Assembly: GCA_017449525.1 (NCBI GenBank)
Contig: JAFTFL010000017.1
Location: 62,001 to 126,000, forward strand
DNA from: Bacteroidales bacterium
GTDB lineage: Bacteria > Bacteroidota > Bacteroidia > Bacteroidales > P3
DNA: 64,000 nt
Direction of reading: 5' to 3'
Under the pieces are notes generated by a model that worked only from the letters and a program-made list of their open reading frames with translations, was not told the DNA's origin and made no database searches. The position numbers and the translations under genes are program-made. Position 1 is the stretch's first letter. Every line of letters begins with the position of its first letter. Positions 1 through 64,000 of this stretch are shown piece after piece.

Positions 1-2739
1 ACGAGGCATCACGACAACCTGTGGCTTATAATCATCAAATGCATCCTTACTGATCTTATATCCACTGCCATTACCTGTCGTAGCTATTTCTTGACCACCC
101 TTGTGATCATCCGTAGACCGAGTGCGGTAAGGAGTTGGACGACCTGCCTCACCATTAACTGGTGTGTACGAACTTAGCTCAACACCATTGGCATCATACC
201 AAGTTGAACCACTTCTATACCCACGAATTGTTGGCTCATCCTTACCTGGATCATCCACGTAAACCACCCAGTCATCCTGAGCATTTACCGCAAATTCATT
301 GTTCTCCAAACCTGTATTGTAAGCAATGGAACTACCCTTCAAATCTCCAACCGTATAAGACTCATACAGCAGATAGGGGTCTTTCAAGACCATCTGGTTT
401 CCGTCAAAGTAGTCAACGCGGACACCCACATTAAATATAAGGTCTTGGAAGAAGAACTTGTCCTGAATGTAGCCAGCCATATAGGTCGGTGAGAATGCTG
501 GTAGGTACTGGAAATTCTTGTGGTCTTTTGACTCCGGGTCAAAGAAGTCATCCAATCCCCACCCTCTCGATGAATATTTTTTACCTGTATGGTCATAGCC
601 GTAGAAACCAACATAGCTATTACCACTATTAAACAAATCAGACGACGAAAACATGGAAAGTCCACCATTATCTTGGTAGAATTGAGGATCCTTGCTGTCA
701 ACATCTAACCATAAAGTACTTTCTTTCTCCAAGCCAAACGCTTTGCGTAACGACTCGTCGAACGTCGTTTGTCCTTGACCGTAAGCCAAAGGATAGTTGA
801 CATACAGCATTCCATCGCGCTCAGTAACTTCAGCCTTTGTAAAATCAAGCATCGAAATGTGAGCATTCGTCAACTGACGCATCAATGTCCAAAGCGACGA
901 AGCCGAAAGACTGTATGATGAAGAATTGTAACGGTCAAACTGGAAGCCAACCTCGATTTCATTCTTGCCAATGTTAGCCGAAGCTTTAGCCTGTGCATAA
1001 AAGTAGTTTGCAACAGACTTGCCATAGGAATTCACCTGCGTTCCAACATTGTTGAACATTCCATAGATAGACGAGGGCGTGCTGCCGTTAATCAAACCTT
1101 TATATGAAAGAATATTTTCAAAAGTCTGCAAATAAGGAGCCACCTCCTCTATGCGATACAACTGCGAGGTGTAGTTCGAAAGATTCGGATTGTACTCAGA
1201 CGGTGTAAAAGAGGTTACAACACTACGCCAACTATCTTGCACGTATGCACTGCGCGAAGTACCGTTGTAATCATAGTCCGACTCAAATTTATACGACGGC
1301 ATACGCGTCGTAACAAACGTTCCCACATGACCATACTTGAACACATCATCTCCAAAACGTTCATTGAAAGAACGAGAGGACTCACGATTATACATCGCAG
1401 TGATGTTGTACATAATATCCGTAACAGAAGTCTTTGCGTCAGGCAACGTCTGGTCAACAGGCTTGTCATTGTCTGGGAAACGCTGTGTGTAGTCAATCGT
1501 GAACACCATATTATTATATACGGATGTATTGTTGGCTGCACGAGTCAGGTTGAGGGGGAAATATGAAAGAGAAGTATTCGGAGCATGACTGTAATCAAAC
1601 TCTCCTGTAAGAGTTAACGTAGCATAATCCGAAAAACGAAAATCGACTGCACCTTCCAAAGCCACAGAGTAGCGCGCAAAATTAGCCTCGCGGTCGGAAG
1701 AAATATAGTAATTGCGTGCATTGGGTCGACGAATAGATACAAAATCATCATCACGCAAATACTCACCTGCATAGTTAACGGAATTCTCCACAGGGTCGTA
1801 CACCAATGGATTTTCCTCCATCTCGGCCACTTTCTCATCCTTCACCACGCGATAACGACCATCTTTCGGACGATAGTAAGCGAATTTAGAATATGAACCA
1901 GTACCGTTGAATCGGAATCCAATTAATGGACGTTCTGAAATTCCACCACCCTCAAGGGCTATTTTTTTCTTATAGATAGGGCCTGTGAGATAAACACTGA
2001 GCGTATTTGCCAATCTATAGTCAAGATAAGTCTCATATTTTACCAAGCCCTTAAACTGACTTTGCGGTGGCTTAAGGGTAATAATCTGCGTACCACCGAT
2101 AGCCTCACCAATGCTTGCAGGTGTACCCCCTAACACAACCTCAATCTGGGAAATAGCCTCCTTAGGAACAGAAACGCCCGTACGCTTACGTGCACCACCC
2201 ACTATAGTCACCATATTGTCTTCACCACGAGCAGTACTCGTACCACCATCACTAAATCCTACACCACCAACAGCAGCAACAATTGATTCCACAGAACCAC
2301 CAGGCATCTTAGCTATATCATCCGAGGTAATACGCTTCACCGTGGATGCATCTCCTACGTCAACGATAGGCGCCTTTGACGTAGAGATTTCAACAGGCTT
2401 AAGAGTAGCAGCGCCAGCTTCCATTTCAAAGTTCACAACCGTAAAACCTGAAGCCTTTAGGTTAACACCTGTTTTAATCTGACCCTGATATCCTACACAG
2501 GACACCTCTATGTCGTAAGCGTCAACAGCTAATCCCTTCATGGTAAAAATACCATCAAAGTTTGTCTGCGCTCCTCCAATCATTTGTCCATTCTGTTTTG
2601 CCTGAACATTAACGAAAGGGATAGGCTCGCCTGTCTTCTTATCGGTAATTGTTCCTTTAAACGTACCTTGAGCAAAGAGGAGTTGGGCACCTCCCAGCAT
2701 CATAAGAGCAGTAATCAGTACACGCTTAAACACACTCAT
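1..2739 (-). CDS. TonB-dependent outer-membrane receptor, 3' end outside the window
   Basis: This gene reads leftwards off the window; 913 codons are present without a stop and the C-terminus is missing. The start at 2739 gives a clear signal peptide (MSVFKRVLITALMMLGG, then a cut after LLFA). Residues of about 24-110 form a carboxypeptidase regulatory-like beta-sandwich (GTITDKKTGEPIPFVNV), followed by a plug domain (residues about 130-220, with VESIVAAVGGV and ISQIEVVLGGTPASIG). The remainder is an aromatic-rich beta-barrel. Such proteins take up ligands or take part in surface assembly across the outer membrane, powered by TonB-ExbBD. No SusD partner is visible on the upstream side, so the substrate cannot be named. 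The family call is firm; the ligand is unknown. Confidence 0.9.
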   Translation of the reverse strand, partial: MSVFKRVLITALMMLGGAQLLFAQGTFKGTITDKKTGEPIPFVNVQAKQNGQMIGGAQTNFDGIFTMKGLAVDAYDIEVSCVGYQGQIKTGVNLKASGFTVVNFEMEAGAATLKPVEISTSKAPIVDVGDASTVKRITSDDIAKMPGGSVESIVAAVGGVGFSDGGTSTARGEDNMVTIVGGARKRTGVSVPKEAISQIEVVLGGTPASIGEAIGGTQIITLKPPQSQFKGLVKYETYLDYRLANTLSVYLTGPIYKKKIALEGGGISERPLIGFRFNGTGSYSKFAYYRPKDGRYRVVKDEKVAEMEENPLVYDPVENSVNYAGEYLRDDDFVSIRRPNARNYYISSDREANFARYSVALEGAVDFRFSDYATLTLTGEFDYSHAPNTSLSYFPLNLTRAANNTSVYNNMVFTIDYTQRFPDNDKPVDQTLPDAKTSVTDIMYNITAMYNRESSRSFNERFGDDVFKYGHVGTFVTTRMPSYKFESDYDYNGTSRSAYVQDSWRSVVTSFTPSEYNPNLSNYTSQLYRIEEVAPYLQTFENILSYKGLINGSTPSSIYGMFNNVGTQVNSYGKSVANYFYAQAKASANIGKNEIEVGFQFDRYNSSSYSLSASSLWTLMRQLTNAHISMLDFTKAEVTERDGMLYVNYPLAYGQGQTTFDESLRKAFGLEKESTLWLDVDSKDPQFYQDNGGLSMFSSSDLFNSGNSYVGFYGYDHTGKKYSSRGWGLDDFFDPESKDHKNFQYLPAFSPTYMAGYIQDKFFFQDLIFNVGVRVDYFDGNQMVLKDPYLLYESYTVGDLKGSSIAYNTGLENNEFAVNAQDDWVVYVDDPGKDEPTIRGYRSGSTWYDANGVELSSYTPVNGEAGRPTPYRTRSTDDHKGGQEIATTGNGSGYKISKDAFDDYKPQVVVMPR

Positions 2740-2809
2740 AGTTTAGTACTTTACAAATAATTATTATCTTCTATTTTTCTTCTACAAACACTTATTCAAA
2801 TGCGTTCTT

Positions 2810-3217
2810 TCATATATTACAATACGGAGCAGTCATAATCGTCTGGTAGAGCACAGCATCCCGCAGATTAAAAGAATCTCTGAAAGAGAGTACCTGAGTA
2901 TCCACAACACCAGTATTACCATTCATAATACTGGTGTGCAACACAGTCTTAGCACAATCAACAGATTTCCTTGCATTATTCTGTTGCTGCGCTTTCTCGT
3001 AGTCCGTATAATCAGCATATGGGACAAACATCTCTTCATTACCGACAGATGCATGGGAATTCTCTTCCTCGAATTCTACCTCATCTACCATCGACGACGA
3101 GCTTGCCTCTACGGGTTCCTCAGACACAACTGATCCCAGATACTTCTTTGCTGAGGACATTGCTATCAGTATGAACTGGATGGCAACGACAGCTATCGCT
3201 ATAAGAAAACTCAACAT
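2810..3217 (-). CDS. Small membrane-anchored protein of unknown function
   Basis: A 135-residue protein that I do not recognise. Residues about 2-22 form one hydrophobic helix (LSFLIAIAVVAIQFILIAM). It is followed by an acidic, serine-rich linker (EEPVEASSSSMVDEVEFEEE) and a soluble tail with no obvious domain. It starts 33 bases after the secDF stop on the same strand and ends 70 bases before the TonB receptor start, so co-transcription with secDF is likely. Its single N-terminal anchor next to secDF could suit a small accessory membrane protein, but that is inference. The reading frame has ordinary codon use, which supports it being real. Confidence 0.6.
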   Translation of the reverse strand: MLSFLIAIAVVAIQFILIAMSSAKKYLGSVVSEEPVEASSSSMVDEVEFEEENSHASVGNEEMFVPYADYTDYEKAQQQNNARKSVDCAKTVLHTSIMNGNTGVVDTQVLSFRDSFNLRDAVLYQTIMTAPYCNI

Positions 3218-3250
3218 CGGAAACTGATCTTCGCTATGCTGTATAGAGAC

Positions 3251-6200
3251 TTACTGTTTTGCCACTGCCGCAGCGTCACGCTTTTTGAAAATCTCATACA
3301 CAATCGGGCAAGCAATGCATACCGACGAGAACATACCACAAACGACACCCACCAACAGAGCGAAGATAAATCCACGAATTACTTCGCCACCAAAGATGAA
3401 CATCATGAGCAACGTAACAAAAGTAGTTCCACTCGTATTGATGGTACGCGCCAGCGTGGAGTTAATAGCCGAGTTCATCTGAGTCATCAGATCACGTTTT
3501 GGATACAGCAACCTGTTCTCACGCACACGGTCAAAGATAACCACAGTTGCATTGATTGAGTAGCCGATAACCGTCAAGACAGCAGCTATGAACGATTGGT
3601 CAACCTCCAAGTTGAATGGCAACAGCCCCTGCAAGAGAGCAAACAATCCTATCACAAGAATGGTGTCGTGAGCCAAGGCCACGATAGAACCTGTACCGAA
3701 TCTCCAACTCTTGAATCTGATTCCGATGTAGGCAAAAATTACAAGAAGACCGCCCAAGACAGCCCACACTGAAGAGCGCTTCAAGTCATTGGCGATGGTT
3801 GCGCCCACCTGTTCCGACTGAATAATACCCAATGGATTGTTCACTGCCGACTCAAAATCTTCGAACGATATAGCCGCAGCATAGAAAACTTTGGTTCCTT
3901 CATAGAGCTTCGAAATAATCTCTCTCTTCACCTCATCAGAATCATCACCCACCTTGTACTTGGTCGTAACCTTCACCTGATTGCTCGGACCATAAGTCTT
4001 CACTTCTGGAGCCTCATCAAACTGCTTATTCAAGGCCGAACGCACATCATTAACTGCAACATCTTGATCGAATCGCACTACATAGGTACGACCTCCTGTA
4101 AAGTCAATACCAAAATTCAGTCCACGAATTGCGACTCCTGCTATACACAACACGATAGCAATACCTGCTATTATGTACCATGTCTTCCTTCTGCCCAAGA
4201 AGTCAAAGCTGGCATTGCGCATGAAATTTTCTGAGAAGGAGAAAGAGAAGGACATCTTCTTGCTATGATTCAGCATCCAGTCAATGCAAATACGAGTGAT
4301 GAATATAGAGGTAAACAAAGATGTAACGATACCGATACACAACGTTACAGCGAAACCTTGGATTGGGCCTGAACCAAAGAGGATAAGCACCAAGCCCAGA
4401 AGGAATGTTGTAACCTGACCGTCAATAATAGCACTGTAGGCATTTTTAAAACCTTCGCTTACCGAATTAAGCATGCTCTTACCAGCACGAAGTTCTTCCT
4501 TGATGCGCTCGTATATAATCACATTACCATCAACAGCCATTGCCATTGTGAGAACAATACCTGCAATACCTGGCATTGTGAGCACTGCCCCAATCGAAGC
4601 CAGGACACCAAGCAACAAGAAAATATTGGTAATAAGGGCAATCACCGAGACCCATCCTGCACGGTTGTAGAATACAACCATATAGATAAGAACCACTACA
4701 AAAGCAAGGATGAACGACATCAAACCTCTGTGAATCGACTCTTGTCCTAATGAGGGACCAACGATAGCCTCCTGAACAATAACAGCAGGAGCCGGGAGCT
4801 TACCGCTCTTCAAGATGTTGGCCAAGTCCTTAGCCTCCTCAAGAGTAAAGTGTCCTGTGATAGAAGAACGACCTCCTGAAATCTCAGAATTTACAACTGG
4901 TGCACTGTACACCACATCATCAAGAACGATAGCCACACACTTACCGATGTTCTCACCTGTGATGCGCTTCCAGTCAGTGGCCCCTCTGTGATCCATTGAC
5001 ATTGAAATCTCATTTCCGCCAACGGAACTGAAGTCTTGGCGAGCGTCCGTTATCACGCTTCCGTCCAACAGAGCTGAACCATCACGTGTCGTAATCTTAA
5101 TTGCATAGAGAGCATACACATCCGAACCGTCCTGAATAGATTTTGCTCCCCACAAGAACTTTACAACCCGACGGTCTATAACTTTCTTATCGAACGCGCG
5201 AGCGAGCATCTCATCTATTGCAGCGCGGTCTTTTTGCTGAGCGTAGCCCACCACTGGACCAACACCTACACCACCCTGCGGGTCAACGTTAGGACCGAGG
5301 ACACTGAAGAGTGGATTAGCCGATGCTATTTCGTCATCCGTCGACTGCGCCGATGTTGAAGAAAGGGCATTCAGCAGAGAATCTGCACTTGTTGACTCGT
5401 TCTCCTCACTGACGTTTTCAGCCGAAGCCTTCTCTACATTCTCATTTACATCTACCACCGAAGCGATGTACGCATCCACATCTTGCAGCATAGACAGAGC
5501 CTCCGAACACTCATACGTGCTCCAGAACTCCAACTGCGCAGTCCCTTGTAGAAGTTTTCTAACGCGGTCTGGATCTTTCACGCCAGGGAGCTCAACCATA
5601 ATACGTTCGGACGATCTCAACTGCTGAATAGTAGGTTGAGCTACTCCAAACTTATCAATACGCTGACGTAGAATTTCATACGTTCTATCGTACGCACTTG
5701 CAGCCTCATCTCGTACGACCTTTATCACTTGGTCGTTATTGTCCGACATCTTTATCTTCTCACGAAGTTGCGTATTGAAGTAACTGGCCAATTGCACATC
5801 CTTGTCTAACGACGTGATAGCCTCGTAGAACAACGTAACGAAATCGCGGTTTGTCGTTTTGCGCTGATTCTCTAAAGCAATATCGATAGCCTTGTTAAAA
5901 ATCGTATCTTCTGTATGGTCAGCCAATGCACGCACTACGTCAACTGTGGACACCTCCAACATCACGTTCATACCGCCCTTCAAGTCAAGACCCAAATTGA
6001 TCTCACGAGCTTGGCACTGACGGTAAGTAAATCCCAGCCAAACCTTTTCATTAGCCACAGAGTCCAAGTAGTACGATTCACGTGCGTGGAGCAGCGAGTC
6101 TTTCATCATCTGCAACCGCACCTTATCCTTTGCATCTATGGATTTTAGGTAATTCTCAACACCCTCAGTTTGCATGTAGGCCACTGCATTGTCATGCGCA

Positions 6201-6301
6201 CGTCCTTCAATTTTTCTCGTCGCAAGAGAGAATGTCAATTGGAACAAAGAGACCAACAGAAATGCGTAGGTCAAGAATCTAATAAGTCCTTTATTCTGCA
6301 T
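3251..6301 (-). CDS. secDF: Protein translocase subunit SecDF (fused SecD-SecF)
   Basis: A 1016-residue fusion of SecD and SecF, the form usual in Bacteroidota. SecDF sits in the inner membrane and uses the proton gradient to complete Sec-dependent export after SecA has pushed the chain through. The SecD half has the NLGLDLKGGMNV motif near residue 105, a periplasmic P1 domain carrying a low-complexity Ser/Glu insert around residues 290-330, and six membrane helices from about residue 520. The SecF half starts near residue 700 with GLNFGIDFTGGRTY (about 730) and six further helices. It is followed closely by a small membrane protein. A TATCTTTG element 48-55 bases upstream of the start is a likely promoter. 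Confidence 0.97.
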   Translation of the reverse strand: MQNKGLIRFLTYAFLLVSLFQLTFSLATRKIEGRAHDNAVAYMQTEGVENYLKSIDAKDKVRLQMMKDSLLHARESYYLDSVANEKVWLGFTYRQCQAREINLGLDLKGGMNVMLEVSTVDVVRALADHTEDTIFNKAIDIALENQRKTTNRDFVTLFYEAITSLDKDVQLASYFNTQLREKIKMSDNNDQVIKVVRDEAASAYDRTYEILRQRIDKFGVAQPTIQQLRSSERIMVELPGVKDPDRVRKLLQGTAQLEFWSTYECSEALSMLQDVDAYIASVVDVNENVEKASAENVSEENESTSADSLLNALSSTSAQSTDDEIASANPLFSVLGPNVDPQGGVGVGPVVGYAQQKDRAAIDEMLARAFDKKVIDRRVVKFLWGAKSIQDGSDVYALYAIKITTRDGSALLDGSVITDARQDFSSVGGNEISMSMDHRGATDWKRITGENIGKCVAIVLDDVVYSAPVVNSEISGGRSSITGHFTLEEAKDLANILKSGKLPAPAVIVQEAIVGPSLGQESIHRGLMSFILAFVVVLIYMVVFYNRAGWVSVIALITNIFLLLGVLASIGAVLTMPGIAGIVLTMAMAVDGNVIIYERIKEELRAGKSMLNSVSEGFKNAYSAIIDGQVTTFLLGLVLILFGSGPIQGFAVTLCIGIVTSLFTSIFITRICIDWMLNHSKKMSFSFSFSENFMRNASFDFLGRRKTWYIIAGIAIVLCIAGVAIRGLNFGIDFTGGRTYVVRFDQDVAVNDVRSALNKQFDEAPEVKTYGPSNQVKVTTKYKVGDDSDEVKREIISKLYEGTKVFYAAAISFEDFESAVNNPLGIIQSEQVGATIANDLKRSSVWAVLGGLLVIFAYIGIRFKSWRFGTGSIVALAHDTILVIGLFALLQGLLPFNLEVDQSFIAAVLTVIGYSINATVVIFDRVRENRLLYPKRDLMTQMNSAINSTLARTINTSGTTFVTLLMMFIFGGEVIRGFIFALLVGVVCGMFSSVCIACPIVYEIFKKRDAAAVAKQ

Positions 6302-6348
6302 ACTTTATTTATTGTTAGTTCACCTAATATGTGTTCTACTTGAACGTG

Positions 6349-6356
6349 CAAAGATA
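6349..6356 (-). promoter_or_regulatory. Candidate promoter -7 element of secDF
   Basis: On the minus strand this reads TATCTTTG, a match to the Bacteroidetes TAnnTTTG box. It would start a transcript near 6343, giving a leader of about 40 bases before the secDF start codon. No clear -33 TTTG is seen. Confidence 0.55.
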
Positions 6357-6430
6357 GTCAATTTTATCGACATGGTGATACTATCCATAAAAAATGTTCG
6401 TTTGCCAAAAGCACATCAAAAGAACGAGTC

Positions 6431-7147
6431 GTGAGCCAAGAGAGAACATTTACAGTAAAGGAGTGGAACCCTGAAGACAAGCCGAGAGAACGGCTCGTCA
6501 ATAAAGGAAAGAAGGAACTGTCAGATGCTGAGCTAATCGCAATCATCCTACGGAGTGGTCAACCCGGCACCAACGTGCTGGATTTGGCGCGAAAAATGCT
6601 ACGGGATGCCGACAACAACCTAACCACCCTCTCGCAGGTTACCGTTGCAGAACTAACCAATCGATACAAGGGCATCGGCGAAGCTAAAGCAGTCAGTATT
6701 ATCGCCGCCCTCGAACTGGGCTACCGCATGATTCAGGAGAGCAAAGAGAAACGCGTAGAACTGGTAGCCTCCAGTTCCGACATCTTCCACGCCATTGGGC
6801 ACGCCATCATAGATTTACCCCATGAGGAATTCTGGGCAATATACCTTAATATAAAGAACCGAATCGTATACAAGCAGCGTGTCTCCTCAGGGGGATTGAC
6901 CGAAACGAATGTCGATATCCGCATTCTTCTCAAAACAGCTCTTGAGCAAAATGCAACTGCCATAGCCGTAGCCCACAACCACCCTTCGGGAGATCTCACC
7001 CCGAGCAAGAGCGACCTCCTGCTCACCAAGCGCATTCAAGAAGCTTCAACCATACTCAACATCCGCTTAATTGACCACCTCATCGTCGGGTTGAACAACA
7101 GCAATCAGCCTGATTATTACAGCTTCTACGACAACGGCAGATTATAA
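6431..7147 (+). CDS. radC: RadC family JAB/MPN-domain protein
   Basis: A 238-residue RadC-type protein. The N-terminal third holds a helix-hairpin-helix-like segment (ELTNRYKGIGEAKAVSIIAALELG, residues about 74-97). The C-terminal two thirds is the JAB/MPN metalloprotease-like domain with the metal motif AVAHNHPSGDLTPSKSD near residue 178 and an upstream glutamate. The start is GTG at 6431; the only nearby ATG upstream (6394) is in another frame. The biochemical role of RadC is not settled; the old link to DNA repair in E. coli has been withdrawn, and the family is often seen near mobile or competence genes. It is transcribed divergently from secDF. Confidence 0.93.
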   Translation: MSQERTFTVKEWNPEDKPRERLVNKGKKELSDAELIAIILRSGQPGTNVLDLARKMLRDADNNLTTLSQVTVAELTNRYKGIGEAKAVSIIAALELGYRMIQESKEKRVELVASSSDIFHAIGHAIIDLPHEEFWAIYLNIKNRIVYKQRVSSGGLTETNVDIRILLKTALEQNATAIAVAHNHPSGDLTPSKSDLLLTKRIQEASTILNIRLIDHLIVGLNNSNQPDYYSFYDNGRL

Positions 7148-7237
7148 AACCGGCTTCGCTGCACGTGTTCATCCCCTAAGTTCAAGCAGTGGAAAAACTA
7201 ATCCCCCACCCTTTGCCCTGATCTTTCATCATAGGGC

Positions 7238-7257
7238 AATCGCTCAACTGAGCGATT
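7238..7257. terminator. Hairpin between convergent radC and folB, possible terminator
   Basis: An 8-bp perfect stem (AATCGCTC / GAGCGATT) with a 4-base loop lies between the convergent genes. The following T run on the plus strand is short (TTTGTGT), so termination strength is uncertain. The rest of the intergenic stretch 7148-7345 shows nothing else clear. Confidence 0.4.
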
Positions 7258-7345
7258 TGTGTCCTAAAACAGCATACCCATCTCTTTGTGGGCAAAATAA
7301 ACATCATGTAACAAAGTGGTTGCACACATAGCGCAGCTCTACCAA

Positions 7346-7708
7346 CTACTTCACGCGCTCACGCTCCAACAACACGCCGACGCCCCCTATCTTTCCGCCT
7401 AAAGGCGGGTTGCACTTTGTTAGTTTCAACTTAACTTTTTCGACCGACGGAAACCCGTCGAACACGCTATCTATTATCCTACGCGCCACATGTTCCAGCA
7501 GGCACGACGGAGTCTGCATTTCGTGCTGCACTACGCGATACACCAACTGGTAGTTCACCGTGTCATCTATGTTATCAGACCGTTGCGCCTTCGACGTGTC
7601 GACCCCCAACTCCATATCGGCGCGAAACCACGTGCCTATCGTCTGCTCTTCCTCAAAGCATCCGTGGCAGGCATAAAACCGCATGTCCTCAATAAATATG
7701 GTATCCAT
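7346..7708 (-). CDS. folB: Dihydroneopterin aldolase
   Basis: A 120-residue FolB, the usual family length. The enzyme converts 7,8-dihydroneopterin to 6-hydroxymethyl-7,8-dihydropterin and glycolaldehyde in folate synthesis, in the cytoplasm. The N-terminus IFIEDMRFYACHGCFEEE carries the conserved glutamate that follows the HG pair, and LKLTKCNPPLGG near residue 95 holds the catalytic lysine and the pterin-binding proline-rich loop. It starts 18 bases after the pheS stop, so pheS and folB are probably one transcript with the cyclophilin gene upstream. Confidence 0.95.
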   Translation of the reverse strand: MDTIFIEDMRFYACHGCFEEEQTIGTWFRADMELGVDTSKAQRSDNIDDTVNYQLVYRVVQHEMQTPSCLLEHVARRIIDSVFDGFPSVEKVKLKLTKCNPPLGGKIGGVGVLLERERVK

Positions 7709-7726
7709 CCGTGCGCCCTACAGTTG

Positions 7727-8770
7727 CTACAGTACCGCGTCAAACTGCTTCAAGAAGCGAATATCGTTCTCGAAATAAAGACGCAAATCCTTCACCTGGT
7801 ACTTCAGCATGGCCATACGCTCTACACCCATACCGAGTGCAAAGCCCGAATACTCCTTACTATCAATACCGCAACTCTCCAGCACATTCGGGTCAACCAT
7901 GCCGCAGCCCAAGATCTCCAGCCAGCCAGTCCCCTTGCAGATGTTGCAACCTTTTCCGCCACAGATATTGCACGAGATGTCCATCTCGGCCGATGGCTCA
8001 GTGAATGGGAAATAGCTGGGGCGCAACCTTATCTGAGTTTCACTGCCAAACATCTCCTTAGCAAAGTAGATGAGCGTCTGTTTTAGGTCTGCAAAGGAGA
8101 CCTTCTTGTCCACGTACAGTGCCTCCACCTGATGAAAGATACAATGGGCACGCGCCGAAATGGCCTCGTTGCGAAACACACGACCTGGGGCTATGATACG
8201 GATAGGAGGTTTGTTGTTCTCCATCACGCGCACCTGCACCGACGATGTATGGGTACGCAGTGCCACCTCTTGTCTGCCCTCCGTCTTCTCGACGAAGAAG
8301 GTATCCTGCATGTCTCGGGCAGGATGGTCTACAGGGAAGTTCAGAGCCGAGAATAGATGCCAGTCGTCCTCTATCTCCACTGATTCTGCCACCGTGAATC
8401 CGATACGGGAGAAGATCTCTATTATCTCATTCATCACCACGGATAACACGTGCCTGCTACCTATTTCCGAGAACGTTGTGGGCAACGTCAGGTCAAGATC
8501 ATGCGGCGCGTCGTGCTGCGTCTCCACCATCGCTCTAAGCTCCTCAATCTTATTCTGTGCCTCGTTCTTCAACTCGTTGAGCATGCGGCCCACCTCTTTC
8601 TTCTCGTCCGAAGGCAACGTTTTGAACTGCTCAAAGAGGGCATTGATTAGGCCTTTCTTGCCCAAGTAGCGCGCACGGAAGAGCTCGATGTAATCGGATT
8701 CACGCATTTGCGCATCGAAAACCATGCCGTGAATCTCGTCAATATATTGTTTGATACGTTCTCTCATCAC
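7727..8770 (-). CDS. pheS: Phenylalanine-tRNA ligase alpha subunit
   Basis: A 347-residue class II synthetase subunit that charges tRNA-Phe together with PheT, which is not in the window. The N-terminal coiled coil runs over residues about 1-90. The catalytic domain shows motif 2 (FHQVEALYVDK, near residue 213) and motif 3 (GFALGMGVERMAMLKY, near residue 311). Four cysteines in a CNICGGKGCNICKGTGW stretch near residue 272 form a zinc-knuckle-like insert found in some bacterial PheS. Two adjacent start codons exist (8770 and 8767). The gene lies 90 bases downstream of the cyclophilin gene and just upstream of folB. Confidence 0.97.
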   Translation of the reverse strand: MMRERIKQYIDEIHGMVFDAQMRESDYIELFRARYLGKKGLINALFEQFKTLPSDEKKEVGRMLNELKNEAQNKIEELRAMVETQHDAPHDLDLTLPTTFSEIGSRHVLSVVMNEIIEIFSRIGFTVAESVEIEDDWHLFSALNFPVDHPARDMQDTFFVEKTEGRQEVALRTHTSSVQVRVMENNKPPIRIIAPGRVFRNEAISARAHCIFHQVEALYVDKKVSFADLKQTLIYFAKEMFGSETQIRLRPSYFPFTEPSAEMDISCNICGGKGCNICKGTGWLEILGCGMVDPNVLESCGIDSKEYSGFALGMGVERMAMLKYQVKDLRLYFENDIRFLKQFDAVL

Positions 8771-8860
8771 ACTTTGTTATTTAGTCATTCTTATTCTTTG
8801 CACTTCTGCCTCGTCGTAGCAGTTGCTCTACAGCCATTTCTACTGTCGTTCTGCAGTTCC

Positions 8861-9556
8861 TTACTTTTTCTTCTCTTCTACAACCGACGCCCGCACAATC
8901 TTCACATCCTCCATCGGGCGGTCCATGCGGTCGCGGCGCTGCGCCGCTATCTTGTCCACCACATCCATACCCTCTATCACCTCACCAAACACGGTGTACT
9001 CACCGTCAAGAAAAGGCGTTCCACCCTCTGTGGTGTATGCTTCCACCTGTTCCACGGTGAATGGGCGGCCACGACGGCGAGCCATATTCTCCAGTGCATC
9101 ATGGTCAAACACGCGTCCCTGCACAATATAAAATTGTGTAGCCGAGGAGGCCTTCTGCGGATTCACCGCATCCCCTTGCCGAGCAGCACACAGAGCCCCC
9201 TTTTTGTGGAAGTACTTATAGTTGAACTCTGCAGGCACCGTATATCCCAAAGTGCCGACTCCCAAAGGTTGCCCTGCTTGAGCATTGCGCGAATCAGGGT
9301 CGCCAGCCTGCACCATAAACTCGGGTATCACCCTGTGAAACAGCAGTCCATCATACATCCCTTCGCGCACCAATTTCACGAAATTATCACGATGACGCGG
9401 TGTCTCCTTGTACAGGCGCACCTTTATCGTGCCCAGCGTTGTCTCCATCACAACCACAGGCTCTTCGGCCGTAACTCCTGTGTCTGTATCAATCTTTTGT
9501 GCCATAAGCGGACAGATGGCCAACAGAAAAAAAAGCCCCAGCGCGTATTTTTTCAT
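8861..9556 (-). CDS. Secreted cyclophilin-type peptidyl-prolyl isomerase
   Basis: A 231-residue cyclophilin that interconverts cis and trans Xaa-Pro bonds in proteins, probably in the periplasm. The start at 9556 (MKKYALGLFFLLAICPLMAQ) gives a complete signal peptide; the frame stays open for 53 codons further up but that stretch contains the promoter. The catalytic core is visible: LLFHRVIPEFMVQAGDPDS (residues about 73-91, with the FHR arginine), ATQFYIVQ and VFGEVIEGMDVVDKI. A TACTTTTG promoter element lies 35 bases upstream, back to back with that of the divergent lipoprotein gene. It probably heads the transcript that continues into pheS and folB. Confidence 0.93.
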   Translation of the reverse strand: MKKYALGLFFLLAICPLMAQKIDTDTGVTAEEPVVVMETTLGTIKVRLYKETPRHRDNFVKLVREGMYDGLLFHRVIPEFMVQAGDPDSRNAQAGQPLGVGTLGYTVPAEFNYKYFHKKGALCAARQGDAVNPQKASSATQFYIVQGRVFDHDALENMARRRGRPFTVEQVEAYTTEGGTPFLDGEYTVFGEVIEGMDVVDKIAAQRRDRMDRPMEDVKIVRASVVEEKKK

Positions 9557-9577
9557 CTCTATACCATTATTAATTAC

Positions 9578-9598
9578 TATCTTTGCATTGCAAAAGTA
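9578..9598. promoter_or_regulatory. Back-to-back divergent promoter -7 elements
   Basis: TATCTTTG at 9578-9585 on the plus strand serves the lipoprotein gene at 9630. TACTTTTG at 9598-9591 on the minus strand serves the cyclophilin gene at 9556. Only five bases separate the two boxes, and together they form an imperfect palindrome (CTTTGCATTGCAAAAG), so RNA polymerase could hardly occupy both at once. Confidence 0.6.
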
Positions 9599-9629
9599 CC
9601 GAAAATTATCTACATAAGTTACGATAATC

Positions 9630-10034
9630 ATGAAAAAAATCACGCTTCTATCAGTGCTGCTACTAATGGGCTGTTTGTCAATCTTGACCTTAAGCCGCTG
9701 CGACAAGGACACCAACTGCTATGTGAACGTTTCGGTCATTGACGAAACGACAAAGCGCCCCGTCTCTGGCGTATTTATCAAAATCGACATCGACAGCAGT
9801 TATATCAACGCAAGTGGCATGACCGATGCAACGGGCACTTTCCGTGCCACTTTCGCTGCGCCCGCCATTTTCAACGTTGCAGCTACCTACGAAACAGGCT
9901 ACGACGACGAGTACCCCATCGAGGATTTCCGCTGCTACCGCAAAGGCAACAATACCGTGCGTCTCCTTGAGGGCGACACCGTCTTCACCACTATCAACCT
10001 CGAGCCCGACATCATCCGCGAGGCGCGCAGATAA
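9630..10034 (+). CDS. Small lipoprotein with a carboxypeptidase-regulatory-like fold
   Basis: A 134-residue predicted lipoprotein. The signal ends in a lipobox-like LTLSRC, and the residues after the cysteine (DKD) are acidic in the way that marks surface-exported lipoproteins in Bacteroidota. The mature part (YVNVSVIDETTKRPVSGVF, TDATGTFRATFAAPAIFNVAA) looks like one beta-sandwich of the carboxypeptidase-regulatory or CNA-B kind. It is followed after 15 bases by the DUF4301 gene and has its own promoter. Its specific role is unknown; a small surface or periplasmic binding protein is a guess. Confidence 0.75.
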   Translation: MKKITLLSVLLLMGCLSILTLSRCDKDTNCYVNVSVIDETTKRPVSGVFIKIDIDSSYINASGMTDATGTFRATFAAPAIFNVAATYETGYDDEYPIEDFRCYRKGNNTVRLLEGDTVFTTINLEPDIIREARR

Positions 10035-10049
10035 CGCTTACTTATTCTT

Positions 10050-11597
10050 ATGAACCATTTCACCGAAGGCGACCTCCAACAGGCCGCCACATTGGGCATT
10101 ACGCCTAAACAACTACAACAACAACTGAACAATTTCCGTCAGGGCTTCGCCAAGACCGAACTAACCCGTGCAGCTACCGTCCAAAACGGTGGCATACGCC
10201 GCTTGGAAGAGGCCGACATCGACCGCTATGTCTCAGCCTACGAAGAGTCGATTGCTGGGGGACTTCGCCCACTGAAGTTCGTGCCAGCATCGGGTGCTGC
10301 CACACGCATGTTCAAAGACCTCTACGAGTTTTCCAGCAAGTACTTCGGAATCGACTACAGCGTAGCCAGCGACTACCCCTCCGTACGAGAGTTCTTGGAG
10401 CACATACGCAGTTTTGCATTCTTCGACGACCTGCAGGCCTGCATGCAACGTTCCGCATGCGATTTCGGCGACTACATGACGCGGGGCGACTTTGCCACCG
10501 TCATCAACTTCCTGCTGAAAGAACAGTACCTGGGCTACGGCAGTCTGCCCAAAGCCCTCATCAAGTTCCACCGCTACGGCAGTCTTCAACGCACCCCCCT
10601 CGAGGAGCACATCGTCGAAGGAGCCGAATATGCACGAACAGCCACCGATGAGGTGTACCTGCACTTCACCGTTTCGCCCGAGCATCACCGTCTTTTCACC
10701 AGCAAGATAGCCTCTATCCGCAAGTACTACGAGGATGCCCTCGGAGTGAAGTTGCACATTGCCCTGTCCGAGCAGAAGCACTACACCGATACGCTGGCCG
10801 TTGACGAGTATAACAACCCCGTGCGCGACGAGGCAGGCCACTTGGTGTTCCGTCCTGGGGGACACGGTGCCCTCATCGAGAATCTGGGCGAGTGCAATGC
10901 CGACATCATCTTCATCAAGAATATTGACAATGTGGTGCCCGACTGGATGAAGCACACCACCACCGTCTACAAGAAGGCACTGGCGGGCCTGCTCGTGGAG
11001 GTGCAGCAGCAGGTGTTCGCCCACCTCCGCGCCCTTGCCTCCCACCCCGAGGCTTCCCACATAGCCGCGGCCGCCACCTTTGCCTCCGACCAGTTGCACC
11101 TCCACTTGCCGGCCGACTTCGGCGCGCTGCCGCTCGCCGAACAGTGCAAGCAGCTGACGGCGCTACTCCACCGCCCCATACGCGTATGCGGTATGGTACG
11201 CAACCAGGGTGAGCCCGGCGGAGGCCCCTTCTTCGTGCGCAACAGCCAGCAGCAAGAAACACTTCAAATAGTCGAGACGGCACAGATTAATACCAAATCC
11301 CCTGCGCAGAACGACATCCTCAACCACGCCACCCACTTCAACCCTGTTGACCTGGTGTGCGCCACGAAGGACCACCGCGGCCGCCGCTTCGATCTGCACC
11401 AGTATGTGGACTACAACACGGGGTTCATATCCAAGAAAACGAAAGGAGCGCAGACCGTCAAGTCGCAAGAACTACCTGGCCTTTGGAATGGTTCCATGGC
11501 GCACTGGATTACCCTCTTCGTAGAAGTGCCACTGGCCACCTTCAACCCGGTCAAGACGGTCAACGACCTGCTGCGCAAGGAACATCTGGAGGGTTGA
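10050..11597 (+). CDS. DUF4301 family protein
   Basis: A 515-residue cytoplasmic protein that matches the Bacteroidota DUF4301 family as I know it: the N-terminus (FTEGDLQQAATLGI, then a GFAKTELTRAAT segment) and the phrase LKFVPASGAATRMFKDLY near residue 70 are typical. The latter resembles the nucleotide-binding loop of sugar nucleotidyltransferases, and GGHGALIENLGECNADIIFIKNIDNV near residue 270 fits a transferase-like fold, but no activity has been established to my knowledge. No signal peptide or membrane segment is seen. It lies 15 bases downstream of the small lipoprotein gene and ends at a good terminator. Confidence 0.85.
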   Translation: MNHFTEGDLQQAATLGITPKQLQQQLNNFRQGFAKTELTRAATVQNGGIRRLEEADIDRYVSAYEESIAGGLRPLKFVPASGAATRMFKDLYEFSSKYFGIDYSVASDYPSVREFLEHIRSFAFFDDLQACMQRSACDFGDYMTRGDFATVINFLLKEQYLGYGSLPKALIKFHRYGSLQRTPLEEHIVEGAEYARTATDEVYLHFTVSPEHHRLFTSKIASIRKYYEDALGVKLHIALSEQKHYTDTLAVDEYNNPVRDEAGHLVFRPGGHGALIENLGECNADIIFIKNIDNVVPDWMKHTTTVYKKALAGLLVEVQQQVFAHLRALASHPEASHIAAAATFASDQLHLHLPADFGALPLAEQCKQLTALLHRPIRVCGMVRNQGEPGGGPFFVRNSQQQETLQIVETAQINTKSPAQNDILNHATHFNPVDLVCATKDHRGRRFDLHQYVDYNTGFISKKTKGAQTVKSQELPGLWNGSMAHWITLFVEVPLATFNPVKTVNDLLRKEHLEG

Positions 11598-11651
11598 GCA
11601 TCGTGCCCTGTAGGCATACGCCTCCTCCCTATCCCCACTGCCACACACATA

Positions 11652-11681
11652 GGGTAGCCTCTTCCAAGGCTGCCCTTTTTT
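11652..11681 (+). terminator. Rho-independent terminator after the DUF4301 gene
   Basis: The stem GGGTAGCCT / AGGCTGCCC (9 bp with one G-T pair) has a 6-base loop and is followed directly by six T. It lies 54 bases after the stop codon. Confidence 0.85.
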
Positions 11682-12025
11682 CGTTGCAGTTCGTCGGACG
11701 GCGCACTGCAGCATGCAGCATGGGATGCCATAGCATACCCATTTTTCTCCATTCGGCACTTTTCGCCTTGCTCCTCTGCCCCCACATCGATGTCCACAGA
11801 CTGCTCTACCCCCCTCCTTCGGCACATTTTCTCATCCGAAAGAGCCTCCCTCCTCCCCTACAAGGCCTCTTCATCCACATTTTCACGGAATAGAGACAAA
11901 ACGGTCGTTATCTGCATGTTGCGCACATCCAGTATCAGAACAGCACCGCCGTCATTCACCAATATTGGTTAGTGCTCGGCGCAAAATGGCTACCAGTAGT
12001 TAGGTACCGTGCAGCCAAAAGGCTG
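11682..12025. other. Intergenic stretch, no gene seen
   Basis: No convincing coding frame is seen. It contains a perfect 12-bp palindrome (ACCAATATTGGT, 11958-11969) that could be an operator. A small hairpin (CAGCC / GGCTG with an AAAA loop, 12012-12025) lies immediately before the candidate sRNA promoter. The remainder shows nothing. Confidence 0.5.
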
Positions 12026-12033
12026 TACTTTTG
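12026..12033 (+). promoter_or_regulatory. Candidate promoter -7 element of the sRNA
   Basis: TACTTTTG matches TAnnTTTG. A weak TTAG sits 22 bases upstream in place of the -33 TTTG. A start near 12040 is expected, with no coding frame beginning nearby. Confidence 0.5.
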
Positions 12034-12039
12034 CATCGT

Positions 12040-12151
12040 CAACAGTTGGATACGCAGACTCCTGTTCAACATGATTGCAGTTCTGTGTCTCAATTAGTTT
12101 TAGGATTAATTACGGAAAATGGGCGTTCAGAAGATGAGCGCCTGTTTTTTT
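12040..12151 (+). ncRNA. Candidate small RNA, about 110 nt
   Basis: This stretch lies between a TAnnTTTG promoter and a strong intrinsic terminator and does not begin a plausible protein. Internal pairing is visible: ACGCAGA near 12053 can pair with TCTGTGT near 12083, and GTTG and CAAC segments near the 5' end are complementary. I could not match it to 6S RNA, the 4.5S/SRP core, tmRNA or RNase P. The 5' end is placed about 7 bases after the -7 box and is inferred. Confidence 0.45.
12121..12151 (+). terminator. Intrinsic terminator of the candidate sRNA
   Basis: The stem GGCGTTC / GAGCGCC (7 bp, one G-T pair) has a 7-base loop and is followed by TG and seven T. It is well formed and ends no recognisable coding sequence. 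Confidence 0.75.
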
Positions 12152-12335
12152 GTTGTCCAGTGCTCCTACTCTCAGCACGACCTGTACCGAGTTCAGCTTG
12201 GGTAGCTGCCCTCACTACTGCTGCCCTGTCGGGCCACCCACTGTCAGCGAACAGCCTTTTCACCGACTGAGTACATCCAACTCTCCCCTACATCAATGAG
12301 ATGCCCCCTCGTAGAAAACAGGACTATCCGCTCCT

Positions 12336-12564
12336 GCACATCCTCATGCCTCTTCATCCACATCCGTTGTTTTCCTCATGCACATCCCTTTGTCCTCCTC
12401 ATGCGCATCCCTTTGTCCTCCGCATGCGCATCCCTTTGTCCTCCGCATGCACATCCTTCGCCTCCCCCTCATGCGCATCCGTGCTTCCGTCCCTGCCCCC
12501 ACTGTCCTCTTCGTGCACAGCCTCGTCCATATTCATGCGCACATTCACTTTCTCCGTAGGGCAC
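12336..12564. repeat. Periodic palindrome array A (TGCRCA type, 22-24 bp)
   Basis: The four-base core GYRC starts at 12336, 12380, 12403, 12426, 12449, 12473, 12515, 12537 and 12561, with degenerate copies at 12358 (CCAC) and 12495 (GCCC). Steps are 22, 22, 23, 23, 23, 24, 22, 20, 22 and 24. Eight copies are exact TGCACA or TGCGCA. In 12375-12443 the whole 23-bp unit is repeated almost perfectly three times; elsewhere only the core is kept. The step is not a multiple of three, so the proline- and histidine-rich frames across it are unlikely to be proteins. Confidence 0.75.
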
Positions 12565-12644
12565 TCTGCCTCTTTCGCATCAGCCTCCACCAGCCGTGCC
12601 TTCAGCGTAGGAGGCAGTCCTCGTGGACGGAGCAGTATCACCCC

Positions 12645-12761
12645 ATACGAAAAGACGGGGTAGACCCGTAGTCTATCCCGTCCTAAGTTGTACAACACCC
12701 GTCCCGATGGCCTACGGCAAGTGCCTCTATGCCGTACGGGTGTTATCCATTAAGAGTGCGG
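12645..12761. repeat. Periodic palindrome array B (GTAC type, 22 bp)
   Basis: GTAC-like cores lie at 12668 (GTAG), 12690 (GTAC), 12712 (CTAC), 12734 (GTAC) and 12756 (GTGC), each exactly 22 bases apart; a further relaxed copy (ATAC) is at 12645. The segment 12709-12740 resembles 29957-29988 in array C at most positions. The array overlaps the 3' end and terminator region of the small gene at 12765-12902. Confidence 0.6.
12650..12682 (-). terminator. Intrinsic terminator of the 45-codon gene
   Basis: Read on the minus strand, GACGGGATAGA pairs with TCTACCCCGTC (11 bp, one wobble pair) around a 7-base loop, followed by TTTT. A second stem lies between it and the gene: AACACCCGT at 12694-12702 with ACGGGTGTT at 12736-12744. 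Confidence 0.75.
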
Positions 12762-12764
12762 TAT

Positions 12765-12902
12765 TTACTGCTCTCCGTTAATGATGGCCTTGTGAACAGC
12801 GTTCCATCCTGCAGCGTTGATACCCCAATTGTTGGTGGAGTTCTTGTTGCCGCGCACTCTAACTTTTCTTCTCTTTACCTTTTTGTTTGCATTAATACCC
12901 AT
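12765..12902 (-). CDS. 45-residue basic small protein, unknown function
   Basis: A short frame with every part of a complete transcription unit: ATG at 12902, TAA at 12765, an in-frame stop 12 bases upstream of the start, a strong promoter with both boxes at 12981-13012, and a good terminator at 12650-12682. The protein starts MGINANKKVKRRKVRVRGNK, very basic, and continues with a non-repetitive half containing NNWGINAAGWNAVHKAI. The segment GIN occurs twice, and the Trp-Gly and Gly-Trp pairs suggest a structured C-terminal half. It has no signal peptide or membrane helix. An RNA- or DNA-binding role would suit the basic N-terminus but is a guess. I do not recognise a family. Confidence 0.65.
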   Translation of the reverse strand: MGINANKKVKRRKVRVRGNKNSTNNWGINAAGWNAVHKAIINGEQ

Positions 12903-12980
12903 GTCTATGCTCTATTAATATGTTTATACTCTTGTTCTACAATTCCATTGCCGTACTGCTACGTAGCGCAAAAACAGGTG

Positions 12981-13012
12981 CAAAGGTATTGTTTTTTTTC
13001 CTCTCCTGCAAA
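12981..13012 (-). promoter_or_regulatory. Promoter of the 45-codon gene
   Basis: On the minus strand TTTG (13012-13009) is followed after exactly 20 bases by TACCTTTG (12988-12981), the full Bacteroidetes -33/-7 arrangement. Transcription should start near 12975, about 73 bases before the ATG. Confidence 0.75.
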
Positions 13013-13058
13013 TCTTTTTGCCTTTTATTCAAGAAGTCGCATCGCTTGGCACTCCGTT

Positions 13059-16034
13059 TTACTTCCGTCGGCCACCCATACGGCGCGTCTTGGCCAAATC
13101 GGGGACGTGAGTTTCATCCCAACTATTGTTGCGCTGCCACTCCAGCATAGCAATCGTGTCGTAGTGCGTCGTGCCGTCCACGGTGTACGAACCCAAATAC
13201 CACGCGTCGTTGCTTCCCTTGCCACTATTGAGCGCATTGATAAGCAGTTCGCCAGCCTGTGCTCCATCAATGAGTTTCGATGCACGGTCTGGTCCAGTCG
13301 TTCCTTCCACGAAGGAGTAGGTACCGCCCGTTTCTGACGTGAGAGTTCCTGGCACCACGAAGTAGTTCTCCTCAAACCGCTTGAAGGCTGCTGTACCATT
13401 GGTGTACCAGCCCGTGCTTTCCGCAGACCGCACCGAACTGGTGGCGTCCAATCGGGTAGCTCCTGCTATGAGGTTGGTCCAGCGGCCGTCCACGGGAGTC
13501 TCGTTGACCGTAACGAAACCGCCGTAGAAGGAGCTGAAGCGATTGTAGCAGTTCCGAATGACGGGCACATAGTTAGGGTAGTCGTATGCGACCTCGGCCG
13601 CAATGCCGCCTATCAAGGCGTCCACTTCGCCCGTACGTTCCAGCGTGGAGAGACAGTAGCTGTTCTCCACCCTGCCTGCCCACAGTCGCGCAACCAGTCC
13701 GCCCACGGCGTCGTAGCCTCGCACCGTAGCGTCGCGGCTCGACCAGCAGTTCTTGATGACAGCATAGGGGCTATCTTGGCGCACTGCAATGCCACCCGTG
13801 TGGCGGGCACGCAGGTTGGCGTTGTTGCGGCAGTGGTTGATGGTACCTCTATTAAAATAGGTGATGCCGCCCACGTTGCTCTTACTCACTGGTTGGCCAT
13901 CCACGTTGAGGATGGTGTCGGCCCATATCATGGAGGTTACGTTGCAATTCTCCACCTTGTTGTAGTTGTAGAAGGTAATACCACCCCAGTTGCTCGGGGT
14001 CTGATAGGTTCGGTACGAACCTTGACAATTGATGACGGTGGCATAGTTGGCGAACACCAACCCAGCTACACTGTCGGCATTGAGCGTGGCAAAGGTCAGC
14101 GTGAAGCCCTGTACCGAGCCCCCCACCCCTTCGCTGGACAGCTGCATGCCATTCATCGACGCCCCGACACCCTTGTTGATGATGCACACTCCAGCAGCAT
14201 GCTGCAGACGCGACGCGCCCTCTTCCAGCAGTGGAGTCCAGTGCTTGTAGGTGGTAGTTCCAATCGTAGTACTGGTGAATATGCCGAGGGAGAGTATGCC
14301 CTCGCAGGCTCCGCCGCGTATATCCCCCCCATTGTTGACAACGGCCAGACCAGCTAAGGACAAGCCGAAACTTTCGCTGCGCGAGGCCTGTTTCCACGTG
14401 GTTCCGTCCACATCGGCCAAGGCAATGTTCATGCGGTTATGGCAGTCTGTAAGTGTACCTTCGTTGACATAGCACAGCGGTGAGAAGCCCTTCACCCCAG
14501 CAGGGGCAAAGCCCGGCATACTGAGGGCGTAGCTGTGATCAGGCTTGTCATACATGTAGTAGACCACACGCCCTTCCTCATCGTCGCTCAGCACAAGGTT
14601 CAGCATGCGCACATAGGTAGGTGTAGGGTTGTCGCGGTTGGTGGTGATATCCCACGGGCGCGACGAGGGCCAACCGCGGGGCGCAGACCCGTCGGTCGGG
14701 AGCTGGTCAATGCTCACCAGCGAGACTTCGCCCTCGGAGGTGATGTTGTAGAAGATGGGGTAGCCACTGATGTTGGTAATGCCGTGGTTGCGCGGATTGG
14801 AGGTTGCTATAGTGAAGTGCCCCTTGAAGTCACGGATGCCATCGACCCAGTTGCCCGGGTAGAGCACAATGTCATTACGAACCACCTTGAAGTAGGTGTC
14901 CTTCGTAACCTCTTGGCCGTTGATGATGACCTTGCCATCAACAGGGTTGTTGAAGGCATTGCGCAGGCGCACCATGTCGGTAGTGTCGTAGATTTGGAAA
15001 GGACGCTCTGCTGTGCCGTTGCCTACAAACTGGGGCGAGAGGATATTCTGCTCCCACGAGTCGATACAGAGAGCCTGCATCTTGGTGATGCGGTTGCGCG
15101 CCACGTAGAACTTCATATTCTTGGTGCAGGTCTTGCTACCATCGGCGTTGAAGACCTTCATCTGCAGCGCATAGTCCACACGAGCCGTGTCGTCGAGGAC
15201 GGGCAGCGCCAGATAGAAAGTCCACAGGTTGCTCACGTCGCTGCCACCTATGGTGCGCGAAGTGGGTATGTTGGTGATGGTGATTTTGCGTGCTTCTTCA
15301 GTAACCGCACCACCCGTCATCGTGGCTTGCAGGTAGGGGGCGTTCGTCTTGATGCCCTTCACCGAGAATTTGCCCGATATTTGCTTGGGCTGCTTGGTGC
15401 TGGCATACGAGGCAGCGTTGTCCGATATTTCGCGGAACTCTATCTTGCTGATAGCGCTGGCGGCCTCCTTGGCCGCATAGACCTGGATGCGGACTATGCC
15501 ACTGACCGAATGGAAGTCCAGTCGCTCCGAATTCTCTCCTGTCGCTTTCCAGTTGCCCACCGAGGTCCACGCCACCATGGGGAAACATCCGCGACCGAAC
15601 GACTTGTCGGCATCGCAGGGCGAGTCGCCCTGGCGGTATTGCTGCTCGGCTGGATAAAGAATAGAGAAAACCTCGCTGCCCGTCTGACCCGACACTTGAC
15701 TGGTGGCGGGATAGACCGCATAGTACTCTTTGGAGGCCAGCACCGTGCCGTCGAAGAAGGCATTGCGCGTGCCAGAGCCCGTAATGAGCTTCAGCAACAC
15801 ACCCTCTTCACCAGCAGGAAAGACCTGCACCGCATCGTCATCCTCCCAGTATATCCACTGCTCGGCATTGGTCAGATAGGTCTTCGCACCCGATTTGGCC
15901 ACGACCGTGTCGGCCTCTTCGGCCTGCGGCTGCTCCAAGTCGCTGGCAAAGCGCACCTGCACCTTGTCCTTAGTGCAACCCACCACGAGCAGCACCGCAA
16001 GCAGCATTGTTATCGAGATTTTTGTAGTATGCAT
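13059..16034 (-). CDS. Large fimbrillin/GLUG-like surface lipoprotein
   Basis: A 991-residue predicted lipoprotein; the start at 16034 gives MHTTKISITMLLAVLLVVGC with the lipobox cysteine at residue 20. Residues about 30-330 resemble the fimbrillin or Mfa-like beta-sandwich proteins (NAEQWIYWEDDDAVQVF, EYYAVYPATSQ). The middle and C-terminal part, residues about 500-830, contains GLUG-like repeats, each with a Gly-Gly-Ile/Leu turn followed by a short strand ending in NC (VGGITYFNRGTINHCRNN, TGGIAVRQDSPYAVIKNC), which predict a beta-solenoid. It is the last gene of a three-gene operon behind the giant T9SS adhesin, so a partner role in adhesion or surface structure is likely. The ligand is unknown. 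Confidence 0.8.
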   Translation of the reverse strand: MHTTKISITMLLAVLLVVGCTKDKVQVRFASDLEQPQAEEADTVVAKSGAKTYLTNAEQWIYWEDDDAVQVFPAGEEGVLLKLITGSGTRNAFFDGTVLASKEYYAVYPATSQVSGQTGSEVFSILYPAEQQYRQGDSPCDADKSFGRGCFPMVAWTSVGNWKATGENSERLDFHSVSGIVRIQVYAAKEAASAISKIEFREISDNAASYASTKQPKQISGKFSVKGIKTNAPYLQATMTGGAVTEEARKITITNIPTSRTIGGSDVSNLWTFYLALPVLDDTARVDYALQMKVFNADGSKTCTKNMKFYVARNRITKMQALCIDSWEQNILSPQFVGNGTAERPFQIYDTTDMVRLRNAFNNPVDGKVIINGQEVTKDTYFKVVRNDIVLYPGNWVDGIRDFKGHFTIATSNPRNHGITNISGYPIFYNITSEGEVSLVSIDQLPTDGSAPRGWPSSRPWDITTNRDNPTPTYVRMLNLVLSDDEEGRVVYYMYDKPDHSYALSMPGFAPAGVKGFSPLCYVNEGTLTDCHNRMNIALADVDGTTWKQASRSESFGLSLAGLAVVNNGGDIRGGACEGILSLGIFTSTTIGTTTYKHWTPLLEEGASRLQHAAGVCIINKGVGASMNGMQLSSEGVGGSVQGFTLTFATLNADSVAGLVFANYATVINCQGSYRTYQTPSNWGGITFYNYNKVENCNVTSMIWADTILNVDGQPVSKSNVGGITYFNRGTINHCRNNANLRARHTGGIAVRQDSPYAVIKNCWSSRDATVRGYDAVGGLVARLWAGRVENSYCLSTLERTGEVDALIGGIAAEVAYDYPNYVPVIRNCYNRFSSFYGGFVTVNETPVDGRWTNLIAGATRLDATSSVRSAESTGWYTNGTAAFKRFEENYFVVPGTLTSETGGTYSFVEGTTGPDRASKLIDGAQAGELLINALNSGKGSNDAWYLGSYTVDGTTHYDTIAMLEWQRNNSWDETHVPDLAKTRRMGGRRK

Positions 16035-16051
16035 AGTGTATCGTCTCCTAT

Positions 16052-16240
16052 TTAGAACCATTCGCCGTGGTAGTTATCGCCTTCCGTATTGGTAATTTCG
16101 CTCACTGTCTCATGGTCGATGACCTCGACCGATGCAGCATAGCCCTGTTCCACAGTGTAGGTGAAGACCTCGACACGGGGAGGCTCGTAGGGCAGACGTG
16201 GGGTCGACAACGTTGTGCTGACTGTTGGCGTAGTGTCCAT
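16052..16240 (-). CDS. 62-residue protein between adhesin and lipoprotein genes
   Basis: A small protein with no signal peptide or membrane segment. After a Thr-rich start it has LPYEPPRVEVFTYTVEQGYAAS and an acidic end. The pattern Pro-rich stretch, hydrophobic strand, then EQGYAAS is one I have seen in short Bacteroidales proteins located beside surface lipoproteins; their function is not known. It lies 39 bases after the adhesin stop and 17 bases before the lipoprotein start, on the same strand, which supports it being a real operon member and not a chance frame. Confidence 0.65.
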   Translation of the reverse strand: MDTTPTVSTTLSTPRLPYEPPRVEVFTYTVEQGYAASVEVIDHETVSEITNTEGDNYHGEWF

Positions 16241-16279
16241 GTTATACCTTATTATATATAGTGTGTATAGTTCGGTTGT

Positions 16280-19200
16280 TTACTTCTTGATGACCTTGCG
16301 CACTGCTACGCGACCCTTGGTAGTTACCCGCAGGTAGTAGGCACCCGAAGGATAGCGGCTGAGGTCGACCGTCTCTATGTCGGCCGAAGCGGTGCGTTCT
16401 TGAAGGCGACGGCCATCGGCCTGGTACACCTCTATCTTCTGAAGCCCGTCGGCTTCAACAGTTACGGTGCTCAATGTCGGGTTGGGGTAAGCACTGATGC
16501 GCGTAGTGTCGCCCAGCGGAGTGCTGAACACATAGAGGTTGAGCATCACAACGCTGTCGCAGCCGTGAACCGTCAACAGGCTGTCCACCAGCTGTACCGT
16601 TCGCACAGCCCCCTCCTCACCCGTCTGGGACAGGATGGACTGCAGATCCTCGGCCAGCAGACTGAAGCCGTAACGCGAATAGTCATCGCCCAGCTGCAAG
16701 CTGTCGGACAACGTCAGGGTGGTGCCATGATTGATGGTGAGCACTACGGTGTAGGTGCTGTCAACAAAGAGCGCACTGTCCACCGTATTGAAACTGATGC
16801 GGCCACTCTGGTCGTAGCGTTGTCCATCCAGCTCAAAGTCGCCACAACTCTCCACCGTGTCGACCACCGTAACGGGCACTATCTCGGGCGCACCGTGTAT
16901 TGGGTAGCCTGCGTTAACATTGCGGTAGTCGCCGTGCCAATAACTGTAGACATCATTGCCTTGACGCTTCTGCTCAGCCACCCACAGGTTGAGGGCGCGA
17001 GTGAGGTTGTTTACGCCGTATACAGTGCGCGACATGGTAACGTTGCTGCCACTACCCGAGAATTCGGAGAGTTGTTCCAACCGGTTGTTCGAGCCCTGCG
17101 AGCTTCCCACGCGCGACAGACCTGCCAGCCCATCGTTGTAGTAGCAGTGGTCGAGCGACACGTTGTTGCCTGTAATAGCAACCAAACTGGCCGGCAGCGA
17201 GGCAGCACGCACATCGCCGTAGACGTAGTTGTTGCTCATTCGTGTGTCGGAGGCAGTACCCACCAGGCCACCCACACGCAAGTTGCCGTTGTCGGAGGTG
17301 GAAATTCGGATGTAGTTGTTGGCCGACACTACGGTCTGGTCTGCCGCCTTGCGACGGCTGAAGAGACGGCGTAGCAGGCGGGGACGGCTCTCGCCATTCA
17401 CCACACCCTTGCCCATGCCAGCAAAACCACCGAAGTAGAGCGCACGGCTATTGGTGCCGTTCACCACAAGGTGGTTGTTGCGCCCCTCGCAGTCTTCCAT
17501 CTGACCGAATAGGCCACCCGCGTAGATGGCGTCGCCAATGATTTCGACCGACGAGTACTCCTGCTGGAAACGCTCGTACAGCGCCTTATATATGCTGAAC
17601 TGAAGAGTATCTTTGGTATACAACTCAGCGCCACCCTCACCGCTATACTTGGGATCCGACTCGTCGGGCGGATTGGAGAGGTCGATCTGGTCGTTCGACC
17701 CCACATAGACCAAGTCAGTGCGGCCGCCTGTTACAAAGTCTTCGTTGCAAGAGGGGTTGGCCTTAACCCATGAATCCAGATGGGAAGCGTCGCCCCAGTT
17801 CAGACCCTGCTGATCGGAGATCGCTTCTCCATCGTAGCGCACGAGATTGCCTTCACCGTCCAGCACTGCACGGACACCGAGGATACAGTTCTCAACGAGT
17901 GCCTCCTTACCGTAGCCTATCATGGCACCCACAACATTGGTACCAGAGAAGTTGCCGTTGTGCAACCCCACGTTGCTTACGCGGGTGTGATTGACAGCCC
18001 GTGCGGCCAAACCTCCCACATAGTTGTGGCCAACCAAGAATTCACGGTGCAAGGTGAAACCTTCTATTTGGGCACTGTCCACGCAACCGAAGAAGCCCAC
18101 GTATGGCAACTCCTCTTCGTCAACGATGATGTCATTGATGTGAACCTCCTTGTCTGCTGGGTAGGGATCGAAGGTCTTCGGGTCGCGTTCGGCGCGCTTG
18201 AAGATACCCCGGAACGGGTGGCCTGCGGTACCCAGCGGCGTCCAGCGGTGTGCCTGCATGTCGTACTCACCAGGAGCGATGTAAATGGTGTCGAACACGA
18301 AATCCTGAGCCTGCTGCCCGTTCAGACCGTTGACGGTGCTGATGAGCCAAGCCAAGCCTTCCTCATTGGTGATGGTAACCGTACCACGGTAGTTGACATG
18401 GTAGCCCTCTGCAGGTTGCGTTGTTACAGTCTCCCACCAGTAGCTAAACGGGCTATAGAAAGCGGCCACCGTAGCGTCGCTGTTGCGGATGACGTACTCG
18501 GTCGATGCTGGCGACTGTGGGTCAAAGTCCCAGAAGACGAAGTTGAGGTTGTCCGTATACGGGGTACAGGTATTCAACTTCACCACATTGCCTGGGCATA
18601 AGAGGACACGGCTGTCAATAGGCACGTCATCGTAGTCGCGACGGCTGACGTAACCATAGCGCGGTTCCGGCTGCACAACAGCATAGAGATGGTAGCCGTG
18701 GTATTCGCGGATAAAGCGCGCAGGACCATCCACATGGCACGTACGACCATGACCACGTATCATGCCCGGCACATAGTTCTTCGACGCATTGGCATAGCGT
18801 GGCACCCAGTACATGTTGGCCATATTGCCTTCATAGTCGCGATGCAGGATGTACTTCGGCACCGAGTCGGCATTTCCGTCGGGCAGATAGCCGAAGTGGT
18901 AGAGCCACTCGCGCTCGTCGTCAATGGCGTTGCCATCGATGGTGATGGCGGGATAGTGGTGCAGCTGCAGTTGACGCGTGCCAGATCCAGTCGAGTCATT
19001 GTATACAAGGATTTGGTCGGCCGAGCCCGAGGTGTTACCCCTGCCGTCGTCCGTTACCTTCACGATGTTGCCACCGAGCGTAGCGAGGGCGCTCTCATAG
19101 TCCTTGCTGATACTGGTGTAGTAGCCTTCGTATGGCAACTTGTCAATCAAGTTGCGGCCAAAGTCATCCACTGCCACCGAGCCCACCGTAGTCGTATGGT

Positions 19201-22200
19201 CGTAGGAGGTCTTCACATGGTAATCCTCTACGGTGCTCTCCAACTTCTTCACCATAATCTCCACGTCTTGGGTGAGGGGGCACTTGTAGGAGATGTCGTT
19301 CATCACAACGCGGTAACGGAACACGCGGTTGTTCTGCGAACCGCGCAACTCCTCGAGGGCAGTGAGTCGGGCGGTGTCTTTAGCCACCAGTGCCCCGAGC
19401 ATACCCGTCGTCTTGTCGCGGTAGGCGTTGCGTATCACCGCATTCGTTACCGGATCAAGCACCTCATCATCTTCATTGTAGCCGTGTGCCTTGTAGGTAT
19501 GACGTCGCAGCTCATTGGTCTCTTTGTACTTGGTGCCAGCTATAACAACATCACCGTCGGTATCATCCTCATCGTAGTGCTGCAGATACCAATCAAAGGT
19601 GTAGCCAGGCAGACCTCCTTGTACTTTAATGAACAAAGAGTCCATGCCGTCGGGGCACTCCGACTCAACATAGATTCGATACTCAACGCTGTCGCGGTGC
19701 TGCTTCTTCATGAAGGTGGCACAGCGGTGCAGGTAGATGTGGTTGCTGCTGATGCGCGAATTGTAGAAGGTGTCTACACCAAAGTCCGTACTGTCGGCGA
19801 AGAATATCTTGCTGCGATGTACGTATTCTGCATTGGTAGCCGCACCGATACCGTCGCTGATGGCGAAGAAGATGGTGTCGCGGATGGCACGCTTGTAGGA
19901 GGGATCCCCACCAGGGAACCACTTGCTGATGCCGATGGCGCTACTCGGGTTGAGTTGCGACTCAAACACCACGAAGTCGGTCTGGTCATCATGACGCTCT
20001 ATATAATCGTGCTCGTATACGCTGCGTCCGTCCACCTGTAGTGTTTTATAGTCATCGATATTGGCCACCGTCGCGTCGAAGCCAGCCAACATCTGGTCGT
20101 CTGGGCTACTGCTGGAGTAAGGCTGCGTGGTGCGAGTCAAGAAGATATTGCTGAACGAAGGGAAGCCCAACTCATTTGAGCCAGCCGACCCGACGATGCT
20201 GTCCACCACCATCTTGTATTCATTCACCACACTGAGGCCTGTCGAGGAAGCAGATTCGCCACAGACCGTAATATCACTGCTGATGGTCTTGCCTCCAGTC
20301 TTGTGGGTATAGGTGTTGAAGTCTATTTTACCATGTCCAGCAAACGGGGTAGGCAACTCCTCGGTGGTACCCACACTGGCGTAGGTCTTATCGCCCTCCA
20401 CATGCAGCGCGGGATTCCAGTAGTAGTTGTAGCGTATGTTTATCAGATTACCATTGGAGAGGCTGCCGAGGTGTACCCTGCCTCCGTCAACGTAGACACC
20501 TGCTCCGTGGTTGACTGGCTTGGTCTGTTTATAGTAGAAGTCGGCATCACGTACACCGCCTGCTGCATACTGGGCATCGGTGTAGGCCTCGCGATGGTCC
20601 ACGATGATGTTGTCGTAGATGAAGATGTCGCTACCCAACGTAGCTTGAGGCACCCATGCTGCGTGCTCTACCCCACCATCGATATATGCAGGCTTGCCGC
20701 GCATACCAATAGCGCCACCGAACATCTTCCACTGCTGCGGCAAGGCTTCACCCGCGGTGTAGGGCGACGCATGCTGCACATAGGCCATGCCATCGGCGTT
20801 GCTGAAATTGTTCATCATGCGTACGCTATAGCTGAGGTTGAGCGTACCCTTGTCCTGCACCCAAATGATGGGGGCATGGGCAAAGAGTGTATCTGCTTCG
20901 CGCAAGTCGTTCTCGTAGTAGTAGCCTCCGTCAGCAGCGGCCACCTTCGGGCCATGTTCTATCAACGTGCCGTCCGTCCTCTTCGTCTTGACTCGGGTCA
21001 GACCGCTTCCGTTGAACCACACGTTGTACATTGTCAGCATTGCCGAGTCCTTCACGGTAATCAGCGGTCCACGATAGGCACAAGCCTTGCCCGGGAAGGT
21101 GTAGTGGCTCCCAGAGTAGCGTATGATTTGAATGAAGTTCGACTCATCCATGCCGTGTGGTGTAACGTTCTCCGAGCCCTTCAGTTCCACCTCGTCCAAG
21201 ATTGCAATCACATCGCCTTCGCGGAACATGCCCGAACTCAGTGCCTCCTCGAAAGAGCCAAGGAAACGGTCGGGGCGTTTGCCGTACTTGTAGTCGGGAA
21301 GTGTATTGTTCATCACGTACTGCGACGCTGTCCATGACAGGACCTCGTTGCGGCGCGTGTTGCGCTGAGCCTCATCGAGCGTAGTGCCACTGAGGGCACC
21401 GTACTGGGCAATCGTCTGTCCGTTGCGCTGTAGTACATCGGTCGTTGCCACATATATCGTGTCGCCACCCGTACGGGTTCTCACGTTAATGATAACTTTA
21501 AACTCGCCTTTGTCCTCGACTGTGGTACCCTGGTAGCTGAACGTCATGGTAACCTTGCCCACGCTGGAGCAGTCATCGTAGTTCAAGTTTCCGTTATAAC
21601 GCATGTTGATGTCGAGGCCGGCCGTTGCACGTCCGTCGAGCGTACCAATGGCAATACCCTTGTCGGAGTAGTTCAGCAGCTCGTTAAGGTCAGAGCCAGT
21701 ACGTGCCACCTCATGGTTGAGCGCCTGTCCGCTCGTGCCGTTCGTCTTTCTGATATCAGCACAAGCATCCATCGACTCATCGTTGCCAGCATCGGTAAAG
21801 AGGTCTATGCTGTTGACTGCACCGCGATTGATGTCGTACCAGCCGAGCGTGTTTCCGAGGTTCTCGGTAACATAGGTGGTCGGCGTAACGGTGAAGGCAA
21901 AATCCTTATATGTAGGCATCGTACCCTTGGTGATGCTGTGCATATAGAAAGCGTTTTCGCAGCCCTCATTATTACTCACTATAAGAGCGGCGGTGTGGCC
22001 GGTCGGGTCGTCGGTCCATGTGGTATCGGTACCGACAATATCTTTGATGTACAAGAATTCGCCCGAACCAGAGTTGGTCGAGGTAGCCTTCACAGATCCT
22101 GACACCTGGGTTTTGGTGAACGTGTACTCCGACCCCGTTTGCTTCACATACAAGCCGCGCGCTACAGCATCGCTTGGTGTCATCACGCGCTCCTCTCCCT

Positions 22201-25200
22201 CTCCGCTCTGATGCCATTCCACGTTAGAGAGGAATATCTGTCTGCGCTTGAAGGTAGCGGGCAATATCACTTTGCGGCCGTAATCGTTGCTGATGCCTCC
22301 GTTATACATTGCCCAAGTTTCCAGGTTTATCTCCTTCTTGAAGTCGCGCATCACAGTGCTGATCGTAAGGGTAACCCAGACAGGAGCCAACGCGTTACCG
22401 TTCTGATCAAACTCACGCATACGGAGCCGTACGTTGCGCGTAACGGTGGTCGAGAAGTCGGTGTTGTAGGTCAGGATGAAGTCCATGGTGGGGAAGAGTG
22501 TAGCCTGTTCCACCGTGGGAGTGAAATAGCTGTCGTTGCGCGTGAACCAGCCGTTGTCGGCCAGCACGAGTGGGTCGTTGCACCTGGTGAACGATGCGTC
22601 ATGACAGGTATTGGTGAAGTTACCGTGTTGGTCAGCCGTGTTGTCGGTGTGCGGACGTAGCAGCAGACCGAAAGTGTGGGTCGGGTCGGTCTCAATGGCC
22701 GCACCGTCGTGCAGTGTAGTGGGGGCACTCTGCGAGAGAACCCAACCTGAGGTTGACGATGCAGGATAAGGAGAAAATGGGTCCTTGTTGGGATTCCATG
22801 CTGCCTCAATGAGAGATATTTGACCTCCCTGGTCATTGTCCACCACAAGGCTCTCTATGGTGAAGTAGTTACCAGCCTTCGAAGGCGGCAACTGCAGCGG
22901 CGACGTGTTCACGGCGTAGGCGTAGCGATGGTAATCCGTACCGCCATTCGACCAGCTTACCCAGTCGTCGGCCGTGCCTGGGTCAGTATCTGCTATCTTG
23001 AAGTTGCGAGTGGGGTTATCCTCCGGGTGGTCGTTGGCAATGATGATGATGCTACGAGCGCGCTCGCTGTTGACTGGGTCGCCCACCTGCCACGAGCGGA
23101 ACGAAGCACCTCCCACCTCATCGGCCTGTGCATCGGGATGACTGCCGTTGAAGTTTTCATACACCAGTTCCTTGCCAGACCCAGTGTAGTTCTTCTCCAC
23201 CTCGTTGCCTTGCACCACGGAGGTGGCGCACTCAGTCCAAAAGCCACCATCCTCTTCGTTGACGGGGTTAGCAGCCTCTACAACGCGACGGCGTGCAAAG
23301 ACGTATCCCATCGATTCGTCCGACATGCCGAAGTAGGCATAGCCCTCCACGGGACCGTAGGTCGCGTTGATGTTGTGTGCAGGGTTCGAGGGGTCAGCCT
23401 TGAAAGGCAGCACCATGACATAGGCACCGCCGCCCATCATCAGCACATTCTTGCTTTGGGAAGATGCGTAGAGGTTGCAGGGGTCGGCACAGCCGTCCAC
23501 CGAAATCCGGGAATCAACATTATACAAGTCGTTAATTAGTCCGTAAGGATAGTCGGGACCACGGCGCTCACTACGCATGTGTCCCACGAAGATGGCTGGA
23601 GTGGATATTGCAATGAAGTTGTCGTTGCGCAGCGTGAGTGTGTCCACGCGGCAGAACGAATAGTCGGGCGACACCGAAGCGCTGATGCGGTCTTGCTCAC
23701 CGCGTAGTGCGAGGTAGACGCTGTCCAGAATCACCAAGTCGGCACGCTGTATGGAGTATATCTCGTTGTTCGCCGCGCGGCAGTTGGAACTACCGTAGTT
23801 GCGGAAGTGTATGAAGCGGAATATGTCGCCGCCCTCCGTAGAGGTACCAGCACCAATGATAGACTGCGTAATCTGCATGGGCGGTTCATCCGAGAATGCA
23901 GCGTTGCGGTCGTCGGTGTAGTAGCCTCGACCGTCGATGAGAATACGCGATTCGCCTCCATAGATACCAGGAGTACTGAACACGGCCATAGCACCAGCAC
24001 TACCCCAGTCTGAACCATTATATATAGAGGAGGCGATCATCAGGTTATTTGTCTTTAGGTCGGCAGGCTGCGACACTGAGGCAACGAGGCGCGGCTTGTA
24101 GGAGGCGAAGCGTACACCTGTGCTGCCGTCGCGGTCGCTCGTTGTGCCAGCAATGGCACTGCCGTAGCCGCGTTTCCACACCTGCGACTCGGCCACCGCG
24201 TTGGTACCCACATTGACGTAAACCGAACCGTATACGGTACCTTCGTAGCCAGCGCCGTACACACTCTTATTGACCGTACCGCCTGTGAGGTTGATGACCG
24301 AAGAAGGACGCATCGTAGACGACTTGCCATCGGTGTAGGTCGTGGTGTCTGTACCCTGGCACTCCCAGTAGTAGCCGTCGTCAATGTACTCACTGCCGCC
24401 ATGCAACGTGTGGTAGATAGAGCCACCGTCTACATTTACCTGCTTGTAGCCGTAGACCAGCTGCATGTGGTCCTTACGGCTGATGGGGTCGGTCGTGGGG
24501 GTACTTGCTGTGATGGTGCTACGCTCGGTTTCCGTCAACTGGCGGCCAAAAAAGCGCTTGCCCGCCATGTAGTTCTCCTCCAAATAAGAGATACCGCGTG
24601 CGCCACCGAACACCTTATTCTGCAAGCTGCCACCGTGGATGGTCAGCACCACATCGCCGTAGATGTCCTCCATCGTGGTATCAGGCGTTATAGGCGTTGC
24701 CAAGCTGCAGTCGGGTCGTTCAACAATGTAGCCACTTCCTGGCGTGTAGCCAGTGATGTACTTGTTTCCCACCAGTCCCATGTTACCGCCGCCATACACA
24801 TTGCCGAGGAAAATAGTGGCCGTGTCGTGCGACGACAAGGGGTTATCCTTATCGTTGATGGTCATGCGCACATGCATGCTATAGGGCACCGTGTCCAGCA
24901 CCTTCCCTTCCAATGCACCGCCCGAGGCGAAAGCCTCCGAGCCAAACTTGTTCTTGAACCACGGCAGGTACTCATACTCTCCGTTGCCTGCACCAAAGGC
25001 GCAGTAGAACGTGCCACTGTTTATCGTAACGTCGGTATTCTCCACCCTACCGCTGAAGTCGTTGCCACCATACACGGTGTCCACCGAGGTTTGGAAGCCC
25101 GTATGCGGCTTGGGTGCAGAGATATTAGCTGAGGCTGTGCCCTTCACGTCGCTGGCCACACAACCGGCATAGATAGCCTCTATATGGTGAGTAAAGGTTG

Positions 25201-28200
25201 GGTAGAGGATCACATTGGTATTGTCCACATCGCCAGCCTGGCCGCCACCGAACACCCGCTTCACCGTGCTGCCTTCGCCCACGCTGCGCAGTTCCACCAC
25301 CGTGTTGCCGATGGCGTTGCCTTCGCTATCCTCGTCGTGCACATTGCCACGATGTTCGGCGGTGCAGATACCCATCTCTTCCAGTATGCCCTGACCGCCA
25401 CCAAAGATGTTGCTAAGCACCTTGGCCGTACCGTCCACCACAACGGAAGTGTTGCGGCAGTTACCTGCCAATCCACCGCCGTATACATTATTCTCTATAG
25501 TACCACCCTTGAGCATGACGGACGTATTGTGGCTTGTCGGCATGCCCGACACGCGGGTTGCAAGCACTGGGTCGCTGTCGGTGCTGCCATACTTCTTCAC
25601 TGTATAACAGTTGCCATGATAAGAGTCGTAGATGTAGTCGTAACTTCCATTACCACCGCCGTAGAGCTGCACCACCGTACCGCCCGTAACCTCAACACGG
25701 CTGGTGCCTCCTATCTCGCCGGCCTTGTCGTTGCCGCCGAACACGAGATTTACCACACCGTCGTGTACATGCACGTAGGTGCCGTTAGTTACGTCGGCCT
25801 GGTCGCAGCCGGCATAGATACTACCCTGCACAAAGAAGAGTTCGCTGTTGAGCAACACATAGGTACTGAGGCTCTCCACGCCTTCGCGGATGCCGTTGCC
25901 CGTCATCTGTCCCTTGTTGCTGCCGCCGAACACGTCGCCCACCAGACCTTTCTCCAGCTTGATGTTAGGCAGGATATTCATCGAGGCGTTGTTGTTTCCA
26001 CCGAACACGCGAGCCACCTGTGCCGTGTGGCTTGTGGCCTCGCGAGGTAGGGCCGAAGTAGTATAGTCGCCACTGTTGATGAGCACCGTAACGCTGTCGC
26101 TCACCGTAACGCCGTTGCCACCGCCGTAGACGGTCTGTATCTGGCGTCCGTCGGTAGTGGCTGTTGTGTTGATGTCCACATAGGAGCTGACCTGCACAGG
26201 CAGGTTGTTGCCGCTGTATTCTTGACAGAGGTTTAGTTCGCTATAGTCGTAGTTACCGTTGCCACCACCATACACAGCGTAGATGTCGGGCGTGCCCTTT
26301 ATCTGGACGTATGAGGAGGCATTGACGGCCGTCAGCCTGTCACCATTGGAGGCCGTAAGCGTAGCTCCATCGAGGGTAAGGTCAGAAGTGCCGCTTCCCA
26401 TAATGGTACCCCTTTTGTCGTTGCCGCTATACACCGAGCCTTTGATGGTGGGCGAGCCGTCTATGAAGACCAATGCCGTACCGAATATGGAGGCCATGTC
26501 GCCGCCGCCATACACATCGCCCTTCAGCAGGGGGCTTCCCTCGATACGCACCACCACCGAACCACTGTTGTAGTCGGCCGTGTGGCCCGAACCGGTGAAG
26601 TCATACTGGCGCAGGTTGGAAGCACTTCCACCTATAGTGAGGCTACCGAATCCCACGTTGGCCAAGCGGCCACCGCCGTAGATGTTACCCCATGCGGTGC
26701 CGTTCCACATACGCACCACCGCCTTGCTGAGGGTGGGAATGCGCAGTCCGACGTAGTACTCGGGATCGGCCAAATTGCGGCCGCAGAGATAAGTGGTGAG
26801 GTCGTTGCAGTGATAGTAACCGTTGGCTCCGCCGTAGATGTTGGAGTAGATGTGGCCACCGGCAATGTAGACATAGCTGCCCGGGTGGCCATTGGTTTGC
26901 CAAGAGCCTACGTCGCCACTGATATTGCAACCGCCATAGATGTTGCCCACGTGGCCGCCATCCATCCAGATGTAGGTAGCATAATCCACCGAGGCCTTTT
27001 GGCAACCACCGTAGAGGTAGTCAATATTGATGTCGTCGCTGCTGAGTACGATGTAGGTGCCGAGGATGGTGTCGCCCGTAGCGTGAGCCAGCGTGGGCTC
27101 TACGGTGTTGTGGCGCATGTTGCCGCTGTTGCCACCTCCATACACAGTGCCGATGCCGCCCTTCACCAGGTTGAGGGTGGGCAATCCGTCCATGTGCTCG
27201 GCATTGTTGCCGCCGAAGAGGGCGCGCACGTTGTAGATGTTGCCGCGCTCATCCAAAGCGTTGAACCTGTAGCCTGGCAGTTGTGAGATGCCGTCGCTGC
27301 TGAAGCGGGTGCCGTAGATGGTGCTGCCGCCCTGCAGTGTGCCGTCGCCAAGTGGGTCGGCGGTGCAGTTGACCGTAACGGCAGTCGAACTCACCGTGGC
27401 ACTGTTGCCACCGGCAAAGACGGTGTCAATCTGACCGCCGTAGATGCCTATCGCCACGTGGGGAGCCACTACCTTGTTGCCTCCACCGAAAAGGTACTTA
27501 ATGCCGTGGTCCGTTCCCAGTTGTTCTTCGCTGTAGTAGTTCTTGTCTGTCGGGTCGGCATGGTTAGGGGTAGCGATGGCCTCAATAGCGTCGTCCACGG
27601 GCGTTACAGTGGTGCCAGTTACCGCAATGTCAACCTTAGCCACGTTGGTGGCGTCCACCGTCGCACCAGTGATGCTACGGATTTCACCCCCGAGGTTGTT
27701 GCCTCCGAAAACGCTGTAGATAGTGCCGAGCTGGATGTCCACATCGATGGCCACAGGGTCGCTGCTCGGCACATTGATGTAGGCTGCACGTGCGCCGCCG
27801 AAGAGGCTGTCGATACGAGCCATGTCGGAGTTGACCACCACATGGGTGCGCTGTATGGAGGGCACCACGAGGGTGCAGCTCTCGGTGAAGGTCTCCACAT
27901 CGACCAGTTCGCTGCTTACGCTGCGCGTCGGCACCGTAACCGAACCGCAGCCGTCATCACGGGTATCGGTTCCGTCCACCACGTTGACCTGCTTGGTCTG
28001 CAGGGTCGCATTGGAGGCGTTGTAGGTGTAGTTGTAGGTCATGCCGAGGTTCGTTGCGGTGCCGGTGCCAGCCAGTGCAGCATACTCGTAGTTGCCGTTG
28101 CCTCCACCGTACACGCTGCCCACTCGGAAGCTGGCTATACTTTGGGAGGGGTCGCCAATCTGTACGAAACTGCCCTCGCTGCCCTTGACACTGCCAGAAA

Positions 28201-29497
28201 TATCGTTGCCTCCGTATACGCCTTCAATGCCAATACCGTCGGTGCGGTCTGGATTCTCGCCACAGTTGTAGATGTAGACGTGGGTGTTCTCTTCCACGTC
28301 GGCCATGCGGCCGCCGCCGTAGACACTGCCGCCTATAACAGGAGCCTCGTTGTTGTTGACCACGAAGGTACGCGAGGTGGTGTAGCTATCTTTCGTTGCC
28401 GTGCAGGTGATGATGAGGCTGTAGTCCTCGTCATCGCTGTTGTAGGTCAGTTTGCCTGTGCCATCGATGGTGGACGCAGCGGCCGTACCGTCCGAACGGC
28501 GCACACTCCACACCACGCTCACCCCCGAAGCATTTGTTGCTGTCTCGCTTTCGTTCAGTGCCACGCCCGAGGCATTGACGTAGGCGTGCAGCGTAGCCGT
28601 ATCGGTGGAGCCGGTACCTGCCACGGTGTAGAACCGCTCGTAGCGTTGCAGTGTGCCAGTGCCATCGATGTAGTAGTCCATGTAGCTGACGAGGTCATAG
28701 ATTTTCACATCCACGTAGGACAGGTCGAGGTAGGCAGGCTGGAAGGTGGCGGACGAAGAGAGTGCATATTGCTTCGTCGTGCCGTTGCCCTCGACGATGG
28801 CATCGCCCGTGATGCTACCCATCAGCAGTCGGGCAGACTCTTCCACGATGGTGGCCTCGCTGCTTCGGTTCGAGGTAACGGCATCCTTGGCCTCCCAGTA
28901 AGGGCTGCCTCCGTTGTTCTTGTAGTTGAAGTAGAACTTAGCGCCGGCGGCATTCTCCGCATAGGCACAATCGTCGTGGTAGAGCAGCGTGGAGGCCTCG
29001 GCCTTAGTGGCTGTAACCTTCACTGCTGTGCGAGGGTCAACGTTGACGTCGATGTAGAGGTAGTAGGTCGTGCCAGAGGCGTTGTTGAACAGATAGCCAT
29101 CGGCATCGAGCTGCCACAACGTGTAGGCCGAATAGGTAGTGCCGTCAACGATGGAGGGTACGCCAGCGTCGACGCGGAGCGTGAGGTAATGGGTCTCTGA
29201 ATTACCGTGGTAGAGCTCCGCGTATAGGGGAGTGAAGGAGACAACGCCCACCGAGTTGGTCGATTCCGACATGCCTGTGATGCGATCCTGCGCTCCACCG
29301 AGGTTGGTAATCACTGAGCATCGGTCCTCGTGGAATACCAAAAAGGTCTGCTGAGCCTGCGAGGCTCCCGTCCAAAGCGTCAGCAGCACCAGTAGCAAAC
29401 GCGACGCAGCACGGAGTGCCTTGCTGTGGGCGGCTCGGCCTGCCAGTATGAGTCCTATGCGAGATGTGTTGTTCTTCAATCTTCTTATTCCTCTCAT
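16280..29497 (-). CDS. Giant T9SS-exported repeat adhesin, 4405 residues
   Basis: A giant surface protein. The start at 29497 gives a long basic N-region and a signal peptide ending in LLTLWTGASQAQ; the frame is open to an ATG at 29629 but that adds only a charged stretch. Residues about 390-1760 hold dozens of short repeats with the core YGGGN or FGGN followed by a beta-strand, predicting a very long beta-solenoid. A middle region follows, with GLUG-like repeats near 3810-4090 (YVGFFGCVDSAQIEGFTL). The last 75 residues are a type A T9SS sorting domain (ISAYPNPTLSTVTVE, then VYQADGRRL and SGAYYLRVTTKGRVAVRKVIKK), directing outer-membrane export, removal of the domain and anchoring to A-LPS-like material. 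It heads an operon with a 62-residue protein and a lipoprotein. Confidence 0.88.
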   Translation of the reverse strand: MRGIRRLKNNTSRIGLILAGRAAHSKALRAASRLLLVLLTLWTGASQAQQTFLVFHEDRCSVITNLGGAQDRITGMSESTNSVGVVSFTPLYAELYHGNSETHYLTLRVDAGVPSIVDGTTYSAYTLWQLDADGYLFNNASGTTYYLYIDVNVDPRTAVKVTATKAEASTLLYHDDCAYAENAAGAKFYFNYKNNGGSPYWEAKDAVTSNRSSEATIVEESARLLMGSITGDAIVEGNGTTKQYALSSSATFQPAYLDLSYVDVKIYDLVSYMDYYIDGTGTLQRYERFYTVAGTGSTDTATLHAYVNASGVALNESETATNASGVSVVWSVRRSDGTAAASTIDGTGKLTYNSDDEDYSLIITCTATKDSYTTSRTFVVNNNEAPVIGGSVYGGGRMADVEENTHVYIYNCGENPDRTDGIGIEGVYGGNDISGSVKGSEGSFVQIGDPSQSIASFRVGSVYGGGNGNYEYAALAGTGTATNLGMTYNYTYNASNATLQTKQVNVVDGTDTRDDGCGSVTVPTRSVSSELVDVETFTESCTLVVPSIQRTHVVVNSDMARIDSLFGGARAAYINVPSSDPVAIDVDIQLGTIYSVFGGNNLGGEIRSITGATVDATNVAKVDIAVTGTTVTPVDDAIEAIATPNHADPTDKNYYSEEQLGTDHGIKYLFGGGNKVVAPHVAIGIYGGQIDTVFAGGNSATVSSTAVTVNCTADPLGDGTLQGGSTIYGTRFSSDGISQLPGYRFNALDERGNIYNVRALFGGNNAEHMDGLPTLNLVKGGIGTVYGGGNSGNMRHNTVEPTLAHATGDTILGTYIVLSSDDINIDYLYGGCQKASVDYATYIWMDGGHVGNIYGGCNISGDVGSWQTNGHPGSYVYIAGGHIYSNIYGGANGYYHCNDLTTYLCGRNLADPEYYVGLRIPTLSKAVVRMWNGTAWGNIYGGGRLANVGFGSLTIGGSASNLRQYDFTGSGHTADYNSGSVVVRIEGSPLLKGDVYGGGDMASIFGTALVFIDGSPTIKGSVYSGNDKRGTIMGSGTSDLTLDGATLTASNGDRLTAVNASSYVQIKGTPDIYAVYGGGNGNYDYSELNLCQEYSGNNLPVQVSSYVDINTTATTDGRQIQTVYGGGNGVTVSDSVTVLINSGDYTTSALPREATSHTAQVARVFGGNNNASMNILPNIKLEKGLVGDVFGGSNKGQMTGNGIREGVESLSTYVLLNSELFFVQGSIYAGCDQADVTNGTYVHVHDGVVNLVFGGNDKAGEIGGTSRVEVTGGTVVQLYGGGNGSYDYIYDSYHGNCYTVKKYGSTDSDPVLATRVSGMPTSHNTSVMLKGGTIENNVYGGGLAGNCRNTSVVVDGTAKVLSNIFGGGQGILEEMGICTAEHRGNVHDEDSEGNAIGNTVVELRSVGEGSTVKRVFGGGQAGDVDNTNVILYPTFTHHIEAIYAGCVASDVKGTASANISAPKPHTGFQTSVDTVYGGNDFSGRVENTDVTINSGTFYCAFGAGNGEYEYLPWFKNKFGSEAFASGGALEGKVLDTVPYSMHVRMTINDKDNPLSSHDTATIFLGNVYGGGNMGLVGNKYITGYTPGSGYIVERPDCSLATPITPDTTMEDIYGDVVLTIHGGSLQNKVFGGARGISYLEENYMAGKRFFGRQLTETERSTITASTPTTDPISRKDHMQLVYGYKQVNVDGGSIYHTLHGGSEYIDDGYYWECQGTDTTTYTDGKSSTMRPSSVINLTGGTVNKSVYGAGYEGTVYGSVYVNVGTNAVAESQVWKRGYGSAIAGTTSDRDGSTGVRFASYKPRLVASVSQPADLKTNNLMIASSIYNGSDWGSAGAMAVFSTPGIYGGESRILIDGRGYYTDDRNAAFSDEPPMQITQSIIGAGTSTEGGDIFRFIHFRNYGSSNCRAANNEIYSIQRADLVILDSVYLALRGEQDRISASVSPDYSFCRVDTLTLRNDNFIAISTPAIFVGHMRSERRGPDYPYGLINDLYNVDSRISVDGCADPCNLYASSQSKNVLMMGGGAYVMVLPFKADPSNPAHNINATYGPVEGYAYFGMSDESMGYVFARRRVVEAANPVNEEDGGFWTECATSVVQGNEVEKNYTGSGKELVYENFNGSHPDAQADEVGGASFRSWQVGDPVNSERARSIIIIANDHPEDNPTRNFKIADTDPGTADDWVSWSNGGTDYHRYAYAVNTSPLQLPPSKAGNYFTIESLVVDNDQGGQISLIEAAWNPNKDPFSPYPASSTSGWVLSQSAPTTLHDGAAIETDPTHTFGLLLRPHTDNTADQHGNFTNTCHDASFTRCNDPLVLADNGWFTRNDSYFTPTVEQATLFPTMDFILTYNTDFSTTVTRNVRLRMREFDQNGNALAPVWVTLTISTVMRDFKKEINLETWAMYNGGISNDYGRKVILPATFKRRQIFLSNVEWHQSGEGEERVMTPSDAVARGLYVKQTGSEYTFTKTQVSGSVKATSTNSGSGEFLYIKDIVGTDTTWTDDPTGHTAALIVSNNEGCENAFYMHSITKGTMPTYKDFAFTVTPTTYVTENLGNTLGWYDINRGAVNSIDLFTDAGNDESMDACADIRKTNGTSGQALNHEVARTGSDLNELLNYSDKGIAIGTLDGRATAGLDINMRYNGNLNYDDCSSVGKVTMTFSYQGTTVEDKGEFKVIINVRTRTGGDTIYVATTDVLQRNGQTIAQYGALSGTTLDEAQRNTRRNEVLSWTASQYVMNNTLPDYKYGKRPDRFLGSFEEALSSGMFREGDVIAILDEVELKGSENVTPHGMDESNFIQIIRYSGSHYTFPGKACAYRGPLITVKDSAMLTMYNVWFNGSGLTRVKTKRTDGTLIEHGPKVAAADGGYYYENDLREADTLFAHAPIIWVQDKGTLNLSYSVRMMNNFSNADGMAYVQHASPYTAGEALPQQWKMFGGAIGMRGKPAYIDGGVEHAAWVPQATLGSDIFIYDNIIVDHREAYTDAQYAAGGVRDADFYYKQTKPVNHGAGVYVDGGRVHLGSLSNGNLINIRYNYYWNPALHVEGDKTYASVGTTEELPTPFAGHGKIDFNTYTHKTGGKTISSDITVCGESASSTGLSVVNEYKMVVDSIVGSAGSNELGFPSFSNIFLTRTTQPYSSSSPDDQMLAGFDATVANIDDYKTLQVDGRSVYEHDYIERHDDQTDFVVFESQLNPSSAIGISKWFPGGDPSYKRAIRDTIFFAISDGIGAATNAEYVHRSKIFFADSTDFGVDTFYNSRISSNHIYLHRCATFMKKQHRDSVEYRIYVESECPDGMDSLFIKVQGGLPGYTFDWYLQHYDEDDTDGDVVIAGTKYKETNELRRHTYKAHGYNEDDEVLDPVTNAVIRNAYRDKTTGMLGALVAKDTARLTALEELRGSQNNRVFRYRVVMNDISYKCPLTQDVEIMVKKLESTVEDYHVKTSYDHTTTVGSVAVDDFGRNLIDKLPYEGYYTSISKDYESALATLGGNIVKVTDDGRGNTSGSADQILVYNDSTGSGTRQLQLHHYPAITIDGNAIDDEREWLYHFGYLPDGNADSVPKYILHRDYEGNMANMYWVPRYANASKNYVPGMIRGHGRTCHVDGPARFIREYHGYHLYAVVQPEPRYGYVSRRDYDDVPIDSRVLLCPGNVVKLNTCTPYTDNLNFVFWDFDPQSPASTEYVIRNSDATVAAFYSPFSYWWETVTTQPAEGYHVNYRGTVTITNEEGLAWLISTVNGLNGQQAQDFVFDTIYIAPGEYDMQAHRWTPLGTAGHPFRGIFKRAERDPKTFDPYPADKEVHINDIIVDEEELPYVGFFGCVDSAQIEGFTLHREFLVGHNYVGGLAARAVNHTRVSNVGLHNGNFSGTNVVGAMIGYGKEALVENCILGVRAVLDGEGNLVRYDGEAISDQQGLNWGDASHLDSWVKANPSCNEDFVTGGRTDLVYVGSNDQIDLSNPPDESDPKYSGEGGAELYTKDTLQFSIYKALYERFQQEYSSVEIIGDAIYAGGLFGQMEDCEGRNNHLVVNGTNSRALYFGGFAGMGKGVVNGESRPRLLRRLFSRRKAADQTVVSANNYIRISTSDNGNLRVGGLVGTASDTRMSNNYVYGDVRAASLPASLVAITGNNVSLDHCYYNDGLAGLSRVGSSQGSNNRLEQLSEFSGSGSNVTMSRTVYGVNNLTRALNLWVAEQKRQGNDVYSYWHGDYRNVNAGYPIHGAPEIVPVTVVDTVESCGDFELDGQRYDQSGRISFNTVDSALFVDSTYTVVLTINHGTTLTLSDSLQLGDDYSRYGFSLLAEDLQSILSQTGEEGAVRTVQLVDSLLTVHGCDSVVMLNLYVFSTPLGDTTRISAYPNPTLSTVTVEADGLQKIEVYQADGRRLQERTASADIETVDLSRYPSGAYYLRVTTKGRVAVRKVIKK

Positions 29498-29830
29498 TGT
29501 GTTCCTTGTTATATTCGTCTTGCACCTGGCATCTGCGCGGGCGCACTGTCGGTTGCCGCAGCGCAGAAAGCCCTCCCTCTCTCGGTTTATGGTTCTTCGT
29601 TCTGTTAGTATAGCCTCTTTTGTCAGCACTGCTGAATGGCTATGTTTTCACTTTTTTTAGTTTTCTTGTTGTTCTCCTCACCGTGGGTATGCCCCACAAC
29701 CACACCACAAGCGCTGCGCTTCGAGCCTTTTTCGTCAGCTCGGCACATACGTTTCGTTCTCTCTGTAACAATCACGTTATTAGGCATATATATATATGCG
29801 TTGTCGGTGTTTTCGGTACAGTTCGAACTG
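29498..29830 (-). other. Long untranslated leader of the adhesin operon
   Basis: If transcription starts just below the TATCTTTG box at 29831-29838, the mRNA has a leader of about 330 bases before the chosen ATG, or about 195 before the alternative ATG at 29629. It contains T-rich stretches and an alternating TA tract near 29785. No riboswitch or leader peptide was recognised. Confidence 0.45.
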
Positions 29831-29838
29831 CAAAGATA
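29831..29838 (-). promoter_or_regulatory. Candidate proximal promoter -7 element of the adhesin operon
   Basis: TATCTTTG on the minus strand matches TAnnTTTG. No -33 TTTG is seen at 20 bases; a TTG lies only 10 bases upstream. Confidence 0.5.
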
Positions 29839-29959
29839 TTATTTTTCAACGACACACACCTCCTTTGCCTGCGGCCAACTCCGACCTCCCCAACGGATGC
29901 CCTCGGACAGCCCGTTCACCAGCCTCCAGATGCCTTGCCACTTCCCCCCATTCTTCGGC

Positions 29960-30118
29960 CAACGGCAAGAACGCCTATGCCGTACGACAGCGAGGCCATA
30001 GCCGTACGGCATTACCCCCAGATGCCGTACGGCACCACAGCTACACGACATACTGATTCCAAAGACGATAGCAGCAGCCGAGTCGTACTGCCGCACGACA
30101 GTTGACCCCACGGCGTAC
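29960..30118. repeat. Periodic palindrome array C (CGTACG type, 22 bp)
   Basis: GTAC cores start at 29982, 30004, 30027 and 30115, with GCAC at 30093 and a relaxed copy at 29960. Steps are 22, 22, 23, 66 (three periods, the inner two sites eroded) and 22. Most cores lie in CCGTACGRC. The bases between cores differ from unit to unit. The array fills the divergent gap between the adhesin operon and the esterase gene. Confidence 0.7.
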
Positions 30119-30224
30119 GACCACGGGAACCATGCTCAGGGCGAGCAGCAATGAAAAGCGGGCAACACGTCGGGTAGCACTCGGCCGCCAAGCAGGCCAC
30201 GACTCAAGCCTGCACACGACGATG

Positions 30225-30232
30225 CAAAGGTA
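30225..30232 (-). promoter_or_regulatory. Candidate distal minus-strand promoter upstream of array C
   Basis: TACCTTTG on the minus strand lies in the context TTCGTACCTTTGCA, identical to the one at 51889-51896. A transcript starting here would run through array C towards the adhesin operon. Confidence 0.45.
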
Positions 30233-30323
30233 CGAAAAAAGAAGGACTCTTGGCCAGAAACTTTGCACCACTTGCGGTACTGGCCACACAATAATAGAGG
30301 TAGGCTCGCCGTTTGCTGCTGCA

Positions 30324-32060
30324 ATGACAAGACAACACATCGCTTGGCTTCTCCTGTGCGTGGTCGTGGCACTCGGCTTCGCAAGTTGTGGACATTCCAC
30401 GCCGAACGCCGACAGCGCGCCGACTCAAGCCTCTCTGCCGCAACAGGCTACACCCATCACCCCCCAGGCTATAGACGAGCCCGTAGTGGGGCGCACCTAC
30501 ATGGTGGTGGTGGACGGCGACACGGTGCTGGCACGCGTGGAGCATGCCTCCGGCCGACGTATTGAGGGCTCCTACTTTCCCCTCGAGGTGGGCAGCAACC
30601 GCGTTGCGCCCCACCCCTTCCGCCTCAAGCTGCGGCGGCGCAACCTGCTCATCGAGACAGACAATCGCGAGCAGAAACTGCGCCGCGCCGGCTACACTGC
30701 CGAGGAGCTGCTCAGCGGCCAAGCCCACATGCTCGCGACGAGCGACGGGTTGCCCTGTGTGGTAGCCGCCTCGCTCCTGCCCGTGTGGTCCTATGAAGGC
30801 GTGGAGGACAGCCGCTTCACGACACGCCAAAGCGAGGTGCAGGTGCAGCGCGATGTGCGCTACGGGGTGGCGCGTGGCTACTGGACCTCCACGGCCGACA
30901 CCGCCACCGACAACATGGGGCGGCTGGTGCGCGAAGGACTGCGCAACACGTTGCGACAGGATTTGTTGCCGCTCACCCTCGACCTCTACCTGCCCACCGC
31001 TGAGGCGGGACCTGGCAACCGCCCGCTGGTGATGCTCATACACGGCGGCGGCTTCTATGTGGGCAGTAAGCGCGACCTGGGCATGGAGTTGTGGTGTCGC
31101 CACTTGGCCGCACTGGGCTACGTGGCCGCCTCAATAGATTATCGTATGGGCTTCTTGCCCTCGCGCAACGACATTGAACGCACGGCCTACAAAGCCCTAC
31201 AGGATGCGCATGCTGCTATGCGCTACCTCGTGGCGCACGCCGCAGACTATGCCATCGACACCGCCCGTCTCTATGTGGGCGGGTGCAGCGCCGGAGCCAT
31301 CACTGCCCTGAACCTGGCCTACATGAACAATACGAACCGCCCCGACGCGTCGCGCAAGGTGCGTGGCTTGGTGGCACGCTATGTGGACCACCACTCTCCT
31401 ACACCCCTTGGCGACACGCTGCGTGGCGACCTGGGCTTGGTGGAGCAGAGCGGCAACAGCCTTAGGACGCGGTTCCGCCTGCGCGCCGTCATCAACATGT
31501 GGGGCGCGGTGCGCGACCTCGACATGCTCACAGCCGACGGGCCCGCCATCCTCTCCTTCCACGGCGATGCCGACCGCATTGTACCCTACGACACAGGGTT
31601 CCCCTTCAGCGACATCAGCGACCGATTGGGCAGACGCCTATTCGGCACCATGTACGGCTCGGCAGCCATAGACCAGCGCGCCCACCAGATAGGGCTGCAC
31701 TCCGAACTGCACACCTACGTAGGGCGTGGCCATTCGCTCCACAAGCACGACGACGGCAGCCTCGACACCGCAGCCTACAACGCGCTGCGCGATACGATGG
31801 CAACTTTCCTCTACCGCACCATGTTGCCCCACCCTGCCCACATAGCCAACGACTACTACAACCCACGCCGCTACACCATAGTACACCCCCAGGTGGGCTA
31901 CGTCATGTGGCAAGCCGAAGGTGGCTTTCTGCTTGCAGCCTCGCCCACCGAAGCCCTCGTGGTGTGGGACAACAGCGCACCGCGCCACGTGCTGCACGCC
32001 GCCGGACGCTATGACAACGGCATCGGCTTCACCCTACACCGCAACGAAGACAACGAATAG
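30324..32060 (+). CDS. Lipoprotein alpha/beta-hydrolase (carboxylesterase-like)
   Basis: A 578-residue predicted lipoprotein hydrolase. The start at 30324 gives MTRQHIAWLLLCVVVALGFASC with the lipobox cysteine at residue 22; the frame runs 74 codons further upstream without sense. The hydrolase signature is complete: HGGGFYVGSK (oxyanion loop, near residue 240), GGCSAGAITALN with the nucleophile serine in GCSAG (near residue 320), FHGDADRIVP with the acid, and GRGHSLHKHDD with the histidine. The N-terminal 180 residues are a separate part of unknown fold. Substrates may be short acyl esters or ester-decorated glycans, but the sequence does not decide. A 66-residue gene follows after 16 bases. 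Confidence 0.82.
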   Translation: MTRQHIAWLLLCVVVALGFASCGHSTPNADSAPTQASLPQQATPITPQAIDEPVVGRTYMVVVDGDTVLARVEHASGRRIEGSYFPLEVGSNRVAPHPFRLKLRRRNLLIETDNREQKLRRAGYTAEELLSGQAHMLATSDGLPCVVAASLLPVWSYEGVEDSRFTTRQSEVQVQRDVRYGVARGYWTSTADTATDNMGRLVREGLRNTLRQDLLPLTLDLYLPTAEAGPGNRPLVMLIHGGGFYVGSKRDLGMELWCRHLAALGYVAASIDYRMGFLPSRNDIERTAYKALQDAHAAMRYLVAHAADYAIDTARLYVGGCSAGAITALNLAYMNNTNRPDASRKVRGLVARYVDHHSPTPLGDTLRGDLGLVEQSGNSLRTRFRLRAVINMWGAVRDLDMLTADGPAILSFHGDADRIVPYDTGFPFSDISDRLGRRLFGTMYGSAAIDQRAHQIGLHSELHTYVGRGHSLHKHDDGSLDTAAYNALRDTMATFLYRTMLPHPAHIANDYYNPRRYTIVHPQVGYVMWQAEGGFLLAASPTEALVVWDNSAPRHVLHAAGRYDNGIGFTLHRNEDNE

Positions 32061-32076
32061 AACCATCACCACACCC

Positions 32077-32277
32077 ATGGACACACAACAAGAACTGCAA
32101 CACCTCAGACAGTTGCTGCTGAACTACGAGGAGTTGGCCACCGACCAGGAAGACGACCCCTCCTACGTGGCGCGCGGCAACGGCTTCTGCGACGCGAAAT
32201 ACAGCACCGACTTCATAGAGGGCAGAATAGCCCAACTGCGGCAGCAGATAGCCCAATTGGAGCAGACGCTGCATTAG
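32077..32277 (+). CDS. 66-residue coiled-coil protein of unknown function
   Basis: A small acidic protein. The first 25 residues (MDTQQELQHLRQLLLNYEEL) and the last 22 (IEGRIAQLRQQIAQLEQTLH) have heptad-like leucines and predict two short helices or a coiled coil, joined by a loop with DDPSYVARGNGFCDAKYS. It begins 16 bases after the esterase stop and is probably its operon partner. No family is recognised. The frame is longer upstream, but the ATG at 32077 is the first after the esterase stop. Confidence 0.6.
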   Translation: MDTQQELQHLRQLLLNYEELATDQEDDPSYVARGNGFCDAKYSTDFIEGRIAQLRQQIAQLEQTLH

Positions 32278-32339
32278 GCCATCGCACAGCGTCCACCCTT
32301 CGGCACAGCTGATAGAAACCTCATGTCGAACTTTCTTCG

Positions 32340-32347
32340 TAATTTTG
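32340..32347 (+). promoter_or_regulatory. Candidate promoter -7 element of the WG-repeat gene
   Basis: TAATTTTG matches TAnnTTTG and would give a leader of about 60 bases before the ATG at 32415. Confidence 0.5.
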
Positions 32348-32414
32348 CACCCTCGGCAGAGGGGCTGCCGACAGCACAGCACCCCTGCCTACAGACCGTC
32401 ATCTAACCACATTC

Positions 32415-34070
32415 ATGCACTACAGCACCCACCCACTCACCGTTCGCAACTACGTTGCTTTCAGCATTCTGCTCCTAACCCTTTTCCTCAGCATCCCCGC
32501 CGAAGCACAGCGCAAGGCGAAGCAAAAGAAAACGAAACAATACGACGAAATGACGTTCATAGAGCGTGCTGGGCAGCGACCTGCTTGGTACCGCACACGG
32601 CGTGGAAGCCTCTACGGCGCCTGCGACTCGGCCAAAAGCGAACTGGTGCCCTGCCGCTACGATACGATCATATACGAATACATCTTCCATGGGCCACGCT
32701 ACTTCGTGGTAAAGCAGAACGGGATGGGAGGCATCGTGAGCGAAGATGGCCGCGAGATGATGCCCCCCACCTTCTACGACGAAGTGCGCTACGAACAGAT
32801 GCTCAATGCCCGAAACAGCACGACCGACATGTACTTTGCGGTGAAGAGAGGCGACAAATGGGGAGTCTGCAACCTGCAACGCACTGAGATTATACCCTGT
32901 CTTTTTGAACGCGCACTCATAAACATAGACAAGGACGGTGAAGTCTTTTGCCAAGTGCAACAGAACGGCAAGTGGGGAGTGCGCACATTGGACAACAAAG
33001 AGATACTGCCCTGCAAGTACAACAACATATACCGCCCCAACAGCACACACTACATGATAACCCTCAACGGCAAACAGGGTATAGCCGATGCTTCGGGTCG
33101 CGAGGTGGTGCCCTGCCGCTACGCGGAGGCCACACGCCTCACAGCCGACGACGGCACAGTGTGGTATAGTGTGAAGCAGAACGGATTGGCTGGCAGCTGC
33201 AATGCAGAAGGCACGGAGGTCGTACCCTGCAAGTACAACGAGGGTGTCAACCTGCTGGTCGAAGAAGAGAACCACCAGTGCAAATGGTTCCACGTGGCAC
33301 ACAAGGGCAAGTGTGGGGCATACAGCATGGATGGCAAACAGCTCATTGCCTGCCAGTACAGCAGCGTGATATACAACGCCGAGGAAGGCCACTTCGAGGT
33401 GAAGGACAGCGAAAAGGGCAAATACAGAGCCACCAAAGTGTCGCTGCCCTGCAAAGCCACCCCCAAGAAGCCAGAGCCTAAGGCTACACCCGTGGCACAA
33501 GCCACCAACACCGAACAGCAGCGACTGGAGACCCTGTTCCAACAAGCGAGAACCCAATACACCAATGACCCGAACCAACAAATCAAGGCTTACCAGGAAG
33601 TAACCCAACAGGATCCATACAACCGATTCGGGTACAAAGCTCTTGCACTCAACAATATCGGTGTAATTTGCGAACAGTTGGGCGACCTGCCCACTGCAAA
33701 AAAATACTTTGAGGAGGCCGCCAAACTCAGTCCCAATGAACCAGTCATCAAGAACAACTGCAAGAACATAAAGGCCAAACTGCGCAACCAGCGGCTCACC
33801 ACCGTAGGCAATGTACTGAGCCAAATAAGTCAAGGTATGATGCAGGCCAACCAAGCCATGATGCAAGCCCAAATAGAGGCCAATCGGGAGAGTAGGAGCA
33901 GCTCCTCGTCGTCGAGCAGCAGCAGCTCTTCAAGCAGCACAAGAACCGAGCCAGAATACATGGAAACAATAGAATACGCCCCAAACTATACGGGCAAGGA
34001 CAACAGCGTGTGGTGCGAGAAGTGCGGCAAGTTAGCCCCCCGCCACGCGCACATCAAGAAGCGGATATGA
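32415..34070 (+). CDS. WG-repeat and TPR protein with a CxxC tail
   Basis: A 551-residue exported protein with an N-terminal hydrophobic signal ending in FLSIPAEAQ. Residues about 60-345 hold at least six WG-type repeats of about 45 residues (examples VKRGDKWGVCNLQRTEIIPC and VQQNGKWGVRTLDNKEILPC). Several keep the PCKY or PCRY end that marks the following strand. Residues about 375-455 form one or two TPR units (NRFGYKALALNNIGVICEQLGD). A serine tract near residue 500 leads to a C-terminal CEKCGKLAPRHAH element that could bind zinc, unusual for an exported protein. WG-repeat proteins are common in Bacteroidota and mostly of unknown function. It has its own promoter and lies 69 bases before metG. 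Confidence 0.8.
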   Translation: MHYSTHPLTVRNYVAFSILLLTLFLSIPAEAQRKAKQKKTKQYDEMTFIERAGQRPAWYRTRRGSLYGACDSAKSELVPCRYDTIIYEYIFHGPRYFVVKQNGMGGIVSEDGREMMPPTFYDEVRYEQMLNARNSTTDMYFAVKRGDKWGVCNLQRTEIIPCLFERALINIDKDGEVFCQVQQNGKWGVRTLDNKEILPCKYNNIYRPNSTHYMITLNGKQGIADASGREVVPCRYAEATRLTADDGTVWYSVKQNGLAGSCNAEGTEVVPCKYNEGVNLLVEEENHQCKWFHVAHKGKCGAYSMDGKQLIACQYSSVIYNAEEGHFEVKDSEKGKYRATKVSLPCKATPKKPEPKATPVAQATNTEQQRLETLFQQARTQYTNDPNQQIKAYQEVTQQDPYNRFGYKALALNNIGVICEQLGDLPTAKKYFEEAAKLSPNEPVIKNNCKNIKAKLRNQRLTTVGNVLSQISQGMMQANQAMMQAQIEANRESRSSSSSSSSSSSSSSTRTEPEYMETIEYAPNYTGKDNSVWCEKCGKLAPRHAHIKKRI

Positions 34071-34139
34071 CACGCCTCGCGTTTTCATAATAGAACAACA
34101 CCTTACTATTTATACATACATCAAAAACATCATCACACT

Positions 34140-36191
34140 ATGACCTACACCGACAAGACGCACAAGCGATACACCATCACCTCTGCCCTGCCCTATGCCA
34201 ACGGCCCTGTGCACATAGGCCACTTGGCAGGCGTATACATACCAGCCGACATCTATGCACGCTACCTGCGCAGTGCGGGCGAAGAGGTGCTGTTCATCGG
34301 CGGCAGCGACGAGCACGGGGTGCCCATCACCATCAAGGCACGCAAAGAGGGCTGTACGCCGCAGGACATCGTGGACCGTTACCATGCCATCATACGCGAC
34401 TCCTTTGCAGAACTGGGCATCAGCTTCGACATTTACAGCCGAACCTCCTGCGCAGAACATCACCATACAGCCGCCGACTTCTTCACCCGTCTCCACGACA
34501 AAGGGAGCTTCATAGAGAAGACGTCGCAGCAATATTACGACGAAGAGGCAGGCCAGTTCCTGGCCGACCGCTACATCACCGGCACCTGTCCTCACTGCGG
34601 CAACGAGCACGCCTACGGCGACCAGTGCGAAGCCTGCGGCACCAGCCTGGCTGCCACCGACCTCATTAACCCCAAGAGCACCCTGAGCGGCAACCCACCA
34701 GTACTGCGCGAGACGAAGCACTGGTATTTGCCTCTTGACCAAGACGAACCGTGGCTACGCCGCTGGATACTGGAAGGCCACAAGGAGGACTGGAAGAGCA
34801 ATGTGTATGGGCAGTGCAAATCGTGGATTGACGCCGGATTGCAGCCCCGCGCAGTAACGCGCGATTTAGATTGGGGTGTGAAAGTGCCATTGACCAACGC
34901 CGAAGGCAAAGTTCTCTATGTGTGGTTTGATGCTCCCATCGGCTACATCTCCTTCACCAAACAACTGAAGGGGAATGACTGGGAGAAGTGGTGGAAGGAC
35001 AAAGATACAAAGCTGGTGCACTTCATCGGTAAGGACAACATTGTGTTCCACTGCATCATCTTCCCTGCTATGCTACACGCCGACGGCTCCTACATTATGC
35101 CTGACAACGTGCCAGCCAACGAGTTCCTCAATCTGGAAGGAGACAAGATAAGCACCTCCCGTAATTGGGCGGTGTGGCTGCACGAGTACCTGCGCGATTT
35201 TGCCGGTAAGCAGGACGTACTACGCTATACGCTTTGCGCCAATGCGCCCGAGACGAAGGACAACGACTTCACTTGGCGCGATTTCCAACTGAAGAACAAC
35301 AGCGAGCTGGTGGCTATACTGGGCAACTTCGTGAACCGTACGGTGGTGCTGACTCACAAGTTCTTCGATGGGCACGTGCCTGCACAGGGAGAACTCTCCG
35401 ACCTTGACAGAGAGACGCTGGCAGAGTTGGCCACCTACCCCGAACGCATAGGCCGCAGCATCGAGACCTACAGGTTCCGCGAGGCACTGTCGGAGATGAT
35501 GAACCTGGCACGTCTGGGCAACAAGTACCTCACCGAAACGGAACCGTGGAAGATAGCCAAGACCGACCTGCAACGAGCCGCCACAGTGCTGAACATCAGC
35601 CTGCAGATATGCGCCAACTTGGCCATACTGTGCGAGCCATTCCTACCCTTCACCGCCGAGAAACTGCGCGTGATGCTCGCCATGGAACAACTGCCCTGGC
35701 GCGAAGCAGGCAAAGCACTATTGGAAGAGAAGCACTCTATAGGCCAAGCCGAGTTGCTGTTCGAAAAGATAGAGGACGCTGCGATAGAGGCACAGGTGGC
35801 CCGTTTGCAACAGACCAAGCAGCAGAACGAACTGGCCGCCTGGCAACCAGCACAGGTGAAGCCAATCGTAAGTTTCGACGACTTCGGACGCGTGGACATT
35901 CGCGTGGGCACGGTACTGGAGTGCACAAAAGTGCCGAAGGCCGACAAGCTACTACAATTTAAGATAGAGGACGGTATGGGTACGCGTACCATAGTGAGTG
36001 GCATTGCGAAGCACTACCCCGACCCTGCAGCACTGGTGGGCAAACAGGTGTGCTTCATAGCCAACTTCGCGCCACGTAAGCTCAAAGGCGTTGAGAGCCA
36101 GGGTATGATACTGAGCGCCGAGGACAAGGACGGACGACTGGTGCTCATTACCCCCTCCGACATGGTGGCCGCTGGCTGCGGAGTGGGTTGA
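34140..36191 (+). CDS. metG: Methionyl-tRNA synthetase
   Basis: A 683-residue class I synthetase that charges initiator and elongator tRNA-Met. The HIGH-type motif is HIGH itself in [12 protein letters not shown] near residue 25. The zinc knuckle has CPHC and CEAC pairs near residues 150 and 162, and the KMSKS-type loop is [10 protein letters not shown] near residue 336. After the anticodon-binding helical domain comes an EMAPII/Arc1p-type tRNA-binding domain ([27 protein letters not shown], residues about 577-683), which is common in Bacteroidota MetG. It is transcribed with or just after the WG-repeat gene and ends at a hairpin shared with the convergent fcl gene. Confidence 0.97.
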
Positions 36192-36214
36192 TACCCCCAC
36201 CGTACAGAAAGAGG

Positions 36215-36247
36215 AGAGCCTTAGTACCGATGCGATACTAAGGCTCT
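36215..36247. terminator. Hairpin between convergent metG and fcl
   Basis: A perfect 12-bp stem (AGAGCCTTAGTA / TACTAAGGCTCT) with a 9-base loop lies 24 bases after the metG stop and 24 bases after the fcl stop. T content after it is modest on both strands, so it may act as a bidirectional terminator. Confidence 0.65.
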
Positions 36248-36270
36248 TGTTATAATAAGGTTATGATGTC

Positions 36271-37314
36271 CTACTGAAGATACCAGTCGTATAGTCGACG
36301 TAGCCCGTCGGAGAGCTCCACCTGGTGGTGCCAGCCAAGGGCATGAAGACGCGAAGGGTCGGTGAGCTTGCGTGGAGTGCCATCGGGATGGATGCCGTCG
36401 AACCGCACCTCGCCCTCATAGCCCACCACTGCAGCCACCCTACGGGAGAGCTCGGCAATAGTGCATTCTCGCCCTGTGCCCACATTGACGAACGGGGCTC
36501 CCTGCGCCATCAACTGCTGTGCCGACACCCGCTCCAACAAGTAGACACAGGCATCGGCCATATCGTCGCTCCACAGGAACTCCCGCAGCGGACTGCCTGT
36601 ACCCCACAGCATGAGGCTGTCGGGCGTAATGCCATAGCCCAGAAGCCCAGGCTCGGGATGCTCGGGGTCAACGCCCTCGACAGGGCGCGCCAACAGGTCG
36701 GCACGCAATGCCGACGCGCGTCCACTCGACAGGAGTTGCGCCAAGTGCATCTTGCGCATCATTCCAGGCAATACATGCGAAGAGGAGAGGTCGAAATTAT
36801 CACCAGGTCCATAGAGGTTGGTGGGCATCACCGCAATGTAGTCCGTTCCGTATTGGCGGTTGAACGCTTCGCACATCTTCAATCCGGCGATCTTTGCAAG
36901 GGCGTATGGCTCATTGGTGGGCTCGAGCGAGCCAGTGAGCAGTGTTTCCTCACGCATAGGCTGGGGAGCCAGACGCGGATAGATGCAAGTGCTGCCGAGG
37001 AAGAGGAGTTTCTGCACGCCCGTACGGAAGCTCTCGCCGATGACATTCTGCTGAATCTGCAGGTTCTGGTAGATAAAGTCGGCTCCACAGGTGGCATTGG
37101 CCATAATGCCGCCCACCTTAGCAGCAGCCAGTACCACTACATCGGGATGCTGTTCGCGAAAAAAACGGTGCACAGCCATAGGGTCAAGCAAGTCGAGCTC
37201 AGCATGGGAACGCAGCAGGAGGTTGTCGTAGCCCAGTGCCTGCAGTCGGCGTACAATGGCAGAGCCGACCAGCCCCCGGTGGCCAGCCACAAAGATTTTG
37301 TCGCTCTTGTTCAT
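36271..37314 (-). CDS. fcl: GDP-L-fucose synthase
   Basis: A 347-residue short-chain dehydrogenase that converts GDP-4-keto-6-deoxymannose to GDP-L-fucose by epimerisation and NADPH-dependent reduction. The start at 37314 gives MNKSDKIFVAGHRGLVGSAI with the Rossmann glycine loop. The catalytic residues are visible: Ser/Cys in LFLGSTCIYPRLAPQPM near residue 107 and Tyr-Lys in EPYALAKIAG near residue 136. It is the last gene of the polysaccharide operon and lies 25 bases after gmd, so together they make GDP-fucose from GDP-mannose. The genes for GDP-mannose itself (manA, manB, manC) are not in the window. Confidence 0.95.
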   Translation of the reverse strand: MNKSDKIFVAGHRGLVGSAIVRRLQALGYDNLLLRSHAELDLLDPMAVHRFFREQHPDVVVLAAAKVGGIMANATCGADFIYQNLQIQQNVIGESFRTGVQKLLFLGSTCIYPRLAPQPMREETLLTGSLEPTNEPYALAKIAGLKMCEAFNRQYGTDYIAVMPTNLYGPGDNFDLSSSHVLPGMMRKMHLAQLLSSGRASALRADLLARPVEGVDPEHPEPGLLGYGITPDSLMLWGTGSPLREFLWSDDMADACVYLLERVSAQQLMAQGAPFVNVGTGRECTIAELSRRVAAVVGYEGEVRFDGIHPDGTPRKLTDPSRLHALGWHHQVELSDGLRRLYDWYLQ

Positions 37315-37339
37315 GATAAAAGAGATAGATTTGTGCTCG

Positions 37340-38392
37340 TCAACGTGCAGAGACTTGAGCCACATCGTGGCGCACCATGCGCGCCACCAGTTCTTCGAAC
37401 GAAGTCTTGCACGGATTCCACCCCAACTGAGAAGCCGCCTTAGCAGGATTGCCCAAGAGCAAGTCGACCTCGGCAGGGCGGAAGAAGCGCGGGTCGACAG
37501 CCACTAACACGCGTCCTGTAGCCTCGTCGATGCCCTGCTCATTTTCACCTTCGCCTTCCCAACGAAGGCTGATGCCCACCTCGCGAAAAGCCAACGTAGC
37601 GAACTCACGCACGGTGTGGCACGTACCAGTGGCAATCACATAGTCATCGGCCGAAGGTTGCTGCAGCATGAGCCACATGCACTCCACATAGTCGGGAGCA
37701 TAGCCCCAGTCGCGCTGCGCATTGAGGTTTCCCAAATAGAGTCGTTCCTGAAGTCCAGCAGCTATGCGCGCAGCCCCCAAGGAGATCTTACGAGTTACAA
37801 AGTTCTCTCCACGCCGCTCGCTCTCGTGATTGAAGAGGATGCCGTTGCACACATACATGCCATAGGCTTCGCGATAATTCTTGGCAATCCAGAAAGCGTA
37901 CTGCTTTGCCACACCGTATGGAGACCGCGGATAAAAGGGTGTGGTCTCGCTCTGCGGCACCTCAAGCACTCGGCCGTACAGCTCAGAGGTGGCAGCCTGA
38001 TAGATTCGGCACCGATGCACCAGACCCAACGTGCGGACAGCCTCCAGCAGACGGAGCGTTCCATTGGCATCGACATCGGCAGTGTATTCGGGAACGTCGA
38101 AACTGACCTTGACATGGCTCTGCGCAGCCAAATTGTATACCTCGTCGGGCTGTACTTCCTGCAACACGCGTAACAACGAGCTGGAGTCGGTCATATCAGC
38201 GTAGTGGAGTTCAAGCGGTCGGCCAGCACGTATGTCACGCACCCACTCATCTAAGTAGAGGTGTTCGATACGACCTGTGTTGAACGACGAAGAGCGGCGC
38301 ATGATGCCATGCACCTCGTAGCCTTTGTCGAGCAGGAACTCGGCCAAATAGGAACCGTCTTGCCCCGTGATGCCTGTGATGAGTGCTTTCAT
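37340..38392 (-). CDS. gmd: GDP-mannose 4,6-dehydratase
   Basis: A 350-residue extended short-chain dehydrogenase that turns GDP-D-mannose into GDP-4-keto-6-deoxy-D-mannose, the first committed step to GDP-fucose. The NADP loop [15 protein letters not shown] is at residue 6, the [14 protein letters not shown] segment near residue 32 is typical of Gmd, and the catalytic YxxxK is in [12 protein letters not shown] near residue 155. The start overlaps the end of the upstream dehydratase gene by four bases, a sign of tight translational coupling. The length agrees with the family. Confidence 0.96.
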
Positions 38393-40374
38393 GATTGCGG
38401 AGTAGAGTCGGCGGGATGAGTGGTGTCGGCAGTTTGGGCTGCAGAAGATGAGTCGGTGGCCTGCTGGTCTAATGCGCAGAAGACGCTGTTATTACTGACA
38501 AACTCTGGCACAATGGACTTCATCTTAGCCACCAACCGCATGGGGTCGAGCGTTGGCATGAGTTGCCACAACTCAGCATACTCACGGTCTATCTCGGCCA
38601 AATCGTAACGCCGCACCTGTGCGCGCATAATCTTAGGATGGTAGGTGGCAATGGTGTTCTCCTTCGTGGCAAGCAGTTCTTCGTACAACTTCTCACCTGG
38701 ACGTAGACCAATCTCCTTAATCTCGATATTGCGCAAGCCCGAGAGTTGAATCATGCGGCGTGCCAAGTCGTAGATCCGGACAGGTCGCCCCATGTCGAAC
38801 ACAAAGATGTCGCCTCCCTCACCCATGGCACCAGCCTCAAGAACGAGGTTGCACGCTTCGGGGATGGTCATGAAGTATCGGATAATATCGCGATGGGTAA
38901 CCGTCAGTGGGCCACCATCGGCCAACTGCTTCTTGAAAAGCGGTATGACACTACCATTGCTGCCCAGCACATTGCCGAAGCGAGTGGTTACGAAGTGCGT
39001 CGTAACATTGCTGCGCGATTGGATGTAAATCTCGGCCATGCGCTTCGTGGCTCCCATGACATTGGTGGGGTTCACCGCCTTGTCTGTGGAAATCATGACG
39101 AACTTCTGCGCCTTGTACTCGATGGCCAGGTCGGCCAAATTCTTTGTGCCGAACACATTGACATAGATGGCCTCATAAGGATTTTCCTCCATGAAGGGCA
39201 CATGCTTGTAGGCCGCCGCATGATAGATGAGTTGCGGATGATACTTGTCGAACACTTCGCGCATGCGCCGCTCGTCCTTGACGTTTGCAATGACAAACTC
39301 CATGTGGTCGACATAAGAGCGGTATGGCTCTTTGTTGCGCAGTTCGAACTGTAGGTCATACATGGGCGACTCGGCCTGGTCGAGCATCACTATTTTAGAG
39401 GGTTTGTACTGGATGAGTTGCCTGCAAATCTCGCTGCCGATGGAGCCAGCAGCCCCTGTTACAAGTACCACCTTGTCAAGTACCTCGCGAACGATGTTCA
39501 TGTTGTCCATCTTGATAGTCTCACGCTGTAGCAAATCCTCTATCTTGATATCCTCAATCTGGCTGGAGGAGAACGACCCATTAATCCACATCGTAATGTG
39601 TGGCACCGACTTCACAACAAGACCGAGGTCGAGGGCGTGGCTTGAAACGGCTCGCTTGAGGGAGAGGCGGATGTTTGGGATAGCGATAATGAACTGCTGT
39701 ACGTGCTTTTGATAGACAAAACGCTCGGTAAGCACGTCTCGGACACTACGGACGGGAACTCCATTCAGTTCTTGATTAATCTTGACGCGGTCGTCATCAG
39801 CAAAACTTACAATATTGTATTCGTAGTGCAAGTCTTGCTGCAGGGCATTCTGAGCGATGACCCCAGCAGCTCCTGCACCATAAATGATCACATTGACCTG
39901 TGGGCGATGCCGACGGAAATACTGGTTATAGATACGTTGCATCACCATGCGAGAGAAGATAATCATGATGATGAGCAAAGCCGACATCATCAGGCTCTCA
40001 CGATAGGAGGGCAAGTAATTTCGGGTAATTATGGCTGGGGTAATGTTGTTGTTGACAAGATTGATTATCCAACATACTGCTAAAGGAATGGTGCCAGCGA
40101 GTATAATCTTGTAGATGTCGCTGAAGCCCGCATGGCGTATGATGCCTTTATAGGAACCTACAGCCAGAAATGAAAGCAGCGTGAGTCCGCCCATCATGAG
40201 GAACTTTGTCAAAATGGTACTCCATTCAATGTCTGCTGTATGACGCAACGAAAAGAGCTCCGTCAACACAAATGCCACAACGAATATCAGCATGTCGATG
40301 CCCAGCACAATCCAACGGGGAACAGTGGAATGGCGGTATCTCTTGACCAATTTGTACACCAATTCTCTAATCAT
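38389..40374 (-). CDS. Membrane-bound UDP-sugar 4,6-dehydratase (CapD/WbpM type)
   Basis: A 661-residue protein with four N-terminal membrane helices (residues about 20-130), a first Rossmann-like domain ([19 protein letters not shown], near 158) and a catalytic C-terminal dehydratase domain ([19 protein letters not shown], near 305; [20 protein letters not shown], near 420). Members such as WbpM, PglF and FlaA1-like enzymes dehydrate UDP-GlcNAc at C4 and C6 to a 4-keto-6-deoxy sugar used in O-antigen or glycan synthesis at the inner membrane. The exact stereochemistry cannot be read from the sequence. It lies 59 bases after wbpA. Confidence 0.9.
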
Positions 40375-40433
40375 GGCTCTATATTTACATTTGTATTTCT
40401 ATTCTCTATCTGCTGTATTGATTACTCTAAAAA

Positions 40434-41717
40434 CTACAATCTTGCATCAACGATGGCTCGCGGAAGTGCCGCAGGCACATCGTATATCACGCCACCTTCG
40501 CGCACCAAGCCACGGACATCAAGGGTGCATAATTCTTGATGTCCAACCGCCAAAATAACTGCATCGTAGTTCGTACCACTATGCAGCGCTGGCAGCAGAC
40601 GAATGGCGTAGTCGCGCTCCACCAATATGGGGTCAACCACTGGGTCGTAGATGTCGATGTGCATGTCGTAGTCCGATAAGGTGCGTAGCACATCGACCAC
40701 TTTGGTATTGCGGATGTCGGGACAATTGGCTTTGAAGGCAAAGCCAAGTATCAGCACATTGGCACCCTTCACCATCAGCCCTTTTATGTTCATCTGGCGT
40801 ACCACCTGCTGAGCCACGTAAGCCCCCATGCTGTCGTTCAGTCGACGTGCATTCGTCATTACGCGAGGTAAAATGCCATAGACCTGTGCCTTTTGAATGA
40901 GGTAATAGGGGTCGACTCCAATACAGTGTCCCCCCACCAACCCAGGCTGCATGCGCACAAAGTTCCACTTGGTCGAGGCCGCTTCCAATACGTCGCGCGT
41001 GTCAATGCCCATAGCGTTGAAGATGCGCGCCACTTCGTTCATAAACGCAATGTTCACGTCGCGCTGCGTGTTTTCAATTATCTTCGAGGCCTCTGCCACT
41101 TTGATAGATGAGGCTCGGAATATACCGCCTTTGAGCACAGACGCATAAAGGTTGTCAACCCTACACACCGCTTCCTCATTGGAACCCGAAGTAACCTTAC
41201 AGATATTTTCCACCGTGTGCAGGGTGTCGCCCGGGTTGATGCGCTCGGGAGAATAGCCAACAACGAAATCCACGTTGTAGCGCAAGCCCGAAACTCGTTC
41301 CAGCTCTGGCACACATTCCTCCTCGGTTACCCCAGGATAGACCGTTGACTCAAATACCACCAGGTCTCCTGTCTTCAGCAGGCCGCCCACTGTGGTACAG
41401 GCCGAAAGCAGCGGCGTAAGGTCGGGGCGATTGTACGTATCTACAGGTGTAGGCACCGCCACAATGAAAGTGTTGCAGTTGCGTACCGCATTGGCATCGC
41501 TGCTAAAACGGAGTCTACCACGCTGTGCCGACAACAATTCGTCGGACGACGCTGTCCCCGTTGCATCACGCCCTTCGCGAAGGGCTTGTACACGCTCAGC
41601 ATTCACGTCGTAGCCCACTACATCGTAGCGTGTAGCGAACATCATTGCCAACGGCAAGCCGACGTAGCCCAATCCAACTACACCTATATTATAATATGTG
41701 TTGTCCGTTGCATTCAT
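40434..41717 (-). CDS. wbpA: UDP-N-acetylglucosamine 6-dehydrogenase (WbpA type)
   Basis: A 427-residue member of the UDP-sugar dehydrogenase family of the WbpA/TviB branch. It oxidises C6 of UDP-GlcNAc to the acid with two NAD. The N-terminal NAD-binding motif is VVGLGYVGLPLAMMFA. The catalytic region is GLVGGHCIGVDPYYLIQKA near residue 262 with the active-site cysteine. The C-terminal domain begins VKGANVLILGFAFK. The four neighbours wbpB, wbpD and wbpE upstream complete the route to UDP-GlcNAc(3NAc)A, which favours WbpA over a ManNAc dehydrogenase. Start and wbpE stop overlap by four bases. Confidence 0.9.
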   Translation of the reverse strand: MNATDNTYYNIGVVGLGYVGLPLAMMFATRYDVVGYDVNAERVQALREGRDATGTASSDELLSAQRGRLRFSSDANAVRNCNTFIVAVPTPVDTYNRPDLTPLLSACTTVGGLLKTGDLVVFESTVYPGVTEEECVPELERVSGLRYNVDFVVGYSPERINPGDTLHTVENICKVTSGSNEEAVCRVDNLYASVLKGGIFRASSIKVAEASKIIENTQRDVNIAFMNEVARIFNAMGIDTRDVLEAASTKWNFVRMQPGLVGGHCIGVDPYYLIQKAQVYGILPRVMTNARRLNDSMGAYVAQQVVRQMNIKGLMVKGANVLILGFAFKANCPDIRNTKVVDVLRTLSDYDMHIDIYDPVVDPILVERDYAIRLLPALHSGTNYDAVILAVGHQELCTLDVRGLVREGGVIYDVPAALPRAIVDARL

Positions 41718-42856
41718 GAGCCAATTGTCTTCTTATCAGTATTGCTGTCTCCCGCCACTTGAAGTGCTCGTACCACAGTGTCTACCTCTTCATCAGTGAG
41801 ATAAGGATGGATGGGCAATGACAGCACCTCGCTGGTCAACCGCACGGCCGTAGCGCACGGCTGCTGCCGTAACGCAGCAAAAGCTGGCTGCTGACTCAGT
41901 GTGCGCGGATAGTACACAGCCGATGGCACGCCAGCCTCCTGTAGTGCTTCGCGCACTCGGTCGCGCTGGGAGACACGCACCGTGTACTGCGCCCATGCCG
42001 ACACCATATCGTTGGGTATCACTGGCAACCCTACACTTTCCGACGAAAGATGCTCTTGGTAGCGACTGGCTACTTGCTGCACCACCTGCTGTTCACTACT
42101 AAGATGGCGCAACTTCACCAGCAGAGCAGCTGCTTGCAGGGTGTCCAATCGCGAGTTAAGTCCAATACGGACATTATCATACTTGTCTGCGCCCTTGCCA
42201 TGCACTCGCAACGAGCGCAGCATCGATGCCCAATCATCATTGTCGGTAAACAGCGCGCCACCATCGCCATAGCAGCCCAGTGGCTTGGCCGGAAAGAAAG
42301 AGGTGGTGGCAATATCGCCAAAAGAGCAGGCATGCCGACCGCCAAGCATGGCGCCGAAACCTTGTGCACCGTCTTCTATCAGCAGAAGGCCTTCTGAATG
42401 ACACCATGGCTCCAACATCGTATAATCTGCTGTACGGCCAAACAGGTCGACAGCAATAACCGCTTTGGGCGTGAACTGCGCCGCCTGCCTCACCGAATCG
42501 TACTTAGCCTTGAGGTCTGCTACACTAATATTGTATGTGAACTCATCCACATCTACAAATACAGGCGTGGCACCAACCAAAGCAACGGCTTCAGCCGTTG
42601 CAAAGAAAGTGAAGTCGGGTACAAATACAGCGTCGCCTTGTCCCACTTGTAGAGTTCGCAGTGCCAAATACAACGCATCCGTTCCACTGGCACAACTGAC
42701 ACAGTGCCGCACACCCACATAATCGGCCAGTCGAGCCTCCAGCTCGGCCACAGAATCTCCCATAATGTAGAACGAAGAGTCCATGACACGAAGCAGCGCC
42801 TCGTTCATCTCCTCCTTCATGGCCGTGTATTGTCTATGTAGATCCCGCAGTTGCAT
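41714..42856 (-). CDS. wbpE: UDP-3-keto sugar aminotransferase (WbpE type)
   Basis: A 380-residue DegT/DnrJ/EryC1 pyridoxal-phosphate aminotransferase. In the Wbp route it transfers an amino group from glutamate to C3 of UDP-3-keto-GlcNAcA. The PLP lysine is in SFFPAKPLGCYGDGGALF near residue 185; EDGAQGFGA near residue 161 carries the aspartate that contacts the pyridine nitrogen. DegT enzymes are hard to tell apart by sequence, but the position between wbpA and wbpD, with no gap to either, makes WbpE the natural assignment. Confidence 0.88.
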   Translation of the reverse strand: MQLRDLHRQYTAMKEEMNEALLRVMDSSFYIMGDSVAELEARLADYVGVRHCVSCASGTDALYLALRTLQVGQGDAVFVPDFTFFATAEAVALVGATPVFVDVDEFTYNISVADLKAKYDSVRQAAQFTPKAVIAVDLFGRTADYTMLEPWCHSEGLLLIEDGAQGFGAMLGGRHACSFGDIATTSFFPAKPLGCYGDGGALFTDNDDWASMLRSLRVHGKGADKYDNVRIGLNSRLDTLQAAALLVKLRHLSSEQQVVQQVASRYQEHLSSESVGLPVIPNDMVSAWAQYTVRVSQRDRVREALQEAGVPSAVYYPRTLSQQPAFAALRQQPCATAVRLTSEVLSLPIHPYLTDEEVDTVVRALQVAGDSNTDKKTIGS

Positions 42857-43417
42857 CTACTTTTGGTACAGCTTATCGTCTATCAATTCATAACTCCTAC
42901 CGCACGTACAGCGCAGGTCGTCATCAAGTCGCCGACCACATTCGCACACCCATCCCACTTGGCGCGCAGGCACTCCAACCATGAGTGCATAGTCTGGCAC
43001 ATCAGACGTTACCACAGCGCCCGCCGCAATCATGGCCGACTGGCCGATGGTCGTACCACATACCACCGTACTGTTTGCTCCCAGTGATGCACCACATCGC
43101 ACCAAAGTGGTGTCGTAATGCCCTTCAACAGGAAAACTGGCACGAGGCAGGCGCACATTGGTAAACACACATGAAGGCCCACAGAACACATCGTCCTCCA
43201 GTATTACCCCCTCATACACAGACACGTTATTCTGAATACGTACCCCACTGCCTATTTGCACATGAGGTCCAATATTGACATTTTGGCCCAATGAGCAGCG
43301 CTCCCCTATTCGAGCACCATGCTGCACATGGCAGAAGTGCCACACCTTGGTACCTCTGCCAATGCTGACATCCTCGTCAACATAGCTGCTGGGATGTATG
43401 TAGGGCTGGTCTACCAT
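42857..43417 (-). CDS. wbpD: UDP-sugar 3-N-acetyltransferase (WbpD type)
   Basis: A 186-residue left-handed beta-helix acyltransferase. It N-acetylates the C3 amino group of UDP-GlcNAc3NA with acetyl-CoA. Hexapeptide repeats run from about residue 5 to 145 (GRGTKVWHFCHVQHGARIGERC, CGTTIGQSAMIAAGAV). The end PARQVGWVCECGRRL with a second CTCG pair is a short cysteine-bearing tail that may bind a metal; it is present in several WbpD relatives. Start overlaps the wbpB stop by seven bases. Confidence 0.9.
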   Translation of the reverse strand: MVDQPYIHPSSYVDEDVSIGRGTKVWHFCHVQHGARIGERCSLGQNVNIGPHVQIGSGVRIQNNVSVYEGVILEDDVFCGPSCVFTNVRLPRASFPVEGHYDTTLVRCGASLGANSTVVCGTTIGQSAMIAAGAVVTSDVPDYALMVGVPARQVGWVCECGRRLDDDLRCTCGRSYELIDDKLYQK

Positions 43418-44373
43418 CCAAAGGGATGTTTTGAGAGTGGATATTTAGCGAAAGGATGGTAGTCGCCCTGTAGTCCGACTGGGGTTGCCACTCGAATGTC
43501 ATGTACCAACTGTATGCACAGAGCAGCCTCACCTATTCGGAAGCCTTTCCCTGACAGAATGTTAGAATAACTCTGCGTGTGCAGGTCGGTAAAACCTGTA
43601 CTAAACTCAAACTGCTCGCCGTCCACGGTGATAGTTCTATAGGTCCGCACCCCCTGCGACACAGCCTCCAGAGGAAGATGGTCGGCATTGATACTAAGGA
43701 AATAGCGCACCCGAGCATGTTCCAATTCAAGATAGCCCGCCACGCGGTCGTGCGATGCGACATGCACTACACTATTTCGAACAGCACCAAATATCCAAAT
43801 CAACATGTCGTAGAAATGGACTCCAATATTGGTGGCTATACCTCCACTTTTATGTTCGTCCCCTTTCCAGGAGGCGTAATACCAGTTGCCACGCGACGTG
43901 ATGTAACACAGGTCGACATCGTATATTTTGTCTGGCTGTTTCCACACCTGCTCACGAAGAGCCTGCACCGACGGATGCAACCGCAATTGCAGAATAGTAT
44001 AAGCCTTGTGTCCAGTTTCCTGTTCCATCTGCTGCAAGGCATCGAGATTCCACGGATTGAGCACCGCTGGCTTCTCGCACACCACGTCTGCCCCCAAGCG
44101 CAATCCATAGCGCGTGTGCGCATCGTGCAGATAATTGGGGGTGCATACCGACACGTAGTCTAACCCACAGCCTCGCTTGCGGAGCAGCGTGTTGTGTCGG
44201 TCAAACAATTCTTGTTCGGTGAAGAATGCAGCCTGTGGGAAATAACTGTCCAAGATGCCAACGCTATCGCAACGGTCGTAGGCCGACAACAGCATATTGC
44301 CAGTTTCCCTTATGGCTTTCAGATGACGCGGTGCTACGTATCCGCCCACGCCTATGATGGCAAAATTCTTCAT
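43411..44373 (-). CDS. wbpB: UDP-GlcNAcA 3-dehydrogenase (WbpB type)
   Basis: A 320-residue Gfo/Idh/MocA oxidoreductase. WbpB oxidises C3 of UDP-GlcNAcA to the 3-keto form for the WbpE transaminase. The NAD motif is AIIGVGGYVAPRHLKAI at residue 5, and the family EKP motif is in DVVCEKPAVLN near residue 95, followed by the catalytic domain with GGIATNIGVHFYDMLIW (His near residue 187). It overlaps the upstream WecA-like gene by four bases. With wbpD, wbpE and wbpA directly downstream, all four steps from UDP-GlcNAc are present. Confidence 0.9.
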   Translation of the reverse strand: MKNFAIIGVGGYVAPRHLKAIRETGNMLLSAYDRCDSVGILDSYFPQAAFFTEQELFDRHNTLLRKRGCGLDYVSVCTPNYLHDAHTRYGLRLGADVVCEKPAVLNPWNLDALQQMEQETGHKAYTILQLRLHPSVQALREQVWKQPDKIYDVDLCYITSRGNWYYASWKGDEHKSGGIATNIGVHFYDMLIWIFGAVRNSVVHVASHDRVAGYLELEHARVRYFLSINADHLPLEAVSQGVRTYRTITVDGEQFEFSTGFTDLHTQSYSNILSGKGFRIGEAALCIQLVHDIRVATPVGLQGDYHPFAKYPLSKHPFGW

Positions 44374-45578
44374 AGTACTGGTTCTTTACGTCGCGTACTG
44401 ATTTGCTTCCTTCCATCAATTCGATCCGCCAAAGCCACTCGAACTCGCTCTTCCCCCCTGCGCAGCAGTGCCAGACGGGTTTTGATTCGAGAAAAGCGCT
44501 GTTTCTGATGTTTTCGGAGCCATGTGAACAAGCCAATCGGTAGCACATCTACCACAATAGAAACGCCCAATACTATGAAGAATTGAAGAGTTACGCTTAT
44601 GCCTGTAGCCATGGCAGACCACACCAACATTACTATACCATTACTGAACAATATCAGCAACGCCGCGCCAAGATGCGTAAAACCCATGTCTACATAGCGG
44701 TGATGCAAGTGGCTACGGTCGGGAGTATATGGGTGTTTACCCCGTATCAGCCGTCCCAAAGCCACCCGTATCATGTCCACCATCGGTATGGAAACCACGG
44801 CAAAGGCAAAACTCAGATTGTACGTATTGACTTTCGATGCACTACCGTCGCCCGACAATAGCAGGCCTGCAGCCATGCAGGTGTACAACCCTAAAGCCAA
44901 CGACCCCGAGTCACCCATATACATCTTGTACTTGTTCGATATTACATTAAACGGGAAGAATGACAGCATAGCCCCAGTGTACACAAAAGATATGATTGCG
45001 AACGGCATCTGACCGTGCCGCAGACACCACACCCCACAGAGCAGGCTAATAAACATTCCTTCCAAAGCAGCCAACCCATCAATGCCATCAATAAGATTGA
45101 TAGCGTTGACCAGCATAACGCCAAGTAGTGTACTCAGCAGTATCGAAGGCACCATGCCTAATTCGTAGATATTGAGGAATCCGTTGAGATTCTCCACTCT
45201 GATATCACCACCCACCACAAGGATAATTAGGCATACTACCTGCATCAGCAATTTCTTTCCTGACGAGATGTCAATTGCATCGTCCACCATCCCCAATAGG
45301 GAGAACACCATAATCACACATACCACCGAAAACAAGCTGTTCAGATCCACAACCAAGTTGAAGACTAACAACGAAGACACTACTGCAAACACCACTGCTA
45401 TACCGCCCAGCACGGCCACCGGCCTGCGCTGCAACTTTCTATAGTTGGGCGAATCCAGGATGTGCTTCTTGCGAGCCATTGCTACAAGGTATGGCATAGC
45501 CATCCGCACCAGCACGAACGGCAGCAACATGGCTGCAATTACCACTACCCACGGATTGTTTGCCAAATACTCCACCAT
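44370..45578 (-). CDS. WecA-like undecaprenyl-phosphate sugar-1-phosphate transferase
   Basis: A 402-residue multi-pass membrane protein of the MraY/WecA family. It moves a sugar-1-phosphate, most often GlcNAc-1-phosphate, from UDP to undecaprenyl phosphate and so begins a lipid-linked glycan. About ten hydrophobic segments are visible. The catalytic aspartate motifs are GMVDDAIDIS near residue 95 and VNAINLIDGIDGLAALEG near residue 158. A cytoplasmic loop with RGKHPYTPDRSHLHHR near residue 278 matches the usual His-rich substrate loop. The basic C-terminal extension after the last helix is longer than in E. coli WecA. It starts 12 bases after the rmlD stop. Confidence 0.92.
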   Translation of the reverse strand: MVEYLANNPWVVVIAAMLLPFVLVRMAMPYLVAMARKKHILDSPNYRKLQRRPVAVLGGIAVVFAVVSSLLVFNLVVDLNSLFSVVCVIMVFSLLGMVDDAIDISSGKKLLMQVVCLIILVVGGDIRVENLNGFLNIYELGMVPSILLSTLLGVMLVNAINLIDGIDGLAALEGMFISLLCGVWCLRHGQMPFAIISFVYTGAMLSFFPFNVISNKYKMYMGDSGSLALGLYTCMAAGLLLSGDGSASKVNTYNLSFAFAVVSIPMVDMIRVALGRLIRGKHPYTPDRSHLHHRYVDMGFTHLGAALLILFSNGIVMLVWSAMATGISVTLQFFIVLGVSIVVDVLPIGLFTWLRKHQKQRFSRIKTRLALLRRGEERVRVALADRIDGRKQISTRRKEPVL

Positions 45579-45590
45579 CGCACCTATAGC

Positions 45591-46469
45591 TTACTTGCCT
45601 TGTCGTGTTAACAGATTAGTGATGCATCGCTGCACCGATGCTTCCCAATGAGGTATTTCCAAGTCAAAGGCCGACTTGACAGCCGTCTTATCGAGCACTG
45701 AATATGCAGGACGGTGCACCTTGGACGGGAACTCATTACTATGACAGGGCAGTACACGACACGTGCCAGCGTTCGACTCGCGTGCTATGGCCACTGCAAA
45801 GTCGTACCAGCTACACACGCCTTCATTGCTGTAATGGTACGTACCACACGCCACATTCCCCTCGCCTATAGCTTCCACCATTCTGGTCAGAGCCGAAGCC
45901 AAGTCTCCTGCATAGGTGGGCGTACCCACCTGGTCGAACACCACTTTCACCTCTGTTCTTTCGGAGAAGAGGCGCAGCATAGTCTTTGCGAAATTAGTTC
46001 CATACTCACTATAGAGCCACGCCGTCCGCACAATAAGATACCGACAACCGGACTTACGCAGCACTTCTTCGCCAGCCCACTTGGTGCGCCCATACGCGCC
46101 AAGAGGTGCAGCAGGAGTCTGCTCGGTGCACGGAAGGCAGTTCTGGATGCCACCGAACACATAGTCCGTCGACACGTGTAACAACCATCCGTCGCACTCC
46201 TTCATAGCCTGGGCCATATTGTCGACGGCAGTGCAATTCACAGCATAAGCTGTCGCCTCGTCGTCCTCTGCACGGTCCACATTGGTATAGGCCGCACAAT
46301 TTACTATAACTTCTATTTCATGCTGGTGCACATACTGGCGCACTGCAGCGGCATCGCAAACATCCAACTCTGCCACGTCCACATAGAAACACCTATGCTC
46401 CGTACGCTGCATCGTACTCCGCATGTGAGTACCCAGTTGTCCGTTAGCTCCTGTTACTAAAACGTTCAT
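45591..46469 (-). CDS. rmlD: dTDP-4-dehydrorhamnose reductase
   Basis: A 292-residue RmlD, last enzyme of dTDP-L-rhamnose synthesis, reducing the 4-keto group with NADPH. The NAD(P) loop is NVLVTGANGQLGTHMR at residue 2, VDRAEDDEATAYAVN near residue 65 is typical of RmlD, and the catalytic tyrosine-lysine pair is in LGAYGRTKWAGEE near residue 130. It lies 46 bases after rmlC and 12 bases before the WecA-like gene. Confidence 0.95.
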   Translation of the reverse strand: MNVLVTGANGQLGTHMRSTMQRTEHRCFYVDVAELDVCDAAAVRQYVHQHEIEVIVNCAAYTNVDRAEDDEATAYAVNCTAVDNMAQAMKECDGWLLHVSTDYVFGGIQNCLPCTEQTPAAPLGAYGRTKWAGEEVLRKSGCRYLIVRTAWLYSEYGTNFAKTMLRLFSERTEVKVVFDQVGTPTYAGDLASALTRMVEAIGEGNVACGTYHYSNEGVCSWYDFAVAIARESNAGTCRVLPCHSNEFPSKVHRPAYSVLDKTAVKSAFDLEIPHWEASVQRCITNLLTRQGK

Positions 46470-46515
46470 CTTCGTTACTGCACCACCCTCCGTTGCAGGG
46501 TCTACTCCATAGCAC

Positions 46516-47079
46516 TTATAATTCGTACAAAAAAGGCGAGTCCAACTCAGCCAAAGGTCTATGTGTTCTGTCCTTGTCGGAGAGGATAACCTCTGCCTGA
46601 CTCAACTGCCAATCGATGCCAATAGAAGGGTCATCCCATGCAATGGCATCTTCGGATGTTGGCTCATAGTACGCATCACACTTATATTGAAACACAGCTT
46701 CGCTACTCAATACCGCGAAGCCATGTGCAAAACCTTTCGGAATAAAGAACTGCCTGTGGTTGTCTGCTGTAAGTTCTACCGCCTCATACTGTCCATAGGT
46801 GGGCGAGCCTCGGCGTATGTCCACCGCCACATCAAGCACGCGGCCTTCCACCACACGCACCAGTTTACTTTGTGCAAATGGAGGGCGCTGAAAGTGCAAG
46901 CCACGCACTACTCCCCGCCGTGACTTCGACTCATTGTCCTGCACAAAACTGATGTCAAGACCCGTCTGCTGTGCAAAGTCGCGTACATTGTAGCTCTCAA
47001 AGAAATAACCGCGACTATCGCCATGCAGGGTGGGCTCGATGATGAACAGCCCACTAATCGAGGAGCGAATAATCTTCAT
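46516..47079 (-). CDS. rmlC: dTDP-4-dehydrorhamnose 3,5-epimerase
   Basis: A 187-residue cupin-type epimerase acting on dTDP-4-keto-6-deoxyglucose at C3 and C5. Family motifs are DSRGYFFESYN near residue 21, FVQDNESKSRRGVVRGLHFQ near residue 45 with the catalytic histidine, and FFIPKGFAHGFAVLS near residue 110. Length fits the family. It sits 43 bases after rmlA and 46 bases before rmlD. The dehydratase RmlB that makes its substrate has no gene in this window. Confidence 0.95.
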   Translation of the reverse strand: MKIIRSSISGLFIIEPTLHGDSRGYFFESYNVRDFAQQTGLDISFVQDNESKSRRGVVRGLHFQRPPFAQSKLVRVVEGRVLDVAVDIRRGSPTYGQYEAVELTADNHRQFFIPKGFAHGFAVLSSEAVFQYKCDAYYEPTSEDAIAWDDPSIGIDWQLSQAEVILSDKDRTHRPLAELDSPFLYEL

Positions 47080-47122
47080 TACACCTATATATTATATGAA
47101 CGTTGTGCGTCGTCTCCATTGT

Positions 47123-48001
47123 CTACCGAGTGTGAAGTAGTGACATCAAGTACTGTCCGTACTGGTTTTTAATCATCGGTGTGGCTATACGCACAATGTC
47201 TTCGTCGTTAATCCAGCCGTTTTCATAGGCAATGCTTTCCAGGCAAGCCACCTTGAGACCCTGGCGTTTCTCTATCACTTCAATGAAGGTAGAGGCCTCC
47301 GCCAGTGAGTCATGAGTACCCGTGTCGAGCCATGCGAAGCCTCGTCCCATAAGCTGCACCATCAACTCCCCATCTTGTAGGAACTGCTGGTTGACCGATG
47401 TAATCTCCAACTCGCCACGGGCCGATGGCTTGATGGACTTGGCCACCTGTACCACTTTATTGGGGTAGAAGTAGAGACCCACCACGGCATAATTCGACTT
47501 GGGTGTCTTGGGTTTCTCCTCGATTGAGAGCACATTGCCCTGCTTATCGAACTCCGCCACTCCGTAGCGCTTAGGGTCGGCTACCCAGTAGCCAAACACC
47601 GTAGCCTTCCGTTCCTGCTCCACAGCCTGCACGGCCTGTCGCAGCATGTTGCCAAAACCGTTACCCTGAAAGATGTTGTCGCCAAGCACCAAACACACCG
47701 AGTCGTTGCCTATAAACTCTTCGCCGATAATGAAAGCTTGCGCCAACCCGTCGGGCGAAGGTTGCTCAGCGTACGAGAAATACACCCCAAAGTCGCTCCC
47801 ATCTCCCAACAGGCGACGGAATGCAGGCAGGTCGGCCGGCGTGGAGATAATGAGGATGTCGCGGATGCCTGCCAGCATCAATGCAGAGATGGGATAGTAC
47901 ACCATAGGCTTGTCGTAGATGGGCAGCAGTTGCTTACTCACTCCCTTGGTGATGGGGTATAGACGTGTGCCAGAACCTCCGGCCAATACAATTCCTTTCA
48001 T
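47123..48001 (-). CDS. rmlA: Glucose-1-phosphate thymidylyltransferase
   Basis: A 292-residue RmlA that makes dTDP-glucose from dTTP and glucose-1-phosphate. The start at 48001 gives [20 protein letters not shown] with the nucleotide-binding signature; [15 protein letters not shown] and [13 protein letters not shown] follow in the expected order. The frame remains open for 75 more codons upstream, but that stretch is the hexanucleotide repeat of the kinase gene read in another frame (Gly-Thr repeats) and is not part of the enzyme. It starts 49 bases after the kinase stop. Confidence 0.96.
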
Positions 48002-48050
48002 ATTACTACTCCTGTTGTGAACAATCAGTATCGCGACACCGCACGTACGG

Positions 48051-50486
48051 CTACGACTTCTTGGGCGAAGAAGCAGAGTCCTCCTCGCCGTACCCGTACC
48101 CGTACCCGTACCCGTACCCGTACCCGTACCCGTACCCGTACCCGTACCCGTACCCCCCGTAGCGCTTCTTGATGAGAGGAGTATCGGTAAGGACGATGGC
48201 CATGTTGTTGAAGCGCTTCTTATCATTCAACTCTTGAATGAAGGGGAACGAAGTCTTGCGAAGCACGCCGATACGCATGACGTAGAGCGTCAAATCTGCT
48301 GTGCGGTTGATGATAGCAGCGTCGGCCACAATCTGAGCTGGCGTACTGTCGAAGATTACGTAATCATAGTGTTCGCGCAGATAGGCTGCCAGCGCGTCAA
48401 ACTTCTCGCTCAGGAGCAACTGCGTGGCATTGGGTGGGGTCTTCTCGCACACGATGTAGTGCAGGTTCTCGCTGCTCTCACTGCGTGTGATGATACGGTC
48501 TATGTCGGTCTCACTACCCAGCAGGTAATGAATGATGCCCATGCGGTTGTGGCGGTCGATCACTTTCGAGGTGCTGCGCTTGCGCAGGTCAAGGTCCACC
48601 AAGCAGGTCTTCTTGCCAAGATAGGCCAACGAGAGAGCAAGGTTCACACTGACATACGACTTGCCTTCGCCCGGCACCGTAGAGACGGTCTGTATAACCT
48701 TCTTGTCTGATCCGTTGAGGAAGAAGGGTATGTTGCTGTGAAGTATACGGAATGCCTCGGTAACGACATCAGTGCCGGTGGCCGTAACGATGACGTCCTC
48801 ATTAGCCTTCTCTTCGGGTTTGGAGGGTATCTCGCCCAGCACCGGTATCGTGAGCGCCTGCTCTACGTCCGCTTTGCTACGGAGCTTTGTGTTGAAGAAG
48901 CTGATGCAGAACATGACGGCTGCTGGCAATGCCAGTCCGAGCACCAGGCCCACCAGCCCATACATCGTGATGTTGGGGGCCACTCTCATAAGGTCGGCAC
49001 GCTCCACCACTTTGGCATTGGCCACTGTGACGGCCTGCGCCAGGGCGTTTTCTTCACGCTTGCTGAGCAAATACAGATAGAGTTCCTCCTTGATTTTCTG
49101 CTGACGAGACACCTCTGCCACTGCCTTGGCCTGCGTAGGCATATCGGTAATTTGGCGCTTGGCGCGCGATTCCTGGTCGCGCGACGACTGCAGTTTGATG
49201 TTAAGCGAGTTGAGGTAGTTGTCTATAGATGCAACGATGGCCACTCGCGTGGCTTCGAGTTCGCGTTCGGTGGTGCGCAGGTTGGGGTTGTTGGCTCCTG
49301 CGGTGTTGAGCAGTTTCTGATAGTGCAGCAGCTGCTTGTTGTAGTCCGAAATCATGCTTTGCACACCGCCGTCGTTGACACCCACATTGGAAGGAAGCAG
49401 GTCATTCTTGTGGTTGGGGTCAACCACATAAGCGCGTACCTGCTGCGCCAGGTCGAGCTCGGTCTCAATAGAGAGCGTCGCCTCGGAGTATTGTGTACCC
49501 TTGGTGAGGAGCATGCTGCGGGCATTCTCGAGGTCGGTTACTCCAGCACTTTTGTAAAGGTTGGCCACCTGATTATCCACATCACTTAGTTCCCCACTGA
49601 TGAGGGCGATGCGCTCGGCAATGAAATCCTCAGTCTTCTGAGCCACACGGTTCTTATCATTCACTACGTCTTCGTTGTACACCACGATGAGGGTATCTAC
49701 GATCTCGCGTGCCCTGAGGCTGTTCGGGTCGTCGAACGTAATAGAGATGATGTCTGCGTTCTTCTCCACCCTTGATACGGTGAGCCTACGGAGCATGGTC
49801 TTAGCCACTTTGGCCGGAGTGTGCGAGGCGAAGTGGAAAGACACGCCGCAGTCGTTGTCGCGGTAGTAGGCCGTGCGCTCCACGCTGAACGATACCCCTG
49901 TGTTGATGTTGACCACCTGGTTGTACATGGCTTCCTGCCAATCAGATTTGACCGACTGACCGTTGAGCGAAGTGATGCGGTACTTATAGTGCTGGTCGTC
50001 GACTGGTTCGACGGTGATGTTGACGGCGAAGTTCTCGTTGTCGAAATCGCGGTTGTACACGGTGAGATCCAGTGGGCAATCTTTGTAGTAGGTGATCTTG
50101 CGGAACAGACCGTTACGGGTGCACACGGTGGCCAAGCCCAGGCGTTCCACCACGCTGGCCATGAGCGGCGAGGACTTTAGTATATGGATTTCATTCTCCA
50201 AGCTCAGAGAAGAAGTGTTGAAGCCCATGTTGGCAAATATGGCATCCATTTGTTGTCCACCCTTTGAGCTGCCCTTGTCATCGCGCAGCAGAATAGTGGC
50301 TGCCTGGGTGTAGGTCTTGGGCTTCGACTTGTATACAAAAGCGGCTATCAACAGGCACACGGCAGCCGAGATGGCAAACCAGTACCAGTTGTTGATGACG
50401 ATGAATACGAGTTCGCGTATGGAGATGTTGCTTTCGCCTTCCTGCGCGTCAGTGTTGAACTGGTTGGATGTTTGGATGTGCTCCAT
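48051..50486 (-). CDS. Wzc-like bacterial tyrosine kinase with a (Tyr-Gly)11 tail
   Basis: An 811-residue polysaccharide co-polymerase and BY-kinase. It regulates chain length and export at the inner membrane through cycles of tyrosine autophosphorylation. Residues about 20-110 are the Wzz domain with the first membrane helix, 270-480 a long coiled coil, and 505-530 the second helix. The kinase domain has Walker A ([14 protein letters not shown], near 602) and Walker A' ([13 protein letters not shown], near 626). The C-terminal tyrosine cluster, normally four to seven irregular tyrosines, is here a perfect (YG)11 run encoded by eleven hexanucleotide repeats, followed by [11 protein letters not shown]. 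It follows the Wza-like gene by 58 bases. Confidence 0.93.
48088..48153 (-). repeat. (GTACGG)11 hexanucleotide tandem repeat inside the kinase gene
   Basis: Eleven uninterrupted copies of CCGTAC on the plus strand (GTACGG on the minus strand), 66 bases. Read in frame on the minus strand they give Tyr-Gly eleven times. Loss or gain of units keeps the frame and changes only the number of tyrosines. Confidence 0.97.
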
Positions 50487-50544
50487 TGGATTGTTGTTGT
50501 TTCTACGGTGGTGTCTTCTGCGGTTACGTTACTGCGGCTCGCCT

Positions 50545-51411
50545 CTACTGCCGATACCTGTTGGTCAAGGTGGCGTAGTATATCATCATGACCACGGTAC
50601 TCACCGAGGTGATGGCCATCGAGACGTAGGACATCCAGGTGTTGTCGCGGTCGCCGCTGCGCTTGCGCTTCTCGTTGGGTTCGACTATGATGACATCGTT
50701 CTGATGCAGGTAGTAGTAGGGCGAATTGGTCAGTTCCCTTGAGGTAAGGTCCACATTCCCAAGGACGCGCTGCCCATTCTCCTCGCGTAGTACGGTTACG
50801 TTGTTGCGCATGCCGTAGATGGTCAAGTCGCCCACCATGCTGAGTGCTTCGAGTATGGTGAGTCGCTCGCCCTGCACCATGAGTTGTCCCGGCTTGGCCA
50901 CCTCGCCAAGCACACTGACTTTGAAGTTCATGAGCTTCACCGTAACCACCGGATCCTTAATGTGTCCCTCCTCCACCAGTCGTCTCTGCAGCATGTGTGC
51001 CAACGAGTCGTGGGTCAAGCCCAGCACGCGTATCTTGCCCAACACGGGGAAGATGATGTCGCCGTCGGCGCTAACCAAATAGCCAGGCACCTCGCGAGAG
51101 GCGGCACTGTTGTTGAGCACCGTGCCGTCCGACACGGCTATTTTGTTCGTCTCCTGGTTGAAGCGAATGGTGGCTTCTGGGGTCTCGCTCTCCACGTAGA
51201 TGTTGAGCAAGTCGTTGGCTTGTATACCCTTTGAGAACTGCGCCTCAAAGGCCACCGCACTGTCGCGTGGGGCGTCCTTCATGTAGGCCAGTTCCTGCAT
51301 GCGGCAAGATGCGAACAGCACCACCGTCAACATGGCCACTACGCCAGGGGCTACGGCCGTGCGCATTCCCCCAATTCGGCGCATTTTACTATAGCTTTCG
51401 TTATTCTTCAT
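50545..51411 (-). CDS. Wza-like polysaccharide export lipoprotein
   Basis: A 288-residue outer-membrane export protein of the Wza/BexD family. The start at 51411 gives a basic N-terminus, a hydrophobic segment and the lipobox VVLFASC. The polysaccharide export domain (IQANDLLNIYVESETPEATIRF) and an SLBB domain (VSVLGEVAKPGQLMVQGERLT, near residue 180) are visible. A C-terminal hydrophobic segment (MSYVSMAITSVSTVVMMIYY) could be the membrane-spanning helix as in Wza. It is shorter than E. coli Wza (about 380), as is usual in Bacteroidota. It is the first gene of the 15-kb operon and has a strong promoter. Confidence 0.92.
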   Translation of the reverse strand: MKNNESYSKMRRIGGMRTAVAPGVVAMLTVVLFASCRMQELAYMKDAPRDSAVAFEAQFSKGIQANDLLNIYVESETPEATIRFNQETNKIAVSDGTVLNNSAASREVPGYLVSADGDIIFPVLGKIRVLGLTHDSLAHMLQRRLVEEGHIKDPVVTVKLMNFKVSVLGEVAKPGQLMVQGERLTILEALSMVGDLTIYGMRNNVTVLREENGQRVLGNVDLTSRELTNSPYYYLHQNDVIIVEPNEKRKRSGDRDNTWMSYVSMAITSVSTVVMMIYYATLTNRYRQ

Positions 51412-51484
51412 CGCACTATAACTTCTTATGCTACTGTCCACCTCGCAGCACGACACCATGCCGTGGCCACGTAGGGGAAACGTG

Positions 51485-51516
51485 CAAAGGTACTAATAAA
51501 AAACGAACCCACCAAA
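51485..51516 (-). promoter_or_regulatory. Promoter of the polysaccharide operon
   Basis: TTTG (51516-51513) and TACCTTTG (51492-51485) on the minus strand are 20 bases apart, the full Bacteroidetes arrangement. Transcription should begin near 51478, about 67 bases before the Wza-like start. Confidence 0.75.
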
Positions 51517-51603
51517 TGGGCTGCCAAACGCCCACCGCAGGAGTGCATTGCAACGACTGCCACGAGCTCACACGGAGGGCTCTGCCACGCACCGCCCAAT
51601 GCC

Positions 51604-51806
51604 GCACGACCTATGCCCTTTTGCCGTACAGCAGCGTGGGCTGCACCGTACGGATTTAAGTTCTATGCCGTACAGCAACCACCCCACGCAGTGCAGTGAA
51701 CAGCAACGCCATAACAGCAACCACGGCAATATGCCGTACGGCGTGACACCCCACGCCGTACGACACACCCCCTCACGCCCTGTGCGGCAGCACCCTTGTG
51801 GTGCAC
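51604..51806. repeat. Periodic palindrome array D (CGTACG type, 22 bp)
   Basis: Cores start at 51604 (GCAC), 51626, 51648 and 51670 (GTAC), 51691 (GTGC), 51736 and 51758 (GTAC), 51782 (GTGC) and 51803 (GCAC). Steps are 22, 22, 22, 21, 45 (one eroded site near 51714), 22, 24 and 21. The GTAC copies mostly read CCGTACRGC. The intervening 12-13 bases differ in every unit, so this is not a simple tandem duplication. It fills the gap between two minus-strand promoters of the polysaccharide operon. Confidence 0.75.
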
Positions 51807-51888
51807 CAAAAACCATGTTTATTGTTGGAGAAGCGACCTCCCGTCCACAACTGCAGCCAGTCGTCCGTCGCCTCGTCGAATACGACTG

Positions 51889-51896
51889 CAAAGGTA
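51889..51896 (-). promoter_or_regulatory. Candidate distal promoter upstream of array D
   Basis: TACCTTTG on the minus strand, with the flanks TTCGTACCTTTGCA identical to the element at 30225-30232. A transcript from here would cross array D and run into the polysaccharide operon with a leader of about 470 bases. Confidence 0.5.
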
Positions 51897-51983
51897 CGAA
51901 AAATATTCCAGTTGCCCCTCAATTTTCCTCCCTTTCCCTGCGCGGCAGAAACCAACACGGCGCACGCTTTCGTCGTTTTTGCG

Positions 51984-51991
51984 TAACTTTG
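51984..51991 (+). promoter_or_regulatory. Candidate promoter -7 element of the nucleotidyltransferase gene
   Basis: TAACTTTG matches TAnnTTTG; a start near 51998 gives a leader of about 40 bases before the ATG at 52038. Confidence 0.6.
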
Positions 51992-52037
51992 CAGGGCGCA
52001 AGGCCACAACAACCTGCGCCCATCAACAGCCAACTAC

Positions 52038-52787
52038 ATGGAAGCCATACTCCTCGCTGCCGGACTCGGCACACGACTGCGTCCCCTTACCGACAGCCGC
52101 CCCAAGGCGCTCGTCGAGCTCGGGGGCACCACCCTGCTCGAACTAAACCTCCGCAACCTCGCCGCGCAAGGCATCCGCCACGTGGTGGTCAACGTGCACC
52201 ATTTCGCAGACCAGATAGTCGATTTCATTGGGACGCACCACTGGGGGTTGCCCGTCAGCATCAGCGACGAACGGGAACTACTGCTCGACACTGGAGGAGC
52301 TTTGAAACGCGCTTCGCGCCTGCTGCGTGGCGACGGCCCAGTGTTGGTACACAATGTGGACATCTTGTCGGACATCGACTTTGCCGAGATGGGGCACCTC
52401 CACTCACGGCATGCCAACCTGGTTACGCTGGCCGTGAGCGCGCGCACCACACGCCGCCAACTGCTCTTCGCGCCCAACCTGCAACTGGTGGGACGGCAGA
52501 CGGGCGATGCCTCTACTCGCGAATGGTGCACACAGCCGTACGACGACGTAACACCTCTTGCTTTCAGTGGCATAAGCATCCTTTCGCCCCAACTGTTCCC
52601 CCTGTTGCCTGCCGACGACCATCCCTTTGCGATAATACCTGAATACATGAGACTTGCGCTCCACCATCGCATCGAAGCCTATCCCCACTCGGCCACGAGC
52701 TGGATGGACGTGGGCAAACTCGATGCCCTGCCCCAGGCCGCAGCACTCGTTGCCACACTGCCCAACTACCAACCCACAAGGCCATGA
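52038..52787 (+). CDS. Sugar-phosphate nucleotidyltransferase (MurU-like)
   Basis: A 249-residue nucleotidyltransferase. The pyrophosphorylase signature AILLAAGLGTRLRPLTDSRPKALVEL is at the N-terminus, LLLDTGGALKRA near residue 75 is the sugar-contact loop, and VHNVDILSDIDFAEM near residue 103 carries the metal aspartate. Short enzymes of this kind include MurU, which makes UDP-MurNAc in cell-wall recycling, and HddC-like heptose enzymes. The usual MurU partner kinase AmgK is not adjacent here, so the substrate is open. The stop overlaps the start of the downstream nuclease gene by four bases. Confidence 0.85.
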   Translation: MEAILLAAGLGTRLRPLTDSRPKALVELGGTTLLELNLRNLAAQGIRHVVVNVHHFADQIVDFIGTHHWGLPVSISDERELLLDTGGALKRASRLLRGDGPVLVHNVDILSDIDFAEMGHLHSRHANLVTLAVSARTTRRQLLFAPNLQLVGRQTGDASTREWCTQPYDDVTPLAFSGISILSPQLFPLLPADDHPFAIIPEYMRLALHHRIEAYPHSATSWMDVGKLDALPQAAALVATLPNYQPTRP

Positions 52788-55627
52788 GAAGTTTCCTCAA
52801 CGAAGTAGCACACACCATCATGGATGCCCATCCCGAGGGAATGGAGCAGGTGTGCGTGGTGTTCAACAACCGACGCCCCTCGCTCTTTCTGCGTCGCGAA
52901 ATGAGCCTGCTGCGCAACAAGCCGTTCTTGCTTCCCCAAATGCTGGGCATGGACGACCTCGTGGCTCGCCTGTCGGGGCTCCACATCCAACCACCCGAGT
53001 TCCTGTTGTTTGAGCTCTACGACATCCATCGCTCCCTGTCCACAAACAGTGAGGCTGAGCGCTTCGAGGACTTTATCTCGCTGGGTGAGATGATGCTGGC
53101 CGACTTCTCCGAGGTCGACCTGTACGGAGTGGATGCGCGCAGTCTGTTCGACAACCTGCACGACTTGAAGAGGCTGGGAGAATGGGACATTGAAGGGTCG
53201 CCCCTCACACCGTTTCAGCTGAACTACTTGACCTTCTACCGCTCGCTCTATGGCTATTACGAGCAGCTGCGCACGCGCCTTCTTGCCCGACAGCAGGCCT
53301 ACAGCGGTATGGCCTATCGGCATGTGGCCGACCAGATAGAGAGCTTGGCCGACCAACTGCCCTACACCCACATCTACTTTGTAGGCTTCAACGTGCTTCC
53401 CAAAAGCGAGCAGGCCTCTGAGAACAAGATTATTCACACCCTCGTTCGACAAGGAAAGGCCACCCTCCTTGTCGACGGCGACACTTACTACTGCGACAAC
53501 GAGCAACAGGAAGCGGGACTCTTCCTGCGACGCATCAGCGAACAGAGCCGCACCCCCATCGAATGGCCCAACCTGTTCGCACAGGAGTCGCGCCAATTCA
53601 CCGCCGTGAGCTGCGCAGAAGACTTGCTTCAAGCCAAATACGCCGGCAGCCGCCTACGCCAATTGCTGCACGACCACCCCGACGAGGCCGAACGCACCGC
53701 CCTCGTGCTGGCCGACGAAAGTCTGCTGCTACAGGTGCTCAACTCGCTCCCTGCCGAAGTGCATCAGGCCAACGTCAGTATGGGATTTCCATTCACCCTC
53801 TCGGCTGGCCACGCCTTAGCCTCGCGCCTCCTCAACCTCTACACCCACATGCGCGGCGAGATGTTCTACCACAAGGACCTGCTCAGCCTGTATGCCGACC
53901 CCATCATCTGCAAACTACATGGAGTCAACAACATCTACTCGCACCTTCAGCCCCTGATGGTGAAAGACAAGATAGTCTTCGCCAACGGCAGCCAGGTGGC
54001 CGACCTGCTGGCCAAAGGCAGTATTGATGCCGATGCCACGCGCTTCCTCTTCGACCTGCCGAGCGAGGGGGCAACGACGCTTCCCGCCACTCCAGACCAC
54101 GTGCTGAGCCAACTGCGCCAGCTGATTGATGCCGTTGACGCGCGGTGCGCCGACCAACTGAACGCCATGGAAGACGCCTCGCTCACCTGCCTCAGCGAGA
54201 TGGTGGACTACCTGCTTTCCCTACAGACACGCTACCGCCACATAGGCAACCTCACCACCCTCCTCAAACTCTACAACCGCCTGGCCCGTAGGCGCAACCT
54301 GTCGCTCTACGGCGAACCCTTGAAGGGACTACAAGTACTGGGCATGCTGGAGACTCGCAACCTGGACTTTGACAACGTGGTGTTGCTCTCCACCAACGAA
54401 GGAGTATTGCCCTCAGGGCGAACGGCCAACACGCTCATTCCCCACAACCTGAAGGTGCATTTCCACATGCCCACCTATCAAGAGAAAGACGCCATATACG
54501 CTTACCACTTCTACAGCCTGCTGCAACGCGCACGTAACGTTACCCTCATCTACCACACCGAACAGGCTGGGACTGGTAAGGGGGAGGCCAGCCGATTCCT
54601 CGCCCAACTGCGCACCGAACTACTGCCCGTGCGCCCCAACATCAGTTGGTCGGAAGCCACAGTGAAGGCCACCAACGAGCGTCCCGAGCCGCTGCCAGCC
54701 CATACGGCCTTCAAAGACGAGGCCGTCCGCAGGCGACTCGGCGAACTGGCCGAGTACGGCTTCTCACCCTCGGCACTGAACACCTACCGCAACTGCCCCT
54801 TGCAGTTCTACTACAGCAAAGTTCTGAACCTGCATGAAGTGGACGAGATAGACGAGGACATGGACTACGCCCAACTGGGCAATTGCATACACGCCACCCT
54901 GCAGCACATCTACTCCCTCGACACGGACGGCCATGTGCGGATTGCCACCCTGCAGACAGCCTTGACACAGGTAGACAACCTGGTGGAGCAATACCTGGCG
55001 GAGGATAACTTCGGCGACCGCAGCCAGCAAGGCCACAACTACCTCTACAAATCGGTGGCCGTCATGCAGATTAAAGCCCTGCTTCGCAAGGAAATTGACC
55101 TGCTTCGCAACGGGCACACACTGGTCATGCTGGCAGCCGAGCAGACCTACCGGCAGCCCATCAGCATCGGAGCCGAGCACCCCACCGCGTACATCCGTGG
55201 GACGGCCGACCGCATTGACCAGATGGACGGTCGGGTGCGCGTGGTGGACTACAAGTCGGGCAGTGTGAAGAAAGAAGACCTGAACCTCAGCCGAGCCAAG
55301 CTGGAACAAGGGAATGTGCCCGACAAGTGGTTTCAAGTGGCCACTTACGCGTGGCTCTACGCACGCACCGAACAACTGCCGCACCCCATCACCTCAGGCA
55401 TCTATCCCCTGCGAACCCTACATGCCGACTTCATGGAGGCCAGTCTCGACGGCCAGACCGACTTCGACACCAACCTCATAGACCAAGTAGAAGAACTCTT
55501 GGAAAGCGTTGTAGGAGAGATTATGAGCGACGCCCCCTTCGTTCCCAAACCAGACTACAACCGCTGCCAGTATTGTCCATTCGACAACATTTGCCGCATC
55601 TGCGAGAACGAGCCCTCTACAACCTAA
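52784..55627 (+). CDS. AddB-like PD-(D/E)XK nuclease with iron-sulphur cysteines
   Basis: A 947-residue protein of the AddB/RecB-nuclease family. The first 650 residues resemble the degenerate helicase domains of AddB, with LGMLETRNLDFDNVVLLSTNEGVLP near residue 520 corresponding to a helicase motif region. The nuclease begins at FSPSALNTYRNCPLQFYYS near residue 661 and shows VRVVDYKSGSV near residue 818 with the catalytic Asp and Lys. The cysteine at residue about 674 plus the final CQYCPFDNICRIC fit the four-cysteine Fe-S clasp of AddB. It probably works in double-strand break end processing. The usual partner, an AddA-like helicase, is not in the window. Confidence 0.85.
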   Translation: MRSFLNEVAHTIMDAHPEGMEQVCVVFNNRRPSLFLRREMSLLRNKPFLLPQMLGMDDLVARLSGLHIQPPEFLLFELYDIHRSLSTNSEAERFEDFISLGEMMLADFSEVDLYGVDARSLFDNLHDLKRLGEWDIEGSPLTPFQLNYLTFYRSLYGYYEQLRTRLLARQQAYSGMAYRHVADQIESLADQLPYTHIYFVGFNVLPKSEQASENKIIHTLVRQGKATLLVDGDTYYCDNEQQEAGLFLRRISEQSRTPIEWPNLFAQESRQFTAVSCAEDLLQAKYAGSRLRQLLHDHPDEAERTALVLADESLLLQVLNSLPAEVHQANVSMGFPFTLSAGHALASRLLNLYTHMRGEMFYHKDLLSLYADPIICKLHGVNNIYSHLQPLMVKDKIVFANGSQVADLLAKGSIDADATRFLFDLPSEGATTLPATPDHVLSQLRQLIDAVDARCADQLNAMEDASLTCLSEMVDYLLSLQTRYRHIGNLTTLLKLYNRLARRRNLSLYGEPLKGLQVLGMLETRNLDFDNVVLLSTNEGVLPSGRTANTLIPHNLKVHFHMPTYQEKDAIYAYHFYSLLQRARNVTLIYHTEQAGTGKGEASRFLAQLRTELLPVRPNISWSEATVKATNERPEPLPAHTAFKDEAVRRRLGELAEYGFSPSALNTYRNCPLQFYYSKVLNLHEVDEIDEDMDYAQLGNCIHATLQHIYSLDTDGHVRIATLQTALTQVDNLVEQYLAEDNFGDRSQQGHNYLYKSVAVMQIKALLRKEIDLLRNGHTLVMLAAEQTYRQPISIGAEHPTAYIRGTADRIDQMDGRVRVVDYKSGSVKKEDLNLSRAKLEQGNVPDKWFQVATYAWLYARTEQLPHPITSGIYPLRTLHADFMEASLDGQTDFDTNLIDQVEELLESVVGEIMSDAPFVPKPDYNRCQYCPFDNICRICENEPSTT

Positions 55628-55823
55628 GGCACATCAACCACACTGGTTAGCCCCGACTCCTGAGCACACCCACCGCCAGCGGCCAACATGGAGTCGCAAA
55701 GGGGTGTTCTATCGCTTTCGCGCAGACCAACGGCTCCTCGGCCGACAGCCTGCTCATGCTGAGGGAACACTCCCACTCCAATAAAAATTCAGCACAACGA
55801 CACACCACGTGAAAAAAACTGCG
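55628..55823. other. Intergenic stretch, nothing recognised
   Basis: No gene, terminator or repeat was recognised between the nuclease stop and the promoter at 55824. Confidence 0.5.
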
Positions 55824-55831
55824 TATATTTG
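55824..55831 (+). promoter_or_regulatory. Candidate promoter -7 element of the OmpA/TPR lipoprotein gene
   Basis: TATATTTG matches TAnnTTTG. The resulting leader of about 130 bases contains an inverted repeat (CCCTCG 55849-55854 with CGAGGG 55878-55883) and a 28-codon frame starting at 55841, almost at the predicted transcript start. Confidence 0.55.
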
Positions 55832-55970
55832 CATCTTGATATGCAGAACCCTCGCCCTATCGTACAGGATGAGACTACGAGGGCATATCCATTTGTTGTA
55901 GTGCAGTTAATATATAGGAATAGATAAAGAAGGGCTACCTTGAGTGCGCCCAACATAAAACCACCATTAC

Positions 55971-57800
55971 GTGATGAAAAGAACATTTTTTGTCCTGACG
56001 CTGCTGTCCATCCTCCTTACAGGTTGCAATGGCTTGTCCAAGATGAAGTCGAAAAGTAGCAAAGTGCGTTACCAAGCCACCCCTAATCCTGTGGAGACAA
56101 GAGACGACAAGGTAGTGGTAAAATTCGTGGGATCCATACCCGAGAAATACTTCGCTAAGAACACCGCTGTCTTTATCCAACCCATCTTCACCTGGGAGGG
56201 GGGCGACATTGCACTCAACCCTCTTACCCTAAAAGGCGAGAACGTCAACGGCGAAGGTATTGCGATAAACTACGAGAATGGCGGCCGCTTCACCTACACA
56301 GACGAACTGGACTTCAAGCCAGGCATGGAGACCGGACGCGTTACGCTGACGCCCATCGGATACAAGGCCTCAACAACCGACGACGAGGCAAAGTTCGCCG
56401 ACGAGGTCATTAAAAATGACAAGGGCAAGAAATTTGCAACGGTACTCATCTCGGACGGCGTGAACAACACCTCGGATTGGGTTGACATACGAGGCAACAT
56501 CTCAATATCACCCATCAACTACAACAAGACTCAAGGCGTCCTACAAACTGCGGACATATACTTCCCCAATGGGACATCAACCCTGGACTGGAACTTTGGA
56601 ATGAATCGTGTCTTTGACACCAAGGAGCAACTGGCCGACCTTAAGCGCATCATGCTCGAGGAGGGTTTACCCAAACAGATAAGCATCACAGGATGGGCAT
56701 CGCCCGAAGGAGAGGAATCGAACAATGTGGGTGTGTCGAAAAACCGTGCAGAAGTGGCCACGGCACAGATAAAGCGCGTGCTTGACGAAGTACTGACCAT
56801 CATGGCACAGCGTGCTAACGTGGCATCCTATGACATGGACTACTACAAGTACAACCTGCAGAAACAAATCATCATCACCACGCGTGCCGCTGGTGAAGAC
56901 TGGGTTCACTTCGTCATCATGGTAGAGGAGTCTGACCTACAGGACAAGCACGCCATCGTCAACATCGTTGAGACGCAGCAGAACCTCATTAAGCGTGAGC
57001 AGATGATAAAGAACTTGGCCGAGACCTACTCCCTTATCAACAACAAGATATTCCCAAGTCTGCGACGTGCCCAGATCGCCCTCTATTACTCCGAAGCTCG
57101 GAAGACGGACCCCGAATTGGCAAAGCAAGCAAGCCTTAACCCGTCCAAGTTAACCTTCGATGAACTGATGTATGCGGCCTACATCAATTATAATTATGAG
57201 ACAAAGTTGAAGTACTACAAGTGGGCTACCGAGAACCATAGCCAAGAATGGGCAGCATGGAACAATGCAGGCGCCGTATCGTTCTACCTGGGCGACTATG
57301 CGGAAGCCGAGCGTTACCTCAACGTGGCACGCGAGATTAACCCTCACAACCCCGACATACTGAACAACACAGGTCTGCTCTGTCTTGCGAAGAAAGACTA
57401 CAACTTGGCCAAGTATTACTTTGAAGAAGCCATGCGACAGGGGAGCACCGACGCTGAGACCAACCTGCCTATCCTCAACCTCAAGAAGGGCAACTACAAA
57501 GAGGCCGAGAAGCAGTTGAAGCAGCACACATGCAGCTATAACCTGGCGTTTGCACAGCTGATGGACGGCGAGACGAGCAACAGCATTCGCACACTCGATT
57601 GCTGCCTCGACCAGAGTGCCAACGTGAACTACCTACGCGCCGTGGCCTATGCACGCTTGGGCAACAAGAGCGATTGCCTGAAGAACTTGAAGGTCGCCTG
57701 CGATGAAAACTATGACCTAAAGGAGCGCGCAGCCGTCGATACCGAGTTCCGTGCATACTGGGACGAGGACGCTTTCAAGCAAATCGTCAAACTGTACTAA
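55971..57800 (+). CDS. OmpA-like and TPR lipoprotein
   Basis: A 609-residue predicted lipoprotein (signal ending LLSILLTGC, cysteine at residue 19). Residues about 35-190 form a beta-rich domain (AVFIQPIFTWEGGDIAL) I cannot name. Residues about 200-300 resemble an OmpA-type peptidoglycan-binding fold (ADIYFPNGTSTLDWN, then ISITGWASPEGEESNNVGVSKNRA), interrupted by an insertion. The C-terminal half holds TPR repeats (AAWNNAGAVSFYLGDYAEAE, NPDILNNTGLLCLAKKDYN) near residues 420-500. The arrangement suggests an outer-membrane lipoprotein that tethers to peptidoglycan and scaffolds a complex. It has its own promoter and a strong terminator, so it is a single-gene unit. Confidence 0.82.
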   Translation: MMKRTFFVLTLLSILLTGCNGLSKMKSKSSKVRYQATPNPVETRDDKVVVKFVGSIPEKYFAKNTAVFIQPIFTWEGGDIALNPLTLKGENVNGEGIAINYENGGRFTYTDELDFKPGMETGRVTLTPIGYKASTTDDEAKFADEVIKNDKGKKFATVLISDGVNNTSDWVDIRGNISISPINYNKTQGVLQTADIYFPNGTSTLDWNFGMNRVFDTKEQLADLKRIMLEEGLPKQISITGWASPEGEESNNVGVSKNRAEVATAQIKRVLDEVLTIMAQRANVASYDMDYYKYNLQKQIIITTRAAGEDWVHFVIMVEESDLQDKHAIVNIVETQQNLIKREQMIKNLAETYSLINNKIFPSLRRAQIALYYSEARKTDPELAKQASLNPSKLTFDELMYAAYINYNYETKLKYYKWATENHSQEWAAWNNAGAVSFYLGDYAEAERYLNVAREINPHNPDILNNTGLLCLAKKDYNLAKYYFEEAMRQGSTDAETNLPILNLKKGNYKEAEKQLKQHTCSYNLAFAQLMDGETSNSIRTLDCCLDQSANVNYLRAVAYARLGNKSDCLKNLKVACDENYDLKERAAVDTEFRAYWDEDAFKQIVKLY

Positions 57801-57817
57801 CCCTCGAAGCGCACTAC

Positions 57818-57849
57818 AGCCCATGATGCTCACCCCGTCATGGGCTTTT
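57818..57849 (+). terminator. Terminator after the OmpA/TPR gene
   Basis: A perfect 9-bp stem (AGCCCATGA / TCATGGGCT) with an 11-base loop is followed by TTTTA, 18 bases after the stop codon. Confidence 0.85.
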
Positions 57850-57854
57850 ATAAT

Positions 57855-57992
57855 GCGCGCCCATCAATACTCCACTGTGCGCCTCACAAGAATATAATGT
57901 GCTTTCCTCGACACAACCCCGCACGTTCCTCAATACTATAATGTACTCTCCACAATGAATGTGCCGTACATTCCACGATGATTATAATGCAC
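57855..57992. repeat. Periodic palindrome array E (YGYRCR type, 22 bp), upstream of pssA
   Basis: Four-base GYRC cores start at 57855 (GCGC), 57877 and 57899 (GTGC), 57921 (GCAC), 57943 and 57965 (GTAC) and 57989 (GCAC). Five consecutive steps are exactly 22 and the last is 24. Several cores are preceded by ATAAT. The unit TATAATGYACTCTCCACAAT occurs at 57937 and 57983, the second copy running into the pssA start codon. Confidence 0.75.
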
Positions 57993-58000
57993 TCTCCACA

Positions 58001-58741
58001 ATGATTAAACGTAATATACCCAACCTCATCACCCTCGGCAACCTGTTCTGTGGCGTTATGGCTGTGCGCATGGTCATGCCGGGGCGATGGGCAGAAGCCA
58101 TCGGCTTCATCTGCTTAGGCATAGTGCTTGACTTCTTCGACGGTTTGGCAGCACGCCTGCTGCAGGTGCCTTCCACCATCGGCAAAGAGCTGGATTCGCT
58201 GGCCGACACTGTTACATCGGGAGTTGCCCCGGGCTTCCTCCTCTTCATGATACTATGGGAGCACAGCACCATCACCTTCTTTAAGTACATTGCTTTCCTT
58301 ATCCCCGTCTTCGCTGCCTATAGGCTGGCCAAATTCAACGTGGACGAGCGACAGCATAACGGCCTGTTCCGTGGACTGCCCACCCCTGCAAATGCCCTGT
58401 TTTGGGTGGGCATCAGCCTATGGAGCGAAGAGTGCGAGCTGCCGTGGGCGTGGTACGGCCTTGCAGGTGTCGACCCAGGCTTTTGGACTCAAATCTTTTG
58501 CGATGCAGGCTATGTGTGCCTCGCCATCATTTCACTTCTTCTGAACATTCTTATGGTCAGCAACCTGCCCATGTTCTCCCTGAAAGTACACTCCCTCGCA
58601 TGGGTCGACAACAAGTTGCAATACCTGTTCGCTGCAGGATGCCTCCTCCTGGTGTTGCTGTTCGGCATAGCTGCCGTTCCGATGCTCATCGTTTGGTACA
58701 TCATCCTCTCCGCCTGCACTGCCCGAAACTATGCCCACTAA
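58001..58741 (+). CDS. pssA: CDP-diacylglycerol-serine O-phosphatidyltransferase
   Basis: A 246-residue inner-membrane enzyme that makes phosphatidylserine, precursor of phosphatidylethanolamine. The CDP-alcohol phosphatidyltransferase motif is complete: DG-x2-AR-x8-G-x3-D-x3-D in DFFDGLAARLLQ...GKELDSLAD (residues about 45-70). About seven hydrophobic segments follow. The start at 58001 (MIKRNIPNLITLGNLFCG) matches relatives; the frame is open 14 codons further up into array E. No Bacteroidetes promoter box was seen, but array E lies directly upstream. The stop overlaps queA by 11 bases. Confidence 0.93.
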   Translation: MIKRNIPNLITLGNLFCGVMAVRMVMPGRWAEAIGFICLGIVLDFFDGLAARLLQVPSTIGKELDSLADTVTSGVAPGFLLFMILWEHSTITFFKYIAFLIPVFAAYRLAKFNVDERQHNGLFRGLPTPANALFWVGISLWSEECELPWAWYGLAGVDPGFWTQIFCDAGYVCLAIISLLLNILMVSNLPMFSLKVHSLAWVDNKLQYLFAAGCLLLVLLFGIAAVPMLIVWYIILSACTARNYAH

Positions 58742-59954
58742 CACTCCGGCACCGGCTCACATAGCCATCGCCGATTACGACTACGACCTACCCAACGACC
58801 GTATAGCCAAGTACCCTCTCGAGCAGCGCGACCAGTCGCGTCTGCTGCTGTATCGTGGGGGACAGCTTGAGGAGCACCGCTTTGCGCAGTTGCCTTCGCT
58901 ACTGCCCGCCGATGCTCTTCTGGTCTTCAACAATACCAAAGTCATTCACGCCCGACTGCATTTCCGCAAGGCTGGCGGCGCCACCATCGAGGTGTTCTGC
59001 CTCGAGCCGTGGCGCAGCCCCGTGGCTCAAGCTTTTGAGCAGCGGGGGCACTGCACGTGGCTCTGCCTCATTGGCAACAACAAGAAGTGGAAATCGGGTC
59101 CACTCTCCCTCGAGGTCGACATGGGAGAAGCCACCACTACGCTGCAAGCCACCCGACGCGAAGCCGTGGGCGACTCCTGGGTGGTGGACTTCGACTGGAC
59201 GGGCAATTTCGACTTCGCGTCGGTCATAGAGCGTGCTGGGGTCATACCGCTCCCCCCCTACCTCCACCGGCAAGCCGAGCAGTCCGATGCCGACCGCTAC
59301 CAGACCGTCTATGCCCAACATGACGGCTCGGTGGCAGCCCCCACTGCAGGCCTTCACTTCACACCCGAACTGCTTGACCAGTTAGGTCAAACGGGCATCC
59401 CCACGGCGTACGTCACCCTACACGTCGGTGCTGGTACATTCAAACCCGTCAGCAGTACCACCATTGGCCAACACACCATGCATGCCGAGCCCGTCAGCAT
59501 CAGTCTCGACGAGTTGCGCCACATCACTTCCATGCGCGCTTCCCGACGGCTCATTGCCGTGGGCACCACTTCGGTACGCACCCTCGAGTCCATCTACTGG
59601 TTCGGAGTTCAACTGAAGAACGACCCCTCCCTGCAGGCTATGAGCATCGGACAGTGGGACCCCTACACGCTGTCCTCCAGCCTCTCCCCCATCGATGCCC
59701 TACAAGAGGTCATCGCCTGGATGGAACGACGGGGCGACACACTCCTGCACGGCGTAACCCGCCTGCTCATTGCCCCTGGCTACACCTACCGCGTGGTGCA
59801 GGGTCTCATCACCAACTTCCACCAGCCCAAAAGCACTTTGCTACTCCTCGTCTCGGCCTTGATAGGCGACGACTGGCGTCGTTGCTACCGCTATGCTTTG
59901 GACAACGGGTTCCGCTTCCTAAGCTATGGCGACAGCTGCCTCTTCCTCCCCTAA
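58731..59954 (+). CDS. queA: tRNA S-adenosylmethionine ribosyltransferase-isomerase
   Basis: A 407-residue QueA that transfers and rearranges the ribose of S-adenosylmethionine onto preQ1 in the anticodon of tRNA, giving epoxyqueuosine. Motifs are DYDYDLPNDRIAKYPLEQRDQSRLL at residue 13, LLVFNNTKVIHARL near residue 62, and DGSVAAPTAGLHFTPEL near residue 200. The end (NGFRFLSYGDSCLFLP) is the normal C-terminus. It overlaps pssA and lies four bases before the comF start, so pssA, queA and comF form one operon. Confidence 0.96.
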   Translation: MPTNTPAPAHIAIADYDYDLPNDRIAKYPLEQRDQSRLLLYRGGQLEEHRFAQLPSLLPADALLVFNNTKVIHARLHFRKAGGATIEVFCLEPWRSPVAQAFEQRGHCTWLCLIGNNKKWKSGPLSLEVDMGEATTTLQATRREAVGDSWVVDFDWTGNFDFASVIERAGVIPLPPYLHRQAEQSDADRYQTVYAQHDGSVAAPTAGLHFTPELLDQLGQTGIPTAYVTLHVGAGTFKPVSSTTIGQHTMHAEPVSISLDELRHITSMRASRRLIAVGTTSVRTLESIYWFGVQLKNDPSLQAMSIGQWDPYTLSSSLSPIDALQEVIAWMERRGDTLLHGVTRLLIAPGYTYRVVQGLITNFHQPKSTLLLLVSALIGDDWRRCYRYALDNGFRFLSYGDSCLFLP

Positions 59955-59958
59955 GTCC

Positions 59959-60654
59959 ATGCGGCAGGCCTTCAAAGACCTCCTCGGTCTCGTCTACACA
60001 CCTACCTGCGCCCACTGCGGTGCCCCACTCGTAGGCGAACAGACTGGCCTATGTGTGGCCTGCCAACTCGACCTGCCCACCACAGGCTTTGCACCCCTCG
60101 TCTCCAATCCTGCCGAGCTGCGACTGGCGGGGCGCATCCCCTTTGTGGCTGGCTCCTCATTTCTACACTTCAGTCAAGACAACCCCACGCAGCACCTCGT
60201 GCACCACATTAAATATAGGGGACATCGCCAGCTGGCCGTCAGCCTGGGTCGCCTCATGGGACACGACCTGGCATGTTCGCACCGCTTCGACGATGTCGAC
60301 CTCCTGCTGCCTGTGCCCCTACATCGCTGGAAACTGCTCCAACGGCGCTACAACCAAAGCCTCCTGCTCTGCAACGGCATAGCCGAAGTGCTCGGGCTGC
60401 CCATCAACCACCGAACCCTCGTGCGCACCCGTTTCTCCCTAAGCCAAACCCATTTATCACGCATCGAGCGGATAGCCAACATGCAGGGCATCTTTGCCGT
60501 GCGTCGTCCCGAAGAGCTGTCGGGGAAGCACGTGCTTGTGGTCGACGACGTGCTGACCACGGGTGCCACTCTCGAAGCTTGCTGCCTCGCCTTGCAAGAG
60601 GTGGCCGACATCCGCATCAGCTTTGCCACACTGGCCTTAGCTGGTTATCTGTAG
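59959..60654 (+). CDS. ComF family phosphoribosyltransferase-like protein
   Basis: A 231-residue ComF protein. The N-terminus has a zinc-finger-like pair (TPTCAHCGAPL and LCVACQ). The C-terminal half is a type I phosphoribosyltransferase fold with the PRPP loop HVLVVDDVLTTGATLEACC near residue 195. ComF acts in DNA uptake and recombination in naturally competent bacteria, but the family is widespread and its reaction is not firmly known. Two starts are possible; ATG at 59959, four bases after the queA stop, was preferred over ATG at 59926 inside queA. Confidence 0.88.
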   Translation: MRQAFKDLLGLVYTPTCAHCGAPLVGEQTGLCVACQLDLPTTGFAPLVSNPAELRLAGRIPFVAGSSFLHFSQDNPTQHLVHHIKYRGHRQLAVSLGRLMGHDLACSHRFDDVDLLLPVPLHRWKLLQRRYNQSLLLCNGIAEVLGLPINHRTLVRTRFSLSQTHLSRIERIANMQGIFAVRRPEELSGKHVLVVDDVLTTGATLEACCLALQEVADIRISFATLALAGYL

Positions 60655-60799
60655 CCTTCCCCCCTCTACATCAGCGCCGCCACCTGTCGAAAAAGTACCC
60701 CACTACCTCATGGTCGGAGTGAGCCACTGCTTCGGTGCATCTGCCAAAAGCGAGCAGGAGTGATCGTTACCGACCGCAGCATCACCACTCCCTCATGCT
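60655..60799. other. Intergenic stretch before array F, nothing recognised
   Basis: No coding frame, promoter box or clear hairpin was recognised between the comF stop and the first core of array F. Confidence 0.45.
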
Positions 60800-60916
60800 G
60801 TACGACGTGAGGCTTCAGATGCCGTACGGCATGGAGCCCTACGCCGTACGACATGAGGCCACTTCCCGTACGGCAGAAGCCCTTGTCCCGTACAGCATCG
60901 GGAGCGCCACCCGTAC
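60800..60916. repeat. Periodic palindrome array F (CGTACG type, 22 bp), upstream of pyrH
   Basis: GTAC cores start at 60800, 60824, 60846, 60868, 60890 and 60913 (steps 24, 22, 22, 22, 23). All six are GTAC, most within CCGTACGRC. A looser secondary motif of the form GAGGC or GAGCCC recurs near the middle of several units, for example GAGGCC at 60855-60860, also seen in array C at 29992-29997. The remainder of the spacer is variable. Confidence 0.8.
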
Positions 60917-61059
60917 GACACCCTGAGCCCCGTCGAAGCAGAAAGCCTCAATGCCACTTTTTTTTGCTATATTCGCCTCTGCAAAAGTGGCCTCAGCAGA
61001 CGACGCCACACGCATAGTAACAGCTGAATTTCAGCCAACTTGCCTTTCAAGAAAAGAAC

Positions 61060-61767
61060 ATGAAGTACAACAGAATTCTATTAAAACTGAGTGGAGAATC
61101 GCTCATGGGCACCCAGAGCTACGGCATCGCCCCTGCCATGCTGGAGCAGTATGCCACTGACATCAAAGCCGTGGTCGACCTCGGCGTAGAGGTGGCCATC
61201 GTAATCGGTGGAGGCAACATCTACCGAGGATTGAGCGGTGCCGCGCAGGGCATGGACCGCGTGCAAGGAGACTATATGGGCATGCTCGCCACGCTCATCA
61301 ACAGCATGGCCTTGCAGTCGGCTCTCGAACAACAAGGACTTCGAACCGAACTGCTTGGAGGCCTCACCGTGGAGCCCATCTGCCGTGCCATGAGCCGTCG
61401 TCGTGCCATCGAGGCACTGCAGCAGAAGCGCGTCGTCATCATTGGAGGCGGCAGCGGCAACCCCTTCTTCACCACCGACACCGCCTCGGCACTGCGCGCA
61501 GTGGAGATAGAGGCCGACGCCATCCTCAAAGGCACACGCGTAGACGGCATCTACACCGCCGACCCCGAGAAGGACCCGACGGCCACCAAGTTCTCCGCCC
61601 TGACCTACAGCGAAGCCCTCAGCAGGAAACTGAAGGTTATGGACCTCACCGCTTTCGCCCTGTGCCAAGAGAACAAGCTGCCCATCTATGTGTTCGACAT
61701 GAACCAGACGGGCAACCTGCGCCGCGTTGTCGAAGGCGAACCCATCGGCACCGTGGTGGCCGACTGA
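61060..61767 (+). CDS. pyrH: UMP kinase
   Basis: A 235-residue bacterial UMP kinase of the amino-acid kinase fold; it phosphorylates UMP to UDP for pyrimidine nucleotide supply. Motifs: ILLKLSGESLMG at residue 5 (phosphate loop), VAIVIGGGNIYRG near residue 46, RAIEALQQKRVVIIGGGSGNPFFTTD near residue 110 and ADAILKGTRVDGIYTADPEKDP near residue 150 (UMP/ATP contacts). It is followed after 52 bases by frr, the common bacterial order. Upstream is array F, and a TATATTCG stretch near 60970 is one base off the -7 consensus. Confidence 0.97.
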   Translation: MKYNRILLKLSGESLMGTQSYGIAPAMLEQYATDIKAVVDLGVEVAIVIGGGNIYRGLSGAAQGMDRVQGDYMGMLATLINSMALQSALEQQGLRTELLGGLTVEPICRAMSRRRAIEALQQKRVVIIGGGSGNPFFTTDTASALRAVEIEADAILKGTRVDGIYTADPEKDPTATKFSALTYSEALSRKLKVMDLTAFALCQENKLPIYVFDMNQTGNLRRVVEGEPIGTVVAD

Positions 61768-61819
61768 GGCACCGCCGCACACCATCTCATTCGAACAACA
61801 AAACGACCTAATACACATC

Positions 61820-62383
61820 ATGAACGAGTTATCAAAAGCCTGCCTTGACGAAGCGAAAAAAGGCATGCAGTCTGCAGTCAATTTCCTCAACAAGGAATTA
61901 GAAAAAATCCGTGCCGGTAAGGCCAACCCCGCAATGCTTGCTGGGGTCAAGGTGGACTACTACGGCACCCCTACCGAGATAAGCCAGGTGGCCAACATTT
62001 CGACACCCGATGCCCGCAGCATCGTCATCCAACCCTGGGAGCGTACCATCGTGGGAGCCATCAACAAGGCCATCCTCGATGCCAACCTGGGCTTCACTCC
62101 CCGCAACGAGGGCGACACCCTGCGCATCATCATACCGCCGCTGACCGAGGAACGCCGCAAAGAACTCTCCAAAGCCGCTAAGGCCGAGGTGGAGAACGGC
62201 AAGGTGAACGTGCGCAACACCCGTCGCAACGTGATGGACAAGGTGAAGAAGTTGAAGGACAAAGCCGTGCCAGAAGACGAGGTGAAGCAGGTGGAGAAAG
62301 AGCTGCAAGACATCACCGACAAGTACATCGGCGAGTGCGACTCCATCTTCGCAGCCAAGGAGAAAGAGATTATGACCGTATGA
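61820..62383 (+). CDS. frr: Ribosome recycling factor
   Basis: A 187-residue RRF that, with EF-G, splits post-termination ribosomes. The start at 61820 (MNELSKACLDEAKKGMQSAV) gives the family length. The conserved segments are IRAGKANPAMLAGVKVDYYGTPTEI near residue 30, ARSIVIQPWERTIVGAINKAI near residue 70, and IIIPPLTEERRKELSKAAK near residue 105. The stop overlaps the birA start by four bases. Confidence 0.97.
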   Translation: MNELSKACLDEAKKGMQSAVNFLNKELEKIRAGKANPAMLAGVKVDYYGTPTEISQVANISTPDARSIVIQPWERTIVGAINKAILDANLGFTPRNEGDTLRIIIPPLTEERRKELSKAAKAEVENGKVNVRNTRRNVMDKVKKLKDKAVPEDEVKQVEKELQDITDKYIGECDSIFAAKEKEIMTV

Positions 62384-63147
62384 GCGAGTCGGGCATAGCG
62401 CACATTCTGCGCTTCGACAGCCTACCCTCGACCAACCAATACTGCGAAAGCCTCGACCCCAGTAGCGTCGAGGCTTTCACCGTTGTGTGGGCACTGTCGC
62501 AGCCAGCAGGCATCGGCCAACAGGGCAATCGCTGGGAGAGCGAACCTGGGCAGAACTTGACATTCAGCCTTCTGCTCAAGCCCACCGAACTGGCCGCCGA
62601 CCAGCAGTTCACCATCACGCAGCTGCTCTCCGTGGGCATCACCGACTGGCTGCTCGCCCTGCTGCCCCACACGCTGCACGACGATGTCCACATCAAATGG
62701 CCCAACGACATCTACGTCGGACACCGCAAGTTGGGCGGCATACTGGTCAGCAATCGACTGCATGGGCATCGGCTGCAGAGCAGCATCTGCGGCATCGGCC
62801 TTAACATCAACCAAACCCACTTCCCACAGTGGGTGCCCAACCCCACCTCGGTAGCCCTGCTGACGGGACAGACCATGCCGTTGGAAAGCACACTGCACGA
62901 CGTGGTGGGCTGCATAGCCCGCCGCTACGAGGCGTTGCGCAGCGGCGATGCCAACCAGCTACTTACCACCTACCTTGACAGGCTATTGAACTATTGCCAG
63001 CTCGCCAACTACCTCTACCGCAACACGCCCCTGCGTGCCACTATCGTAGGTACCACGCCGCTCGGCTTGTTGCGCCTCGTTGATGAGGATGACCGGCTGA
63101 TTGCCGCCGACCTGAAGGAATTGCAATACCTATTCCCTTCGGAGTAG
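62380..63147 (+). CDS. birA: Biotin-protein ligase without DNA-binding domain
   Basis: A 255-residue class I biotin ligase that activates biotin with ATP and attaches it to a lysine of biotin carrier proteins. The start at 62380 (MSESGIAHILRFDSLPSTN) is typical for a ligase without the repressor domain. The catalytic lysine is in HRKLGGILVSN, and the KWPNDIY motif is intact. The usual biotinyl-AMP loop GRG-x-RG is here AGIGQQGNRW: both arginines normally conserved in the loop are replaced by Ile and Gln. The gene seems otherwise complete. It is coupled to frr by a four-base overlap. Confidence 0.9.
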   Translation: MSESGIAHILRFDSLPSTNQYCESLDPSSVEAFTVVWALSQPAGIGQQGNRWESEPGQNLTFSLLLKPTELAADQQFTITQLLSVGITDWLLALLPHTLHDDVHIKWPNDIYVGHRKLGGILVSNRLHGHRLQSSICGIGLNINQTHFPQWVPNPTSVALLTGQTMPLESTLHDVVGCIARRYEALRSGDANQLLTTYLDRLLNYCQLANYLYRNTPLRATIVGTTPLGLLRLVDEDDRLIAADLKELQYLFPSE

Positions 63148-63249
63148 CACCCCTCTCCTATTCGGAACATCTGCCCGTTTTCCGCGGGACATGCACCCAT
63201 TTACCTCGGTATAAATGCCGACTGCTGAAGGGGGCAGCACCTCGCGCTG

Positions 63250-63990
63250 CTATTTGATGCCCCACTTGCGGAGGTTCAGCGTGCGCTCGACCGCCCGCTC
63301 TATCGCGTCGGGCAAGTAGGAATACACATCGACTTTTGTGCGAGCCTCCACTTGGTCAACCGTGTAGGCCACCTCGCGAACCGTACGCGCAGTGCCGTCG
63401 TTCGGACAGAGAAACGCTACAGCATGATAACCAGAGGCATCCTTAATCAGAAGTGCTTTGAAAAAAGAGTCGGGCACTGGCAGGCGGTGCGGCCCAATAC
63501 ATCCGTTGGTCGTGTCGACAAAGAGGGGGCCACACACCACGTGCACCGAGTCGTAGCGCGTGGCGAGGCGACGCACCAGGTTCTCAATTTGATGCCACAC
63601 CCCGTTGTTCAGCACCTCGTGCTGCGGACAGATGTTGGTGTAGTAGTCGCTCTCTTTCACCGCTTGCGCCGACCACTTCATGTCCTGTCGGCGCGCCATG
63701 TGGCCTCGCACCCAGCCACTCTTCCGATAGTCGGCCGGCTCGGCCTGTGGCACGTGCAGGTTGGGGTCGGGCATGAAGTTGCGCGGCACCTTCTGTGAAT
63801 TGTTGCTCTGCTGCACCTGCGCCGCCGTCAACGTGTACTCCACCCAGTCGGGCTGTCGGTGGCTCGGATTGTAACGGACGGTGAATCCAGTGTATTCAAC
63901 CATGACCGCGCTGCCCTGCCCCGTTTGGGCATGCACCCCTGCAAATGCGATCAGGCTCAGCAGCACCCCAAGTACGCTACGCTTCATCAT
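63250..63990 (-). CDS. Secreted DNA/RNA non-specific endonuclease
   Basis: A 246-residue NUC-family beta-beta-alpha-metal nuclease with a signal peptide (MMKRSVLGVLLSLIAFAGVHAQ), so it acts in the periplasm or outside the cell, perhaps in degrading extracellular DNA for nucleotides. The active-site segment is WVRGHMARRQDMKW near residue 94, with the general-base histidine; the Asp of the usual DRGH is Val. The metal-binding asparagine is in YTNICPQHEVLNNGVWHQIE near residue 117, followed by the conserved glutamate. It is convergent with birA. Confidence 0.9.
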   Translation of the reverse strand: MMKRSVLGVLLSLIAFAGVHAQTGQGSAVMVEYTGFTVRYNPSHRQPDWVEYTLTAAQVQQSNNSQKVPRNFMPDPNLHVPQAEPADYRKSGWVRGHMARRQDMKWSAQAVKESDYYTNICPQHEVLNNGVWHQIENLVRRLATRYDSVHVVCGPLFVDTTNGCIGPHRLPVPDSFFKALLIKDASGYHAVAFLCPNDGTARTVREVAYTVDQVEARTKVDVYSYLPDAIERAVERTLNLRKWGIK

Positions 63991-64000
63991 GTCCTCGAAA

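Follow-up and report, generated by a model that had tools for sequence, protein, structure and literature searches.

Palindrome arrays in the window

The analysed window (64,000 nucleotides, positions 62,001 to 126,000 of contig JAFTFL010000017.1 from an uncultured Bacteroidales bacterium) carries three arrays of CGTACG-centred palindromes, C, D and F, together with arrays A and E of other cores and a hairpin locus, B. Element C lies on the reverse strand. Its −7 box, TACCTTTG (promoter P1, 30225–30232), stands 198 bp before unit 3, within the main offset class, and is followed by palindrome unit 1 at 30111–30122 (CGTACG core at 30114) and unit 2 at 30089–30100 (core at 30092, 22 bp from unit 1). 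A middle segment at 30044–30071 lies in a 66-bp step, in register with other well-scored loci, although its motif deviates at the TTR end. Units 3 to 6 occupy 29956–30034, with cores at 30026, 30003 and 29981 and a weak sixth unit at 29956–29967. The gene downstream (ORF 16280–29629) has a further −7 box, TATCTTTG (P2, 29831–29838, reverse strand).

Element D, also on the reverse strand, repeats this order: a P1 box TACCTTTG at 51889–51896, units 1 and 2 at 51732–51765 (cores 51757 and 51735), a middle segment with the conserved motif at 51687–51714, and units 3 to 6 at 51600–51677 (cores 51669, 51647, 51625 and 51603). Its P1 lies 219 bp ahead of unit 3, which is about two turns of the helix beyond the main class. 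The downstream gene (50545–51459) belongs to a polysaccharide-export family, and its P2 box, TACCTTTG, lies at 51485–51492 on the reverse strand. The 66-bp jumps of C and D are exactly three 22-bp steps. Element F (60796–60920) consists of six contiguous units (cores 60799, 60823, 60845, 60867, 60889 and 60912), designated class II; no 66-bp step and no exact −7 box were found in it, and it represents a variant of the layout without promoter. Mapping of the cores in C, D and F gave steps of 22–24 bp with some one-base variants (CGTACA, CGCACG), thereby bearing out the sequence-only reading, which had described these three as CGTACG palindrome arrays near 22 bp.

Array A (12335–12541) was delimited by TRF and core listing and has a second core type, TGCRCA at about 23 bp. 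It is a true 23-bp tandem repeat with an ATGCRCAT core (TRF 12331–12480, 6.6 copies, 79% matches), and no −7 box was found within 300 bp of it. ATGYRYAT pairs at 22–23 bp occur at eight further places in the genome; run backward as a control, this loose pattern gave 5 forward matches and 0 reverse matches (against 13 and 12), so single pairs may be due to chance. Multi-unit places were found at C3:37003–37120 and C14:250281–250334, and the stricter ATGCRCAT pattern gave 7 matches versus 0 backward. Array E (57854–57993), defined from cores by eye, TRF and pattern, is an irregular YGYRC-core array before a pssA-like gene. It is real but weak: TRF reported 3.4 copies of 23 bp at 57937–58013, and the genome has three copies of ATAATGYRCTYTC, all within E. 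Locus B (12640–12770) is not an array. Its minimum-energy fold, computed without shuffle control, forms two hairpins within a weaker outer stem, and it holds one CGTACG.

The six stretches had been read as arrays of one design. This held for C, D and F, for A by its similar step and weakly for E, and failed for B; the proposed core descriptor, YGYRCR, was a poor one, with 386 occurrences in the window. Gene calls from a home-made hexamer scorer, with approximate starts, placed C, D, F and E outside genes as claimed, whereas A overlaps a weak predicted ORF (12399–12641). An exact CGTACG pair at 5689–5717 lies within a secDF-like gene and is probably a chance occurrence.

A genome-wide family with one layout

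The family was delimited by computation in one assembled genome (94.65% complete), using a model, R1, and a position matrix trained on 26 arrays found by exact CGTACG pairs. In this 2.53-Mb genome, at least about 120 loci with one layout were found among the matches listed, and C and D are members. The profile search drew on 128 rows of 233 matches, the other listed rows being duplicates at the same place or on the other strand; merging left 127 among the matches listed before redundant contigs were removed. Counts are given below for 119 listed loci or for the 106 that score ≥50; the 13 of 119 below 50 are outside the 106-locus counts, and F is in neither set. The pattern CGTACGN{15,17}CGTACG occurs 80 times genome-wide versus 2 for the pattern read backward, and the matrix gave no match scoring ≥25 in 464 kb of reversed sequence. 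These figures argue against chance as the source of the CGTACG arrays. With the matrix threshold lowered to 30, the 464 kb yielded just two more loci, both already listed; the matrix misses some class II arrays. Duplicate-looking arrays (F on C8, C9/C14, C7/C14) were set aside as assembly redundancy, aligning at 99.98–100% identity over 5–6 kb.

Lag-22 autocorrelation was a weak detector here because repetition is confined to about 12 of the 22 positions. A first scan of this kind missed C, D and F, and a looser one recovered only F, plus E at lag 44.

In a class I element, about 300 bp long, the −7 box is separated by about 108 bp from a pair of GCCGTACGGC palindromes with 22-bp spacing; after a 66-bp step come as many as four further palindromes, again 22 bp from one to the next. 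The conserved unit is the palindrome (T)GCCGTACGGC(A), and the repeat unit adds about 10 variable bases to TGCCGTACGGCA. The 66-bp gap is present in 102 of the 106 listed loci scoring ≥50, and the arrangement of two units followed by four in 48 of them. A palindrome occupies slot −44 in only 4, and slot −22 in 0, of the 106 listed loci. These two 22-bp slots inside the step are filled by an asymmetric, conserved middle site, whose motif CAN5TTR is in register in 64 of 106 listed loci (other offsets: mean 0.18, maximum 3). The full IHF consensus, WATCARN4TTR, was matched in 0 of 106 listed loci, and the column profile showed no A-tract. The genome has six matches to PF00216 (HU/IHF).

Beyond the motif columns, the leaders and flanks are unrelated between copies. 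Pairwise identity was at the level set by composition in the leader (0.265 versus 0.261), upstream (0.252 versus 0.250) and downstream (0.256 versus 0.254), and slightly above it in the spacers (0.295 versus 0.262). Neutral minisatellites, that is, 22-bp slippage products common in the group, are suggested by the many 11/22-bp noncoding tandem repeats of the nearest relatives, yet slippage would produce the opposite of conserved palindromes and a conserved middle motif among near-random spacers, and promoter and middle motif keep a constant register; we regard this origin as highly improbable. Mobile or selfish repeats of REP/BIME, Correia or BrickBuilt (MITE) type are an unlikely origin. Such repeats would account for the high copy number and the intergenic, palindromic, single-genome character of the elements, and BLAST matched 301 of the 5565 pairs formed from 700-bp pieces, the longest match spanning 104 bp at 74%; these were taken as array against array. 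Against mobility stand the composition-level identity of leader, upstream and downstream sequence, with spacers barely higher, and the finding that identical copies are assembly redundancy. RAYT (Y1) transposase (PF01797) also gave no match in the element's own genome at 94.65% completeness, and is present in 5 of 14 control genomes.

Substitutions mirror the chromosome strand and not the transcript: on the transcript strand, C-to-T versus G-to-A changes numbered 76:23 where that strand is G-rich and 47:90 where it is C-rich, which favours a function in DNA. Many variants look like strand-biased C-to-T or G-to-A changes of one palindrome, and the flexibility of YR steps, offered earlier as the point of the cores, is not supported.

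Promoters and helical phase

A TAYYTTTG box was found within −270 to −150 in 85 of 106 listed loci, and 21 lacked one in this range. The box agrees with the −7 element of sigma-ABfr, TAnnTTTG, as given in the portion of PMC7366714 consulted. Upstream of it, a weak (T/A)TTG occurs at 13–16 bp, off the distance expected for the sigma-ABfr −33 TTTG. Among the 81 listed loci outside layout discovery, 44 boxes fell in the −200 to −181 bin, 10 in each of the two bins just upstream of this peak, and 0 or 1 P1-type box in each 20-bp bin from −180 to +99. Off the main peak, 35 boxes lock to it with a period of 11.1 bp; 0 of 5000 random draws did as well at period 11. An in vivo helical repeat of 11 bp per turn is given in the part of PMC8501960 consulted. 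P1 looks like a good promoter, and promoter and palindromes lie on one helix face at about 11 bp per turn. The earlier proposal of repetition at helical turns is strongly supported by this phasing, which also agrees with a lattice in the DNA to which a protein would bind.

P1 is present in 17 of 18 listed loci without a co-directional following gene, and was also found between convergent genes. These features, and the capacity of adjacent palindromes to form hairpins, would suit a set of about 120 genes for small RNAs in which the palindromes of a transcript base-pair with one another. However, folding of the leader RNA at 21 loci gave no structure beyond shuffles (mean z 0.02, range −2.4 to 1.4), no Rfam match was found in the window, C-to-T changes do not prevail over G-to-A on the strand of the transcript, and helical phasing of a promoter is a property of DNA. 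Strand-mirrored substitutions and an unstructured leader together argue for a DNA rather than an RNA function, and small RNA genes seem improbable to us.

A further −7 box, P2, precedes 71 of 88 co-directional right-hand genes at the listed loci. P2 is weakly phased to the array: the three box definitions tried, all given here, yielded R of 0.36, 0.35 and 0.44 at 11.2, 11.2 and 11.3 bp (P = 0.042, 0.004 and 0/500). This would be expected of a global regulon in which one lineage-specific transcription factor, with the palindromes as its operator arrays, controls P1 and P2, much as in a large regulon of the CRP or Fur type whose operator has several cooperative sites. The strict phasing of P1 and a preference for divergent promoter regions, since divergent gene pairs flank 75 of 119 listed loci, count in the same direction. 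Conversely, P1 is kept where no co-directional gene follows, and the ten right-hand genes examined (of 76 eligible proteins) show no functional theme: their products are assigned to Na/Pi transport, topoisomerase/gyrase A, DnaX, carbamate kinase, DnaK, SufB, RecX, IlvE and an ABC ATPase, and one has no assignment. The kilobase minimum spacing described below would also be unexpected. We consider a global regulon possible, though doubtful.

Chromosomal spacing, candidate role and relatives

Only 1 of 119 listed loci overlaps a predicted ORF, which upholds genome-wide the expected confinement to intergenic regions. The closest two listed copies lie about 6.7 kb apart, and copies weaker than those listed might lie closer. 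Among the listed loci, 0 of 103 gaps (including one on contig C21, suspected to be redundant) were shorter than 6.5 kb versus 31 expected, the coefficient of variation was 0.50, and eight gaps exceeded 35 kb. In region-type-matched random placement (22 gaps, 464 kb), at most 0.06% of 5000 draws had no such short gap, and in this sample the coefficient of variation alone was mildly unusual (P about 0.03). Exclusion on the kilobase scale would also fit transposition immunity, by which mobile repeats could acquire their spacing. The sequence-only reading had noticed neither a dedicated promoter nor the 66-bp step and its middle motif, and had missed how many copies the genome has and how regularly they are spaced.

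We propose, in a judgement that is evenly balanced, that class I elements are DNA-level nucleoprotein hubs with a chromosome-organising role. A putative dimeric protein would bind the palindromes cooperatively along one helix face, an IHF/HU-family protein would bend the middle site, and the bend would fold units 1–2 back onto units 3–6. The folded complex could contact RNA polymerase at P1 and, in a looser way, at P2, thereby forming a topological or loop anchor, mainly between divergent genes and about every 16 kb, that is coupled to local transcription. More tentatively, about 120 hubs may form a regular grid dividing the chromosome, built from the putative palindrome-binding protein and the bend, with a species-variable core and a constant two-turn step of 22 bp. 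A chromosome-organising role is somewhat more likely than a plain regulon. Two points weigh against this preference: a good-looking promoter is needless for an architectural site, and P2 phasing and the excess of divergent pairs fit gene regulation equally.

Were the chromosome-organising role correct, the elements would be an evenly spaced, chromosome-wide syntax that records the in vivo helical repeat of about 11 bp directly in the sequence, providing a genomic readout of supercoiled-DNA phasing in the living cell and a concrete candidate marker of topological or loop domains in Bacteroidota. They would constitute a new class of bacterial chromosome-architecture element tying helical phase to transcription. 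Sites of matS, SlmA and Noc are likewise dispersed palindromes, many per chromosome and read by one protein; to our knowledge they are solitary and have no promoter, array or middle site.

REP/BIME-1 elements of enterobacteria are intergenic palindromes with more than 100 species-specific, RAYT-linked copies, and the inter-REP sequence of BIME-1 interacts with IHF (PMC2817692, consulted in part). The likeness lies in high-copy intergenic palindromes around a middle site, for which IHF binding here would be conjecture; the present elements differ in their 12-bp palindromes, 22-bp step, lack of shared sequence outside the motif columns, array-phased promoter, regular spacing and absence of a detected Y1 transposase. 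Correia/NEMIS elements of Neisseria, according to the parts consulted of PMC2649163 and PMC2229807, have at least 100 copies, are almost only intergenic in their longer type, are 'fairly evenly distributed', contain an IHF site and can supply promoters. Correia elements are mobilised copies of conserved sequence with a bounding inverted repeat, whereas the present elements are not copies of one another, and the IHF identity of their middle site is conjectural. BrickBuilt of Porphyromonas gingivalis shares the order Bacteroidales, an intergenic location, a near-22-bp step (23 nt) and promoter activity, in its leader and tail; 19 copies with terminal repeats in leader and tail and variable repeat number were described in one strain (PMC4596501, consulted in part). 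However, BrickBuilt is a direct repeat of other sequence, its unit AGAYCATARTATCCTCTCRTRTG is not matched by ours when compared by eye, and a fixed 2-gap-4 layout, as seen here, was not reported in the text of PMC4596501 examined. Open-licence literature yielded no recognised description of such an element, and it looks like a hitherto undescribed kind, regulatory or architectural, spread across the whole chromosome.

Almost no exact CGTACG pairs occur in 119 congeners. Short CGTACG arrays with different flanking letters occur in three sister genomes, and a Parabacteroides has 22-bp arrays with other cores; together with the CGTACG and ATGYRCAT arrays described above, these support the earlier claim that the palindrome and the 22-bp step persist without one exact core. 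A single-species distribution would make coevolution of site array and protein testable. Weak matches to the profile model (E up to 1) were found in 41 of 59 genomes, its own included. Of seven such loci in relatives read by eye, most look coding and one is an 11-bp repeat. A search of nearest-relative loci (820 kb) for this layout around any core gave no excess at step 22, in an ungapped test partly blind even in the element's own genome. The 43 nearest-relative loci (820,726 bp) contained 16 lag-22 matches, and in other Bacteroidales excesses were observed at steps 21 and 23.

Loci and layout of the element

In the window, which is C5:62001–126000 of the genome, six intergenic arrays (A–F) had been described in the sequence-only reading as sharing a palindrome class and a step near 22 bp while differing in core sequence. 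Reading and scanning of the six stretches bore this out for C, D and F, which are CGTACG-centred arrays with a step of 22–24 bp; A was retained as a repeated array, with a 23-bp repeat and a TGCRCA core, E stood as a weak array, and B gave two hairpins instead. When core and 22-bp step were checked across the genome (2.53 Mb, 26 contigs, 94.65% complete), the design recurred far beyond these stretches, with 80 exact CGTACG hexamer pairs 21–23 bp apart versus 2 for the backward pattern.

Thirty stretches with exact CGTACG pairs were read for layout, and a sequence-only model built from 26 elements was searched against the genome, yielding 233 matches with E-values no higher than 10. From the best of these 233 matches, 128 rows taken after same-place rows were excluded gave at least 127 merged loci, approximately six of which were on redundant contigs (three by alignment, the rest from identical scores). 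The analysis set comprised 119 loci among the matches listed, 106 of which scored ≥50. The proposed intergenic confinement held with one exception, 1 of the 119 listed loci overlapping a predicted ORF. The small contigs C7, C8 and C9 duplicate larger ones at 99.98–100%, which is assembly redundancy; C10, C11 and C21 are probably redundant too, judging by identical model scores.

The shared order (class I) opens with a −7 box (TAnnTTTG); some 108 bp further on come two CGTACG-centred palindromes (units), then a 66-bp step and four units. Array F and the stretches L031/L033, L036 and L040 carry 5–7 contiguous units, and no exact box was found with them (class II). In the 106 listed loci, steps between units were 22 bp (317), 23 bp (58) or 24 bp (3) among the matches listed, the gap was 66 bp in 102 loci, 65 bp in 2, 68 bp in 1 and missing in 1, and two units before plus four after the gap was the commonest count (48 of 106). 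The two in-gap slots held a palindrome in only 4 and 0 of these 106 loci; they contain an asymmetric motif, approximately CTATNNNNNTNNNNNNCANCTTGTTGTG, in fixed register. CAN5TTR occurred exactly in register in 64 of the 106 listed loci (51 of the 81 outside the first set); elsewhere the count per offset averaged 0.18 and never exceeded 3. Its geometry is that of the IHF consensus, but the full consensus was found in 0 of the 106 listed loci. The genome has six HU/IHF-family matches.

Mean pairwise identity among the 106 listed loci was 0.743 for palindromes and 0.568 for the middle motif, and observed versus expected values were 0.295 and 0.262 for the spacer, 0.265 and 0.261 for the leader, 0.252 and 0.250 upstream, and 0.256 and 0.254 downstream. 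BLAST among 700-bp pieces linked 301 of 5565 pairs (longest 104 bp at 74%), links that probably reflect the shared motif. At this level of comparison, the elements have a common syntax and no still-visible ancestral sequence. Y1 transposase was not found in the genome as assembled (94.65% complete).

If the palindromes acted by pairing within the transcript, C-to-T changes, after which G-U still pairs, should exceed G-to-A changes on the transcript strand everywhere. The bias instead reverses with chromosome strand (C-to-T against G-to-A is 76:23 for the G-rich and 47:90 for the C-rich transcript strand), which favours a function of the DNA over one of the RNA. RNA structure was not found in the leaders of 21 loci. 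Element orientation relative to chromosome strand was mixed in the 106 listed loci (45 G-rich, 56 C-rich, 5 between).

Promoters and helical phase

In the 81 listed loci independent of layout discovery, 44 forward −7 boxes lay 181–200 bp before unit 3, the two bins directly upstream held 10 each, and none of the 20-bp bins spanning −180 to +99 held more than 1. The main peak took in 51 of the 86 TAYYTTTG boxes lying between −270 and −150 in the 106 listed loci. The remaining 35, mostly near −185, −208, −218 and −230, were phase-locked to this peak; the best-fitting period was 11.1 bp and the mean cosine 0.74, a fit reached by 0 of 5000 random draws at period 11 and 0 of 500 in a period scan. 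PMC8501960 gives 11 bp per turn as the bacterial in vivo helical repeat.

This box, the element's own promoter P1, was present in 85 of the 106 listed loci, and it is not merely the promoter of the right-hand gene because it was kept in 17 of the 18 listed loci without a co-directional right-hand gene. An additional box (P2) preceded 71 of the 88 co-directional right-hand genes in the listed loci. P2 positions spread over some 250 bp, yet were phased, more weakly than P1: three box definitions gave R of 0.36, 0.35 and 0.44 at 11.2, 11.2 and 11.3 bp, with P of 0.042, 0.004 and 0/500, and 0.008 against uniform positions. Phasing was not found for left-hand promoters (R 0.31, P 0.31, n = 40).

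Gene neighbourhood and spacing

Relative to promoter direction, the flanking genes diverged at 75 of the 119 listed loci and converged at 7; both ran forward at 21 and both in reverse at 11, and 5 loci were unclear. Where genes were called throughout (464 kb), matrix-found elements occupied 12 of the 33 gaps between divergent genes, 11 of the 282 between tandem genes and 2 of the 34 between convergent genes, the position matrix having missed one class II array in this sample. No common function was found among the ten right-hand genes looked at. Downstream of array C lies a minus-strand ORF (window 16280–29629), a single frame of 4449 aa.

The 103 within-contig gaps among listed loci had a minimum of 6.7 kb, a median of 16 kb and a CV of 0.50; none was below 6.5 kb, versus approximately 31 for a random process of equal mean. 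For the 22 gaps of the 464-kb sample, an equal number of type-matched regions was redrawn: gaps below 6.5 kb then averaged 6.1, and just 0.00–0.06% of 5000 redraws had none; the CV by itself was less striking (P ~0.03). One class I element has another 22-bp array some 2.7 kb away, at about C14:104090–104300 (L034/L250); the unit of this array has GTGGATGTGCT.

As far as sequence can establish it, the element is genome-wide, fixed in layout, intergenic and regularly spaced, with a helically phase-locked promoter. A dimer would bind the palindromes cooperatively, the middle site would be bent, and the nucleoprotein complex would touch two promoters. The regular spacing, and the fact that the element seems indifferent to the genes around it, lead us to rank a possible architectural (chromosome-domain) role first; service to a regulon is put second, on the strength of P2 phasing to the array and the preference for divergent regions.

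Second core and repeats in relatives

A second core, ATGYRYAT, recurred with a 22/23-bp step, in pairs or in arrays, at C3:37003–37120, C5:54440, C14:89194, C14:250281, C14:284953, C22:112046, C22:232520 and C22:240521. Certain large CGTACG-free gaps contain such pairs or arrays (window A, C5:54440, C14:89194, C14:250281 and C22:240521); that the second core fills in the gaps of the CGTACG map is only suggestive because the backward control of the loose pattern gave 5 and 0, versus 13 and 12. The exact −7 box was absent from the five stretches read (C3, A, C5:54440, C14:250281 and E); array A has two −7 boxes at a distance of 300–440 bp.

By QueA comparison, which may omit records closely similar to the present genome, the closest named loci were Bacteroidales genomes (best identity 68%), several labelled rumen or horse faeces and one filed as Candidatus Colimorpha. 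Exact CGTACG pairs occurred in 9 of 120 genus genomes including this one, the remaining eight carrying 1 to 3. Those read in G121, G080 and G022 were short 22-bp arrays with other letters around the core, and the fixed layout was not found at these places; the place read in G092 did not resemble an array. At C86:3856–3927 of G121 (L279), four CGTACG cores follow at exact 22-bp steps with convergent genes on either side, and the flanks differ from those in the present genome.

Across 820 kb of loci from the nearest relatives, an ungapped scan that allowed any core found no step-22 excess. Noncoding repeats there were dominated by an 11-bp unit (16 lag-22 matches, versus 0 to 2 at other lags not multiples of three), and the 11-mer differs from species to species among the nearest relatives. 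These tandem repeats (L046–L087, L161) in some cases resemble GGAGnnGATAC, and they often form inverted repeats close to promoters; examples are L080:6792 and 19544, L068:7164 and 18142, L074:6155 and L081:12014, one unit being found at two places in each of L080 and L068. Parabacteroides sp. PF5-9, of a distant genus, has palindrome-like arrays with a 22-bp step at two places, L117:2694–2960 and 11303–11560, built on cores of another kind. Within the Wzz/kinase-like gene at window 48051–50486, about eleven perfect CCGTAC hexamers (48088–48155) might read as Gly-Tyr repeats on the coding strand, perhaps a tyrosine-rich kinase tail.
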